In this document: positions 1 through 64,000 of the stretch, in pieces
Layout: every line of letters starts with the position of its first letter
Numbering within the stretch: position 1 is the stretch's first letter
Source of the DNA: Diadema setosum
Lineage: Eukaryota > Echinodermata > Echinoidea > Diadematoida > Diadematidae
Length of the DNA: 64,000 nt
Assembly (NCBI RefSeq): GCF_964275005.1
Contig: NC_092705.1
Location: forward strand, 11,719,912-11,783,911
Direction: 5' to 3'
The notes under the pieces: model-generated
The model's input: the letters and a program-made list of their open reading frames with translations, nothing else
What the model was told of the DNA's origin: nothing
Databases searched by the model: none
Position numbers and translations under genes: made by a program

Positions 1-404
1 TATTTAGCGCGAGAGGTAATTGTTCTTGGGGATGATTGTCCTGATATGGCTAAAATCATATACATCTGGGTTGCAAGCCAGAATACTTGGTATGTATCAC
101 GAGCCACGGATATTCATGATTCTCCAGTGCAGCTAGAGGATGAGAGAAGATTTGGGAAAGATTTATCAGTGAATGGGGAATGTACAGTAATGAGAGGTAA
201 ATGATACAAGTGTGACATTAACTGCCTGTCTTCAGCCTGAGGTATGTGGTAGTTTATTTGTGTACTTTGATAGTGCCACATTCATCTATGATAATGAAAG
301 TGTGATGGAAAAAACACATCAGCAACCTAAAGTCACAAGATGATGAAGTCTCATTAAAATATTTTGTGTCCATTATGTGTAGCTACTTTGTCGGTTATTT
401 GCAG
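1..404. other. Unassigned left edge, probably intronic
   Basis: No convincing exon, repeat or RNA gene was recognised here. The stretch directly precedes an acceptor at 403-404 that opens a candidate SCHIP1 exon, so it is most simply intron sequence of that gene, whose 5' part lies outside the window. Confidence 0.4.
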
Positions 405-3203
405 GAGCGTGTACAGTACAAACTGCAAATAGCAAAAGTAATAATAACAACAATGAAGTACAAGGCACGAAGGTATGTTACTTGTGCATGAATATTCAAG
501 ACTGCAGTACTGTTATTATGATAAGGAGACAAAGGTTTTCTTTGTGCTTGACTTGTGTACTGATATCTATTTGTGGCAAACTGCTGAATGCATAAGTACA
601 ATATCTGGCTATTTGTAAACTATCTAAACAGGCCCAGGTGTCTGGACTTGGGGACTTTCCGACTAGCCTCCTCGGAAAGCGGTTCCAGTACAAAGCTCTC
701 AGCAGGATGTCCATCAGTAAACTCCAAATCATCGTCAACGACCTCCACTCACAAATAGAAAGTGAGTCCTGCACACATGCTCATCATTCGGTGTAGTGTT
801 TGCGTTTGTCTCCTCAAATCAGCCGGTAGCACGTCTCCCTCCCAATCCATACGACCCGGTTCGGTTCCCGAGTTTAGCTGAGCAACTTTTGTGTGTAATC
901 ATACTGTCCCCTCTAGTAAGAGGCGAAACACTGTCCCCCGAATGGGACATAAAATGGAAGTCCCGTGTGTGAGAGAGAGAGTCACAACTCAAGCACATAA
1001 AATGTTCTGCCTCATTCATTTATCACAAAGAGCGGGATTTACAACCTAGTGAAATTGTCCTGCTTCACATACAAATGAACCCCATGGAAAACCAGCTAGT
1101 GCAGCTGAATATGTAGGCTAACCGGCCATCTTCTCTGATGAAAAAGGAAATAAACAAACAGGCAATTGTACAAAGATTCGGAAAGGACGTATGTTAAGGC
1201 AAGATAAAGATATTGAAAAACAAACATGACTACCTACCACAACAAAGTTTGCAATATTTTTATTGCTTACGGTCAAAATACCAACACAAATTTGCACTAA
1301 CTGTGTTTATATGCCAAACAAATGTTCATCATATTGTATTTTAATTGTCTCAAGAATTAAAAAGAGGTTTTTGATGTAAATGACATGTGATTTCTGATCT
1401 GTGTTTGAGGAAATCCACAAAACTATATGACAAAATCAGCCAAAAAGTCACATTACATATCTGGACTAGAAACAGGAATCACCCTATATAGCTGATGCAT
1501 TGGTAGGTTGTTGATCCATTGTTTTAATTTGAACTTGTTATAGTACACTCATTTCTCAGACTGATTAAGAACTTAGGCATCACAAAAGTACAGTTTGTAC
1601 ATTGTAAGTCTGTAACTCATAGGTGTAGTCCACAATGTGTTTCACATGCCTGGCATAAGAACTCCCAATGAGCCATAAGTTGTGTCTTTCATCTCCCTTC
1701 CTCAGGGCTGAATGAAGAGCTGGTGCAGTGTCTCCTGGCAAGGGACTCCTACAAGAGGGAACAGGAGTCGAGACTGATTGACATAGAGGACCTCAATAGG
1801 TGGATTCGCATGAGTGAGTCAGGGGGCCCAGCTGACCCCAGGCTGGGACGCATCGATGTTAAGCCTCAGAACACCAGAGGTTGCATCACGGATTGTGCCT
1901 CTGGTTGTTCAAGGATTAATTGTCCCTAAAAACGTAAAATGGGCTTACCTGCAAAATTACATCCAAATTGGGTCTCTCTTTTGTCAGGGTCAAACTATTA
2001 TGTTGAGTTCAATTTTACATTGTCAAAAAAATACCTACACCAAAATTCCATTTTGTTAGTAAATAAGTTCTGATTTTGGCATACATTTGAGGAAATTCTA
2101 CCAATAATTTTTGAAAAACAAGTGGCAAAGTGATGTCAAATACAGATTTTGTGACATTTCTGGTAAATCAAAACAAAAACAATAATAAATGGAATATTTC
2201 ATGACTTTTTTGGAAACGCACACATTACTAACATCATATCGGAATGGAATTGATACTAATCTTTAATCGCATGAAGCTGCCATATGATATATAATTTTGA
2301 TACTTTCTTATTCTGATTTCTTTTTCTAATTTAACATAAAGAATTATTTTAGATAAACATATGCTTGTTTGACTTGATTATTTTTAGTTAGTCTGTACCA
2401 ATGCTTTGACTTTGTGTTGAGTGTATTCAGAAATTTGCAGTGCACATCATTGCACACTGCACATTTTACATACTTACGACGAAATTTGATGGCTACAAAT
2501 ACTTTGTGTAATGCAATTTTTTCAGTACTCTCTATTAATGCAAAATTCTTGCTTTATATCATGATCTGCTTCTGCAGAAGCTTTTTTTTTTTTTTTTTGA
2601 CAACCACATTTTTTCTTTTAATACATACAGTTGTAGCCATAGTCATTAAGTTGTCTGCCCAGGCCATGTTCAACATTTTCAAAGCATTGTGTTCATGTAT
2701 CTGTAAATTTATATTTAGTCAATACACAGTGTATATAATCCATAATCTATGTTTTATTGTCAATCTTTATTATGTATACCTCTGAAATTTTGAAGTTTAT
2801 AATGAATGAAGTTTTCATCTCATTATCTGTATCAGTCTCATTGTGTATTAAACATGCATGTCATTTCTGCACGCTTATTATTGCACCACGTACAATACCT
2901 CTGACAGAATTATTCCCAAACGATTTTTTTGCTTGTTGCACAATGTGTGGTCAACAAAGAATATGCAGATCATGACGTTTCATGTGCCACTGCAACACTT
3001 TGTCAGATGACGCGTTGACATTGTAAGAGGGGGTATAATACCCTGTGCCTGGGATCAGTGTCAACGCATAACTTGACAAAGCATTGCAATGGCGGATGGA
3101 ACATTGTGATCTTCATATTTCTTGTTGAATGCATATTGCAAGACAGGTGTAAAATTATGAGCGAGTGATTGCTGTTTCTGCAATGAGTAACATATTAGCC
3201 TTG

Positions 3204-3240
<37 letters not shown>

Positions 3241-6200
3241 CAAAAGATTATAGCACCTCCCTCATCATTGTCGAATTGTACGTGTTTGATAGCATGGCAT
3301 TTACTGTATGTACAAGAGAAATTTCACATTACTCATTTGTGTGTTTGTTTGTTTGTTTGTTTTTCCCCCTTTTGTTCCTTCCTCCTCTCGTGTTTCTTTT
3401 GATCATCCCACGATGTTTGTTCCGTGACGACTTGTTGGGACTTGGATACGATATCTATATCCCTTTACCTGCATGTCTCCCGAAATCACCCCCAAATCGT
3501 CACAACTACGCTGCCTGGTTTATTGGAATCACTTGTGTTGATTTTTGGCAATTCATGGGGGAAAAAAATGATGTGATTCATTTGGGGAGTGGGGTCGTCT
3601 CATTTTTTCTCTCGCACTTGTGTAATCAACCAAAAGGATTTGATCTAGAAATCTAAAAGTAAACAAAACAAACAAAGACACAAACTTTGAAGGACGGATT
3701 GAAGGAATGACAACTTTTCCTGTACTTTCCAAGGAGTTTTTGATAATTGGTAGGAGGTCCTTAGACTCTCCCATGCCCCCTCCATTTTTAAGAACATATA
3801 TACGCGGTGCTTCACACTTTACACAATTTGCCTTTGCATTTTACTCTGTAGTAATCATTTAGAATGATGAAGCTTTTCCCTAGCTATATTACCTATAAAG
3901 ATGTTTGATTTCAAGCTTTGTTATGAAACTTGTAATTGCATGTACATTGACAATCTATGAAGGGACAATACAATTGAATATTACTCTAGATCAAAACATT
4001 GGCTCTCTTATTTGCACTCAATTGTATCTCATGTCATTGTGGTACCAAATACTTACTTTATGCAAAGAGAAATTAAATTTGACATACACAGATTGATCTG
4101 TTCAATATTTTCATAACTCCTAAATTCTTCACATCACATTCATGGTCGATCCCAAATAATGCACGTAGCTAGCCAGCAAGTCAATAAAGGTTGGTAGAAG
4201 CCTAAATCTCCTATAATTGTATGATTTCCCCAACTGATGAAAGTTTTCTGCATCAATGCACATATCTATTCTTGAAACTAACGATTGCTTATATTATGTG
4301 CATCTTCATTATCATGTAATTGCACACACAATGTAGAAGGGAAATTATAGGGCTGGTGTAGGGGAGATGCGTAAATCACCTGTCTTTTCCTGTGTTTCAT
4401 GCGATACTCTTTTCAAATGGAGCTTACAGACTCTTGGCAAAATATATGTAGTGCCGTTAATCCAAGACATTTTGGCCCGAATTCACGAAGGTGGTACAAA
4501 TGAAACCATGGTTTAAACCATGGACAAAAACCATGGAGCGCCAAGTGTCACATGGAATATTTCGTTAAGAAATCAGTCATTTCGTCGATGAAATGATTAT
4601 TTTTTAACGAAATGACAACATTTTGTAACTAAATGAACATTTCGTCCATGAAATGATAATTTCGTTAACGAAACGGTCATTTTGTCGACGAAATGACCAA
4701 TTTCGTAAAGAAATATTCCGTGTGACACTTGGCGCTCCATGGTTTTTGTCCATGGTTTAAACCATGGTTTCTTTTGTACCACCTTCGTGAATTCGGGCCT
4801 TTATGTGTAAAGTGCTTGTGCCCCAGGGGGGCCTTCTTTTTGCATGATTGGTCATCATCAGCCAAAAAGGGGGAGTCCCCATTAATCTTGAAAGCTGTCT
4901 GGCTCCACCAAGATGGCTGACATGGCTGGAAGCTATACCACTGTGTCTGACTGTCTGGTAGTTTCTGTGGGTTGGTTGCATGTCTTCTGCAGGGTGGTAC
5001 CGTATTTCCTGAGAGGTTGTGGAATTTCTTTGGACGTTGCACAACCATGTATGTTTTAGGGAGTGGGGTTAAAATTATCACAGATGTGTGATGTTATCAT
5101 ACAAAAAAAAAAGGGAGAAAATTTGGTTTATTTGCATACCTCTTGTGAGTTTCCATGAACCCAATTCTCTGTGTGAACCTGCTCAGGCTAATTTCTGACG
5201 GGGAGGGTTGTTGGGCATCTTTATTCCTTTACTCCATTACCGATATTCTTAAATGTCAGCAGTTCTCATGAAGAAGTGCTGTTTTGGTACTCTCGGTGAA
5301 GGATTCACACTGTTTCTGTTCTTTTATTACCTGTCATCCATGTTCAGGTTAGAAATACCAGGAGGACACAGAAAGAGGTCTGTGCAGGGTGTGATTATTT
5401 GAGAAGTATAGATGCAAAAATCATTGGTCACATTCATCATTATATATATACAAAAATTGTTTGAACTTTAACCCTTCATGTACCCAAGCACTTGGCTTAT
5501 TACTTGCCAAGCACTTAAAGGGAAGGTAAACCTAAAGAGCAATGTGGATTGAGTGAAAGCAGCAACATTAGTAGAACACATCAGTGAAAGTTTGAGGAAA
5601 ATCGGACAATCGATGCAAAAGTTATGAATTTTTAAAGTTTTGGTGTTGGAACCGCTGGATGAGGAGACTACTAGAGGATATGACGTATGAGTGGACAACA
5701 ATACAAAGAAAATATAAAGGATATTCAACAAAAATTCACTTTTCTAGAATTATGAAAGAGCAGTGGACCAACCGCTTTCAGAAAGCAGGGGGAATAATTG
5801 CTACCCTTAACATATGTCAATATCAAGTTGATGGAATTTGTAATTTTCATGAAAAATGGATTTTTGTAATATTTTCTTTATATTTTCTTGATATTGTAGT
5901 CCACTCATACGTCATAACCTCTAGTAGTCTCCCCATCCAGCGGTTCCAACACCAAAACTGTAAAAATTCATAACTTTTGCATCGATTGTCCGATTTTCTT
6001 CAAACTTTCACTGATGTGTTCTACTAATGTTGCTGCTTTCACTTAATCCACATTGTTCTTGGGGTTTATCTTCCCTTTAATATCAGCATTTAGCACCCCA
6101 CGCAGGCATAAGTGTAACTGAGCACCTCAATCCAATAGGAAGGCCGTGCTGGCGTAATTTAGATTAGGGGGATTAGGATATCTCTGCTCATCAACAATTA

Positions 6201-9200
6201 GTTTCCAGATGTACATTGTATGTGCAAATTGACAAACAAAGCACACTAAAGGGTTTGAGAAATCATGGACTTGGACCTTTTCCATATAGTTATGTGATAT
6301 CCCTGTGATCAGTAATACACACATTGGTTACTGTGTTGTAAGTGGCATTTCGATAGACACAATTTCTACTAACATCACTTAATATGCATGTTTTATAGCA
6401 TGTTTGCTTTATGCTGGAAATACCATACCAGGAATTTAACCATGTAGTCTTGAATGCATTAAATTAAACTTTGCACAGCATGAAATCATCCGGATACATA
6501 TTAATCCCACTGCAAAACACAATGTAAGCATCCAAGAAATGTCATGATTTATGCAAAAAAATGAAGGTCTTGTTGCCCAAATAGTTTAGTGTAAAATCAA
6601 ATATTGGAATCAAACATACGGGCTGTAACTTCAATTTTCATGGAATGAGGATACTGCATTTATGACTAATCATTTGATTGAAAAGGCCCATATGAAAAAA
6701 TCAAAACAACACTAAATAAAGCTGTTGATTTTCAGATTTTGGAACTTTGAAGTTATATTTGAGGAGACCAACAATACCCTTGTGGAAAAACAAGAACAAA
6801 AATAATGAATCAACAATACTAAATGTCTCTGCTAGATTCTTAATTTCAGAATTTTTTCTTTCTTATTCCCCCCCCCCCCACCCCCCTTGGGGTCAGATCA
6901 ACTCCTGTCGATGCGCTATCTTGGTGGTCAGCTGTGCCCTCTGTCTCTAAAACAGGGCAGGTCAAATCTTTGCTGATATTGGAAGTAGCAAATCTATCAT
7001 ACTTTTTGGGAAGGCACATTGAGAAGTATTCACATGAAGTCGTAAACCATATGTAAATAATGATACTACACTATAACAATAATGTCATTAGCCTTCAAAG
7101 TCAATTACAAGAGTAGTAGAGTCTTTTTCATTGATTTCACATCAGTTTTTTTTTTTACACTATCAGTGTCTGTCTTTGACCTGCCCTGTAATGCAATTTG
7201 CATTTATCTATCATTTTAGTGGAATCAAGACTTGAACTATGTAACCATACATAATCGATTAATTCTACTTCTTGTTGGAAACGTATTTGGCATGAAGGAA
7301 TGTTTGAGAAAGGGGCAAAAGTACAACCATAGCTGGACATACATACCAATAGCTTTCTATTTTGAATTTTGGGTTGTTTTGAGTCACCCAATGCTTGAAT
7401 GGTATGCATGAAGACTTTTATGTTCCAGTTGCTCCCTTGTGGGAACATTTTGTGCTATTTTTTGACAGGATACTGCGACAACACTGAAGTAGCAAAATTC
7501 ATGTACAATTCACATCTAAATGTTAAGCAGCAAGTAGTTAAAGTATATCTGTTGATATGTAATCAAGATGCATCTGCTAAATTTCACAGGATGATACATA
7601 TATACGTCCCAATACATTCTTTGAAGGAATTGTGGAATGTCAACAGAGCTGCATTATGGTCCCCTTGCAATGTTCCTACCACAGTATCGTGTCTCGCTGT
7701 CTTCGAGGAGAATAAAACCCAAATATATAATTTATGTGGATTGAGGGCATGCAGCAATATTAGCAGAACACATCAGCAAAGTTTGAGGGAAATCAGACGA
7801 TTCGTTCAAAAGTTATAAATTTGTAAAGATTTTGTGCAGCCATTGCTGGATGAGAAGACTACATACTTTTCATGTCAATGGATAACATTAAACAGAAATA
7901 TTTTTACAAAAATCAGTGTATTTTCATCATGAATAATCACTTTGCTTACACATTTTACTTCTTTCAGAAAGCAAGGAGGAATATTTTTTCCCTAAACATA
8001 CATTTTTTGTCAGTGGCAAGTCGAGGAAATTTGTACCTCTCATTGAAAATGAAATTTAGTAGAATTCTCTTTATTTGTGACCGTGCACCTCAAAACGAAC
8101 ATAAAGTCGCACACACTGATTTTGCGTGAGGACTGAAAATAAGTGAAATTGGTCAACCTAGCCGAACTTGATTTTTTTTATTTTCTGAAAGAGCGGGTCT
8201 TCTATTACATTATGCTAAAATTTGCTATCATAAAACGGGCAGGAAAGTGTGTTTTTTTAGCAGTTTATCTCGAACATTTTTGGTAGAATAGTGTGATTAG
8301 GTGTGTCTTTAGAATCCCTTTTTCATTTCTGAAAAACCTTGTCCACACTCTTCACTTTCAACTCTAATAACTTTTGAAAAGATAGTGCTACTGCTTTGAA
8401 AGTTGGAATTAATTATGTACAGAATGTGTTAATGAGGCATGCTTAATTTCAGTGTAATCTGATAATCCCTTCATTGTTGTTACTCTGGTGGTTTACTTCC
8501 TGTTTTTTGTCCCATTCGTCGCACAGCCAGCACGGTTTGGTAAAGATTAAGCGCTTGAATAGACACTGTACTTCAGAGCCTCTTTTCTCAGTTCACACTT
8601 TTCCTGAGTTTGTGCTTTCTTCCAACATTTAGATAGGTTAGGAGAGGTCCATTTGATTTGAGTTATACATCATTTTAAAGCTTAAAGTCTGCTCTTTCAG
8701 AATATGGTCTTAACTAAAAATTCATGTCTGGTGACTTTTTGTTTGTTTTGAGGTGCAGGGTCACATATATGTATTTGTGACCCGCTACAACAAAAGGATC
8801 CTAAAGTCGCTGACGGGCGAGCCAAGCATGGCCCAGAAAAATGCTATTTTCAGGCCTTTCCGTTGATCATTTAGCTTCGAAATTTCGGCAGATGATAGAA
8901 GATACATTAGACTACAAAATTATGTAAAAACAGAAATCCGAACGTTTTGACAGATTTTGGTGATCTGACTTCAAACTCGATTTTCTCGGCTCACCCGTCA
9001 GCGACTTTAGGATCCTTTTGTTGTAGCGGGTCACATTTTCTTTTTATTGTTATTCATACATGACATCACAAACTGTAGCAGCGATAGCATCACCAAAACT
9101 TTAGGTATTCATAACTTTTCAATGGATTGTCTGATTTTCTTCAAACTTCACTGATATGTTCTACTATCACTGTATGCTCTCAATCCACATGTATGTATTT

Positions 9201-10691
9201 GGGTCTCATTCCCCTTTAATCTCAAGGAGTGTCTTTATATGTGGGCTTCATTGCTTTTCACTGTACATGCATTCTGCTTTAGCTGTCACCTTCGCATTTG
9301 GTGTTCACCTCTTCCAATATCCTTGCAATCTTTTTCGAAGCATGTCCATGTACAACTATGTCTACACCATTATGAACAGCTACTGCTGTGTGTACAGTGT
9401 TTGTATGTGTTGGAGGGAAGGCAGTTATGTAAGTCAGTAAAAGCAACCCACAATCTTTCTATGTCAAACTTGGGCAAAATGAGCAAAGTCTGTCTCGCAA
9501 TTCAGTAACTCTTTTTGATCCTCTTTCACATAAATTGTGTGTATTTTTTATTATGGCGGAAGCTTTACTCGGGGAGGGCCAGAACTGTGGTGTTATCCGT
9601 GGACACGTTATGCCACTGATCAAAGGCTTGAGTGTCAGTGTTATGCACATCAAGAAACACTGCTTGGTTCATATGTGGGTTTGTGTACTTTTGTTTCAGA
9701 GCGTTCAATGGCAATATTCATATGGACCATAATGTCTGAAACTATTCCATAATAACAAGAAATGTGGAAATAGCATGTGGAAATAATTTAGATTTAGTTT
9801 GTAGATATACTGAATGTCTTGATTTGATGGTTGAAGTGGGATCAACACATAAATGTGTTGGTTCATCTCCCTGGTCAGTCTTCTCACTTTGGTATACAAG
9901 AAAATTGACATTCATCTATAGGTTTTAAAAACCCTGTTAACTTTGTGTAGTTTAGGGCAACTTCCTTTTGGAAAAAAACAACAACAGTGATATTCCATTT
10001 TTTTTTTCTTTATAATGATATCCATTTTTTAAAAATAAAAATCTGGGTCCAACTATGCAGATTGATGTACTTGTGTATTGTAGTCTGTATGGTATTATTA
10101 GTGTCATGTCCTTTCATGTGCTAGCAGCAGTGTGTATTGTACCGGTATGTGTTCTCATGCTGACATTTTGCTTTAGATATCAGGATCTTGTGTGATAATA
10201 TTATGCTCCTTGACATCACATAGACATTGACTGTCAATTTCCCTTTTCTCTGCAATGTGTGAATTATTCAATCTGGATTAACCAATTTCCGATTTCTTCT
10301 GGTCCCATGTCCTCCTACCACTCTACGCCTCTCGTCTGCAGACTTACAGCAGAACAACAACAGCACGCTCATCAGCAAAGAGTCGCTCGGGGAAGACGGC
10401 CGTAAACAGCGCCACCAGTACGAGGCCCTCCTGCGGCTGCTGGGCAACACCCTGCCGGCGTCGGGCAAGAAGTGCTTTTGCGGGGTCAGCCGCAGCTCCT
10501 CGGTCGTGTCCAACCGCTCCGCGTCCAGCCCCGAGCCGGACACCATCGGGGTGCGGCCCCCGCCCCTGAGCCCCATCAGCCCTGGATCCTGCCGGTCCGA
10601 GTCCACCGTGAACAGCCTGACGGAGAGCCACGCTTCCAGCCCCGAGATGACGTGGGTGCGGCAGGCCATCGTCCGCTACTGGCACAATTGA
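405..10691 (+). CDS. SCHIP1: Schwannomin-interacting protein 1-like, C-terminal part (4 exons)
   Basis: Exons are 405-472, 632-761, 1706-1813 and 10342-10691, each bounded by AG and GT, with compatible phases (0, 1, 1) and one open frame ending at TGA 10689-10691. Exons 2 and 3 read KLQIIVNDLHSQIE then RLNEELVQ, and further on RLIDIEDL. This matches from memory the conserved C-terminal coiled coil of SCHIP1 (human ends near NDLHSQIESLNEELVQ and DIEDL). The family binds schwannomin/merlin and ankyrin at the cell cortex and axon initial segment. Exon 1 is Asn-rich and less certain. The last exon (about 115 residues) is Ser/Pro-rich, far richer in G+C than its surroundings, and has no human counterpart that I recall. 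If the donor at 1814 (GTGAGT) is not used, exon 3 instead runs to a stop at 1927-1929, giving a shorter alternative C-terminus. The 5' part of the gene is outside the window. Identity of exons 2-3 is strong; inclusion of the last exon rests on splice phase and coding character. Confidence 0.8.
2936..3145. repeat. Imperfect inverted repeat, MITE-like
   Basis: The arm at about 2936-3030 (including TTTGTCAGATGACGCGTTGA) is the imperfect reverse complement of about 3055-3145 (TCAACGCATAACTTGACAAA), around a short G-rich centre. No transposase is present. It could be a small foldback element or a decayed MITE. Confidence 0.6.
4474..4799. mobile_element. MITE with about 79-bp terminal inverted repeats (GGCCCGAATTCACGAAGG)
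   Basis: The left end GGCCCGAATTCACGAAGG is the exact reverse complement of the right end. The match continues for about 79 bases through CCATGGTTTAAACCATGG palindromes. The interior is a run of short palindromes such as ATTTCGTTAACGAAA and CATTTCGTCGACGAAATG. TTT flanks both sides and may be the target duplication. It is non-coding. Confidence 0.85.
5519..6076. mobile_element. TTAA-flanked foldback MITE, copy 1
   Basis: TTAA lies at 5515-5518 and 6077-6080. The ends begin AGGGAAG. The arms are about 180 bases, containing GAAAGCAGCAACATTAGTAG and TTGGAACCGCTGGATGAGGA. The TTAA target fits the piggyBac/Kolobok style. A near-identical copy lies in the opposite orientation at 18722-19288. An open frame through the arm and centre is shared by both copies only because the element is. 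Confidence 0.85.
8077..8764. mobile_element. Inverted-repeat element, GTGACC...GGTCAC type A
   Basis: The left end GTGACCGTGCACCTCAAAAC pairs with the right end GTTTTGAGGTGCAGGGTCAC. The 688-bp interior has no recognisable coding sequence. It is nested in the diverged TTAA element. Confidence 0.75.
8777..9034. mobile_element. Inverted-repeat element, GTGACCCGCTACAACAAAAG type B, copy 1
   Basis: The left end GTGACCCGCTACAACAAAAG and the following GATCCTAAAGTCGCTGACGG are exactly repeated in reverse complement at the right end. This gives perfect arms of about 40 bases in a 258-bp element. It abuts the type A element. A longer relative is at 26226-26986. Confidence 0.85.
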
Positions 10692-13600
10692 CCTGGTCCA
10701 TATCACCCCAAAATTCCTCCCTCTCTCTCTCTCTCTATGTCTATCTCTCACGAACACAGACATAAACACACAGATAAAATCACTGTACACTTGTATTTAC
10801 AACATCATGACCTCTGTAACATCACATTCTCATATTCAAACAGTCTTTTTTTCACACCTTCTGAAGCACACCTAATAGATCTGTTACCTTGTAGGGCTTT
10901 GCTGCACGTTGTATGTGTAAGGCTTATGAAAATATTCTCCCTGCCATTAACACTGAAGGCAAAGTGTCTACCATGTCTCTCTAACATTATTAATCATATC
11001 TTGCCCAAGTTCAAAAATTTTTGTTCTGTTTTTACTGACAACAAGCTATGTTGTTTTTTTTTTCTGGAGTCCATCTTTGGGGGAGAGTGGGAATCACCAT
11101 GGTTGCCGATGTGCTTAATCAATGCTGTCAGTGCTAAGATCCAAGTATGATTTCATGTGATAGGGTAACAATCTGTCCAATCTTCACTGTTGTAGGTGCT
11201 ATTATTTTCACATTATGTTTCCTGTAAAAGCTACAGTTGTGAGTAAGTCATGCAGACAGGTACATGTACGTGTAAGTGAAATCTAGGCTACACATGTAAA
11301 GTGCATTCAATCAATACGACTATCAAATTGGACCGAGGGAGAGAGAGAGAGCGAGAGAGAGAGAGAGAGATGAATATTTTGGGAAGTGAAGATATGTCAA
11401 ATATTTGAATCGAAAAAACCCACACAAATTACGAAATTTTATCTTCTGAGATGTAAAGGTTGCTCTTTATATTGTACACAATGTGTCCTCATGAAGGATC
11501 ACAAAACTAGGCAACTTAACTCTGAAACTTCTCACATTAAGTATTGCATATCGAAACACATGCTGTATAAAGAGAGACATATATTTGTAAAATGTTAGTA
11601 TTTATTCATCTGATATTAATATGTATTCACGAATAATCTCTTTCCTGAATGTCAAACATGATTTTGCTCTTTTTACTAGAGTGAAGACAATGTTGAAACC
11701 GATATCAATGAGATGTTTAATAGGTAATGCTGCATGAACATGGTATAGGTTAACCTTTTTAGGCTTGTTTCTGGTACAAATGGGCTAGGGGGTAGGAAAA
11801 AAATATGTGTTAAAATGTAATGGTCTCCAATGGGTTAAATTTGATTTTTATTGTATCCAGATGTCTTGTATACAGTATAAATTGGACACGAATAGTGTTT
11901 TTGTGTGCTACAGTGTGACTTGGAATGGTTCAAATCCAAGTATGAATTTTGAAATGTACGAGTGTACAATACTGTGTTGCGTTAAGTGTGCAGAGCATCA
12001 AACGAAATCATGTCTTAAATCTTTTCTATTGAGCCAAGCTGCGATTGTAAAATATAGATATGAAACAAAAATCCAGTTGATAGAATCCAGCGAAAAATTG
12101 TCCTTGGCAGCAGAAGAAGGGAAAAATGAAGTAGTCAATTATGAGCATACCTGATTCTAATGGCAGGGCTACAGGGTGAATGAACTTGTTTCTAATTACA
12201 TCTATGGGTGCGTTCAGCGCTCTCCCAAAAGTGTACCATACCCGCGCCAGTGGAGCACTCAAATGCGCTTTAAGTGTACAACATACATGTACCATATCGT
12301 ACTATGGTGAGCCAAAAATGGACCACTTCCCAATATGCTCCAAAAGTATACCATAAATGTACCAGAAGTTGGCATGAAAGAATGCGCATAACATACGCAT
12401 ACGTCATAATGCAAAGAGTTCATTCCTCTGTTCAGGACATCTAAAAGTAGCTTTAATGGGCCCACCCGATGAATGACTCTGGATGCTACAAAATACGTGA
12501 CCCCTTTTTAAAGTAACTCATGAGGTACGCTTTGTCTACCGGGTGCTTGAATGCTCAAAATCTGGCATAGTATGGTACAGTATTGGATCGGTTCACTTTG
12601 GTTGGCTTTTGAGCACTCGAACGCTGCCTACTTGTATGTGACTTAACCCATAAAATGCCATTCTGTGAACATGAAATAGTTTGCTATTTTGAACATTAGA
12701 AAATCTATGCACTCTGCATAACTTTAGTGGGAAAAAGACTAAACAAACATGCAAGTATATTTGGGGATACATGTACTACAACAGGCACAAGAAATCTATA
12801 ATCTACAAAATCATGAACAAGCACAGTTCATGAAATTGGCCAAGTGCAAAATATGAATCATGCAAAAGCTTTCACTTTTATGGTGTTTAATTATAAAGTA
12901 TGATAAATGTTCAAAGCTTTCAAAAAAATGTGCTTTTGGGGTTTCAAATGAAGTCTACAAAATTCAAGAATGGGCAATTTTATGCGAACCATGTGCAGGT
13001 AAACTCAAGTAATACCATTGATTTTTGCCCATATGCAATGATGCATTGCTGCCAAATCTACATCTGTTGACTGTTTAAACCTGTTTGAAATGTCATTGTT
13101 GATGATCCTTCATCGATCATTTTGATCATAGTTTGCCAATAAGCATAATCCACCTTGCCGTGCTGTGCATTGTTTGTGGTTTTGAAAACCATGCTGCTGT
13201 AGAGATGTCAATAGACTTTACAACTTGTAATAGTACAGGTGACTGGTCTGTCAGTATATCATTCAATAATTGTGCTAACAGTTGAGTCTGCTCTTCTTCA
13301 CAGCATTAAGACAGTCACGGTTACAGGTGTGCCGTCATTGCTTTTCCTCTAGTTAACCCGTCAAGGACAAACTGATTTTGCTATAACTCGCATTTTCCAT
13401 AGATACCTGCCGAGTATACTTGAGACTAGTATTCTACGGGTTATTTCATCAGTGTGAAAACTAAACACTAGACAATGGTGAATCATCAACTCTCGTTTCA
13501 GCATTTTCGTCCCCACATGATGGAGTTTTGTTTTGGCAAGCCACAGCACGTCCTTTCATGCACAGTGGCACATCTGTACAGTGGCTGGCATCTGCAGCAT

Positions 13601-15044
13601 TGTTGTCTTGGCAACATTGTTACCATGACAACATGAAGCTATTGATGTCAGGACAGTACACGCAGCTATGTCTGTCTGTGCCGTACCTTAAAACAAAACA
13701 AGTCAAGAGAAATAGCTATGTTTTGTATACTTAGATCACAGTGGATAGACGGTCGCGATTGAATGATTTTGCTTGGTGCACCCTGTTCCTAACTTAAAGG
13801 ACTCTGTACCGTTCACTACAGCGCTGCAAAGCAGAAGAGTATTTCAGAGATGATGAGCTTTGCAAATGAGGCGGAAATCTGTCACCTATCTTTTACTGTC
13901 AAATGATGTGATGTGAGTGTTCTATGTAGTGGAGCTTTCTTTGGTATTATCAAGCTAGATAAAAGAATAAAAGAAATCATGGCTTTTTTATATCTGTCCT
14001 AATAATGTAAATAATATCATGTTCATAATTTACTATGTTTCAACTCTGTCAATATTCTTTGCAACATTGTGTTTTCAAGACTTACACAAACAGCAATAAA
14101 ACAGCAACTTGCAATCAGCTTCACAGAAATATTTTTTGCTACATTACTTTGGCATGAGCAGAAGTGTTTGTGCAAAAGCTTTTGTTAATTAGGTCATTTA
14201 GATTGTATTCTGTGATGATAACACAATGTACATTATCACACTTCGTTATAAACAGGACTTTTTTTTTTTGCTTCAATGATGTGTATATCATTTCTGTGAC
14301 AAAAGAGTGACTTCATTTTTTTTTACTTGTTGAATTATTTGCCTCTGCACGAAATATGCGCTTAAATGTTTGTATATCAGCATAAAATCTCACCTACATA
14401 TAAAATAAGAAAATATTTTGCTAATGAAAATTGAAATATCTATCTGTATACTTGTGTAGAAACGTATAAAGTTGTATATCGCAACAGTAACGGCAAGAAA
14501 AAAAATGTCCATGCGCTTTCGTACTCTGGGTTGGCCATGTGCATTTTTCTCTGAACCATGTTGAAAGTGTGCTAGCATATGCATTTGCTTGAATGTGATG
14601 TCTGAAAATGATAGTTACCAAAAAAAAAAAAAAATCTGAATTTAGATGAAGATGGCCGATATCAAAAGAAAAAAGAAATTAAAAAAAAAATGTATAGCCA
14701 TTATGAAGTACACAGAGAGCATTAGAAAATATCTCGTCAGCTTTGTTGGAAGAGCAAAGATATTTTAAGTGCAGTTCTAGTTCAGACTAGAGAGCAGTGA
14801 AGTAGAGGGGGGAAAAATCTTTTCGTTTAAAACTTGTCATCATGTGGGGTGTACAGCGAGTGCACGTGCTATCTGCAACTACGTCCTGCTTTTGTAGACA
14901 AAACTAATGACTAACGGTGGTTAGGCGTAGCTGTCATTAGCGTGTAACTGTTAGAGATAATCGGTAATAGACCATGTCAGAAATTAGCTATTAGTTAACT
15001 TTTCTTTTCTTTGCTTTGTTTTTATTCATGCAATTGTCTTCCAG
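10692..15044. other. Sparse region downstream of the SCHIP1 stop
   Basis: The proximal part is probably the SCHIP1 3' UTR. There is a GA-rich microsatellite near 11335-11370. Two short AG/GT-bounded open stretches (11680-11723 and 13304-13326) could be microexons of the candidate gene at 15045-17616, but nothing joins them to it. One MITE-like unit is listed separately. The rest shows nothing I can name. Confidence 0.35.
12204..12624. repeat. Probable MITE with imperfect ends
   Basis: The left GGGTGCGTTCAGCGCTC is imperfectly complementary to the right GAGCACTCGAACGCTGCC. The interior repeats GTACCATA-like and AGTGTACCA-like motifs on both strands. Boundaries are approximate and no target duplication was fixed. 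Confidence 0.45.
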
Positions 15045-17616
15045 GATATCTTCATTAAAAAAAGGACTGAAAAAGAAGAGGTAAACAAACACTCGAAACA
15101 TAAAGGAAAAGAAATTGGTCAAACTTCTGTGCTTACTGTCCAAGTAAGTTGTATGGAAATATGTGTCATACACCACTGTTCAAATGACACAGAGTTTGCA
15201 GGTTTATTTCTTTCAATTTTTCTTTGTGGATGACTTAAGTTTACTGTAATCTATGAAGTGTGTTAAAAGTGTGGAAAAAACAACGCATGGCTGTACACAT
15301 GTTTTTGGTGGGATTTTTGAGTGGCTGCATATCTTTGCAGAGTGGCAGAGTTAAACAGCGCCGTCATACCCTTCATGAACGACTGGTAAAACAATGAGTA
15401 GCCACACGTGTTCACTTCCTTGCGTATTTGGACAAAATATTTCCCAAAACTTGACTAATGGTATTTGTGCCCTGTTCCCATTACACCGTGTGTGTCTCTT
15501 TGCTCCTGTTGAGTGTTCCGATGTCAGATTTGCACCGCCGAGGATCTTAAATTTCTTCAACCCGAGTGCAAGAACAAAGACCAGGTTATGTAATACCTGT
15601 GCCTGTTTGCGACTCTTTCACACAAAAACCTGTAAATCATTGCAGTCATCGCAATCTCTAAGTCGTATGAGACAAGATGGATAAGTAAAGAAAATCAGTG
15701 ATAGACTTTTATCATTTTTTTTTTGGGGGGGAGGGGGGAGGAGGGGAAGACGAAGTTAGAGATGTGCATTTTGAGGACTGTTTTATGAGAAGTGATGATG
15801 ATGCCTTATCTGACCCCAAACTTGAGCAGTTCTGTAAAGTTAATTTCACTTTGTAATGCTACCTTAACAGCCTTATATTTCTTTTTTTCTTCCTTTTTTT
15901 TTTCACCGGATGATTGCAGGCCAGGTTGCATCTTAAATTCTGATTATCCCCCAAGGGATTTATAAAATAAAATAAAGTGAATTTGAATTTGAACTTGAAT
16001 TTTCTCTTATCAACTCAATGGGGTCATTATACAATTGTATCTCTGTGGAATCCAAATTTTTTGATATGGTGCCCCTACAGAATGCATCATATCAACTTTG
16101 CAGCTGGAAGGATTGAAATGGGGAGAATGTGTGTCAATCACATGACCAAAAAAGGATAGTCAATCTTTTATCAGGAAAATGCTGACTGTAATACTCTCGG
16201 TGAAAGCTACATGAAAAACTTCACTACACTCTGACTGAATGCTTGACAGTATGTGTCTGTTGAATATCGTGGCTTGAAAGCACAATATTATCTCATTCGC
16301 AAAGAATTTGACTCAGCGTGAGCATGAACCTCACTGTTGATAGGGACTGGTACAGTGTAATTACGAGAAAGATCAGTTTGAAGTTCAGAAGCATAATCAT
16401 ATATCCATTGTTCATGCCGCTGATTTCAGCACAAGTGCAATGCAAGGTTAACTGCTGCACTTTGGGAAGATAGTGGGACATGAAATGCCCCATTTCAAAG
16501 GCAGGTTTACCATGAGGTACAAAGATTATGATTTACATGTTACCAACAAATCGGCTCACAACAAATGGGTTTTTTGCCTACTTGCTGTCGTCGTGATAGC
16601 AATAGAAGATGGTTATGCTTGTTTTGCAGAGTGGTCGAAATGGGGCCCAGCAAGCAAGGAAGGGGTTTGTTGCTCTTTTATGGTAGCATTAAACCAGTCA
16701 TCATTTTCCCCTTCTTTGCGACAACTATTGCAGCTGTGTACAGTGCATCTTGTTCAAAAGAGAGAGGATGGAACTTTGATATAATATCGTGAAAGCGGAA
16801 TGTACATACGAAAGAGTATCAGGTGGGGTAAGAGCTTTAAATGGAGAAGAGATTTTGTAAAATACTGTGAATATTCCATTCCACCATCCCAAATACCATG
16901 AGCACTCTGTCACCCCCTCCTTTTTTTCTTTTTTCTTTTTTATTCTTCCAGGAAATGAGGACAAGATAATGTCCTTGCTCAGTTGTCCTTTTCTCCGAAT
17001 CTTCTCTGAGTTAGAACTTATTTTATCATTTGTTGCAGTAATCGCAATGGCCTTGTTGATTGCTTGTACTTGGTGCACTCCAAGGGTGTCGTACTGTAAT
17101 ATGAGTCCATGACTTCTCAGCAGCTTCGATGGGTGGTAAAAGGAATGACAGCTTTCATTATTCTTATATGAAGAGAGTGCAAGAAGGATGTTGCATCTTC
17201 ATCTTTTAATATTTTCTTTTTCTCAATTTTCAAAGATTACTGTGACATCTTTCTTGATTCACCCCCAAAACTGCACTTCTTGATCTTTAATACCAAAAAT
17301 CAAGTAACAGAAACTGAACAGATTTTGAACACGATGCTTGTACCACATGTGTTCATGTACAAATACGGTGATTAATGTGTCGATTACCAACCATGTTGAC
17401 GTGATACGAGGACGCCGTTTTTTTTGAAAATGATGTACCTGTAATTATATGTTGTAATATTAAAGGACTTACATAATTACATAAAAGTGACTTGTAAAAT
17501 TCATTATACGCAAGTTCTGCTACCTGTCTGCTTCTTCTGTTGTTTTTCAGTGTCTGAACTTTGGTGATGTGAATGTGTCAAGCCATGATGTACTGAAACA
17601 TTGTGATTCCAAATGA
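15045..17616 (+). CDS. Candidate unidentified gene, three 3' exons
   Basis: Three AG/GT-bounded open segments are all phase 0: 15045-15143 (after TCTTCCAG, donor GTAAGT), 15341-15385 (after CTTTGCAG, donor GTAAAA) and 17551-17616 (after TGTTTTTCAG, stop TGA at 17614-17616). Joined they give about 69 residues, basic and hydrophilic at first (DIFIKKRTEKEE, then SGRVKQRRHTLHERL), ending CLNFGDVNVSSHDVLKHCDS plus one Lys. I do not recognise the family. Support is the combination of good acceptors, lengths divisible by three and coding-like composition. Each exon is short enough that chance is possible, and no upstream exon ending in phase 0 was found. It could also be part of a non-coding RNA. 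Confidence 0.3.
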
Positions 17617-17770
17617 AAAACGACAAAATCGGATAAGATATTGAAGATACAGTAGTGTATGACATTTTTAAATTTCATATTTTGGGGGAAAGCATTTCTT
17701 GACCAGTCCTTATGAATATTCAAATGAGTGAATTGATGTTATACCCTCACAATTTCTCATGTATGTAGTA

Positions 17771-18364
17771 CAGTATTCATCGCATAATCGGGCATCTGAT
17801 AATCGGGAACCTCGTTTAAATGACATACGCTTCCCAGAAACATTTCCAATGCATGTAATTTTCACTGGATAATCGGGCGGGGACATCTGATAAACGGGAC
17901 AATTTTTCTTCAAGCGATCTTTGATTTTGTTGATATTTTACACAAAAAATCTACCAAAATACCACAACAATATTTCAAAGATTCCCTATCAGTTGTCGTT
18001 TACATCGAACTTACAAAGCAAGCTTCGGACTGGTGTGTTTAGACCTCCGTACATGCATACCCACGAAAGCGCCGTGTATAAGTATCCATGCCATTGCGAA
18101 ACACATGCTTTCGCGAACATTCTTCTCCCCTACATATAAGCAAAGCCATGTGCAGGGAGAGCTAGAGGGTCACGCCGAGGGGTAGCGTGGTTGTGTATTC
18201 ATGTACATGTACAGTACGTCAGTATGCGTGTGTGTGTGTGTGCACTACATGTACATGTCGTATGCCATTAGTGTATGGTGAGTGCTCATCGCGAAATCAG
18301 GCACCCCGCTTAAAGGGGCCGTGTTTGCTACTCCCAACCTGTCCCGATTATGCGATGAATACTG
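17771..18364. mobile_element. Non-autonomous Tc1/mariner-pogo (Tigger-like) element
   Basis: TA flanks both ends (17769-17770, 18365-18366). The termini start CAGTATTCATCGCATAATCG and are perfect inverted repeats over 22 bases. CAGT ends plus a TA target are typical of pogo/Tigger elements. The 594-bp interior has no transposase. Perfect ends suggest recent activity. Confidence 0.85.
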
Positions 18365-18721
18365 TACAAGTAAAAGCATGTTCCCTTACCAAGATATATC
18401 ACAGTTAACAGTTCATATTTTTTATGTTGGATGGTGTTGAGGCAGTTTTTATATTCATACAGTGAAAAAAATTAGATTTTGTAAAAATTATCTGTTGGCC
18501 TACACCAAATGAATAAGAAATTGTGAGAGCATATCATCGTAAATTTGCTGATTTTAATATTCATAGTGACTGGCCAAGAAATGTCTTCTGATAATTTCAG
18601 AATGTCGTAACTTCCTGAAATATTTCTTATCCAATTTTGATCATTTTTGCCCTGTTCTGCAGGAAATTTTTCTCTCTTTCTTATGAAATTGATATAATTT
18701 TGGGGTGGATTTCTTCTTTAA

Positions 18722-19288
18722 AGGGAAGAAAAACCCCAATAACAATGTGGATTGAGTGAAAGCAGCAACATTAGTAGAACACATCAGTGAAAGTTTGAAG
18801 AAAATCGGACAATCGATGCAAAAGTTATGAATTTTTAAAGTTTTGATGTTGGAACCGCTGGATGAGGAGACTACTAGAGGTTATGACGTATGAGTGGACT
18901 ACAAAATTGTACAATATCAAGAAAATATAAAGAAAATACTACAAAAATCAATTTTTCATGAAAATTACAAATTCCATCAACTTGATATTGACATATGTTA
19001 AGGGTAGCAATTATTCCCCCTGCTTTCTGAAAGCGGTTGGTCCACTGCTCTTTCATAATTCTAGAAAAGTGAATTTTTGTTGAATATCCTTTATATTTTC
19101 TTTGTATTGTTGTCCACTCATACGTCATATCCTCTAGTAGTCTCCTCATCCAGTGGTTCCAACACCAAACCTTTAACAATTCATAACTTTTGCATCGATA
19201 GTCCGATTTTTCTCAAACTTTCACTGATGTGTTCTACGAATGTTGCTGCTTTCACTCAATCCACATTGCTCTTTGGGTTTACCTTCCT
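18722..19288. mobile_element. TTAA-flanked foldback MITE, copy 2 (inverted relative to copy 1)
   Basis: TTAA lies at 18718-18721 and 19289-19292. The arms match those of 5519-6076. The asymmetrical centre (with CTGCTTTCTGAAAGCGGTTG) is the reverse complement of the centre of copy 1, so the two copies are oppositely oriented, 13 kb apart. Confidence 0.85.
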
Positions 19289-19498
19289 TTAAGTTCTCTT
19301 TTGGTCTTCTTGTTCTGAAATCACTGCCATCAAATGTCTGCCATGGACTGGAAATGAAAGTGTGATTTTTAAATATGTGCACATTTTTAATCAATCACTA
19401 AAGCAGAGGGATTTCACAGCTTGGTCAAAACAGGAGTTCGCCAGTCACACATTGTTTTACAGAAATCTGCACACACCCTTAGTAGGTCTGTAGTCACG

Positions 19499-19731
19499 GT
19501 ATAGACGAGGTTCCAATGACGTCACCCAGTCATGCTGAGGGGCAAAAATTGCGTAAGGGGACCTCCATATGAGTGGGCAAGCGCGTAAGAGTTACATAAC
19601 CACGTCTCATGATAGGCAGGAGTGTATACGCTAAGCGTACACCGTGCTTGAGCCATGCGCGTAATACGCATTAAATTTACTTTTGCCCCTCAGCCAAAGC
19701 GTCATTTGACGTCACAGAACCTCGTCTATAC
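19499..19731. mobile_element. MITE with GTATAGACGAGG termini
   Basis: The left GTATAGACGAGGTTCCAATG and right CAGAACCTCGTCTATAC are inverted repeats. The pairing continues through TGACGTCA and the GAGGGGCAAAA / TTTTGCCCCTC pair. It is non-coding. Confidence 0.8.
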
Positions 19732-21779
19732 TGCAAGGCTTTACTCATCCATGGAGACCACTGCTGCACTTTTGTTATTCCTTTCTCCATATGTTACTAG
19801 TACATGAAGACCACTAGAGAAAAACATATAGATGATGACTGGCGGCGGAGGGAAGTCCTGAGATGAAGTCGAGGGACTTATAGTCTCCCGAAATAGCATT
19901 TCAAACCCTGAGGGTGGAACGTTTGGTACATGATGACATAAATGGTATCCCGGGGTACCAAATAAAAATCAGCCATTTTGTTGTAATTATTTATTTTTTT
20001 TAAAAAGGTTGTACCCTGGGTGCCAAAAAGAGGAAATTATTTTGGTGCTGGAGCTAGCGCGCGCTAGCCACTGCACTGCACTACACTAAAGCACACGCTA
20101 GTGGTATCGCAGCTTTCATGCACGCATAGTATAACATGCAGTGGCATGGGAAGGACTATGTACACGCACACAGTGCATGCATTTTTCTCTGACTGTTCTC
20201 GAATGGACGTGAGGTGGCGCTACACAACGCGGTAACCCGGGGTACTACGGTACCCCGGGGTAACGCGTGGTGCATCACATGTTCCCGACAACAAAAGTCA
20301 TCATCTGTTATATTATACGGGTTAGTCAAATACGTCAACGTCAACCACCAGCACAACGCACTCGATCGCTCGCGCAGAGCCAAATTCTATGTGCGCGGGT
20401 CCTTCCGTCATTTGTTACGTGAAAATGTTTTCCCATGGGAGAACATGAAAAAAATGTTCTCACATGGGCGAACATAACGAATGCTCCTCCATCACGTGAC
20501 TGTGTTTAGCCAATCACTAACCGGTATTAGACTAACCCATTTAATATAAAACTATCTGACACTGGAGGCCTATTCAGCAATAAACAAAATCAAAAACACT
20601 TTATAATAGCCCACACCAAACACAACAATCACATGTACACAAACTGCCCTTTCTCACACTTTGATGATACAGAATGAGACACACTGACGACTTTGAAGGA
20701 TTAAGATACATCTTGACATCTACTGTACAATTTTTGTATTTTTACAACTTCATACTGGGTTAGTGTAACCCAGAATTTGTGGTTTTACCAATCAACAGTC
20801 TTTCTTGCATGTATAGTAATATGAACAGATCAAAGTGAGCACATTTTCTTACTAACAACAAAACTCACATAATTATTATTTAAAAAAAATATTGCCTGGC
20901 TATTACAGATGGGGAAGAAACAAGCTGTATTACAGAATACTGATTACAGGAGTCCATAATTCATCAAGGATTGGCAAATCTTTTGAGAATTGGGCACCAA
21001 GAACACTTCTTTGTATGAGCAAAGCTGATTACAAATCAGCCATTAGACTTCAAATTCTGCCCACGCAATCTACATTTCAAAGAACCTGCATGTCAGAGGG
21101 GAATGGGGAAAGAATCGCAGGCAGACTTTGAGGTTGCAGTAATATTGACCCCTGCTACTTCATACTCTCGGCAGCATGCATTCTGCACACAAGTACATGT
21201 ATGGTAAGATTACTGTAATTCTCCGATACCTGTTTCTTTGCCGTAGGTTACATTCAGTGATCATGGCAAAGAATGTGATGGTCAATTACTGTTTGTGTCA
21301 TGTAAGGGTTTTCATTTTTGTGAATTTCACAAGTACAATGCTGTTCACAAATTCAACAACCTAACCAAAAAATAAACTCTGATCCCGACATGGATGATGT
21401 GTACATGTGCTGAAACGCAGCGCACAACCTAGGATTAGGCTGCGTAATAATACTGTACTTCACAATCACAAATTTTATCACTCGCAAAATTGTTGCAAGA
21501 ATAATTGCAAAATTATTGCACAAACCAGGAAAGTCCTGGTTTGTGGAAAACTAGACTCACTTAATACATGATCTTATCCATAATACACTCTTCACAAACC
21601 TCAATGGACATCATTGTAGGTTACATGTGTAAAGAAGCATTTGAAAGTGAATGCAGCTTTCGATATACAGGGACAAACAAGGAGTTTCCAGTTTCACTGA
21701 CAAGAGAAATCATATCTCCTATTTAATTCTTTCTTGGTTTCCTGAAAATACGCAGTCATAACTCACTGAGGCAAGACCA
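19732..21779. other. Region without recognised genes; CpG-rich patch at 19950-20520
   Basis: The patch has repeated CCCGGGGTACC / GGTACCCCGGGG motifs on both strands near 19950 and 20245, and paired TTCTCCCATGGGA-like words near 20430-20475. It is probably an old repeat. The remainder shows no gene. Confidence 0.3.
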
Positions 21780-21946
21780 GGGCCCCATTTCATAAAAAGT
21801 TGATATGATACATGTAGCAACTCTTGCTGGAATGGCTATTGTCATGGTAACAACAAGAATCCAGCTTCCTGATTGGCTGCCGCTATGGGAAGTTGCCATT
21901 CCAGCAGGAGTTGCCATCCTATCATCTTTTCTGGAATGGGACCCAG
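21780..21946. mobile_element. MITE, GGGCCCCATTTCATAAA type
   Basis: The left GGGCCCCATTTCATAAAAAG pairs imperfectly with the right CTTTTCTGGAATGGGACCC. Internal GTTGCCATTCC and GGAATGGCTATTG words are also paired. Confidence 0.6.
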
Positions 21947-22189
21947 GAGTATCGTGGTATTGCCTGTAGTGTGCTGTAGCTATGAGAAATGCCACAAAAT
22001 AAAGCAGCTTAGTGTAGTCATTACACTTTTACAGTATGTGTTCCCACACAAGCATATTCATGTTGGTTTGGATATACGTGTAGTGAGTACATTTGCTATA
22101 ATGCACAATCTGCTGGTTCCAACAACCTCATTATAGCGAGTTTTGCCTGTACAATACAGATTTCTTCAGCTCATGCAAAGCTACACTGT

Positions 22190-22410
22190 AATAATTGTGC
22201 TGCACTCACACAGTGAAAATTTTCCTGAAAAACCACAAACATTTGCAGCATGAAACTTTTGCAAATTGCCAGCCATGACAGAGTGTAGTACTGGCATTCA
22301 ATGCATTGTGTAGAAAAAAATTTTCTTGTGCATTTTACTTTCGCGAATCTTGGCTCCTCGTGAAATCTGTGAAAGTTTCATGCATGCGAAAATTTCCTCT
22401 TCTACAGTAA
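22190..22410. repeat. Diverged MITE related to 25355-25572 and 42208-43549
   Basis: It shares GCAGCATGAAACTTTTGCAA and CATTCAATGCATTGTGTAGA-like words with the other two copies, and ends near TACAGTA. The left boundary is approximate. Confidence 0.5.
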
Positions 22411-23036
22411 TGCCATGCATTAACATAGCATACAGAACAGACTTGGATAGTGTCATATGCTACCTTGTGTCTCCTCTTAAATTCAAATCCCCTCATAGTT
22501 CCCAGGACCCTCATACTTGTTACATTTTACAGATTATAAATCGAGGCGTGCATGACAATTCCCAGAGACTTTCTTTCTAATGTCTTTGTTGATCAAATTT
22601 GGCTCGTCCACAAAACTGAGTGACATTACATCTCCTCCAAATGTGTTGTGAGAAATGTAAACCAAATTTTCTGAGAATAAGGGGATGTCATTAATAGGTT
22701 TATTGTCATTACCAGTGGAATCAAGTTCGTTGAAAGGTCAGCATCCCCCGAAGACAAACATTTCATCAAGGGTTCAAATTAAGACAAGGCAACCACCTTT
22801 GCCTCAATTCGGATTCCCTACGACCACAGACATTGGTTTGACACAAGCAACTACAGTCAAAGTACAGCTAGGACTGCCAAGAAACACTGGCTCGGCGTAG
22901 TATTTTCCAATCAGTGATCTTGATTTATGCCAGAATGACTTCGTGACAGAATACTGGCTATATCAATCACTGTTTTGTGTAAAATTCAACAAAAGAAGGC
23001 AGGAAAAATAGACTGATACAATACAATTGTATCGTA

Positions 23037-23208
23037 CAGTCAACTTTGCATAAGTCGGCAGTTGCGTTAGTCAAATTCTGTCAAAGCAAATTCTTGGACT
23101 AAAACATGCAAAAGTTAAGCATTGATTATATCATGCGAGGAAAATATTGGCCGAGTCACAGTTTATTCTCCAGTCTATTTATAGATTGGACTTATGCAGA
23201 GTTGACTG
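23037..23208. mobile_element. Tigger-like MITE, CAGTCAACTTTGCATAAGTC ends
   Basis: The left CAGTCAACTTTGCATAAGTC is the reverse complement of the right end with one mismatch in 20. TA precedes the left end. Relatives are at 36351-36517 and 51591-51774. It lies about 50 bases past the PIN4 stop codon. Confidence 0.8.
23162..23167 (-). other. Candidate PIN4 polyadenylation signal AATAAA
   Basis: On the minus strand AATAAA occurs about 92 bases past the PIN4 stop and is the first exact match downstream. It lies inside the MITE at 23037-23208. Another exact match occurs about 0.5 kb further on (near 22700), so use of this one is inferred. Confidence 0.35.
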
Positions 23209-23258
23209 TGCATTTTTAACTGTACAAAAAAGGGACAGGGGGAGGGGTGGGACCTGTG

Positions 23259-26200
23259 CTATTTCTTTCCCTCTATCATGATAATGTGATATCCAAACTT
23301 TGTCTTCACAGGTGGGTCGGTATAGACTGGCTTGTCCACTGTGCTTGGTTGAAGATTGAATGCTGCATCTTGAAAGGGTCCCACCATGGATCCACGGGTC
23401 ATCCAGCCAAGGTCACCCTACGAAATACAGAAGCAGAAGTTAAAGGGGAATTCTAGGCCAGTTATAAGTTAGTCTGAAAAGAAAGATTTTTTGTACAAAC
23501 TATATGGCAAGTTTGTGAGGCAATGACATTATCAATTCACTACAGCATATTTGCATATTCATATCGACTGTTCAAGTACATGTACTGTTTTCATGAAGAA
23601 AAGCAAAACTTCCCAATTTCATACCTTCCCTAACTTTTATCCAACTTTCGCCAAATTTTCAGTGTTCTGTTTGACAAAATTAACTCTTTCTTTTCAGACT
23701 AACTTTTGGCTGGTCTGGAGTTCCCCTTTAAAGTTGAATTTATTATCATAATTAAAGAAAACATAAACAAAGAATCTCTCTACGTGAATATTTGGGATAG
23801 GCACTGCCTGCTAAAGTATTCAATGTCAACTCAGGTTGGATCACTTGAAAACTACTAAATGACTTTAAATACTTAAAGAGTGATGATGAAATTCATCCAA
23901 TAAGTTTCTCACTGTGAATCTTGTTGAGTCATAAGTCTTGAACATCTGTGCATCATGTGAAACAAATGTCAACTAATCATGTATTTTGATGTGATGCCAA
24001 GACAATTTGACGCAAAATAATTTGTGGTTGAATGCAACTAAAAAATGAATGTATGAATGAATTAAAAAAAAAATGATAAATTTCATGAATTTGAATAATC
24101 ATGCAGTACCTGCTGCATGCTATAAGGATTAGAACCAGCACTTTTACTGGCTGTCAAGTGGAAGCTCAGTGGTCTAGTGGATAAGACCCCTGTCCAGGGA
24201 TCAGGAGGTCGTAGGTTCGAAATCTGCTCAAGTATGTATGTGAATGCCCATGATTTCTTTTGTCATGGCTACAACTAAAAAGACTGATCAATCCAGTGCT
24301 TATATCTGTTGATATAGGGCAATTTGCTAATCAGTTGCAATAAAAAAATAAAAAAGAAATCAGTTACATTCTTGAAAGCTGTTAGTCAAAATATAAACAT
24401 TGAGTGAGGAAAACAAAACCATTAGTCTTCTTAAAGCATAGCAAAGAAGAAGAGAACAATTCCAGACCATTTGTCTAGGTACAATCCCATTTAAATAAAT
24501 GAATGCATGAATGAATGAATGAATGAATGAATGAATGAATGAATGAATGAATGAATGAATGAATGAATGAATGAATGAATGAATGAATAGAAATAAATAA
24601 ATAGAAATGGAAAAAAGCAAACAAAAATAAAGACAAGAATTCTACCTCTTCCCCCACCCCATGCCCCATTAGCAAATCAAACTTTCCTCCTACATACCTG
24701 CTTACTTATCAAGTTTATAAAAATTTTTTAATGATACACAAATGTGGGTTTGGTGTTGAGTTTTTTTTTTTTTTTCCAAAGCCCAAGTGCCCATTCAACC
24801 CGTGTCTGAACAGTGGACAGTCCTTACCCCTTGTCGTGCCTTGTCCTCGCTGTATTTCTCTGCTACCGAATTGAACCTCTCTCCTGCCTTAATCTTCTCC
24901 ATGGCCTCCATAGCTTTGGAATGCTTCTCACACAGTATGTGCCTGACCTGGGGAAGATGAGTGAGAAATGTTTCAGAATTCCACGTACATGTTCAGCGAT
25001 CATGTGCCACCTTCTCTCATGTCGAGTGCATGCCAATAAATTAATGATGCACAGCATGAATATATCTGTATATTTGCATTTTGGCATGTGATATATACAT
25101 CATGAAAGCAGATTACAGTGGACTCCTGTTATAACAAAGTCCTCAGGACCAGCAGTTTTCTTTCGTATATAAAATGTTGTTATAACTGAGCAAATAACCA
25201 AAAAAATAAAAAAACAAAAACATAGTTTGGATATTGTTGCAGCTTGAATTTTTACTTTGTTGTAACCAGAATTTTGTTATAACCATGTTCATTATAACTG
25301 GAGTGCACTGTATCATTGTGAAAACAGATTATCATCACAACGGGGTGGACTAAAAACTGTAGAATGCCACCTGCAAGTACAACCAGAAACATTTTCAGCA
25401 TGAAAACTTCATAAATTAGAGCAGACAGCTTTTTTTTTTTTTTTTTGCAGCATGAAACTTTTGCAAATTGCCACTGGCATTCAACACATTGTGTAGACTA
25501 AAGTCTCCACATGTATTTTACTTTCGTGAATGTTTTGTTTTCATGCACAGAAAAATTTTAGGTTTTACAGTACACATTCTGTAAGCCCTTCATTAGTGCT
25601 TATAGTAGCTGTCTAGGTCATTTGACCATGGCAGCCACATCACCAAACAGACTCCTCAGCTGGTATGTTTTAAAGAAAGACCAAAACTTGTTTACTTTAA
25701 ATGCTAATTTCAGATTTTGATTTGTCATTTCCTAAATCTTGGGTGAGGTGTGAAAGTGGAATGTCCATGATTTTTGTCAAGTACCGATAGAGCCCAAAAG
25801 AATACTGTAAAAGTGGACATTTTTGCGCAAGTAATTTCGTGGTTTTTTTTGCACCCTGCCAAGTAAATTTAAAGGAAATTTCGCATCCGGCCAAGTGAAC
25901 AGAATTTCACGTTTTTGATTCAGCAGAATCAAAATATCTAATAGTGCTATGTATAAGTTGATTCATGATTGATTCTCAGACTGTATTTGGCCATTCACTC
26001 TCTATATTAGTGAAACCACAAAATCTAGTGAACCTTCTGTTGGATTTTTTGAAGGTGCTTACCTTTACTGCTGTTCCTCCTTTCTTCTGCTTTCCTCCCC
26101 CACTGTCATCATCCCCTCCTGTAGCTCCTCCTGCAGAAAGGACATCATGAAAGAACATGACAAGGTGGAGAATAAAACATCTTCCCAAGAATTCTGTATG

Positions 26201-27638
26201 TAGGCCTACCCCCGCTAAATTATATGTGACCCGCTACAACAAAAAGGTCCTAAAGTCGCGCACGGTCGAAGCCGTGAAAATCGAGTTTGAAGTCAGAGCA
26301 TCAAAATTGGTCAAAACTTACGATTTTTTGATTTTAATATATTATTGGAGTCTAACATGTCTTCTATCATCTGTCGAAATTTTGAAGCAAAATGATCAAA
26401 GGAAAGATTAAAAAATAGCATTTTTCTGAGCCATGTTTTTTGGCGTTTCAACGAAGCAGAAACTGGTTCGAAAATTTGGATTGAGCGCCACAGATACGTT
26501 CCGCCCCTAACAACGACCAGAGTGATCTCATTGGTCAGTTTGCTGCTTGCTGCTAACCGAAGCGTGAAGCTCGCACACTGCCCAGTCGACTGGTGCACGT
26601 ACGGGCGGGGTGCGCTATGCTCAGCCGCTTCTCACATCCTGGTCACTGATTGGTTGGTGAGGAGACCGCCGACGCTGATGTGCTTGAATGAACTCTTCGG
26701 GGGTTGCTAGGGCTTACCTTCTATTGTCCAGAGGTCAAAACTGACTTGCGTGTCCCTTGATTGTGATTGCGTCGAAAGGAAGACTTTTAGGGCGCTTTTC
26801 TCGAAACAGTGCTTTTCCAGACGTCTCGACATGCTCTCTTTTAAACATTGATATCTCCGCAGCCGATTATCTTTATAAAATGTGTTATATATCAATTTAA
26901 AGCAGAAAGATTAGGGGATTATATCATGCAATTTTCAAATAATCGACCTCGCCCGACTTTAGGATCATTTTGTTGTAGCGGGTCACATATAGAGTCTAAT
27001 AAAAATTGAAGAAAAAAAGAAGAAATATGATTCAATTTCAGTGGCTTTAGGATTAGGCTTTATTAAGGTTAATTTAGGGTTAGGGGTTTAACTTAATATC
27101 ATATTCATAAGCTAGCTTTTAATTTTAGGGTAACGCGGACCCCGTAGTCCTAGCTAAGTTGCCGCTAAGTTACGTTTTCTAGAACTAACGTTAGAGGAGT
27201 AAATTTAGACCTAGAATCCCTACCGTACCTAGAGAGGGTTCTAGTGCATGATTATAAATTTATATGGAACTCTTTCCAACATCTTCATAAACATATGATA
27301 CACATTGTGAAAGAATTTGGAGGCCCCAAACTAGACTAGAGGCAGATTTATCCGATTTATCAATGTAGCTCTAGCCTAGCGTCTATTGAACGAAGTCGGA
27401 TGCAGGATAAGGCCATTTTCAATGAAGGATGAAGGCTTCTAAGTCACAAACACCAATATGAACACTTGGGACTGTACGAAAACCACCCGTGATAACCACT
27501 AGTTTCTACAAGCCTTCTACTGACAGTCTGGATCTTCTTAATAATATCATTTATATCACAATCATGACGCATTGGCTCACCTTTTCCTTTCGACTTTCCT
27601 CCCTTGGCCGCCCCTCCACCACCTTTATTTTTGGGCAT
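23259..27638 (-). CDS. PIN4: Peptidyl-prolyl cis-trans isomerase NIMA-interacting 4 (parvulin Par14), complete
   Basis: Exons in reading order are 27638-27581, 26130-26063, 24947-24828 and 23417-23259. All introns are GT-AG and the phases agree. The 405-bp coding sequence gives 134 residues; human PIN4 has 131. The first 42 residues are Gly/Lys-rich ([14 protein letters not shown]...), the flexible basic tail that in Par14 binds DNA and pre-ribosomes. Residues 43-134 are the parvulin fold: [17 protein letters not shown], then [20 protein letters not shown], then [13 protein letters not shown] before the stop. The two conserved histidines of the parvulin active site are visible at about residues 45 (RHIL) and 126 (GYHI). 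The known role is proline isomerisation in nucleus, nucleolus and mitochondria, with involvement in rRNA processing. The start is set by homology and by the only in-frame ATG. Introns hold a GTGACCC-type element (intron 1), two MITEs (intron 2), and a SINE and a microsatellite (intron 3). No break or missing key residue was seen. Confidence 0.96.
24081..24335 (+). mobile_element. tRNA-derived SINE, copy A (in PIN4 intron 3)
   Basis: RNA polymerase III boxes are visible: A box TGGTCTAGTGG at 24170-24180 and B box GGTTCGAAATC at 24214-24224. A shared leader (GCTATAAGGATTAGAACCA) precedes them, and the tail shares CATGATT and GGGCAATTTG with copy B at 41249-41498. Antisense to PIN4. It is not a functional tRNA gene. 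Confidence 0.8.
24508..24589. repeat. (TGAA)n microsatellite
   Basis: About twenty uninterrupted GAAT units are followed by A-rich degenerate units, in PIN4 intron 3. It creates a fortuitous minus-strand frame of repeated His-Ser-Phe-Ile. Confidence 0.95.
25116..25310. mobile_element. Tigger-like MITE with TA target duplication
   Basis: TA flanks both sides. The left CAGTGGACTCCTGTTATAAC and right TATAACTGGAGTGCACTG are inverted repeats, and the interior repeats GTTATAAC words. It lies in PIN4 intron 2. Confidence 0.85.
25355..25572. repeat. MITE of the GCAGCATGAAACTTTTGC family
   Basis: It shares GCAGCATGAAACTTTTGCAA and CATTGTGTAGA with 22190-22410, and the right end reads TTTTACAGTA. A T-rich run near 25432-25446 lies at the position where the copy at 42208-43549 carries an insertion. 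It is in PIN4 intron 2. Confidence 0.55.
26226..26986. mobile_element. GTGACCCGCTACAAC-ended element type B, long copy
   Basis: The left GTGACCCGCTACAACAAAAA and right TTTTGTTGTAGCGGGTCAC are inverted repeats of the same family as 8777-9034. The 761-bp unit is in PIN4 intron 1. The interior has CpG-rich sequence around 26480-26700 but no recognisable protein. Confidence 0.8.
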
Positions 27639-28788
27639 TTTGAGGTTTTGCGCGAGAGTCTGTAACGTTAGGCCTACACACTACTTGCTTAATCGATTCT
27701 CCTTGAGCAAAATTTTTGTATGATCGATTTGTATGTCTTCACGATCACAGACGTTATACAGTAATCAAAGGCCCGCGCGGGTCGTGCAATATTTTGGACG
27801 ACTGTGTGCATGTTTGTTTGTTTGTTTGGTTTTTGTTTTGCTTTGTTTTGTTTTTGTTTTTTGTTTTTAATATGGAGGAGTTTGGAATTATATGTTTTAT
27901 GTGACTAAGCAATGATTGCTTGTATCTATAGATACAGGCATCCATGGGCGTAAATCCCGGGGGGGATGGGGGGGATATATCCCCCCCTGAAATGGAGGAG
28001 GGGGGGATGGCCTGTACAATCATCCCCCCTGAATTTTGAGGAAAAAAATGGAGGAAGCAGAAATGTGATTGTATCAATTTTGGCATATTGCATGACGTTT
28101 GTACGCCGGCCTTCAGACAGGTAACAGAGCTGAACAGTATTCTATCTTGTAGGAAAATGTATAATTTTCTCAAGCGCTCGCTCGCTTCGCTCGCTCGCGA
28201 AGAAAGTAAAATCGACATGCACTGTAAGGTGTGGCTCAGACGTTGACATCGTCAAATAGTATAGGCCTACATGTAAACATGCTATGACGCGAGTAACTGG
28301 GGACCATCTGCTAAATATGTACGAAAAGAAAAAATAAACAATAACAAAAACTATATAGCCATAATTGAACCCCCTTCCATTTCCTGAATCATTCCTGAGA
28401 AACGACAGTGACTGATGACTCAGTCAGGATACATCTATGGGCATACCCAGGGAAGATCATTGGCGACGAGTCTATGGGGGGGGGGGGGGGGGGCAAAGGG
28501 GCATTTGCCCCACCCCTACGGAAGTGTTTAAGCAGACAAATCATTTATCCCCCAAGCAATTCCCGAGATGAGGACAAATCTCGAACTTTCTAAATGGAAA
28601 ATTGTCCAAATATCGCCAGAACGTATATGCACCAGATCGTTGCATTGCAATCATAAACATGCAAAAGTTGCGCTATAAAAGGATCCCTTTCGATAAACTT
28701 TGTACACTTTTGACATTGACGTATATTTCCCTAATTTATCAAAGGGTGTGTAGCAGATCTTTCACTTAACAAAAGCACCCTCATTATG
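27639..28788. other. PIN4 upstream region followed by hAT-like end fragments
   Basis: The first 150 bases upstream of the PIN4 ATG (for example GCGCGAGAGTCTGTAACGTT) presumably include its promoter and 5' UTR. No TATA box is obvious. From about 27945 the sequence has ends of the form GGGCGTAAATCCCGGG next to G runs, a GCTCGCTTCGCTCGCTCGC block near 28177-28198, and a second similar start near 28430 with a G run at 28479-28493. These look like fragments of non-autonomous hAT-type elements. Confidence 0.4.
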
Positions 28789-29124
28789 CAGAGGCGTCGA
28801 TGGGGGGGGGGGATGGTTCCCCCATAAAAGTGAGACAAACAAAAGCGAAAAATATAGCTACAAACGGCACTTTTTTGAGTGTAAAATTTAAAAATTTTAA
28901 AGCTCGCTCGCTCCGCTCGCTCGCATTTAACCGCTATATATGCCGTTCTCCTAATGTTGCTGCAACTGACTGACAGCAGTTGCGCCCGGTGCGCCCCCTT
29001 AATTTCCAAAGCGGAAAAAAAAAAAACAGCCACAAACGACAGTTTTGGGGACTGTAAAATGTCAAAATTTTTAAGTTCACTCGCTTCGCTCGCTCGCATT
29101 TAATCATTATGCCATTCTCCTGAT
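28789..29124 (+). repeat. Left remnant of the 170-bp satellite
   Basis: Part of one unit and one complete unit carry TTAATTTCCAAAGCG, GACTGTAAAATGTCAAAA and GCTCGCT-type words in the same orientation as the array at 54351-56083. The last bases CCATTCTCCTGAT continue at 54351 as GATGTTGCTGCC, so the intervening 25.2 kb interrupts one array. Confidence 0.8.
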
Positions 29125-30170
29125 TAGTCCATGGGCCAAGAGCCGAAAAATGGGTTGTTGGTACCACCCGAGGTGGCAAAACCTTTTTGGTGTCATTTTG
29201 TTTGTCCGACATAGATACGCTTATCAAGCTATGATAGCATTTCCAAATGAGTAGCTTAGTCATAATAAATGAATTTTTAACCAATTTGGTCTCGTTTTTA
29301 TATCCCTATACTTCTGAATCGAAACTAACCGCTATACAAATACGAGCACTGCTATGGCACGCCAGAAGGGAATCAAATAATTATGTTCGACACCAACTAA
29401 AAAACCATTTCATCAATTTAAATTTCATTCCACAAAAATATGTTCGATAAAATATATATTTCATAAAATATATATTCAAACAAAATATATATTTGACAAG
29501 AAAATATGAAGGTTTGACCGAAATATATTCGACAAAATATATATTTGACAAAAATATATATGTTTCACCAAAAATATATTTCACAAAAATATATTTGATC
29601 AAAAATATATTTGACACAAACTATGTTTGACCCAAAATATATTTGACAAAAAATATATTTGACCAAAAATCATATTTGACCAAAATATATTCGACAAAAA
29701 ATATATATATTTCACCAAAAATATATTAGACCCAAAATATATTTGACATGGCGTTCTATACTTACGACAAGAAATCATTCGATGAACAAAAAACCATTCG
29801 ATGAACAAAAAATCATTCCATGAAAATAAAAAGTCATTCGATGACAATACAGCGCAGCGCAAGCTTACACTGCACGTGTCGTTGCGTGTACACTGTGGTA
29901 TACACCATCAACTGCAAATTGCTTGCGCATGCACATCCGCGCGCGCTTGCTAGCCCGTATACCGTGCGGTGAGAGCTAGACGCTCGCGTGGTACGCGCGC
30001 TATTATACAAAGCATTTAGCGATTTCGATGTCTGTCTCTTCTGAAAGTGGGAGTAGGAACGATCTCGATGGCGTTATGCAAGAGATTCAGCTCCGCCATT
30101 GCCAGTGAGATGACGAGCGCGAGATCGATCGGGATCAGGTCGCCCGGTCGTGGACATACTTGGAGACTAA
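29125..30170 (+). repeat. Left arm of the giant inverted repeat
   Basis: In order: a unique outer part (ATGATAGCATTTCCAAATGA), an AT-rich minisatellite at about 29440-29750 built on AAAATATATTTGACA units, words of the form CATTCGATGAACAAAAAA, a CpG-rich stretch (29850-30010), then a GC-rich gene-like piece (30030-30165). Every block recurs in reverse complement and reverse order in 52497-54350. Confidence 0.8.
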
Positions 30171-30639
30171 GGGGGTGTTGCAAGAAACTTGCAATTAATT
30201 GCAAGTCCCAAAAATCTATTGCAAATCCTGAAATCCATTGCAAATTTGCAATCAATTGCAAGTTGCAATCAATCCTGTTGCAAGAAAGATGCAATTGATT
30301 GCAAATCGATTGCATCTCTGCAATCAATTGCTAATCAATTGCAACTTTGCAATAGATTCAGGGGTAGTTGCAAATTTTGCAATCGATTTGCAATAGATTA
30401 CAAATGTCATAATTGCGGCTGCTTATATAGATGCTGGGGGAAAAATCTCCAAATTTGATCATTTCATGTAAGAAAAAAGAAGAAAATATTCCGTATAAAT
30501 GACATTTTTATGTAATGTATGATTGTGTAAGATACTTTTTTTTTAACATACACAAAGTGTATAAGGGGTTACTCAGTATACTAGTTTATGAATCAGCATG
30601 TGGTCGGTCGGGCAGTCCGTTGCAAATCTTGCGTCGCGA

Positions 30640-31850
30640 ACTCCATCTACAGTTTTGAAGCAATTTTGATGAAACTTGGGTTACATGATGACATCGAAGT
30701 GAAGATGTGCAAGACGTTTTTTTGTCTTTATCGGAGAAAGCGTTGCCATGGTAACCACAATTTCCCAAAAACCTTGTGGGGTAAAGTACTGCCACAGTAT
30801 TTGAGTAATTCATTTCAAATTTTATGTGTATAATGATCTTTAGGTGTAGTTATGTAAGAAACACTTTGTGTTTGTACCCGACAAGGCGTTGCCATGGTAA
30901 CGGCATATTTTCTTGAAAATCTTGTGGAGTGAACTCCTTCCACAAATTTGAGGCACTTGAACTCAAATTTGGTGTACATAATGACATTGAGGTGTAGATG
31001 TGCAAGACATGTTTTTTGTGTTTGTCGGAGAAAGCGTTGCCATGGTAACCACAAATTTCCCAAAACGTTGTGGAGTGAACTACTTTCACAGTATTTAAGC
31101 AATTTGTTTCAAATTTGGTATGTATAATGATCTATAAGTGTAGTTATGCAGGACACACTTTGTGTTTGTACCTGACAGGGCGTTGCCATGGTAACGGCAA
31201 TTTTTTCTTTGAAAATCATATGGGGTGAAACTATTTCGTGTTTTAAGGCAAAGGAACTCAAATTTGGTGTACATGATGACATTGAGGTGTAGATGTGTAA
31301 GACATGTCTTTTGTGTTTGTCAGAGAAAGCGTTGCCATGGTAACCACAATTTTCCAAAAACCTTGTGAACTACTTTCATAGTATTTAAGCAATTCGTTTC
31401 AAATTTGGTATGTATAATGATCTATAGGTGCAATTATGCAAGACACACTTAATTGTGTTTGTACCCGACAAGGCGTTGCCATGGTAACCGCATGTTTTCT
31501 TGAAAATCTTAAGATTTGAACTTCTTTCACTATTTTGAAGCAACTGAACTCAAATTTGGTGTCCATAATGACATTGAGATGTAGATATGCAAGACATGTT
31601 TTTGTGTGTCTGTCGGGGAAAGCGTTGCCATGGTAACTACCCAAAACATTGCTGAACAAACTATTAGTTTATTTATTTCAAATTCAGTATGTAGGGCGTG
31701 TAATGATCCCAAGGTGTAGTTATGCAAGACACTCTTTGTGTTTGTATGTGACGTGTTGCCATGGTTACTGCATATTTTCTTCAAATCTTTTTCAGTGAAC
31801 TACTTCCACAATTGTGAAGTACCTGTAGTCAAATTCACCAGGTACTCACG
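30640..31850. repeat. Tandem array of about 147-bp units, each with an RFX X-box palindrome
   Basis: GTTGCCATGGTAAC occurs at 30742, 30888, 31036, 31182, 31331, 31475 and 31624, with a one-base variant at 31755. Spacing is 144-149 bases (131 for the last). Two unit types alternate (AGAAAGC before the motif with CCACAA after it; CCGACAAGGC before with CGGCA after it), so the higher-order unit is about 295 bases, four copies. The motif is the classical X-box bound by RFX factors. Binding is inferred. Confidence 0.9.
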
Positions 31851-34800
31851 AGGTACTACACATATGTATACACACACACAGACACACACACACACAAACA
31901 CACATATCAAGGTCAGTGCAAATTTGTGATGGACACATTTAACAAGAGTATAGTTGAAATTCTGTTGTCATGGAAACAGTGCATTTTGACCCTAAACTCA
32001 AGTTTAAAAATGCAGATTTAGATTCACCTGCAGTTTTCAGGAAATTCAGAAGAAATTTTGGCACATGTCAGGATGGTACTTTAAAGGTGCACTTCAAGTA
32101 TTTATTAAAGCAGCTGTAAGCACTAGAATGACATTTTTTTTTTAATGACGTAAAGTATGAATATGGTGCATTACATGATATACACCATACCACACTAAAA
32201 TTAACCTACTGTATATGCTCAATATTCTGCAAGGTATATATCTTCATGAATTTCCCAAGACAGCTGCTACATGTATCCATGAATTTGAAGACACACAAAA
32301 ACTATCAACTCTGACACTGACATTAGGGTGCATCTGCAAACATATATTTCTACATTCAGTACTTTGTACCCCACAATCATGAATTGAACTACTTGCACAA
32401 TTTGTCTCAGTCTAGATAAATACTTGTTAAATATATGGCGCGTACAGTATTGCAAATTAAGCTTGCTCCTCATCTACCCCTCCCCCCCCCCATTTGCCCC
32501 ATATCAGATGATGCTGGGCAATTGATGACAAGACATGATGGAGACAAGAGACACACTGTCTCTCTGAACAAGACAGCATGCACTTCCACAGATATGTAGG
32601 ACCCCTACATTGCACCTCTTTTCTTGTTGCTATCATATTGAAAGAAATGTTCATATTATGAATGATAGTACAGAGAAATGTGCAAAAGAAAAGCGTACTA
32701 CAAGTATGAAAAGGCAGTTAATGAGAATGCACACATTGCTGAGTACAGAAGAGCCAATTACACGTGTACTTAGTATACACTCCTCATTATGAAACACTAG
32801 TTACACCTACAAAATGAGAAGGGGTGAGTAAATCAAAGTCTTACATATTATTATGATATATGTAACATTAAACTAATGGAATAATCACTAGGTTCAATAA
32901 TTCATTACTGCTGATTGTTTGTTTCTTGTATGTTGCTCAATACATAGCTCCCTATTCACTGTGTGATTGACTCCATTAAAACAGTGAACAAAGAGTAATG
33001 TTTTCAATAATCCCTTGCTTGCAATTTTTCTATTTGTTTTTATGTTTTTTTTAATCAATAATCAGATTCATTTATACTTAAAACTGATAAATTAAATGAA
33101 CAGTCTCTGTAACATGCTTAATTGCAAACTGGTTGACAGTCTGCTGGAAACCCTTCAGTCAACTACCTGTAGCTATCCTCATAAATAGGATTACTTCACA
33201 TGCTCTCTTTCAAGGACATGTAGGCCTATCGCTAGATGTGTCAAAGCCTCCACATTGAAATCAGTATTCTATACCTTATGTCTTCTCTGCAGTTCAGCAC
33301 GACTGAACACATACATATGTAGTGTATAACATGAACATCTTCATGATAACATCATGCACTCACATCTGAATCACACCAAGTTTTTCTTCCCATTGCATAA
33401 ACCCTATCTATCCCAGATCATACCATCAACTGAGCTCAAAATTAACCCACATCTATGGCTGAATACTCATGTGTGTGTTCCCCACTGTCATGCACACATG
33501 CATATCTTTTAAGCATGCATGGTCATAGAGGTACTAATTCAGTACTGAATATCAAGACAACCACGCATAAAGTTAGCTTATCTACATGTAACTTATCTGC
33601 ATTTGTATACTTGTGCTGTGATCTACTCATACAAACATGTAACAAACAAACAAGGTAACCAAATGTTACAGATACTTCTGACATGCAGAACTGTTAATTT
33701 TTTTGCCCAAAATGTATGCAAATGCCCCAGAAATGTGTTCAATTATGCTACAATATCACAATGTCAATTGGGAAACAACATATTAACCAAAAAAGATTCA
33801 CCATTGTGTTCACTGTATACATGTAACTTTGTACAACTGATTAGTAATGTAATCTGCAAATTGGCCCACAGCAGTATCTACTGATCTTTTGTGCTAGTGT
33901 GAAACAGACGCAGCTTGTTGGAAAATATGGTTTACTACATATCTCCTAACTACCTTCTAGCCTTCTAGTGGGAACTATCCCAGGACCCATGAATGCAATA
34001 CAAATAAGTGGTTCAATTGCTGAGAAATCAAATTCAGTGCCATCTTGCCACAGCACAGGTTCATCTGCCCCCAGATGGTGCTACACAACTGTAAACAAGA
34101 TCAAGATCATCATAATTTCAACCAGTACTTATTAAAGAACTTTTTTTACCACCAAGAAACATGAAATGTCTCACAATATACCTTGGCAGTTTTGACTTCG
34201 ATGATGTCCTTTAATACAACTGTTTGTTATTTTGAATGTTCCTTATTCTAAAGGTTTGATAGCCTGAAATGGAATGTGGCTGAGACTTAAAGCCTTCACA
34301 GTAACAAACCATATTTTGTGGTTTGAATAACAAAGCAAGGACCAGTGAACTTGGATGCATGTGATGCAGCCGAGATTATTACTACCAATGCACTTGTTGC
34401 AGCTCTGAAACACTGCTTGCTTCGTTTGTCCCTTGTTTTCTAAGAGTGATGACCTCAGCCTGATGAAAAGTGTTTAAAAAATCACTGCCTTGTTTTGTTC
34501 ACACTTTTCCTCATTGTTGACAGCGAGCTGCTCATCCTTTGCAGTGTATACCGTCTCTTGACATCAAGTTTGGCCTGTCTGCCCTCAGCTGCCATTCCCC
34601 TTGATTCACAGAAGTTATACCTATACATGATACAAGAAATATTGAAGAAATAAGAAATGGGAAATAAAAATGGAAACATTGCACTCACAAAGTCATTTTG
34701 TGGACATCCAAAAGGCGTTTTGTGTAAAGGTATGATGGTGCCAACATTTTAATTTGAAAATGAGGGAAATTTCAAACAATCAGTAATATACTGAAGAATT

Positions 34801-35463
34801 CGTATTACATGCAACTTCATGCGCCAAAATAATACAATGTACCTGAGTCATGAAGGCCTGAATACTACTGTCAGGATATGTAGAGCATTTTCAGTTTTCA
34901 GGGGGCTTGAAAAAGAGATTTGAATGTCTAAACTCTTTATTAAACATAATATAAGCCATTGCTGTACAAAACATTCCTTTCATTATGGGTAACTTTGTGT
35001 TATGTAAATTTCAATGCATCATTTTTGCTTATAATTTTGTATGAACTGCTGCAAAGTCTTCTTTACTCATTACTATGCCATGCTGTACATTTTCTTGTTC
35101 AGTAGGATGAAGTCATTGTACAAGTATCCTCAAATGAGACATCACATCAGAATTTATCCTAAAACAATAATGACAGATTCCAACAAATCAATATATTCAC
35201 ATTTCAAGCTGAGAGGTTCTACACATTTCATTCTCTCTCTTAACTGGAAATTATCGGACAATGTACAATGTTCACTTACTGTCTGTGTGCACTGGCTGGA
35301 ATTCTCATGCTGGTGTGAGTCTCGGTCTTGAAGAAACATGGTTTTTCTCCTCTTTTTCTTCCTTTCCCTGCTGATAGAACAGATAGAATTGTCTCATCTT
35401 GCAGAAGTACAAAAGAGCAATGAGAATTTGCAAAATTACAACCAAACAGTGTAGGAACAAAAT
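31850..35463. other. No recognised gene inside the nested element
   Basis: A CA-rich microsatellite lies near 31868-31905 and a C run near 32482-32490. Open frames are short, AT-rich and unsupported by splice sites. One stretch on the minus strand near 34500-34610 is somewhat coding-like but has no identifiable family. Confidence 0.3.
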
Positions 35464-36236
35464 GGGCAATTCCGCAGTTAGGTGGACATGACATGGATAA
35501 AAGAAATGTGCCTCTTTATCTTACCCTTTAATCTAGGTATCAACTAATGCCATGGATGTTCACCAATCATTAGGGTCTTTCAAATTCAGTAGATTTTATT
35601 TTTCGTATTCATTGATTTTGTGAGATCTAAAACCATCATTTAAAATGTACATGTGGGACTGGGGACGCTAAAATTCACTTAAATGCAAATTACAGTGGGT
35701 TCCTTTGAAATTTTTCCTCAAAGTTTTGCTAAAGGGTAAAAGATGAATACATTTAAATACTCCAGAAGTCATGTGACATTTTGTCAATTACAAAAGGGTG
35801 AAATGACCTGCGGAATTACTCCGGACAAATGTAACGTTACTAACCGTAACGTTACTAACCATGCTTTTGGGTTCTAGCTAAAAATTTAGTGGTCGAACTG
35901 CTAAGAAAATTTGCATGAACATTTGTCATGATGCAATAATTGAAATTAATGCATCACTTTGTTTGAAGTAACTTGAATTTTTGCACACTTTTTGTTACAA
36001 GACATTGATTTTTTTGTCATGTCCTTTTTTCGTAACGTTACTAACCAGCCCTTTAAGTTGCTATAGCAATTCTAATATTTCTTGGATTGTGTTCATTCTT
36101 TTCTGTATCATAAACCTGGGAAGGATGAACATGTTTTTGACATAATTTTGACTTGAAGTGAATAAATGGTAATTTAGTGGTAAAAACAAATATCTAAATT
36201 TGTTCAAATGTAACGTTACTAACCGCGGAATTGCCC
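35464..36236. mobile_element. MITE with GGGCAATTCCGC ends and TAACGTTA palindromes
   Basis: The left GGGCAATTCCGCAGTTAG pairs with the right CTAACCGCGGAATTGCCC. AAAT flanks both sides. GTAACGTTACTAACC occurs four times (two near 35830-35860, one near 36033, one at the right end). It is non-coding. Confidence 0.8.
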
Positions 36237-36350
36237 AAATGGACATTGATGTTTAGAAGCAGGCACTTTTTTCTTGATATTACAATAATGTTGGAACACT
36301 CTTTGAACTGCTTTCATATCCTCCCCTCTGTAACAAATTAACCCTCTATA

Positions 36351-36517
36351 CAGTCATTCACCTTGCATATTAAAGTCAAATAATCACCAAAGTCTACAGT
36401 CTTTTCACATCCTCTTCTCTTTATATTCTATTAATTTTAATCTTCATAAGTCAAAATTTCTTGAGGCAGAATCTATTTCTTTAGTCCAAATCAAATCGAC
36501 TTAGGCACAGTTGACTG
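36351..36517. mobile_element. Tigger-like MITE, CAGTC family, diverged copy
   Basis: It starts TA-CAGTCATTCACCTTGC and ends CAGTTGACTG. The interior matches 51591-51774 closely (GTCAAATAATCACC, TCCTCTTCTCTTTATA, TCTATTAATTTTAATC). Confidence 0.75.
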
Positions 36518-37689
36518 TTGACTGCCCATCAATCCATTACCCCCACTCATATTCATATGCAGACATGTACAATATTTTTAGTGCTGTACCGTTATACAAT
36601 GTACATTGCAAATCACACATCCATTAGGCTCTCATGTGTCCTGCCTATTGCAAGCACTCTCAACTATGTTTCCTCATCTCCCAAATCCGGAGGTCACTGT
36701 GACATGGTGCTTGGGTAGGCCTATGGGGTTACATACAACTACACTATAGGGTGGCACACACCTTGTAAGTAGTAGAGTACGGTACTATGCAAATTTTGGT
36801 ATCTAATTGGTAAGTGTCCATAAATACCATTTGTTTAAATGCATTCTAACAAGGCCTATTTGTTCTTTCCACAAACAAAAAGAGCATAAAGAATTGTTGT
36901 ACTCATAGTTATGACTCCATCAAGTGAATCACTTGAATTCCAGGCCTGGGTAGCTTTCATAAGTGTACCCCTTCAACCACTGGCACTTGTTTTCAACAAA
37001 AGCACTGACACATGTAAATATTTCTGCTTGGATATCCTACAGTCAGTTTGCTCATCTTATCCGTACGCTTCTTGTTTGAAATTTCAGCCTTGGTGATTAT
37101 AGACCTATATTTACACACTGTATTACAAAACTTAAAGTTTTACTGGCACTGTTTGCAATGGTTTGATACACTACAGTACAGTACTCTCATTGCAACTCTG
37201 ATTACTTGTAGGTACTTGCCATATAGAAATGGTTCAATTTCTCTTCCCCCCCCCCCCAAACAGTAGCCCAACCAGATGCGGTGCCAAGTACAGCGACTGG
37301 GGCCCTGGGCTGTGTATAGTTACCCAAACAGATGCACTTGGCCCTTGTTCGTTTTAAATCCTAGCTTTTTATTGATCCAGCTAGTCAACACTAAATTGCA
37401 AGATTTCAATTGATCCATCCAAATTCCAGAACAGAACAACCTACAAAAGCAAGGTCTATTCCACCCAAAGAGGTTCTCCAACCTCTTTGATTCCACCTCC
37501 CTGCTCAAAGAAGGTTTTAGACTAACCCCGGGGCGCTGTAGGCCCACACCAATATCAATAACGACATGTCTGTGTAGGGGTCGCTGATACGGTTGATTAG
37601 TTCAAACCGTTGGACTAAAATAGTGAAATCGTGGAGCACGTACCCTTGGGCCAACTCTTAACTTTCTTTAAGACCTGCAAAAGTAGAAC

Positions 37690-38070
37690 TTCTACTAGGC
37701 CTAGAACCTCTAGGCCCTACCTAGATGTAAACCCCTAGCTAGGTCTAGAAACTAGCCCAAATTACAAATAGGCCTACAGACTATTTTATATACTAATAAA
37801 GGCCTAACACAGGCCTAGACCACAGAGTCTAATCGAGTGATTAGGCCTAGGCCTATCAAAAATAAATTTACACATCAATTAAAAAATTCAGCAAGCTTTC
37901 GCGTCACATGGACAGTATCACTGCAAAATAACTAGCCCACATGTACAGGAGGGGAATGAGGCCAAGGGGGTAGGCCTAGGCTATGTAAAATCTAGATGGT
38001 TCTAGACTAGAGTATAGACTGTAGGCTACGTACAAGTACATTGTGTAAGGCGTAGCGTAGGCCTAGCACC
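37690..38070. repeat. Cluster of TAGGCCTA / CTAG words
   Basis: AGGCCTA and its variants recur many times (for example GATTAGGCCTAGGCCTATC), with CTAGA and CTAGC words. There is no coding frame. Origin unknown. Confidence 0.5.
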
Positions 38071-38839
38071 TATTCATCGCCATAGCACTCACCAGCACTC
38101 TGGTCTCTACCGATAGCTCCTAATCCTGCTTGAAAGTAGCGGATTTGGATAATGAATCGATAATGAATAGCGTCTAGAGTACTTTCAGAAAGTCTAGTTG
38201 ACATTGACTTTTTTTTTTTAAGCTGGCCTATAGACATAAGAGCCCTGCCTCTGGCAGCAGAAAAAAAGAAAAGAAAAGAAAAGGAGCTTGCCAATGCAAG
38301 AAAAAATGCTAACACAAAAAGCTATGTGTGGGACTATAATTGATGTACTATGTGCCCAATGAGTGGTCGAGACGGCCGCAACTCTGTCAGTTATAGGAAA
38401 CACATTTTCCCATTTTTCAAGAAAATTCTTATAAGAAGTAAGTCTAAGGAACTAGCTCTTTTAAATACAAGACACAATGAGTAAATAATGGGATCAAAAT
38501 CGACAATTTTTGCAACTTACTCTGTTTCGAATCCACAACGATCGCACAGCAAACCTCAACCACAGGAGAGACACAACACATTGAGCTATATGGAGTATCT
38601 CATGCATGCAAAATGCATTGAAAAATGGACAAATTGGCTAGGCTTGTCTTGCCAGTCGCTTTTATGAATACAAAATACAGCAAGGGAGCTTGCAATTAAT
38701 TGCATCTTGCAATTAATTGCAAGCTCCTTTCTTGCAACAGCAACTTGCGATTGATTGCAAGTTGCAATAGATCTATCTATTGCAAAGTTGCAATAGATAT
38801 TTGCAATTAATCGCAACTCGACTTTCTTGCAACACCCCC

Positions 38840-39110
38840 TAAGTTAGCAGGAGCAGAGCAACATCAGCGGTAACCGCAGCAGCGACCCCAACACGTTACT
38901 GGTACAGCGCCCGGCCGCCCCGGGCGGGGGTTACATCAGCGGCAGCGTTTACGAATAGCCCGACCAGACGGAGGTACGCTGTGCGAATATCCTACGTACA
39001 GCGACTGGTATGGGCTGTGTATAGTTACGGCAGCGCCTGCCATGACGATCCGGTCTCCAACCCAAACATCAAGCAGGCCAAGGGCAAGACCACAGCCTGA
39101 GGCTGTAAAT
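38840..39110 (+). other. GC-rich gene-like fragment, continuation of the left arm
   Basis: The first 95 bases match 52497-52580 in reverse complement and read in one frame as SNISGNRSSDPNTLLVQRP and on to GYISGSVYE plus a stop near 38957. A second open stretch in another frame ends DPVSNPNIKQAKGKTTA and a stop near 39100. The base composition is unlike the surroundings. I do not recognise either protein. Captured host gene pieces are the simplest reading. Confidence 0.35.
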
Positions 39111-39239
39111 AGGCTCAGGCTCAACCACCGGCACCGCACCGGCACTACGGATACGGGCTCAGCCTCAGCAACCCCAGGTTGGTAAACTGTCGTAGACCGA
39201 TGAGATCTGTATCTGTATGGTTTAGTCAGCAAAATGTCC

Positions 39240-40311
39240 AGGAAGACATATCCACGCTAACTTGTAGAGGAGCACTACGTGTGGACAGAGCGCGACCATT
39301 GAAATTTGTCTGAGATCTGTCTCTTCTCGTTGCCGTCGGTCATGGGCTTCTTAGAGACAGATTCCGGCGGTAGTAAAATGGTAATGCAGTATTGGCAGTA
39401 AGCCAATATCGTATCTAAGAGGCAAGAAGATATACCTCAAATTTCACTCTACCAAATTCCACCAAAATTTCAGGGATTCCTTAGTATCTCATTTCCAGTC
39501 ACTCACATAAATTTGAATTAAATGAGACATGGGGAAGCATTGAATTCAACGTTGACTTAGTTGTGGTTGTTTCTGCTCGCGCTCACAGCTTACGCTGTCT
39601 ATATGTTAACGTTACACATTACGGTGGCTTTGAAATAAGGGGGACCATCATCATAGACATAAAAAACAAGGTTATATGCCTTCTAACCTGGAGTAATGTG
39701 TAACTCATCATGAAATATAGATTGCTAGTTGTTCTCTCCCCCCCCCCCCATGAGACTAACAATTAGAGTTAATTACTAGCTGTCACACAGGTCAGTATCA
39801 TTACGACAGCGCGTTGCTGACTGCAGTTATTCACGCGATCACGATTACTCTCCACAGGCATTCATTGTCGGCAGGTAGTTCGCCGTACAGGAGGAAAAGA
39901 ATATGAAGTTTCCGTGACAACCTGAGGACATACGTTGATGCAGCAGGAAGAGATGATGGATGTGTGAGGTAAGACATCGTGTCCTCATTGCTAGATTCCC
40001 ACTGGTGTGATATTTTGAATGGAAAGTGCTTCAGTAATATTATACTAATCACAGAGTGAGGAAAATTGACTTTATTTCTTTTTTTTTTTCTTCTATGAAT
40101 GTGATGTTTCTTATGGAAAGTTATGAGATTGAATAAGCTGAATGAACAATTCTCAGAGGATATAGATATGTGATATAAACAGCCATCCCTATCTTTCAAC
40201 AGAGCAGAATTCTGGATGCCTAATCCAGTCAAGTACTAACTTAGTCAAGTACTTGTACTGTTTGAAAATTGTTGTTCAAATTTTACCTCTTTATTGTTAT
40301 TTATTTGTGTG

Positions 40312-40346
<35 letters not shown>

Positions 40347-40882
40347 TGAAACTAAAGTTTCAAAGATGAAGTTTAGGAAGTCAAGACTTTATGCCCCATT
40401 GTGAATGTTTTTTACTTTTGTGATAAACTTGGAATATAGTGATTTGGTGTGTTTTTTCAAAGCTAGTAATATTAGGAATAATAAAGTAGTGATGGTAGTG
40501 ATCATAATAAAATTTTCATGATGAATTATCACTGTTGTTATTACTTGAATAATGAAAATGATGTTTCTAGTCATGATTATCATCATCATCATCATCATCA
40601 CTTATCATTGCTTTCCCCCTTGCAGAATTACAATATATATGCCTCTAAATATATTGTAGGCAAACTGTAATAGCAGTACCTAGAGAAACCTGAAACAAGT
40701 ACCGGTACATCAATATGGTACTAATTGGAAACATTTCAGTTCATCTTTTCAACATCAAGTTTATTATATGTTGATAAAATTATGTTCCAAAAGGTATACA
40801 GTATTTACCCAGTAATGTCATGCATTGTATTTCTGTTGTTTCCACTAATACACAATGGCAGCTACAGTGTGAGAATGTTTGA
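39240..40882. other. Core region without a recognised gene; microsatellites
   Basis: A C run lies near 39739-39749, a (TG)n run at 40303-40347 and an ATC run near 40577-40603. A GTAAGA donor-like site follows 39968, but the preceding sequence has no long frame. Confidence 0.3.
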
Positions 40883-41032
40883 GGCCATGAGGGGACCTGT
40901 AACTATGCCGTCTACGAGATCTGGGAAACAGAAGAGGACTGGAAGACGTGGAGTCACTTTGTGTTGATCTCTTTTGATCCAGTGATGGTTTTGCCAAGGT
41001 TTGACACTGTAGCTCCTTATTATAAAGCATAG
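40883..41032 (+). pseudogene. Possible fragment of an antibiotic-biosynthesis-monooxygenase-like (ABM) protein
   Basis: One frame is open for 49 codons and includes CNYAVYEIWETEEDWKTW, like the strand Y-x-x-YEIWE-x-E-x-x-x-x-H that marks small ABM-domain oxygenases. The frame is preceded by TGA at 40880-40882 and stops with TAG at 41030-41032. It has no start codon and no clear splice sites, so it is at best one broken exon. The similarity is from memory and short. Confidence 0.22.
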
Positions 41033-41084
41033 ATTATTAAGTTCAGAAGAAAATCAAGCAAACAATTCCATACTTCTTCAAATT

Positions 41085-41258
41085 CATGAAATTCTTCCGT
41101 CGAGATGTTTTCATTGCGACTGATTGACAAATTGCCCCACATCGACGTAAATAAGCACTGAATTGATCAGTGTTTTAGTAGTAGTCATGATATTTACGTC
41201 GATGTGGGGCAATTTGTCAATCAGTCGCAATGAAAACATCTTGACGGAAGAATTTCAT
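41085..41258. repeat. Inverted pair of SINE 3'-end sequences
   Basis: The stretch with GACTGATTGACAAATTGCCC at about 41118 and its reverse complement at about 41200 form arms of about 65 bases around a 50-base loop. The same tail sequence occurs again at the end of the SINE at 41249-41498. Confidence 0.8.
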
Positions 41259-41498
41259 GAATTTGAATAACAAAGCAGTACCCGCTGCATGCTATAAGGA
41301 TTAGAACCAACACTTGCTGTCGGGCGAAAGCTCGGTGGTCTAGTGGAGATGACGCCTGTCCGGTGATCAGGAGGTCGTAGGTTCGAATCCTGCTCGAGTA
41401 TGTACGCCCATGATTTTTTATCATGGCTACTACTAAAACACTGATCAATTCAGTGCTTATTTACGTCGATGTGGGGCAATTTGTCAATCAGTCGCAGT
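41249..41498 (+). mobile_element. tRNA-derived SINE, copy B
   Basis: A box TGGTCTAGTGG is at 41336-41346 and a perfect B box GGTTCGAATCC at 41380-41390. The leader and tail match copy A at 24081-24335. The tail ends in GTCGATGTGGGGCAATTTGT. Confidence 0.85.
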
Positions 41499-41718
41499 TC
41501 CATACTTCATTTGTCAGAATAAATTGTGCAGTATTAAAAGAAAAAAAAAAGTGTCTTGTTCAGAATGTGTTCACTGTTATTGTAGTTTGTGTTTATTTGT
41601 TTGTTTGGTGGGTCATAGGATTTCTGTACCAGATGAGATGTAATCGCTTATGATTTGTGGTATTTTGTAGTACATGTATCATGTTCTTTGTTGATAAGCT
41701 TGTCTTGTATTCTTTCAG

Positions 41719-41810
41719 GAACTTTGCTGGTGCCAAGTCAAAGTCTTTCCGTCGAGAGAATGTGGATCTTTTGGACAAACCAGAGCTGCTGTCTTCAATG
41801 GCTATACCAG
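41719..41810 (+). CDS. Candidate internal exon, unknown gene
   Basis: The stretch lies between TTCTTTCAG and GTGAGA. It is 92 bases and reads with one leading base as NFAGAKSKSFRRENVDLLDK then PELLSSMAIP. The composition is coding-like and both splice sites are good. It does not match the Ca2+-ATPase exons downstream, and I do not recognise the family. It lies inside the core of the giant element. Confidence 0.35.
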
Positions 41811-42207
41811 GTGAGAGTCATGTTACCCCAGTGATAGCTGGAGTCCAATTCCAGAGTGGTTAACCCTGACTTTAACTAGTAGGGAAATTCTGTTTAATCA
41901 ACATATTGCTTACAGGAGCCATGCTTGTGCTGCGATAACTATTTTATCAGAGGATCCTGATCAGTGTATATCAAAATTTTACGACCCTCATAAAGGTAGT
42001 TACATCAATCAGCTAATCTTTGAGGAGTTGTAGATTCAGAAAGAAATGAAGACAGGATACTGTAAAGATTTTTGTTTCAAAAAGTAGATTCTAGAGTATC
42101 TATCTTGTGTTGCAATAATCAAAAGGGCACACCCAATTCTTAACAATCTCTATTCTCTACTTACACAAAATGTTGTTCTTACACCCCAATGGAAGTAGTT
42201 TTGTGCA

Positions 42208-43549
42208 TACTGTAAAGCAAGAAATATTTGCAGTGTGAAATTTTCTTGAATCACAGCTGACAGCCTTTTTTTTTCTTTTTTTTTATGCCTCCGCCACGAA
42301 GTGGTGCCGGAGGCATTATGTTTTCGGGTTGTCCGTCCGTCCGTCCATCCGTCCGTAATGAATTTTGTGGACAGCGTAACTAAAAAACGTTTTGAGGTAT
42401 CCTAATGAAACTTGGCATGTATGTGTATTAGGGGGTGAAGTTGTGCCTATCAACTTTTGGGTGCACATGCTCAAGATCAAAGGTCAAAAGGTCAAGGTCA
42501 AATACGTAAAATTTCACTATTTCCACCATATCTATGCAATGCCTGAAGATATTTTCTTAAAACTTGGTGTATACATGTATTACCCAATTAAGATTCTCTG
42601 GTGGAAGTTTGGAGTCATGAGGTCAAAGGTCAAAGGTCAAAAGGTCAAGTAACAGTATTTTTTTGTCCGTAACTTGGAAATTGTTCATGGTATCTTCATG
42701 GAACATAGCATATATACATGTACTGACTGACAATGATTATCTAGAGAATTTAGGGTTCATGGGGTCAAAGGTCAGGGGCCAAAGAAAAGGGCAACACTTC
42801 AACATTTTACTATTTCCCTCATATTTATGCAATGCCAGCGGGATTATTATTATTTTTTTTTTTTTACACTTGGTGTATGCATGTATAACCTGATAGAGAT
42901 TCTCTGGAAACTTTTTCTTTTCTTTTTTTTTTTTGCCTTAAAGGTCAAAAGGTCAAAGATCAAGGGAAAGTGCTGAACTAACTTTTTCCTCCATATCTCA
43001 GAAGTGGCTCAAGGTATCTTGAAACTTTCTACATATTTATGCATGTTCTGCCTGACAGTGATTATCCTATGAATTTTACGGTCAAAGGCCAGATGAAAAT
43101 GGTAACAATGTACTTTTCAATACAGAAATTGCACTTTTTCTCCATACCTTGAAAAGTACTCAATGCATAAACTTATGAATGGGCAAAGTCAAGTTAAAGT
43201 CCTTAAATCCCCAAATCCCCAAATGCATGCTCTCCTATTCATCCAATTAAACTTAGGTCAAGGAAGGTGAATATTCAACACATTTGTGACAAACTTGTTA
43301 TTTTAATATTTTGCCAATTGTGTGAAAATGTAATCACACATTGTCCACATGTACAGTAGACCTATTAGGAGAATCATGCATTATGGCGGAGGCATACCAG
43401 TCGCCTTAGCGACATTTCTAGTTCAGCATGCCACTTGAATTCAATGCATACAGTGCATACAGTGTAAACAAGAACTTTTGCATGTACATGTATTTTGATT
43501 TTGTGACTCTTTGATCTCACAAAATTTGCAAAATTGGAATACAGTGTAC
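42208..43549. mobile_element. MITE split by a Helitron-like insertion
   Basis: The left part (TACTGTAAAG... to ACAGCTGACAGCC) and the right part (TCAGCATGCCACTTGAATTC... to ATACAGTGTA) resemble 25355-25572. The T-rich middle contains the 1.1-kb element at 42274-43422. Confidence 0.5.
42274..43422 (+). mobile_element. Non-autonomous Helitron-like element (ATGCCTCCGCC...CTAGT)
   Basis: It begins TC in a T run, then ATGCCTCCGCCACGAAGTGG and GTCCGTCCGTCC. The 3' end has GGCGGAGGCAT, then a hairpin GTCGC-CTTA-GCGAC and CTAGT, the expected Helitron 3' signature. The ends insert into the T run of a MITE. The interior carries several direct repeats of AGGTCA. No Rep/helicase protein is encoded. Confidence 0.6.
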
Positions 43550-44197
43550 ACACGAAAATGTTTGGCTTAAAATGGTTCACTATTTTTGCTTCAATTGAGT
43601 TCTGCATGCCAAAAACGAAAGATTGTATACAGTACTTCATTCCGTTCAAAATAATTGTATGGTGGAATAATTATTCAAATATAGGCATTAAAGACTCTAA
43701 ACAGTGTTTTCACGGAAGAATTAAAATGGGTTGATGCTTATTCTCCAACAAACGTTATTCATTCATCCATTTCATTCATTCATCTCATTTATTTTCACTT
43801 TCATTATTGGTTGACAAAATCTGTATTAAAAACACAAACAAACAAACAAAAATGCACTGTGTCAAATATGATAATGGAGAAATCATGAGAAGCACAACGT
43901 AGTGTTATTGAAAATGACCCCTTAATAACAAATATGATGTAAATATGTGTAATCATTTATAATCATTTGTAATTTGATTGAAACAAACATGAATACAAAT
44001 TGTGATAAGATTATGTATTGATTTCTACTTTGCAAGAAATCAGTTGAAATTTGAATTATTGATGAAAACTTATCCCGTAATGACCAATTTGCATGGACAC
44101 ATTAATGGGTTAAATGCAAAAGTATGAAGTGAAGGATCTATGAAGATAGATTGCAACATATGAGTTTGTTTGTTTGTTTGTTTCTCTGTGTTGGTAG

Positions 44198-45854
44198 GAG
44201 CATAGCTGCCTTGGACCCTGATAGCCCTATCCATCATCATGAGGTTTCCCAACCCACTCAATGCCATGCAGAGCCTTTTGATCAACGTCATCTTGGAAGG
44301 ACCACCTGCTCAAGGGTGAGCCACAATGTGCACACATCAGCAGGTCTGAGAGTATTCTGAAGGGGGAGGGCAATTATGCCGGCAGTGCAGTCATTATTCT
44401 GATTCAGTCTAATCAGTCCACTCTGCATAAAGATTCACAATCAATCAATCAGTCAATCAATCAATCAATTAATCAATCAATCAATCAAATTTCTTCAAGC
44501 AAATATCTTTGGACCTCATTAAAGCTTTGGTTTCAAAATTTTTCATTTTACCTTTTCATCAGCTAAAGCAGCATCTTTAGTGAGTACCATTATAATTCTT
44601 CAGTCATGGGGAAAATAATTTTGTAAAAGTAAAAATCAATACCTCTCAAATCAGCAGTGTTTCGAAGTCTCATTTGTATGCCACTCTCCTTCTCTTTGTG
44701 ACCCTTCTTATTGGAAAGTCTGGACGCCAACTATTTCTACTCTACACATTAATGTTGTTTCCAGAAATCCTTTCTGTCTATATGGCTACAGATTTTATTG
44801 TTAATTTGGAAGAAAGGACAAATATATGTTCATTCTTTAAAAAAAAAGAAAGAAAGAGTGTGTATACATGTATTATCAAAGATGGATAATGAACAAATAC
44901 TGACATGAAAAAAAAAATTGTGCATTCTGTAGTTCACATTACTGTATGATAATGTTTCATTCTCTCCCCACTCCTCTGTCCAGTCTCGGAGTGGAGCCAT
45001 TGGACAAGGATGTAATAAGGAAGCCTCCTCGTTAGGTTCGTGACCCCATGATCACCAGACCTCTTCTTATTTATGTAGTCATGTCTGCCCTCATCATCGT
45101 CGTGGGAATCCTCTGGGTCTTCTGGAGAGAGGTTAGTGCTCCCTTTATTGTCCATGACTGTACACACATTTCTATTAATATTGGTCAAGTTCTTCCTTTA
45201 CATAATTGTAATATTATGCCCTTGCTACATTGTGCCGAGTGATAACATTAGTGCATTTAGCAAGCTATCTTCTGTCAGATGCTTTGTCATGCGGATTGTA
45301 ATATTAGATAATGATGCATGTATTGATTTGATTAGATTTATCCATTGTCTTTATAGATACTTGGCTGTGTATATTAGTACATGCAGTAGCAGCATTCATC
45401 TTTAAATACAGTATGCAATGAGTTGTTTTGCTCCATGAAGCCTTTTCAGAGTATAAGGACAAGCATGATACTATCTTGAGCTGGGATTTATCAACTTGTG
45501 CCTGTCAAGCAGTCCAGATGGCACTGTAATAATGACTGCTCCTCTCGATTAGATGCAATCCTGCCTCAGCCTTCTCTGTGTCAGACAAAGTCATAAAAAG
45601 ACGTGTAGCATACATGTATGAATACAAGACCATACATACTGTCTGATGCACCACTGGTGATGAAATTACTCAATTGTGTACAGACTTTGTCAGTACGTTT
45701 CAACATAAAGTAATGAGTGATAATTTTGATAAGTAATGTTGTCAAACATGCAGATCATGCCTTGGTTAGCTGTCCTTCAAGATGTAACTGATGTTGGTTA
45801 TCTACTTCCCTCCACTACAGGAAATATTCCAGATGGAAGCACTGTCAGTATAAG
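44198..45854 (+). pseudogene. ATP2C1-like: Decayed secretory-pathway Ca2+-ATPase (SPCA) exons
   Basis: Exon 44198-44315 reads SIAAL, then after one extra base (near 44214) [11 protein letters not shown] and [20 protein letters not shown]. This matches SPCA membrane segment 6 (human [20 protein letters not shown]). The ion-site Asn is kept but the Asp is Glu. Exon 44984-45131 reads LGVEPLDKDVIRKPPR, a TAG at 45033-45035, then DPMITRPLLIYVVMSALIIV and GILWVFWRE (segment 7). A probable third exon, 45821-45854, gives DGSTVSIR only in a shifted frame. Splice sites are intact, so this is a fragment of an intron-bearing gene, not a retrocopy. SPCAs pump Ca2+ and Mn2+ into the Golgi. Neither the upstream catalytic exons nor the last exons are visible. 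Assembly error is possible but would need several faults. Confidence 0.8.
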
Positions 45855-46367
45855 GTGAGTGTGGCATGAACTTCCCTCCCCTTCTCCCATCCCACTGGTG
45901 TATTCGCACACTTTTGCCATGTTATTGTTGAAACCAAGGGCCGTCATTTAAATATCACAGGCTAATTGTTAATTGTACACATTGTAAAATTATTGCCCAT
46001 TGTACGCTAATGTGTACAAATGTGTCCTTTAAAAGCAAAAAAATTGAATGAGTTAAACATGTGTAAAACATCTGTCATTATGATTGTACTTCTTCACAAC
46101 TAAACCTCAGCGCTTTTGTAGGATTTCTTGTATTCTGCTCTGCTTCATGTTTTGAGAAAATTAGAGGTTTCTTATACTTTTTTGTCACTTTATAAGATAT
46201 TTGTAGGAAAATAATGCTATATATTTGGTTTCATAGGCTGCTGACTGGATGGTATAATTGACTAATTTAATGTCTAATGCACTACAATGACTTCCATGTC
46301 TGTTTAATTAGAGGGGCAATCAGGCACAGTTTTACTCTTTTCCATAGAACTCCTTTTAATGACTTAC
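45855..46367. other. No recognised feature
   Basis: AT-rich sequence between the last Ca2+-ATPase-like exon and the minus-strand gene candidate. A continuation of the latter beyond its donor at 46362-46367 would have to lie here or further left; I could not find it. Confidence 0.3.
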
Positions 46368-46930
46368 TCTCGATTGACTGATTTTTGTTGCTCATTTCAG
46401 ATATCTGTTTCTTGGTGATGCTGACTTCCTCTGTCTTAGTTGTGCCGGAGATTAAAAGTAGGGTCATCGGCGGTTGAGTCGGCGTCACATCATCAAGCAA
46501 CTGTGTGATTTTGAACTTGTTTGACCTGACGATGGTCTCATTGATACTTGGCAGGAATCTTATGTGGTTTTGCAGTATTTCTGACGCATTCAATCTGTCA
46601 AAATCATCATACATGTACTGGTGCATGGACATTTGTTTGGTTGGGTATACTCAGTGAAAGTCATTAATAAGTGAAGACTGTGTACAATTGTACCTGCTAC
46701 CTGTATTTTAGGTGTAAAACTCATATTTAACGAAACCCCATTCGATAGAGAGGGTCTGTTGCATCCAAAAATTTGTTATATAACCAGTTTAAAAGCCGTC
46801 ACGACATACCGGTCAGAAATTCCTGGGCTAAATCACCCAGCGCCACTGACAAATCGATTCTCTGAATAATACTAAATAAAATCTTCGAACCGGACTTATC
46901 AGTCGCCAACACGCTGTACTGCACGGCCAT
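46368..46930 (-). CDS. Candidate unidentified gene, first two exons
   Basis: Exon 1 (46930-46810) starts at an ATG in good context (GAAAATGG) and reads MAVQYSVLATDKSGSKILFS on to ALGDLAQEFLT before a GTATGT donor. Exon 2 (46649-46368) is in phase after an AG with a TTAATGAC branch-like site. It reads VYPTKQMSMHQYMYDDFDRL, then IRFLPSINETIV, KITQLLDDVTPTQPP and SEMSNKNQSIE before a GTAAGT donor. The 134 residues are soluble and mixed in charge, with no membrane segment or motif that I recognise. A further exon is expected to the left but was not found. Codon content and splice signals look genuine. It lies inside the core of the giant element, opposite in strand to the Ca2+-ATPase exons. A transposon-encoded protein is possible. 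Confidence 0.42.
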
Positions 46931-49900
46931 TTTCCGACACCAGGTGTTGTTGTTGTTGTTGTTGTTGTTGTTTTTGATAATTCGCAAACCCGTATCGTGC
47001 CCTCTCTCAGTAAAAACGATGTATTTCCTTTTTTTTGTGTGTGAAAAGTTGAGGGTCGGGGGGTTTTCTAGGGTCGGGCGGGTTACGCCAATACAATGAT
47101 TTTTTTTTTTTTTTTGCCTTATGGAAGTGTTCCTGTTTGCACAAGGTTTTATATTTAAGTGTTTCTCATGGTTCTTATAATGGGCATTTACTTTAAACAA
47201 TTATGACTGATAATGGTTTTTATTGATGATGAAGGTTGCCAGTATTGAGTAATGCATTTATATTTAGTTCATTTCTTGAATCTGTAGCATTTGATTTCAT
47301 GTATTTGAAATTTTGCAATTGGTACATGAATGCCAACTCTTCATCTGCACTATTGCAGTCTTTCAGCAGTTACAGATTTGTATGATGATAAGATGACAAG
47401 AACATTTTAATGTGTAATGCTGCTTAAAGGGACAAAACAAATCATGCCCCTATGAAATTGAATTCAGGTTAGTTCTCTCCCTCCCCTTTTCCAGGTAAAC
47501 ATACAGATTTCATAGTTGTGATGACATTCTCTGTCAGAATCGTCTTTGATATATTTGCAAGTTATATAGCACTGGTTACTCAGAGGAATACCAATACCAA
47601 TGTCAACCCATCACTCTCAGTCAAGCCATTTTTTTTTTTTTTTTTTGGTTGATAGCTGATGATGTTAGGGGAAGGCGAAAGATTGATTATATGGCTCATT
47701 GCCAATCATTTCAATGTCTAATCCACTCAATGTGTTTATGTCACATCCTCAGTCATCATGACATCATAATAATGTTTGTATTATTTTTATGACAATATTA
47801 CATCCCTATCACATCGCCAGCTCATTATCAACATGACATCCTCACATCATCATCATTATTAGATTATCATGACAGAATCCTGATAGCTGAATTACATTCA
47901 TGAATGTGAACAGGAACCACAAGGAGAACAGTGCAAAGATCACTAAAGTGGCTACCCTCTATGAATAAGACTAAATCATCATCATCATCGTCATTGTCAT
48001 CAAGACATAATTCTTATACCTTTATAACATCATAGCATCATTCTCACATTATTGTGATATCATCACCAAACACTGTGACATCATCATGACACTAATGTGA
48101 CATCACATCATTTTCCTATCATTCTTCATATTGTCCCTAAACCGTGACATCATCCTGCCATTAACCTTCCATCGCTTTCCTTTTACCCACTCCAATGAAT
48201 AGCACTTTTAATGGGATAGAGATTTTATAGTGTCTATGCAAGGGGTAAACCCATTTTATCCTCTTTATTATGAGCAGGTCTAGCTCTGTAAGAATATTGG
48301 ATATCACCTTGCTCAGTACAAAAATACTGTCTGTGGTGTTTCCTCAGTATTCATGACTCTTTAAATTGCCAGAGGTTACAATGTAAATATCTCGAAATAC
48401 TGCACCATTTAACTTTGAATGAAATTTTATGATAGATTAATTTGATCACTGTGGTCCAATTGAAATGTACTTACATTGTCAGATTACATGATATGAGCTG
48501 AAGGACCCCTGACTGTAAACTATAAACTGCCATATGTAGATTGTTGAAAACAGTAAGATTTACAGTGGAAAGGCAGGATTTACATCCTGGTGTTGGGAAG
48601 AAAAATCCACATTCAGTTTTTCACATTGGCTGTGATATTGCTGGAAGAGCATAACCAGAATTGATAGTGTTTAGCTCTCAGTCTTCTAAAGTTCTAGTGG
48701 GTTTTCCTTAGTTCAAAAATGTGATTTAGTCCACATTGTGAACAGAGTTCCTTCATAGGTGTGTGAGTTTTTATTGTGTGTCTGTCTGTTTGTCAGTGTT
48801 GTTGAGTGTATATGAATCTTTCTTTTGGATTCAGAAATTATTCGTAAATGTACAAATTATCGTCTTATCAAGGAGGTACAAGTTTTGTACTAGTACCTCC
48901 TTGGTCTTATAAAGTTTTTATTTTTCAATTACTTAGCAATGTACAATCCATACAGGAGTGCCTCTCTTGATCATGTTTTCCAGCTTATCTGAGATTCTAA
49001 TATTAAAGACTTCCTACAGCAAGTGTAATTGTGTGGTATCTCTAGACTGATGAATATCTGCATAGTTCTATTTGTCTCATAGTTAATTTTAAAGGGACGT
49101 TGACTTCAATCCTGTTTATTTAAGTGATCAATGTGAAATAGTTTTGTTTATTGACAAAGTTGAACAAAGTTGCTTACAATATACACTGGAACTGGAAATA
49201 CAAATGAAGTCAGTGACACGATGGGTGCATCTGTTTTTCACTCCACATCTTTATTAAAGTTGTACATACAGAATAATATACTAGTATGTGGTAACAGTTC
49301 AGCATTGATGTTCATAAGGCCTTGTGTGTAGTCTTGACTTTCAGACCCACCTTATCTTTGACACAGTTGTAGTCTGTATCATGTTAACTCTGATTGTTTG
49401 TAGGTTGTTTTCACAGTGAAGTACACAGCAGGATCCTGTATAAACTATTGATGTGCAGTAGTCATACTCAGAGAATGGGACTTCATTGGATGATACAATA
49501 CTTTACATTGATGATCTTTGTCCTGTAATGGCGGCTGACAGTAGACTGGTATGAGCCAAGTTTTCATGTTAATAAGAATTTTATTATGTGTTCAGTGCCT
49601 TCAAAGATCAGTGTACATGTACCACTTGCGAGTAAGAATCTTTATGTCTGGAGGTGCTTCAAGTCTGGCTTAACAGAGTTTCCTCTTAACCAATTGAGAA
49701 CCAGTCGGAGTATACTAGGGCAGGTGTCTATGGGAAATGCTTGTTGTCGCAAAATCAGTCAGTCCTCATTGGGTTAAGGCTAACTTGTGTCGTAAGCAAA
49801 TTTCTGCCCCCTCTGATTGAAACAGGTTTACAGTATACAGCATAATTTCAGAGCAGAAGCATTGTACTTGCCATTCAAAATTAGCATTCATTAATTATTG

Positions 49901-51588
49901 TGAGACTGAAATGAAATGAATTTGAAAAATATAGAAAAAAAAAAGATATGTGACAAGGCATGTACATTTGTGCCAATTGCCTCATTTAGATTGTAGAAGA
50001 TTGGAATTTGATTTCATGAATTTGAAAGATTGGAATTTGTGACACCTCGACTGTGGCATTAAGCTGGCAATGCCAGAGAAGCTTCAACCACATGACATGT
50101 AAGAAATATGATTGAAGCTTGGAAGTTAAGGGATCTGTTTTTGATAGAAAAGAAAGATCCCTTCTGAAATGAATCAAACCTGCATTAATTACTTGCGACT
50201 TTTCAAAGTGTAATATTTCAAATATTGACTGGATGTGCCATGCCTACGAGCCCCCTACATGTTACATTGTAAGTGGATCAGTGTTGTAATTGTTGAAGTG
50301 CTTCAAGTCTTTTTTGAAAAGGCACTATATACTGTAATTATTGGTTATCATATGTTATTATGTTTTATCTGTGAGTGTCTGATGAAGAAAATGTATGTTT
50401 CAATATCTCTCATGTTTCAACAGGAGAAATATGGGGGTTATTTCAGTGCAAATTGTAATCTGCGATGCAACTTTTACAACATAACGGTAAGCATACAAAT
50501 TTTACCTGGTAATACATGTACTCAGTAATATTCAGATCTTACTCAGTAACATGAAATAACAATGCCATAATGTTAGAAATACTGCCTGCTGGCTCATCTG
50601 TGAAATAAGTTCAGCCTCTGAAATCTTGTTACTTCTGGCCATAAGTGGGCGATTCATGACAGGAAACAATTTATCCCCCAAAACTGTGTGGCCTACAGGT
50701 GACATCTCTTGGGTCTGTTGTGAATGGAAAATATGGACTGATAACAAAGGGACTGTACCCAAACTACTGTGAAAGCAGTGTGGTTCAGAACTCTTTAGTA
50801 GGTTGTGTGGAATACATACAACAGCAGTGCGAGCTGTCTTGTTGAATAATGGCAAGCGAATTTGAATATACAGTGTTATTTACATAAACTTCGTATTTCT
50901 TTTATGTCCAGAATTGTTAATGATTGCAATTAAATTTCCATCTTGTGATTGGTATGGCACGAATATCTTTCCTTGTTAACTTGGCATACAAAGTGAAAGG
51001 AGTGATTGAATGCGTGAGTGGATGAATGATACACAAGATAAATTTATGACTGAAAAAGTGAGATAGTTACTACGTACATCATATAGCTGTGTACACAACT
51101 GAATGACGCCATCCCACAAACTGTAAGTTTTCTATATTGTAAGTTGTGCTACTGGAAACAACCAGTTCATTGTGAATGGGCAAATTAGTTTACTGCTGCT
51201 CAGAAGAGTACAGTACAGATGTATATGCTCCAGGTGAATGACTGCAAAATTAGAGGTTTTGGTGTTTTTGTTTTTTTCATACAAGATGCAGTGCAACATA
51301 CTACTAGTACTCGAGGAATAATCAAACAGTGTTGAAAATATGGAGACCTATAAGTGAACAAACCATAAGAGCAATCAAATGAAAACACACACACACACAC
51401 CCCCTCACATACAAAAAAAAAAAAACTTGGCACATAATAGCATATATGTGTTCCTTTTCAATCCATGACTATGATTGTGATGAAATTAGTGTATCATCCT
51501 TGCAAGTTTTATAACATGGATTCTATATTTGTATCCAGTTTTATTCATTCTTTGATAACTGCTGCAAAAGTTCCAACACAAATGAAAA
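46931..51588. other. Core region without recognised genes
   Basis: A (TTG)n run lies at 46945-46971, just upstream of the minus-strand gene candidate, and T runs near 47101 and 47630. At about 47710-48140 there is a diffuse block rich in ATCATCATC and CATGACATCAT words (a degenerate trinucleotide minisatellite). No exon was identified in the rest. Confidence 0.35.
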
Positions 51589-51590
51589 TA

Positions 51591-51774
51591 CAGTCAACCT
51601 TGCTTAAGCTGGCCTCGCATAAGTCAAATAATCACCCAAGTCAAAGGTCCTTTTCAAGTCCTCTTCTCTTTATACCGGTACATTCTATTAATTTTAATCC
51701 CTCATTAGTTGAATTTTCTCTGATCGAAGCTATTTCTTCAGTCCAAATAGATTCAACATGGGCAAGGTTGACTG
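51591..51774. mobile_element. Tigger-like MITE, CAGTCAACCTTGC ends, TA duplication
   Basis: CAGTCAACCTTGC at the left and GCAAGGTTGACTG at the right are perfect inverted repeats with TA on both sides. The 184-bp unit is the best copy of the family also at 23037 and 36351. A long fortuitous plus-strand frame runs through it. Confidence 0.9.
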
Positions 51775-52496
51775 TAGTTCAATTCCTTCAACATATTCTA
51801 CAAACATTTATTGACATTTTGATACTACATATGGAATATGTTTGCCGTAGTTCAATGGCACCTCTACTAACCACCACACAACACTTCTCCCATCTATTCA
51901 GACATGAAGTTTTTAATGACAATCTCCTAGAGTGCAAATATGGACTGCTCTTCGGGGAATTGTTGATATCATTACCACGAGGGATCTCGGCTCTGTGCTA
52001 TGACCCAAGGAACCTTACAGGGGCACCGATAGCAACAACTGCCTTGAAGAAAAGCAGTTCATATCTGTACATACATGTATTATATAATGAAGAAAATTGT
52101 ATATGAAAATTTAGTAGGTTGATGGCAATAGCTCTTGGATAGCCAATTCACATATCTGCGCTGCCATTTCACGTGCATTGCAATCGTATTGGATATTGGT
52201 CACCTCTCTCACTATTGAAGCCAAGTGCTTACCCTACATGTGCATATGAATGTGCTGCTACAAATCAAGAGGGCAGTTTAGTATAATATGGGTCAGTTTG
52301 GGTACTGTGGGAACTACAGGTAATTGCTGACTGTATGCCCCAATTCTTAACCAATCAGACTTGAAGATTCATCAAATGAAGTATCTGGTTGTAGTGATGA
52401 AGTATGTATCTGGTTGTATAGTGATGAGGTATATAGCTGGTTGTATAGTGATGATGTGATGAAATACTAGTACTATATGTATTTGTATTGTGATGA

Positions 52497-54350
52497 TGTA
52501 ACCCCGGCGCGGGGCGCTGTAACCAGTAACGTGTTGGGGTCGCTGCTGCATGCGTTACCGCTGATGTTGCTCTGCCACGGCCACGACCTGATCCCGATCT
52601 CGCGCTCGCCAACTGGCAATGGCGGAGATTAAGCTGTGCTGAATCTTTTGCATAACGCCATGGCGGGATCATTCCTACTCCCACTTTCAGAACAGTGGAA
52701 GCCCATGGCCCATGCGTGAAGTCTTGAGCTAGATCGACATCGAAATCGCGAAAGCTACCGCGCTCAAAACCCACCACTCGATCGAGCATCCCACCGCGGC
52801 GGCCAGCGGCTGCGCCGCGCCGATGATGGCCTAGCTAGCTGTAGTGTGCTATGCATGGTACACGTGCAGTGTATGCATGCGTACGTGTTGCGCTGCATGT
52901 AGACAAGTCGCATGGGCCAGCTTGGTACACAGCGAATATTGCGCACTCGTTTTGTCGAACGTATTTTGTCATGAAACGTATTTCAGCTCATGAAATGTAT
53001 TTTCATGGAATGGTTTTTCGTTCATCGAATGATTTTTTTTTCTCGAAAGTATGGAAAGCCATGTATGTAAAACACTTTTTGTCAAATATATTTTGGGTCT
53101 AATAGATTTTTGTTGAAATGAATATATTTTGTCGAATATATTTTCGTCAGATATTTTTGGTCAAATATATTTTGGGTCAAACATATTTTGTGTCAAATAT
53201 ATTTTTGGTGAAATATATATTTTGTCGAATACATTTTTGGTCAAATATATTTTTGGTCAAATATAAATTTGCTCAAATATATTTTGGTGAAATATATATA
53301 TATTTTTGTCAAATATATATTTTGGTCAAACCTATATATTTTTTTGTCAAATATATATTTAGTTTGAATATATTTTTGTCAAATACATATCTTATTGAAT
53401 ATATCTTTTATCAAATATATATTTTGTCGAATATATTTTTGTTGAATGAAATTTTACTTGATGAAATGGTTTTTTAGTTGGTGTCGAACATAAATATTTG
53501 ATTCCCCTCTGGCGCGCCATACACTGCCTTCTGTATGTCCACAGGTGTTCTGTTGTAAACGCGGTGCGATTAGTCTTCATTCAAGGCAGCGAAGGGAATA
53601 TCCAAAGGGTTATGATGTCCACAGCTGTCACGCGGTGCGCTTAGTCTTTATCTAGAACAATGTACCGTTATCATATCTAAAGTTCCTAATAAAAGGGATT
53701 ATCTATACTGTTTTTATACCACCCTCTCAACAAATACATCAGTTTTAAACAAAAATCACTCTGTTCATTTACAACATTATTAATTATAATGTATTGTAGT
53801 GTACCGGTACATTGTTTTTGCATAATCTTTCATTGTTGGATGGAAATAAAGCGACATTGGCGTGGTATTAGCGTTTTCAACCCAGCGTTTTCACCGGAAA
53901 ATGATAAATAATTGAAAAAGACGATAAAATTCACGAGAAATTGCTTTTTTGTTGCTGTTGTTTTTAGATAAAGGGATATACAATGTATCATAAGCTTTGG
54001 ATATTCCCTTCGCCGTCTTGAATATTAGACTAAGCGCTGTGGACATCATAACTCATGGATATTCCCTTCGCTGCCTTGAATAAAGACTAAGCGCACCTCG
54101 TTTACAACAGAACACCTGTGAACAAACAGAAGACAGTGCTCTTCTTTGTATAGCGGTTGGTCTCGATTCAGAAGTACAGGGATATAACAACGAAACCAAA
54201 TTGGTTTAAAATTCATTTACTATGACTAAGCTACTCATTTGGAAATGCTATCATAGCTTGATAAGCATATCTATGCCCGACAAACAAAATGACACCAAAA
54301 AGGTATTGCCACCTGAGATGGTACCAATATCTGGCCTGGCCCATGGACTA
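52497..54350 (-). repeat. Right arm of the giant inverted repeat
   Basis: It mirrors the left arm: GC-rich gene-like piece (52497-52790), CpG-rich stretch (52790-52950), ATTCGATGAAC-type words, AT-rich minisatellite (about 53080-53450), GGTTTTTTAGTTGGTGTCGA, then the outer unique part ending GGCCCATGGACTA. Unlike the left arm it lacks the 8.7-kb insertion and has one at 53522-54138. It therefore shows the uninterrupted order of the GC-rich piece. Confidence 0.8.
53522..54138. mobile_element. Foldback element nested in the right arm (CACTG...CAGTG)
   Basis: The left ACTGCCTTCTGTATGTCCAC and right inverted equivalent continue through GGTGTTCTGTTGTAAACG and GGCAGCGAAGGGAATATCC. The terminal block is partly duplicated inside each end. 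The left arm near 29340-29370 lacks the element and serves as an empty-site comparison. Confidence 0.75.
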
Positions 54351-56083
54351 GATGTTGCTGCCAGTAATTGCCAGCAGTTTTCGCCCGGTGTGCCCCCCCC
54401 CCCCCCCCCCCTTAATTTCCAAAGCGAAAAAAAAAAAAAAAAACAGCGACAGACGGCAGTCTTTGGACTGTAAAATGTCAAAATTTTGAAGCTCGCTCGC
54501 TTCGCTCGCTCGCATTTGATCATTATTCCATTCTATTGATGTTGCTGCCAGTAATTGCCAGCAGTTTTCGCCCGGTGCGCCCCCTTAATTTCCAAAGCAA
54601 AAATATATATATATATAATATAATATATATATATATACAGCCATAAAGGACAGTTTTGGGGACTGTAAAATATCAAAATTTTCAAGCTCACTCGCTCCGC
54701 TCGCTCGCATTTAATCGTTATGCCATTCTCCTGATGTTGCTGCCAGTAATTGCCGGCAGTTGCGCCCGGTGTGCCCCCCGTAATTTCCAAAGCGAAAAAA
54801 AATACAGCGACAAACGGCAGTCTTTGGACTGTAAAATGTCAAAATTTTTAAGTTCACTCGCTTCGCTCGCTCGCATTAAATCACTATTCCATTCTCCTGA
54901 TGTTGCTGCCAGTAATTGCCGGCAGTTGCGCCCGGTGTGCCCCCCTTAATTTCCAAAGCGAAAAAAAAAAAAATACAGCGACAAACAGCAGTCTTTGGAC
55001 TGTAATGTAAAATGTCAAAATTTTGAAGCTCGCTTGCCTCGCTCGCTCGCATTTGATCTTCCATTCTATTGATTTTGCTGCCAATAATTGCCAGCAGTTT
55101 TCGCCCGGTGTGCCCCCTTAATTTCCAAAGCGAAAAATATAGCTACAAACGGCAGTTTTTGGACTGTAAAATGTCAAAATTTTGAAGCTCGCTCGCTTCG
55201 CTCGCTCGCATTCATTATTATGCCATTCTCCTGATGCTGCTGCCAGTAATTGCCTGTAGTTTTCGCCCTGTGCGCCCCCTTAATTTCCAAAGCGAAAAAA
55301 AAAGCCACAAACGACAGTTTTTGGGACTGTAAAATGTCAAAAATTTTAAGCTCACTCGCTTCGCTCGCTCGCATTTAATCATTATGCCATTCTCCTGATG
55401 TTGCTGCCAGTAATTGCCAGCAATTTTCGCCCGGTGCGCCCCCCTTAATTTCCAAAGCGAAAAATTACAGCCACAAAGGACAGTTTTGGGGACTGTAAAA
55501 TATCAAAATTTTCAAGCTCACTCGCTCCGCTCGCTCGCATTTAATCGTTATGCCATTCTCCTGATGTTGCTTCCAGTAATTGCCGGCAGTTGCGCCCGGT
55601 GTGCCCCCCTTAATTTCCAAAGCGAAAAAAAAAAAAATACAGCCACAAACGGCAGTCTTTGGACTGTAAAATGTCAAAATTTTGAAGCTCGCTCGCTCCG
55701 CTCGCTCGCATTTAACCGCTATGCCATTCTCCTGATGTTGCTGCCAGTGATTGACAGCAGTTGCGCCCGGTGCGGTCCCCCTTAATTTCCAAAGTGAAAA
55801 AGTATAGCTACAAACGGCAGTTTTTAGACTGTAAAATGTCAAAATTTTCAAGCTCGCTCGCATTTAATCGCTATGCCATTCTCCTGATGTTGCTGCCAGT
55901 GATTGACAGCAGTTGCGCCCGGTGTGCCCCTCCTTTAATTTCCAAAGCGAAGAATATAGCTACAAATGGCAGTTTTTGGACTGTAAAACGTCAAAATTTC
56001 CCCCCCTACCATACCCTCCCCCCCCCCCCCCCTCGCTTGCTTCGCTCCCTCACATAACCGCTCCTCCTTAGATCAAATCCTGT
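54351..56083 (+). repeat. Satellite of about ten 150-195-bp units with GCTCGCTTCGCTCGCTCGC
   Basis: The unit order is GATGTTGCTGCCAGTAATTG, CCCGGTG(C/T)GCCCCC, TTAATTTCCAAAGCG, an A run, ACTGTAAAATGTCAAAATTT, GCTCGCTTCGCTCGCTCGC, then CATTATGCCATTCTCCT. The TTTCCAAAGC word recurs near 54417, 54590, 54786, 54953, 55124, 55279, 55451, 55617, 55789 and 55941. The array ends near CTGTCTACGCC, a hAT-like end. Confidence 0.92.
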
Positions 56084-56360
56084 CTACGCCGGTGATAGGC
56101 CCCACTATTTAGTAGGCCTTCATAGTGATGTCGCACATGCGGAGCAAGAGCTGAAATACCACGATTTAGTCATTCAATAATATATTGTGAATATTTCATT
56201 TTCTTATTGTTTTTTTAAAGAAAAGAAAACACATTTTTTACCAAAAGTGTGCACCAGATCGCTGAATTTCAGGGCTGAAAATGCAAAATCTTCCTCGTGT
56301 GGGAGAAGGCTACCACCCCCCATACACTACCTCCCCCCGTTCGGTCGTTCCGCTCCCTCT

Positions 56361-56408
<48 letters not shown>

Positions 56409-56892
56409 GTTTTCATACTTTTAAGGTCTGATTTTCCGCCGAAAGTCATCTGATAAGCAAAAAAAAAAAGCAACAAGAACTTCGTCTTCATATTTTTGCT
56501 GCCACTTTCCTCCCACATTATATTTCATGCAAAAGAGTGGGACATCCGATCCCTGTATAAAGTGTGTGTGTGTGTGGGGGGGGGCACCAAGCTTCTCTCT
56601 CTCCCCCCCCCCCCCTTTCCCAAGGCTGCGCCGGTCCGGTGGGCTTGTAATCGTGGTGATGGTGACCATCCCCCCCCCACTCCTCAGGACGGATTTACGC
56701 CGTTGATCCAACCACATCAGTACCGACAGTTATTTATAACTTCACTCCAAAGCACTAGTATAGGCAGTGAGGATGAATACCCGGAGATGAATAGTGACAC
56801 GCCCTTGGCATACCGCCGCAACCAAAGGACTCGAACCATTGACCTCGTGACTGATATAGTCCATGCACGGTCTTATCCATGTACCACAGGAG
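56084..56892. other. Simple-sequence-rich spacer with hAT-like end fragments
   Basis: (AT)n lies at 56365-56405. There are C and G runs (56576-56583, 56605-56615) and a short TG run. GGATTTACGCCGTTG near 56691 resembles a hAT-type right end. No gene was recognised; the open frames reflect low-complexity sequence. Confidence 0.4.
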
Positions 56893-58395
56893 GGCGTATC
56901 TAGGGGGGGGGGGGCAAGGGGGGCACGTGCCCCGGGCGCCACTCCTCGGGGGCGCAAAAAAAACGAAAAAAAAAAGAACGAAGAAGAAAAAAAAAGAAGA
57001 AAAAAAAAACGAAGAAGAAGAAGAAAAAAAGAAAAAAAAAGAAGAGAAAAGAACAAGAGCAAGAACAAGAACAAGAAAAAAACTCGCCCGGAAAGGGGGG
57101 GGGGGCAGAAAACCAAATCAAACAAGATAAAAACAAAACATGATGATGACGCGGGCAAAATGACAATGTTTATTATCTGTGTTCACACAAGAATTCCATG
57201 TTCTGTAAGTAAGCTGAACTACAAAAATTTTCGGCTCGCTCGCTGCACTCGCTCGCCAAAACTTATATAAAAAAGAAGGTAAGAACAAAACGTGGATGAC
57301 GCGGGGAAAATGACAATGTCTATTGTGTTCACACATGTCATTTTATATTTAGCAGGCAAAATGTTTCACAGAGCAGCGGCTGCAATTTCTTTCGTTCTGA
57401 AGCGATCGCCAATTGGATCAAAAGAAGGCGCCAACGGTTTCGAACAAACGGGGGGGGGGGGGGGCGCAAAAAACCCCAAGATAAGAACAAAACGTAATGA
57501 TAACGCGGAAATATACAAATTTCGGCTCACTCGCTCGTACTAATTTAGAGTATTTTTTTTCAAGTCCTCAGTTTGTTGGTATAAATCGTTATCTATATTA
57601 TAATGTCGTCACCATATATTGATTAGAATTGTAAGATTTAATAAGCAAAAAATGACAAGAATTCCATGTTTTGTAAGCTGAAATACACAATTTTTCGGCT
57701 CGCTGCGCTCGCTCGCCACAATTTATCCAAAAAAAAAAAGAGATACGAACAAAACGGGATGATAACGCGGAAATATACAAATTTCAGCTCAGTCCTCAGT
57801 TTGTTGGTATAAATCGTTATCGTCGTCACTATATCTTTATTAGAATTGTAAGATTTAATGAGCAAAAAATGACAAGAATTCCATGTTTTGTTAGCTGAAA
57901 TACAAAATTTTTCGGCTCGCTCGCTGCGCTCGCTCGCCAAAAAAAAAAAGAAACAAGAAAAAAGAGAGAGATAAGAACAAAACGTGATGATTACGCGGAA
58001 ATATACAAATTTCGGCTTACTCGAGCGTACTAATTTAGAGTATTTTTTCTAAGTCCTCAGTTTGTTGGTATAAATCGTTATCTATAAGGCCGTCACTATA
58101 TCTTTATTAGAATTGAAAGATTTGATAAGCAAAAAATGACAAGAATTCCATGTTTTGTAAGCTAAAATACAACAATTTTCGGCTCGCTCGCTGCGCTCGC
58201 TCGCCAAAATTTATCAACACTCATTACATTTAAATCAATCTCAAAAGACCCCTTTTAAGTGCTTTAAAAAGCATATCATGTGGACTTTGTTTAAAGTCCC
58301 TACCGGGATGGGGTTGGGGTTGAACACTTTTTCAGAAATTAGGGGCGCAATTTTCGCGCTTGCCCCGGGCGCCATTTTCCCTAGATACGCCACTG
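56893..58395. mobile_element. Non-autonomous hAT-type element with satellite interior
   Basis: The left GGCGTATCTAGGG and right CCCTAGATACGCCACTG are inverted repeats. CACAGGAG is duplicated exactly at 56885-56892 and 58396-58403. The 8-bp duplication and CAGTGGCGTA-type end are hAT hallmarks; the left copy lacks the terminal CAGT. The interior is a polypurine block and four GCTCGCTGCGCTCGCTCGCC blocks (near 57233, 57698, 57914, 58180) in longer repeats with GACAAGAATTCCATGTTTTG. No transposase. Confidence 0.82.
56957..57085 (+). repeat. Polypurine tract of A, AAG and AAC words
   Basis: About 130 bases are almost free of pyrimidines on the plus strand except in isolated AAC/AACG words. This is a possible triplex-forming tract inside the hAT-type element. 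It yields a fortuitous Lys/Glu/Arg-rich frame. Confidence 0.85.
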
Positions 58396-58403
58396 CACAG
58401 GAG

Positions 58404-59986
58404 CTCCTCTTGGAATACGATGTAAGATGAACATCAGACAAGCTCAATCGTTACGGTACAGATAGTGCATCAAGCAGCAAGTCATTTTCGGGGTGGAGTA
58501 TTAAAGTTTCAATATTTTATCAATTAAAACATAGACATGACACCCATTGCATTCAAGGCGGCTTGATCAGCACGAGAACTTCATTTTTTCCTTCAAGGTA
58601 CTTAGATAGGATAGGGAATATTTCCAGATCACACGACTGGATCGTAAAGCAGCCCCAAATTAATATTCTGTATATCGAACTATTGTGACAATTTTCTTCA
58701 GCTTCTCAGAGCTTGTTGAATATTCTGATGCACATGAATGTGTTGCATACATTTAATCTTGTACCTCACTGACATGACTTTCAGCAAAACTGTTGCCACA
58801 CACGAACTATTAAAGACGTATGAGTTGGGGATAGCCCTACGTAATCGCTTGCAGAGTTTTTATGGAGTAACCTTATAACAGTATAATCTCAGTTTTGGTC
58901 ACTATTAAGGCATGAACAGAAAGGGAGATGATAATTATATAGTATGTGTGCATGTACTGTGGATTAAGTACAGACCCATCTATGAAGAAAGACAGGTGAG
59001 TATTCAAAGACTGTTATTGATTGGCGTCCCACTGCCCCACTAAGCAAGATGTTTTGCAAGGAATATCCTTGACTATTCTAGAGGATTGTTTATTCTAACA
59101 AACTGCGCGCTTCAAACTGGAGTAAATGAAACAGATTGTGCCTAAGTCGATTTTAGAGGAATACTTTGTAGCTCGAGAAAGTGTAACAGGAATTTAGGTA
59201 CATGCATTATAACTGTCTGAACTTTTGCATGTGTTTGTGTTTAAGATGCGCGTGTGTGTATTGTGTTTATGAGAGTATGTGTGTGTATGGGGGGGGGGGG
59301 AGGGAGGGTGGGTAGCAAAAAAGAAGAGGGTGAACAATTTGGTGAAGGTCCATGCTTGTAAGGGCCATCAATCCCGAGAGATTTTCTCGGCATTAGCTTG
59401 AAGGTTACAATGCGCTGAGGCGCCAAATCTTCCCGATTTCGGTGAAAACAAGTCTGGAAGTGGAATTTGTTCCCACAATTGTATGTGTTTCATTTCAGGG
59501 GGAAAAAAGAGAAGAAAATGAGGACATTCCTCGAATCTCGCTTTTCCGCCAGTAGGCTCCGACGAAAAGGTTGGATACTCGCTGTGCCTTGTTAATCAGA
59601 ATATCAGAGCCAAATACACTTCGTTATTGACATTGTTGTTTTTCCCAATATTGAACATGATGTGTTACGTCTCATTCTAAATAAAAGACATCTACCATGT
59701 CTACGAGTCACTTACATCAGTTACCTTGAGGCTTAAATTTGACATCAAAATAATTTTTGTACTGCTATAGGTTTTTTTTTATCGTTCGTTTATAATGAAA
59801 GAATTAGCTTAAATCAATGCTATAACTGTTGTTACCTATAATCCTTGATGAAAACTGCATAAAAATAATCATTTCGCGCGGCAATGAAGTATCTTGAAGT
59901 GATATACATAGATAAGCAGTTTTGTAGAGGAATTAGAATATGCGAAATACAAAACAAAGTAAATTGTAAAATCAATTAAAAGCCTG
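58404..59986. other. No recognised gene
   Basis: Ordinary AT-rich sequence with a G run near 59289-59300. Open frames are short and unsupported. Confidence 0.35.
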
Positions 59987-60150
59987 AATTTTGACCCATG
60001 CCATTCTTATGCACTAAAATTTTATGGAATTGAGAACAATTCTCCTTCAAACCAAAACTCCTTCTTACCAAGAACCGTCAAAGACTGGAACAGATTACCC
60101 CAGGAGGAGGTGGTCGAGGCAAATACATCGACACATTTGTGTCACGAGCC
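59987..60150 (+). mobile_element. LINE 3' fragment (CR1/Jockey-like reverse transcriptase C-terminus)
   Basis: One frame reads CHSYALKFYGIENN, then FLPRTVKDWNRLPQEEVV. The S-F-x-P-R-T-x-x-x-W-N-x-L-P signature marks the extreme C-terminus of many CR1, L2 and Jockey-type polyproteins. The rest of the element is missing upstream, as expected for 5'-truncated insertions. Confidence 0.75.
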
Positions 60151-60384
60151 TCGGCCCAGTAGTTGCTTAGCACTCATTTTTCATTATTATTGTTATTATT
60201 AATATTACTATTATTTAATGTGGACTTGTCAGTTTATTGGTTATCCAGTATATATTTATTTGGATGATGATTATTACTGCAACTACCTGAACTCTTTGAA
60301 GACTTGCATAACTTAGACCTCAACGAAAGTGACAGAATAATCAGCAAGTTGATTGCGGTCACTCTCACGGAAGAAGACAATTAA

Positions 60385-60890
60385 AGGGGAATGAAACCCC
60401 AATATTGTACATTTGGAAAGCTACCGGTTGTGACCATCAGCAAAGTTTGAGGAAAATCTGACGATCTGTTTGAAAAGTAACGAATCTTCAAAGTTTCGGT
60501 GCCGCCACTGCTGGATGAAAAGATAGCATTAATAATTATATAAAGAAAATGCAACAAAATATAATTTTCATGAAAAGTGCACATCCCGTCGACTTGTTAC
60601 TGACATGATTACGTGAAAGATAATAATATTCACCCACTTTTTTTTAAAGAAGCAAATAAAGTTCTCTTTCATTATGATAGAAAAGTTTTTTATCTTCTAA
60701 TCGTTCTCAATACCTGAAGTCACAGAAAGTATTAATTGTATTATTCTCATCCAGCGATGGCGGCACCGAAGCTTAAACAAAACTTTACAACGGATTGTCA
60801 AATTTTCCTCAGACTTCGCTGATGTTTTTTTCAAAATCTGCATTCCCTCAATCTGCAAATACATTCGGGTTTTACTCTTCTTCAACAACA
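60385..60890. mobile_element. TTAA-type foldback MITE, diverged copy
   Basis: TTAA is at 60381-60384, followed by AGGGGAATGAAACCC. The arms share CAGCAAAGTTTGAGGAAAAT and GCTGGATGA words with 7704-9215, and the right arm begins near CATCCAGCGATGGCGGCACC. The right boundary is approximate. Confidence 0.65.
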
Positions 60891-61037
60891 GGTGTGAGAT
60901 AATCACTACAGTATCATGACTACTTCTAATATTCTTCCTGCCAGTCTTGAATACACAAACATATACATTCACAAACTTTCTCCATAAAGAATACTAGCAA
61001 GGTCTGCAGGTTAGAAACGTGTAAAGGACGGACTTAC

Positions 61038-61100
61038 CTCACATTCTACGCAGCTGGTAGAACCGTCCTCTAAAATCTCTGCGCCGAAAGCCACCGGCAT
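61038..61100 (-). CDS. Candidate first coding exon, unknown gene
   Basis: ATG at 61098-61100 opens MPVAFGAEILEDGSTSCVEC plus one Glu, followed directly by a GTAAGT donor (61032-61037). It has 21 codons, phase 0. Upstream sequence (61100-61290) is richer in G+C and CpG than its surroundings, like a promoter and 5' UTR. Two short upstream ATG frames precede it. Later exons were not recognised to the left. The family is unknown. Confidence 0.3.
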
Positions 61101-61327
61101 CTTCGTGTAGCATGGACGAGGTAAATGAAAGGAACAATGATGAGCACTGATGAGGGGTCAAGTGCTCCCTCTACCGTGAGCTTGCATCCATGCAGTGGCC
61201 GTTGCCTCACCCTTTTTGTGTTGGGGACTTGGACGGTGTGTACCACGCTGTGCAGATTTCTGTGCCAATCGGCACTCGCGAAGTACACAGAGAGTTAATG
61301 AACTGTACACTCAGTGTGGTTGTATAA

Positions 61328-61859
61328 CACTGCAAAAAGTCCGGTGTTAAATATGAAACACTGAGCTGGTGTTAAATTTTCGGTGCTCATTTATGGTGTT
61401 AGATTAACACATCCTGGTGTCATTTCAAAATATAAAATTGTTTTTTGAAGAGTTTCTTAGTAACTGAACTTCTTGTTGATTTTGAACTTCAACAAGACGA
61501 TCAAGAATTTTCCGATAAAGTACTTGATTTTTGAAAAAAAATGTGTAAACACATTTACACCACAGTAACATCAGCTGGTGTGGTCTCCTATTGAAGCTGG
61601 ACGGGTGTTATACCATTGACATTAACACCAGCAATATCAAATCAACACCATGCGGTGTCATTATTGAATTAACACCAGCACAGTGTCAAAATATCACCAG
61701 ATACAGTGTCAAATTAACACCACGAAGTGCCAGGTGAACACTTTTCAACACCATCACAATACATTTTCTACACCTGTGGGTGTGGTCCTCTATTAACACT
61801 TGATCGGTATTAGATTTAACACCCATGGTGTTAAATCTAACACCGATGGTTTTACAGTG
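61328..61859. mobile_element. MITE with CACTG(C/T)AAAA ends and GGTGTTAAAT repeats
   Basis: The left CACTGCAAAAAGTCCGGTGT and right GTTTTACAGTG with ACACCGATG are inverted. The interior is filled with TGGTGTTAA / TTAACACCA words on both strands. No protein. Confidence 0.8.
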
Positions 61860-63905
61860 ATGATACTGATAATAACATGTTCTAAAAACTTGGGTTTGCC
61901 AACTTTACAATCCGCATCCACTAAAACAAAGCATAAAAGGGCTTGTCGTACAATGTAAGTAATCATTATTTGGACTACAATACAAATTCATGCATGACAG
62001 AGCTGACTGATTTCATACATCGGTATTTCTGAAAACTTTTTTTTCCGACACAATATCAATTTGTAAAAGAAAAGAAAGTTCTTACTTATTTAGACTGTGC
62101 GCGTTGTGAATGTTTCTCGTGTTGATATACTGAGGACTAAATCTTAATAAAAAGCCATAAAATACATCATATTTAAGCTGGCTTTTGGAGATGGGTATTA
62201 TCACACATCAGGGACAAAATACTTCACTACCATCAAAATTGGTTCGAATTACCAAGAAAATTATAACATTTCGCATGTGTATTTTCTTTTAAAGTGATTT
62301 TCGGAACAACTATACATACGCTGACAAAATATAATGCGATAATGTTACGCAGATTGTTCTCGTCAATCTCGCAAATGAACTATGTGTAAATAGTCTTCAT
62401 AAAATTTCTATAAATGGCTTAAATTTCTATAAAACTACTATCCTGTTCGTCTAATTTTACTATACATGTGTTAAGGTCAACTTTAACATCGAAGGTACTT
62501 AATCTTGAAAATGCCTTTGACGCAATTCAAGCGTACACTTCGGAACGGATAACTAGAAAGATTTGATACAACTCTAAATTCTGCCACTTTCATATAAGAC
62601 TTATAGCAAAGGAAAGCGAGGATGGGTGAACTAAACTGGTCCAAGGGACGTGAACCGTGCAGTGTTATTTCCGTTTCTCCCAAAACAAGATTATGCGTCA
62701 ATTCATGCATTACAAGGAAATGTCTATGGGCAGCTGGGTAGGAGTGTACCTCTTGTTTAGTTTGTAACTGTGATTTTAACGGGAGAGAAATTTCTGAAGA
62801 CTGACAAGTCTTTGAAAGTAGATATATCACTAGATTTTTAAGAGCAAGAATCACACGGGAAAGCCCCCGCAGAACGAAAATGTTGATACGTTGATAACAT
62901 GTATCAAAATAATAAAATGTAATCATAAAATCATCTTCTGGGCTTGTAAGTTCGAATCATCATCGTCTGTACACAATAGAGTAGACTTTAAGTTCTAAAT
63001 CGGTGTTTTGTTGGGGTTTTTTTTCTTCGAATGAGCAACTTAATGAGAATGCTGAACCGCGATACATTATTATCAAACACTATACATGTATAACAGTGTT
63101 TTCTTGAGAATACAAATAATTTTATGCAATATCTGATCTTTCTTCAGCTAAATTTTTCAAATTTCAAATAACACGACTTGAACTCTGTAGTTGTAATAAT
63201 TCTGAATCAATATTTGCTCACAACAGCACACTGTATACTATGCATACCTATAATTACGCCTAAGTTTCAACAATCCACCTTCCTAATGATGCGACGGTGA
63301 TTTGAACTGATGGAATCTCGCATTTTTGTTACTGACAAGAAAAAAAAGTTTTTGAAGTTTACACCAGAATATTATTCCTGTACTTAATAACAGTACAAAA
63401 TAGTGCGGACCATCGATATAAGAAATAATAATTATAATGATTTATCGAACATCAAGTATATAGCAGCATCAACATTATATATAAGTAAAAATATATATCT
63501 ATATCCATATAAATAAATAAATAAATGAATAAGTGATATATATAAAAGTATATAATCATATATTCATCTATTTGTATTCATGTTTATATTCATATTTATA
63601 TTTATATTCATATCTATATCTATATCTATATTTATATACAATTTACAGGTGATTCACTTTTTTAAGGTATGAATGAAAACAAATAATGAAAACAAAACAG
63701 ACTCGTTTACGCTGTTGACAACCAGTGGTAAGTATTGTTTGTCTGTTTTTTCAGTCTCCTCCAACGTTTGTGATCATATGAATGACATCGTTCACTATAC
63801 GAAGAAGTTTCAGAGTTCCCATTTTCATAGAACCACCCTTCACTTACAGTTTGTTTATCTTTCTTGGAGAGGGGCGTGGTTATCACTGTGGACAGGATAT
63901 TGGAC
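61860..63905. other. Mostly featureless; one 147-codon minus-strand frame
   Basis: A minus-strand frame at 62483-62926 contains HFLVMHELTHNLVLGE, similar to the first histidine box of sphingolipid desaturases (H-E-[IL]-[AS]-H-N), but the rest is not recognisable. The frame length is within what chance gives in this window. An ATAT-rich degenerate microsatellite lies at about 63470-63640. Confidence 0.25.
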
Positions 63906-63976
63906 TTCCAAGCTTGAATGAGAAAAGGTTCTATTGAATTAAGTCTAATAGAAAATTTTCTCATTCAAGTTTGGAA
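63906..63976. repeat. Short inverted repeat at the right edge
   Basis: TTCCAAGCTTGAATGAGAAA at 63906 pairs with its near reverse complement ending at 63976 (arms of 30, four mismatches by eye). Part of the right arm begins again at 63976, so a larger palindromic repeat probably continues beyond the window. Confidence 0.6.
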
Positions 63977-64000
63977 TTCCAAACTTGAAAAATGTTCTAT

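Follow-up and report, generated by a model that had tools for sequence, protein, structure and literature searches.

The closest described systems are the animal Pack-TIRs, in which a non-autonomous TIR transposon surrounds host DNA. In the parts of PMC8277862 available to us, the median captured size is 224 bp, 323 of 370 Pack-TIRs are hAT or Tc/mariner, multicopy cases number four in 100 reference genomes plus Ssk-FB4, and IS3EU is absent from the main text. In plants, the Pack-MULE/Pack-CACTA type is represented by Tgm-Express1, a 5.7-kb CACTA element carrying fragments of five unrelated genes (PMC1947982, available in part). IS3EU elements have TA..TA termini and a 6-bp TSD, and the accessible portion of PMC10045372 makes no mention of a gene-capturing member.

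Here we describe a block within a 64,000-nucleotide stretch of Diadema setosum DNA (the window) that is very probably a nest of three transposons, the middle one a 15.5-kb Pack-TIR-like element with about 41 copies in the genome and a cargo that was dead before it spread. Like animal Pack-TIRs, the middle element is a non-autonomous TIR transposon around host DNA with an unlinked source copy, and it is multicopy, the copies checked having TSDs of their own; as far as the available text goes, it works like a multicopy Pack-TIR with a capture far above the published animal median (PMC8277862). Unlike them, it took its cargo from a single locus in two intron-containing pieces (~11.5 kb in host coordinates), has 41 copies and has IS3EU-like ends. 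It shares with Tgm-Express1 a TIR structure with exonic and intronic host fragments (PMC1947982, same portion), but is larger, draws on one host locus and has a 6-bp TSD. The TA..TA termini and 6-bp TSD are those given for IS3EU/GingerRoot in the portion of PMC10045372 available. From these elements it differs in being without a transposase, in its 15.5-kb length and in its host cargo. Foldback elements, for example sea urchin TU and also Tetris, are a further point of comparison; in TU, short tandem repeats lie within long inverted arms, and the TSD is 8 bp. The middle element has such arms, but its TSD is 6 bp and its host cargo is large.

A first-pass annotation had read the block as one 25.2-kb insertion into a satellite, and its account of the outer boundary holds. 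TIRs of 13 bp, TAGTCCATGGGCC, lie at 29125 and 54350, GAT flanks the block on both sides, and the satellite joins up once the block is taken out, the uninterrupted site CTCCTGATGTTGCTGCC occurring five times in the window. These outer ends belong to a short element:

28842..29124, + strand: 166-bp satellite array, left of the block (resumes at 54351)
29122..29124: GAT, left 3-bp TSD of the 1.05-kb element
29125..29352, + strand: left 228 bp of the 1,051-bp non-autonomous element, TIR TAGTCCATGGGCC
53528..54350, + strand: other 823 bp of the 1,051-bp element
54351..54353: GAT, right 3-bp TSD of the 1.05-kb element
54351..55999, + strand: 166-bp satellite array, right of the block

The 1,051-bp element is present in high copy (1,592 candidates by its end sequence, 40 scored), and a 3-bp TSD was found in all seven copies with both flanks seen, the window counted. 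Between its two parts lies the middle element:

29347..29352: CACTGC, left 6-bp TSD of the middle element
29353..53521, + strand: middle element, a non-autonomous transposon provisionally IS3EU/GingerRoot-like, 24,169 bp here
29353..30170, + strand: left arm, outer part (resumes at 38843)
29434..29748, + strand: 16-bp tandem array in the left arm, 19 copies, consensus AAAAATATATTTGACA
38843..39692, + strand: inner left arm and element-own sequence preceding the cargo
52394..53521, - strand: right arm
53076..53441, + strand: 16-bp tandem array in the right arm, 22 copies
53522..53527: CACTGC, right 6-bp TSD of the middle element

With the third insertion and one copy of TAA subtracted, the middle element measures 15,497 bp. 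Its termini are TATGGC..GCCATA in the window and in the paired copies, and its arms are ~1 kb long. We searched the genome (G000, 912.7 Mb) with both ends. The first 88 bases were found at 40 places among 85 candidates (40 scored); the match begins at position 1 in 39 of these and at position 5 in the other. The last 88 bases were found at 41 places among 86 candidates (40 scored), and here every match begins at position 1. Both counts include the window. The terminal 22-mer gave 50 + 52 matches, compared with 0 + 0 for a reversed-pattern control. Genome-wide there are 43 end pairs, scattered over many contigs, of which 41 contain a cargo exon, one exon each; 30 of these 41 copies are 14.2-17.1 kb long. 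All 17 copies checked have a perfect 6-bp TSD, with distinct TSDs in several of them, and identity extended to 7 bp in none of 16 copies tested. Six other copies, each with private indels, align to the window's middle element at 94-98.9% over the principal BLAST pieces, and across 9.0-9.4 kb of the cargo region pairwise substitution among seven copies is 0.3-1.2%. Thus the large gene-capturing mobile element claimed by the first-pass annotation exists and is multicopy, but it is the middle element, with its own termini and TSD.

That annotation could name no superfamily. The TA..TA termini and the 6-bp TSD (17/17) narrow the choice, suggesting that the middle element is IS3EU/GingerRoot-like; these two features by themselves do not tell IS3EU and GingerRoot apart, and the placement is provisional because the search turned up no partner with a transposase. 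None of the element copies read shows a transposase. No frame longer than 231 aa occurs in six copies, read in 10-kb pieces such that a boundary-crossing frame could be cut, and a six-frame Pfam scan of 38839-53521 returned nothing but a captured Cation_ATPase_C. Relatives with the same termini have no long frames (largest 110 aa in L063 and 107 aa in L064), nor do L065 and L066, each a lone terminus that departs from the pattern at three positions (largest 118 and 120 aa). L064 has an imperfect 6-bp TSD (5/6), and none was found for L063. Genome scans with PF13683 and NF033516 (150 of 809 and 76 of 1,278 candidates scored) returned mostly long retrotransposon-sized frames, and among the candidates scored the smallest distance from a match to one of 28 ends, unpaired or related, was 22.9 kb.

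A decayed or hollowed-out Polinton/Maverick was entertained for size and TSD, the total of 15-16 kb and the TIR arms of up to ~1 kb being suggestive and the Polinton TSD also being 6 bp (PMC10045372, in the part available). We consider this origin improbable and dropped it on termini and gene content. Polinton termini are AG..TC, instead of which the middle element has TA..TA; PolB, integrase, protease, ATPase and capsid genes were unseen in the six-frame scan; the six copies read in pieces have no frame of more than 231 aa; and the interior is largely host DNA.

This interior, the cargo of the IS3EU/GingerRoot-like element, spans 12.7 kb, of which ~9.5 kb aligns with C9:802,341-816,329, introns included:

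39693..43810, + strand: host piece B, from C9:816329-814025 on the opposite strand and therefore inverted, in separate blocks of 74-87%
41719..41810, + strand: exon-like stretch of the host neighbour gene
44018..52393, + strand: host piece A, collinear with C9:802341-811516, 76-89%
44198..44315, + strand: captured SPCA-type Ca2+-ATPase exon, frame broken
44984..45131, + strand: captured SPCA-type Ca2+-ATPase exon with in-frame stop (PF00689 match at ~44973-45212)
45790..45854, + strand: captured SPCA-type exon remnant, approximate limits

The captured content comprises the final exons of a Ca2+-ATPase gene of SPCA type and part of an opposite-strand neighbour gene, the latter inverted and placed ahead of the ATPase piece; a later inversion at C9 could also account for this order. 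Piece A is without C9:804120-805370, and piece B includes stretches absent from C9, such as 41115-41496. The remainder of the cargo has no alignment to C9. At C9 itself, PF13246 and PF00689 both match above cut-off at 796-806 kb, upstream of which lie four E1-E2_ATPase matches at 791574-795896, two of them above cut-off; the exons are open where the element's counterparts are broken, and arm sequence has no match within 796000-821999. The neighbour-gene exon peptide, which had no match in PDB, occurs at 42 genome loci (42/42 candidates scored), namely 41 element copies and one host locus, C9:815246, its sole occurrence outside an end pair. Thus C9 is an unlinked, element-free source copy, as described for Pack-TIRs, and the several copies with distinct TSDs match the multicopy form. 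The host-gene-like exons reported in the first-pass annotation are indeed present, and the core is not host DNA in situ: the cargo maps to another contig. A copy on C4 was rejected as the parental gene: it shows the element's rearranged order over 39723-44899, carries the frame break as well and sits between paired element ends.

All six copies fetched have both the frame break and the stop, and the older C4 copy also has the frame break. Lesions common to 6/6 copies show that the cargo was dead before amplification. They also make it very unlikely that the 15.5-kb unit is an autonomous element and the exon-like pieces its own multi-exon genes: these pieces do have splice sites and the neighbour exon is in all 41 end-paired copies, but the exons match the C9 host locus with introns and without arms, and Cation_ATPase_C is the sole Pfam domain.

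The captured-cargo element is itself interrupted in its left arm:

30168..30170: TAA, left 3-bp TSD of the third element
30171..38839, + strand: third element, 8,669 bp, TIR GGGGGTGTTGCAAGAAA, PIF/Harbinger-like by TAA TSD only
30684..31637, + strand: 146/294-bp minisatellite within the third element
38840..38842: TAA, right 3-bp TSD of the third element

The insertion site is a single TAA in 7/7 other copies of the middle-element family examined; L063, an old relative, differs here. Genome-wide, the interior of the third element is multicopy. PIF/Harbinger elements have a 3-bp TWA TSD, and the third element has TAA on both sides; a six-frame Pfam scan of 30172-38838 found no domain, including Harbinger transposase or Myb-like protein. 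The third element may at most be a non-autonomous PIF/Harbinger member. A stray 68% match links 32206-32451, inside it, to C9:800298-800544.

Uninterrupted sites for both inner insertions thus exist in other copies. For the middle element, the equivalent of 29352 is directly continuous with the equivalent of 53528 in 7/7 fetched 1.05-kb copies; of the six with both ends found, five measure 1,051 bp and the sixth 1,052 bp. Among the 40 copies of the outer end listed besides the window (40 scored of 1,592 candidates), every match breaks at query 250-253, corresponding to 29349-29352. These results leave the original reading of a single 25.2-kb transposon with TAGTCCATGGGCC ends virtually untenable, even though its ends match, GAT flanks it and the arm blocks are consecutive, since end copies elsewhere carry a short interior of their own and the inner unit is bounded by ends of its own at 41 loci, with its own TSDs in the 17/17 copies checked. 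The block-by-block arm matches are real, 29158-29351 with 54327-54134 (92%), 29353-29828 with 53521-52998 (77%) and 30036-30142 with 52695-52584 (78%), but two different elements own them, because the copies are uninterrupted and 228 + 823 = 1,051 bp. The first-pass annotation had named arms occurring elsewhere with another interior as evidence against it; this is what the outer ends show. An origin of the 41 copies by segmental duplication of the C9 region, without transposition, is suggested by the host DNA inside them, but it has scarcely any probability left and is refuted by the TSDs in 17/17 copies checked, along with the exact ends, the dispersal over many contigs and the arm-free C9 stretch.

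The nest formed in three steps: a 1,051-bp non-autonomous element entered a 166-bp satellite with the 3-bp TSD GAT, a 15.5-kb non-autonomous TIR transposon entered that element with the 6-bp TSD CACTGC, and an 8,669-bp element entered the left arm of the middle element with a TAA TSD. In the distant past, the arms of this transposon had come to enclose two pieces of the host locus (~9.2 and 2.3 kb in host coordinates), that is, 3' exons and introns of the SPCA-type Ca2+-ATPase gene plus the inverted opposite-strand neighbour piece. We infer both the capture, by template switching during gap repair, and the manner in which copies were gained. The cargo decayed before the complete 15.5-kb unit made its recent spread to ~41 sites, presumably mobilised by a DDE transposase of the IS3EU/GingerRoot type that worked in trans on the TA..TA ends.

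This case cautions that one giant element can be mimicked by nested insertions. More broadly, we give about even chances to the proposal that in this animal an IS3EU-type transposition system mobilises, in trans, passengers 15 kb or more in length, and that one template-switching capture of a host locus founded a lineage of giant gene-carrying transposons, which persisted after its cargo had died and then spread to ~41 sites. With a known source locus and young copies, both the breakpoints of the capture and the succession of events are directly testable. If the proposal is true, IS3EU would be a vehicle for large-scale duplication of genes and introns in animals. A family with copies of two pieces of one gene neighbourhood and their introns at 41 places would show DNA transposons to be capable of duplicating animal genes on a large scale.

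The window corresponds to C22:11719912-11783911 of the genome assembly (G000; 912,680,840 bases in 102 contigs). The first-pass annotation had taken 29125-54350 for a single transposon-like insertion with inverted arms and gene-like cargo. The terminal repeats on which it relied (TAGTCCATGGGCC) are present at 29125 and 54350, and the GAT flanks and the satellite phase around the block were both correctly described. Alignment of the window to itself, as that annotation had proposed, recovered the inverted arms:

29158-29351 versus 54327-54134, inverted, arm match of 92%
29353-29828 versus 53521-52998, inverted, arm match of 77%
30036-30142 versus 52695-52584, inverted, arm match of 78%

The same alignment showed two odd jumps (30166-30304 versus 38844-38707 and 38853-38938 versus 52575-52494) and, outside the block, an inverted repeat of ~580 bp at 95% (5510-6080 versus 18718-19297). 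It also returned a direct repeat of 82% (24079-24339 versus 41251-41496) in which a tRNA-like promoter box was seen by eye, and which we take to be probably a SINE.

What did not stand was the unity of the block, since copies of its outermost sequence elsewhere are uninterrupted. A genome search with 29100-29400 gave 1,592 first-look candidates, 40 of which were scored; all 40 non-window matches listed end at query 250-253, that is, at window 29349-29352. The seven fetched copies (L002-L008) all run unbroken into the sequence starting at window 53528. This outer element measures 1,051 bp in five of the six copies with both ends found and 1,052 bp in the other; its two pieces in the window, of 228 and 823 bp, likewise total 1,051 bp. 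Its target site duplication (TSD) measures 3 bp wherever both flanks could be read, in seven of seven copies including the window's (L003, missing one end, was left out).

The outer element is interrupted by a second, large element (29353-53521; termini TATGGC..GCCATA). Its first 88 bases gave 40 listed matches, window included (40 of 85 candidates scored), beginning at position 1 in 39 cases and at position 5 in one; its last 88 bases gave 41, window included and all beginning at position 1 (40 of 86 scored). With up to three mismatches, the terminal 22-mer matched 50 times forward and 52 times in reverse, and a reversed-pattern control gave zero matches. Ninety-one ends were used for pairing: 89 of the 100 listed 22-mer matches (11 three-mismatch singletons being omitted) and one from each 88-base search. 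They formed 43 inward-facing pairs and left 5 ends without a partner. The cargo exon (41719-41810) lies in 41 of the 43 pairs, once in each; these 41 span 14,241-63,445 bp, 30 of them within 14.2-17.1 kb. An identical 6-bp TSD was found in 17/17 copies checked, namely those whose two ends were at hand or fetched, and a 7-bp TSD in none of the 16 tested by script. Six copies were fetched and read as 10-kb pieces (L021-L038); their identity to the large element of the window is 94-98.9% in the main BLAST pieces, and each has its own indels. Nine of the 41 exon-bearing pairs, as read from the 22-mer matches, have the right-type end (TATGGCGCGCCAGAGGGG) at both sides, which suggests a subfamily that arose by arm conversion. 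At C24:17859377-17890739 two copies lie end to end, 10 bases apart, as if the second had inserted in or beside the TSD of the first.

The left arm of the large element is itself interrupted in the window. In all seven family copies examined, the equivalent of 30170 joins 38843 directly with a single TAA, and an old relative, L063, differs at this junction. The intervening sequence is absent at the equivalent place in all six fetched copies:

30171-38839, third element, 8,669 bp, starting GGGGGTGTTGCAAGAAA and finishing in its complement

Without this insertion and one TAA, the window's large element measures 15,497 bp, within the family mode. An interior piece of the third element (33000-35400) had 138 genome candidates; the 40 scored yielded 92 matches, one of them a near-identical copy on C5. 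The interior is therefore multicopy, as judged from this 2.4-kb piece of the 8.7-kb unit. No Pfam domain was seen in the six frames of the third element. Some interior matches are same-strand neighbours ~8.4-8.8 kb apart (C24:27848476/27857236, C6:22092580/22101001 and C5:44412596/44420999) and others opposite-strand pairs (C24:27881194/27889739 and C31:157834/165468), as if whole units had been duplicated in tandem or inserted into each other. A repeat of 776 bp whose ends are GGGCAATTCCGC occurs in the third element (35464-36237) and separately interrupts a fetched copy of the large element (L027 7698-8473). One type of minisatellite occurs both in the third element (30587-31835) and in L064 (1877-3068), a relative with the termini of the large element.

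The cargo could be traced to its source. The peptide of exon 41719-41810 has 42 genome matches (42/42 candidates scored), 41 within end pairs and one outside, at C9:815246. The features of this locus and its alignment to the element are:

element 44018-52393 versus C9:802341-811516, collinear cargo block, 76-89%
element 39693-43810 versus C9:816329-814025, opposite-strand cargo block, 74-87%
C9:791,574-795,896, E1-E2_ATPase, four matches, two above the Pfam cut-off
C9:796-806 kb, Cation_ATPase (PF13246) and Cation_ATPase_C, above cut-off

The host-like gene pieces reported in the core are present. Of the 12,701 bp of cargo in the element, 9,527 bp are alignable with C9; what remains either was inserted later or has no match there. 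The aligned exons are open in C9 (e.g. the VFWRE stretch) and frame-broken or stopped in the element. We take these open stretches, VFWRE included, to be hallmarks of SPCA (ATP2C), an assignment supported by the Pfam ATPase domains. With the exons open in C9 and no match to the arms of the large element seen in C9:796000-821999, the cargo is a dead copy derived from C9.

The frame break and the stop are common to all six fetched copies. The frame break is also found in an older copy on C4, which matches the element at 85-90% over most of the stretch read; this stretch ends before the second exon. Seven copies differ pairwise by 0.3-1.2% over 9.0-9.4 kb, whereas the aligned C9 blocks differ from the element by 11-26%. 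Together with the shared lesions, this indicates an old capture, subsequent decay and a recent spread. The neighbour-gene piece is inverted in the element and stands ahead of the ATPase tail. Two patches of one locus in such a changed order would be the expected product of template switching during gap repair, but the order may also reflect a later inversion at C9.

No protein of its own was found in the large element: no frame exceeds 231 aa in six copies or 221 aa in the window copy, and the sole Pfam match in six frames of 38839-53521 is the captured ATPase piece. The element would then have to be moved in trans. Tandem arrays of 16 bp lie close to both of its ends and may serve as transposase-binding arrays. 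No partner transposase gene was found in the relatives read or in genome profile scans that scored 150 of 809 candidates for PF13683 and 76 of 1,278 for NF033516; for a set of 28 ends, unpaired or from related elements, no scored match lies nearer than 22.9 kb. Two relatives have the termini of the large element:

L063, 2,573 bp, no matching TSD
L064, 4,452 bp, TSD matching at 5/6 positions

By frame reading, these two hold no frame above 110 aa, and L065 and L066, stretches at single termini with three mismatches, none above 120 aa. A 114-aa frame in L066 (1884-2228), ~1.8 kb inside a TATGGCAAGCCAAAGGGGAATA terminus, presumably resembles the splicing factor SF3B1 and is possibly another captured gene piece.

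TA..TA ends and a 6-bp TSD, as in the large element, are given for IS3EU and, mostly, for GingerRoot in PMC10045372. A survey of 100 animal genomes counts 370 Pack-TIRs, in which the captured sequence has a median length of 224 bp; 323 of them are hAT or Tc/mariner, and the multicopy ones are four, plus Ssk-FB4 in flies (PMC8277862). IS3EU is absent from the main text of that survey, whereas the ends of the large element are IS3EU-like. Among the titles and abstract openings listed by literature searches, none describes a gene-capturing IS3EU element. In its working, the large element of D. setosum resembles a multicopy Pack-TIR.
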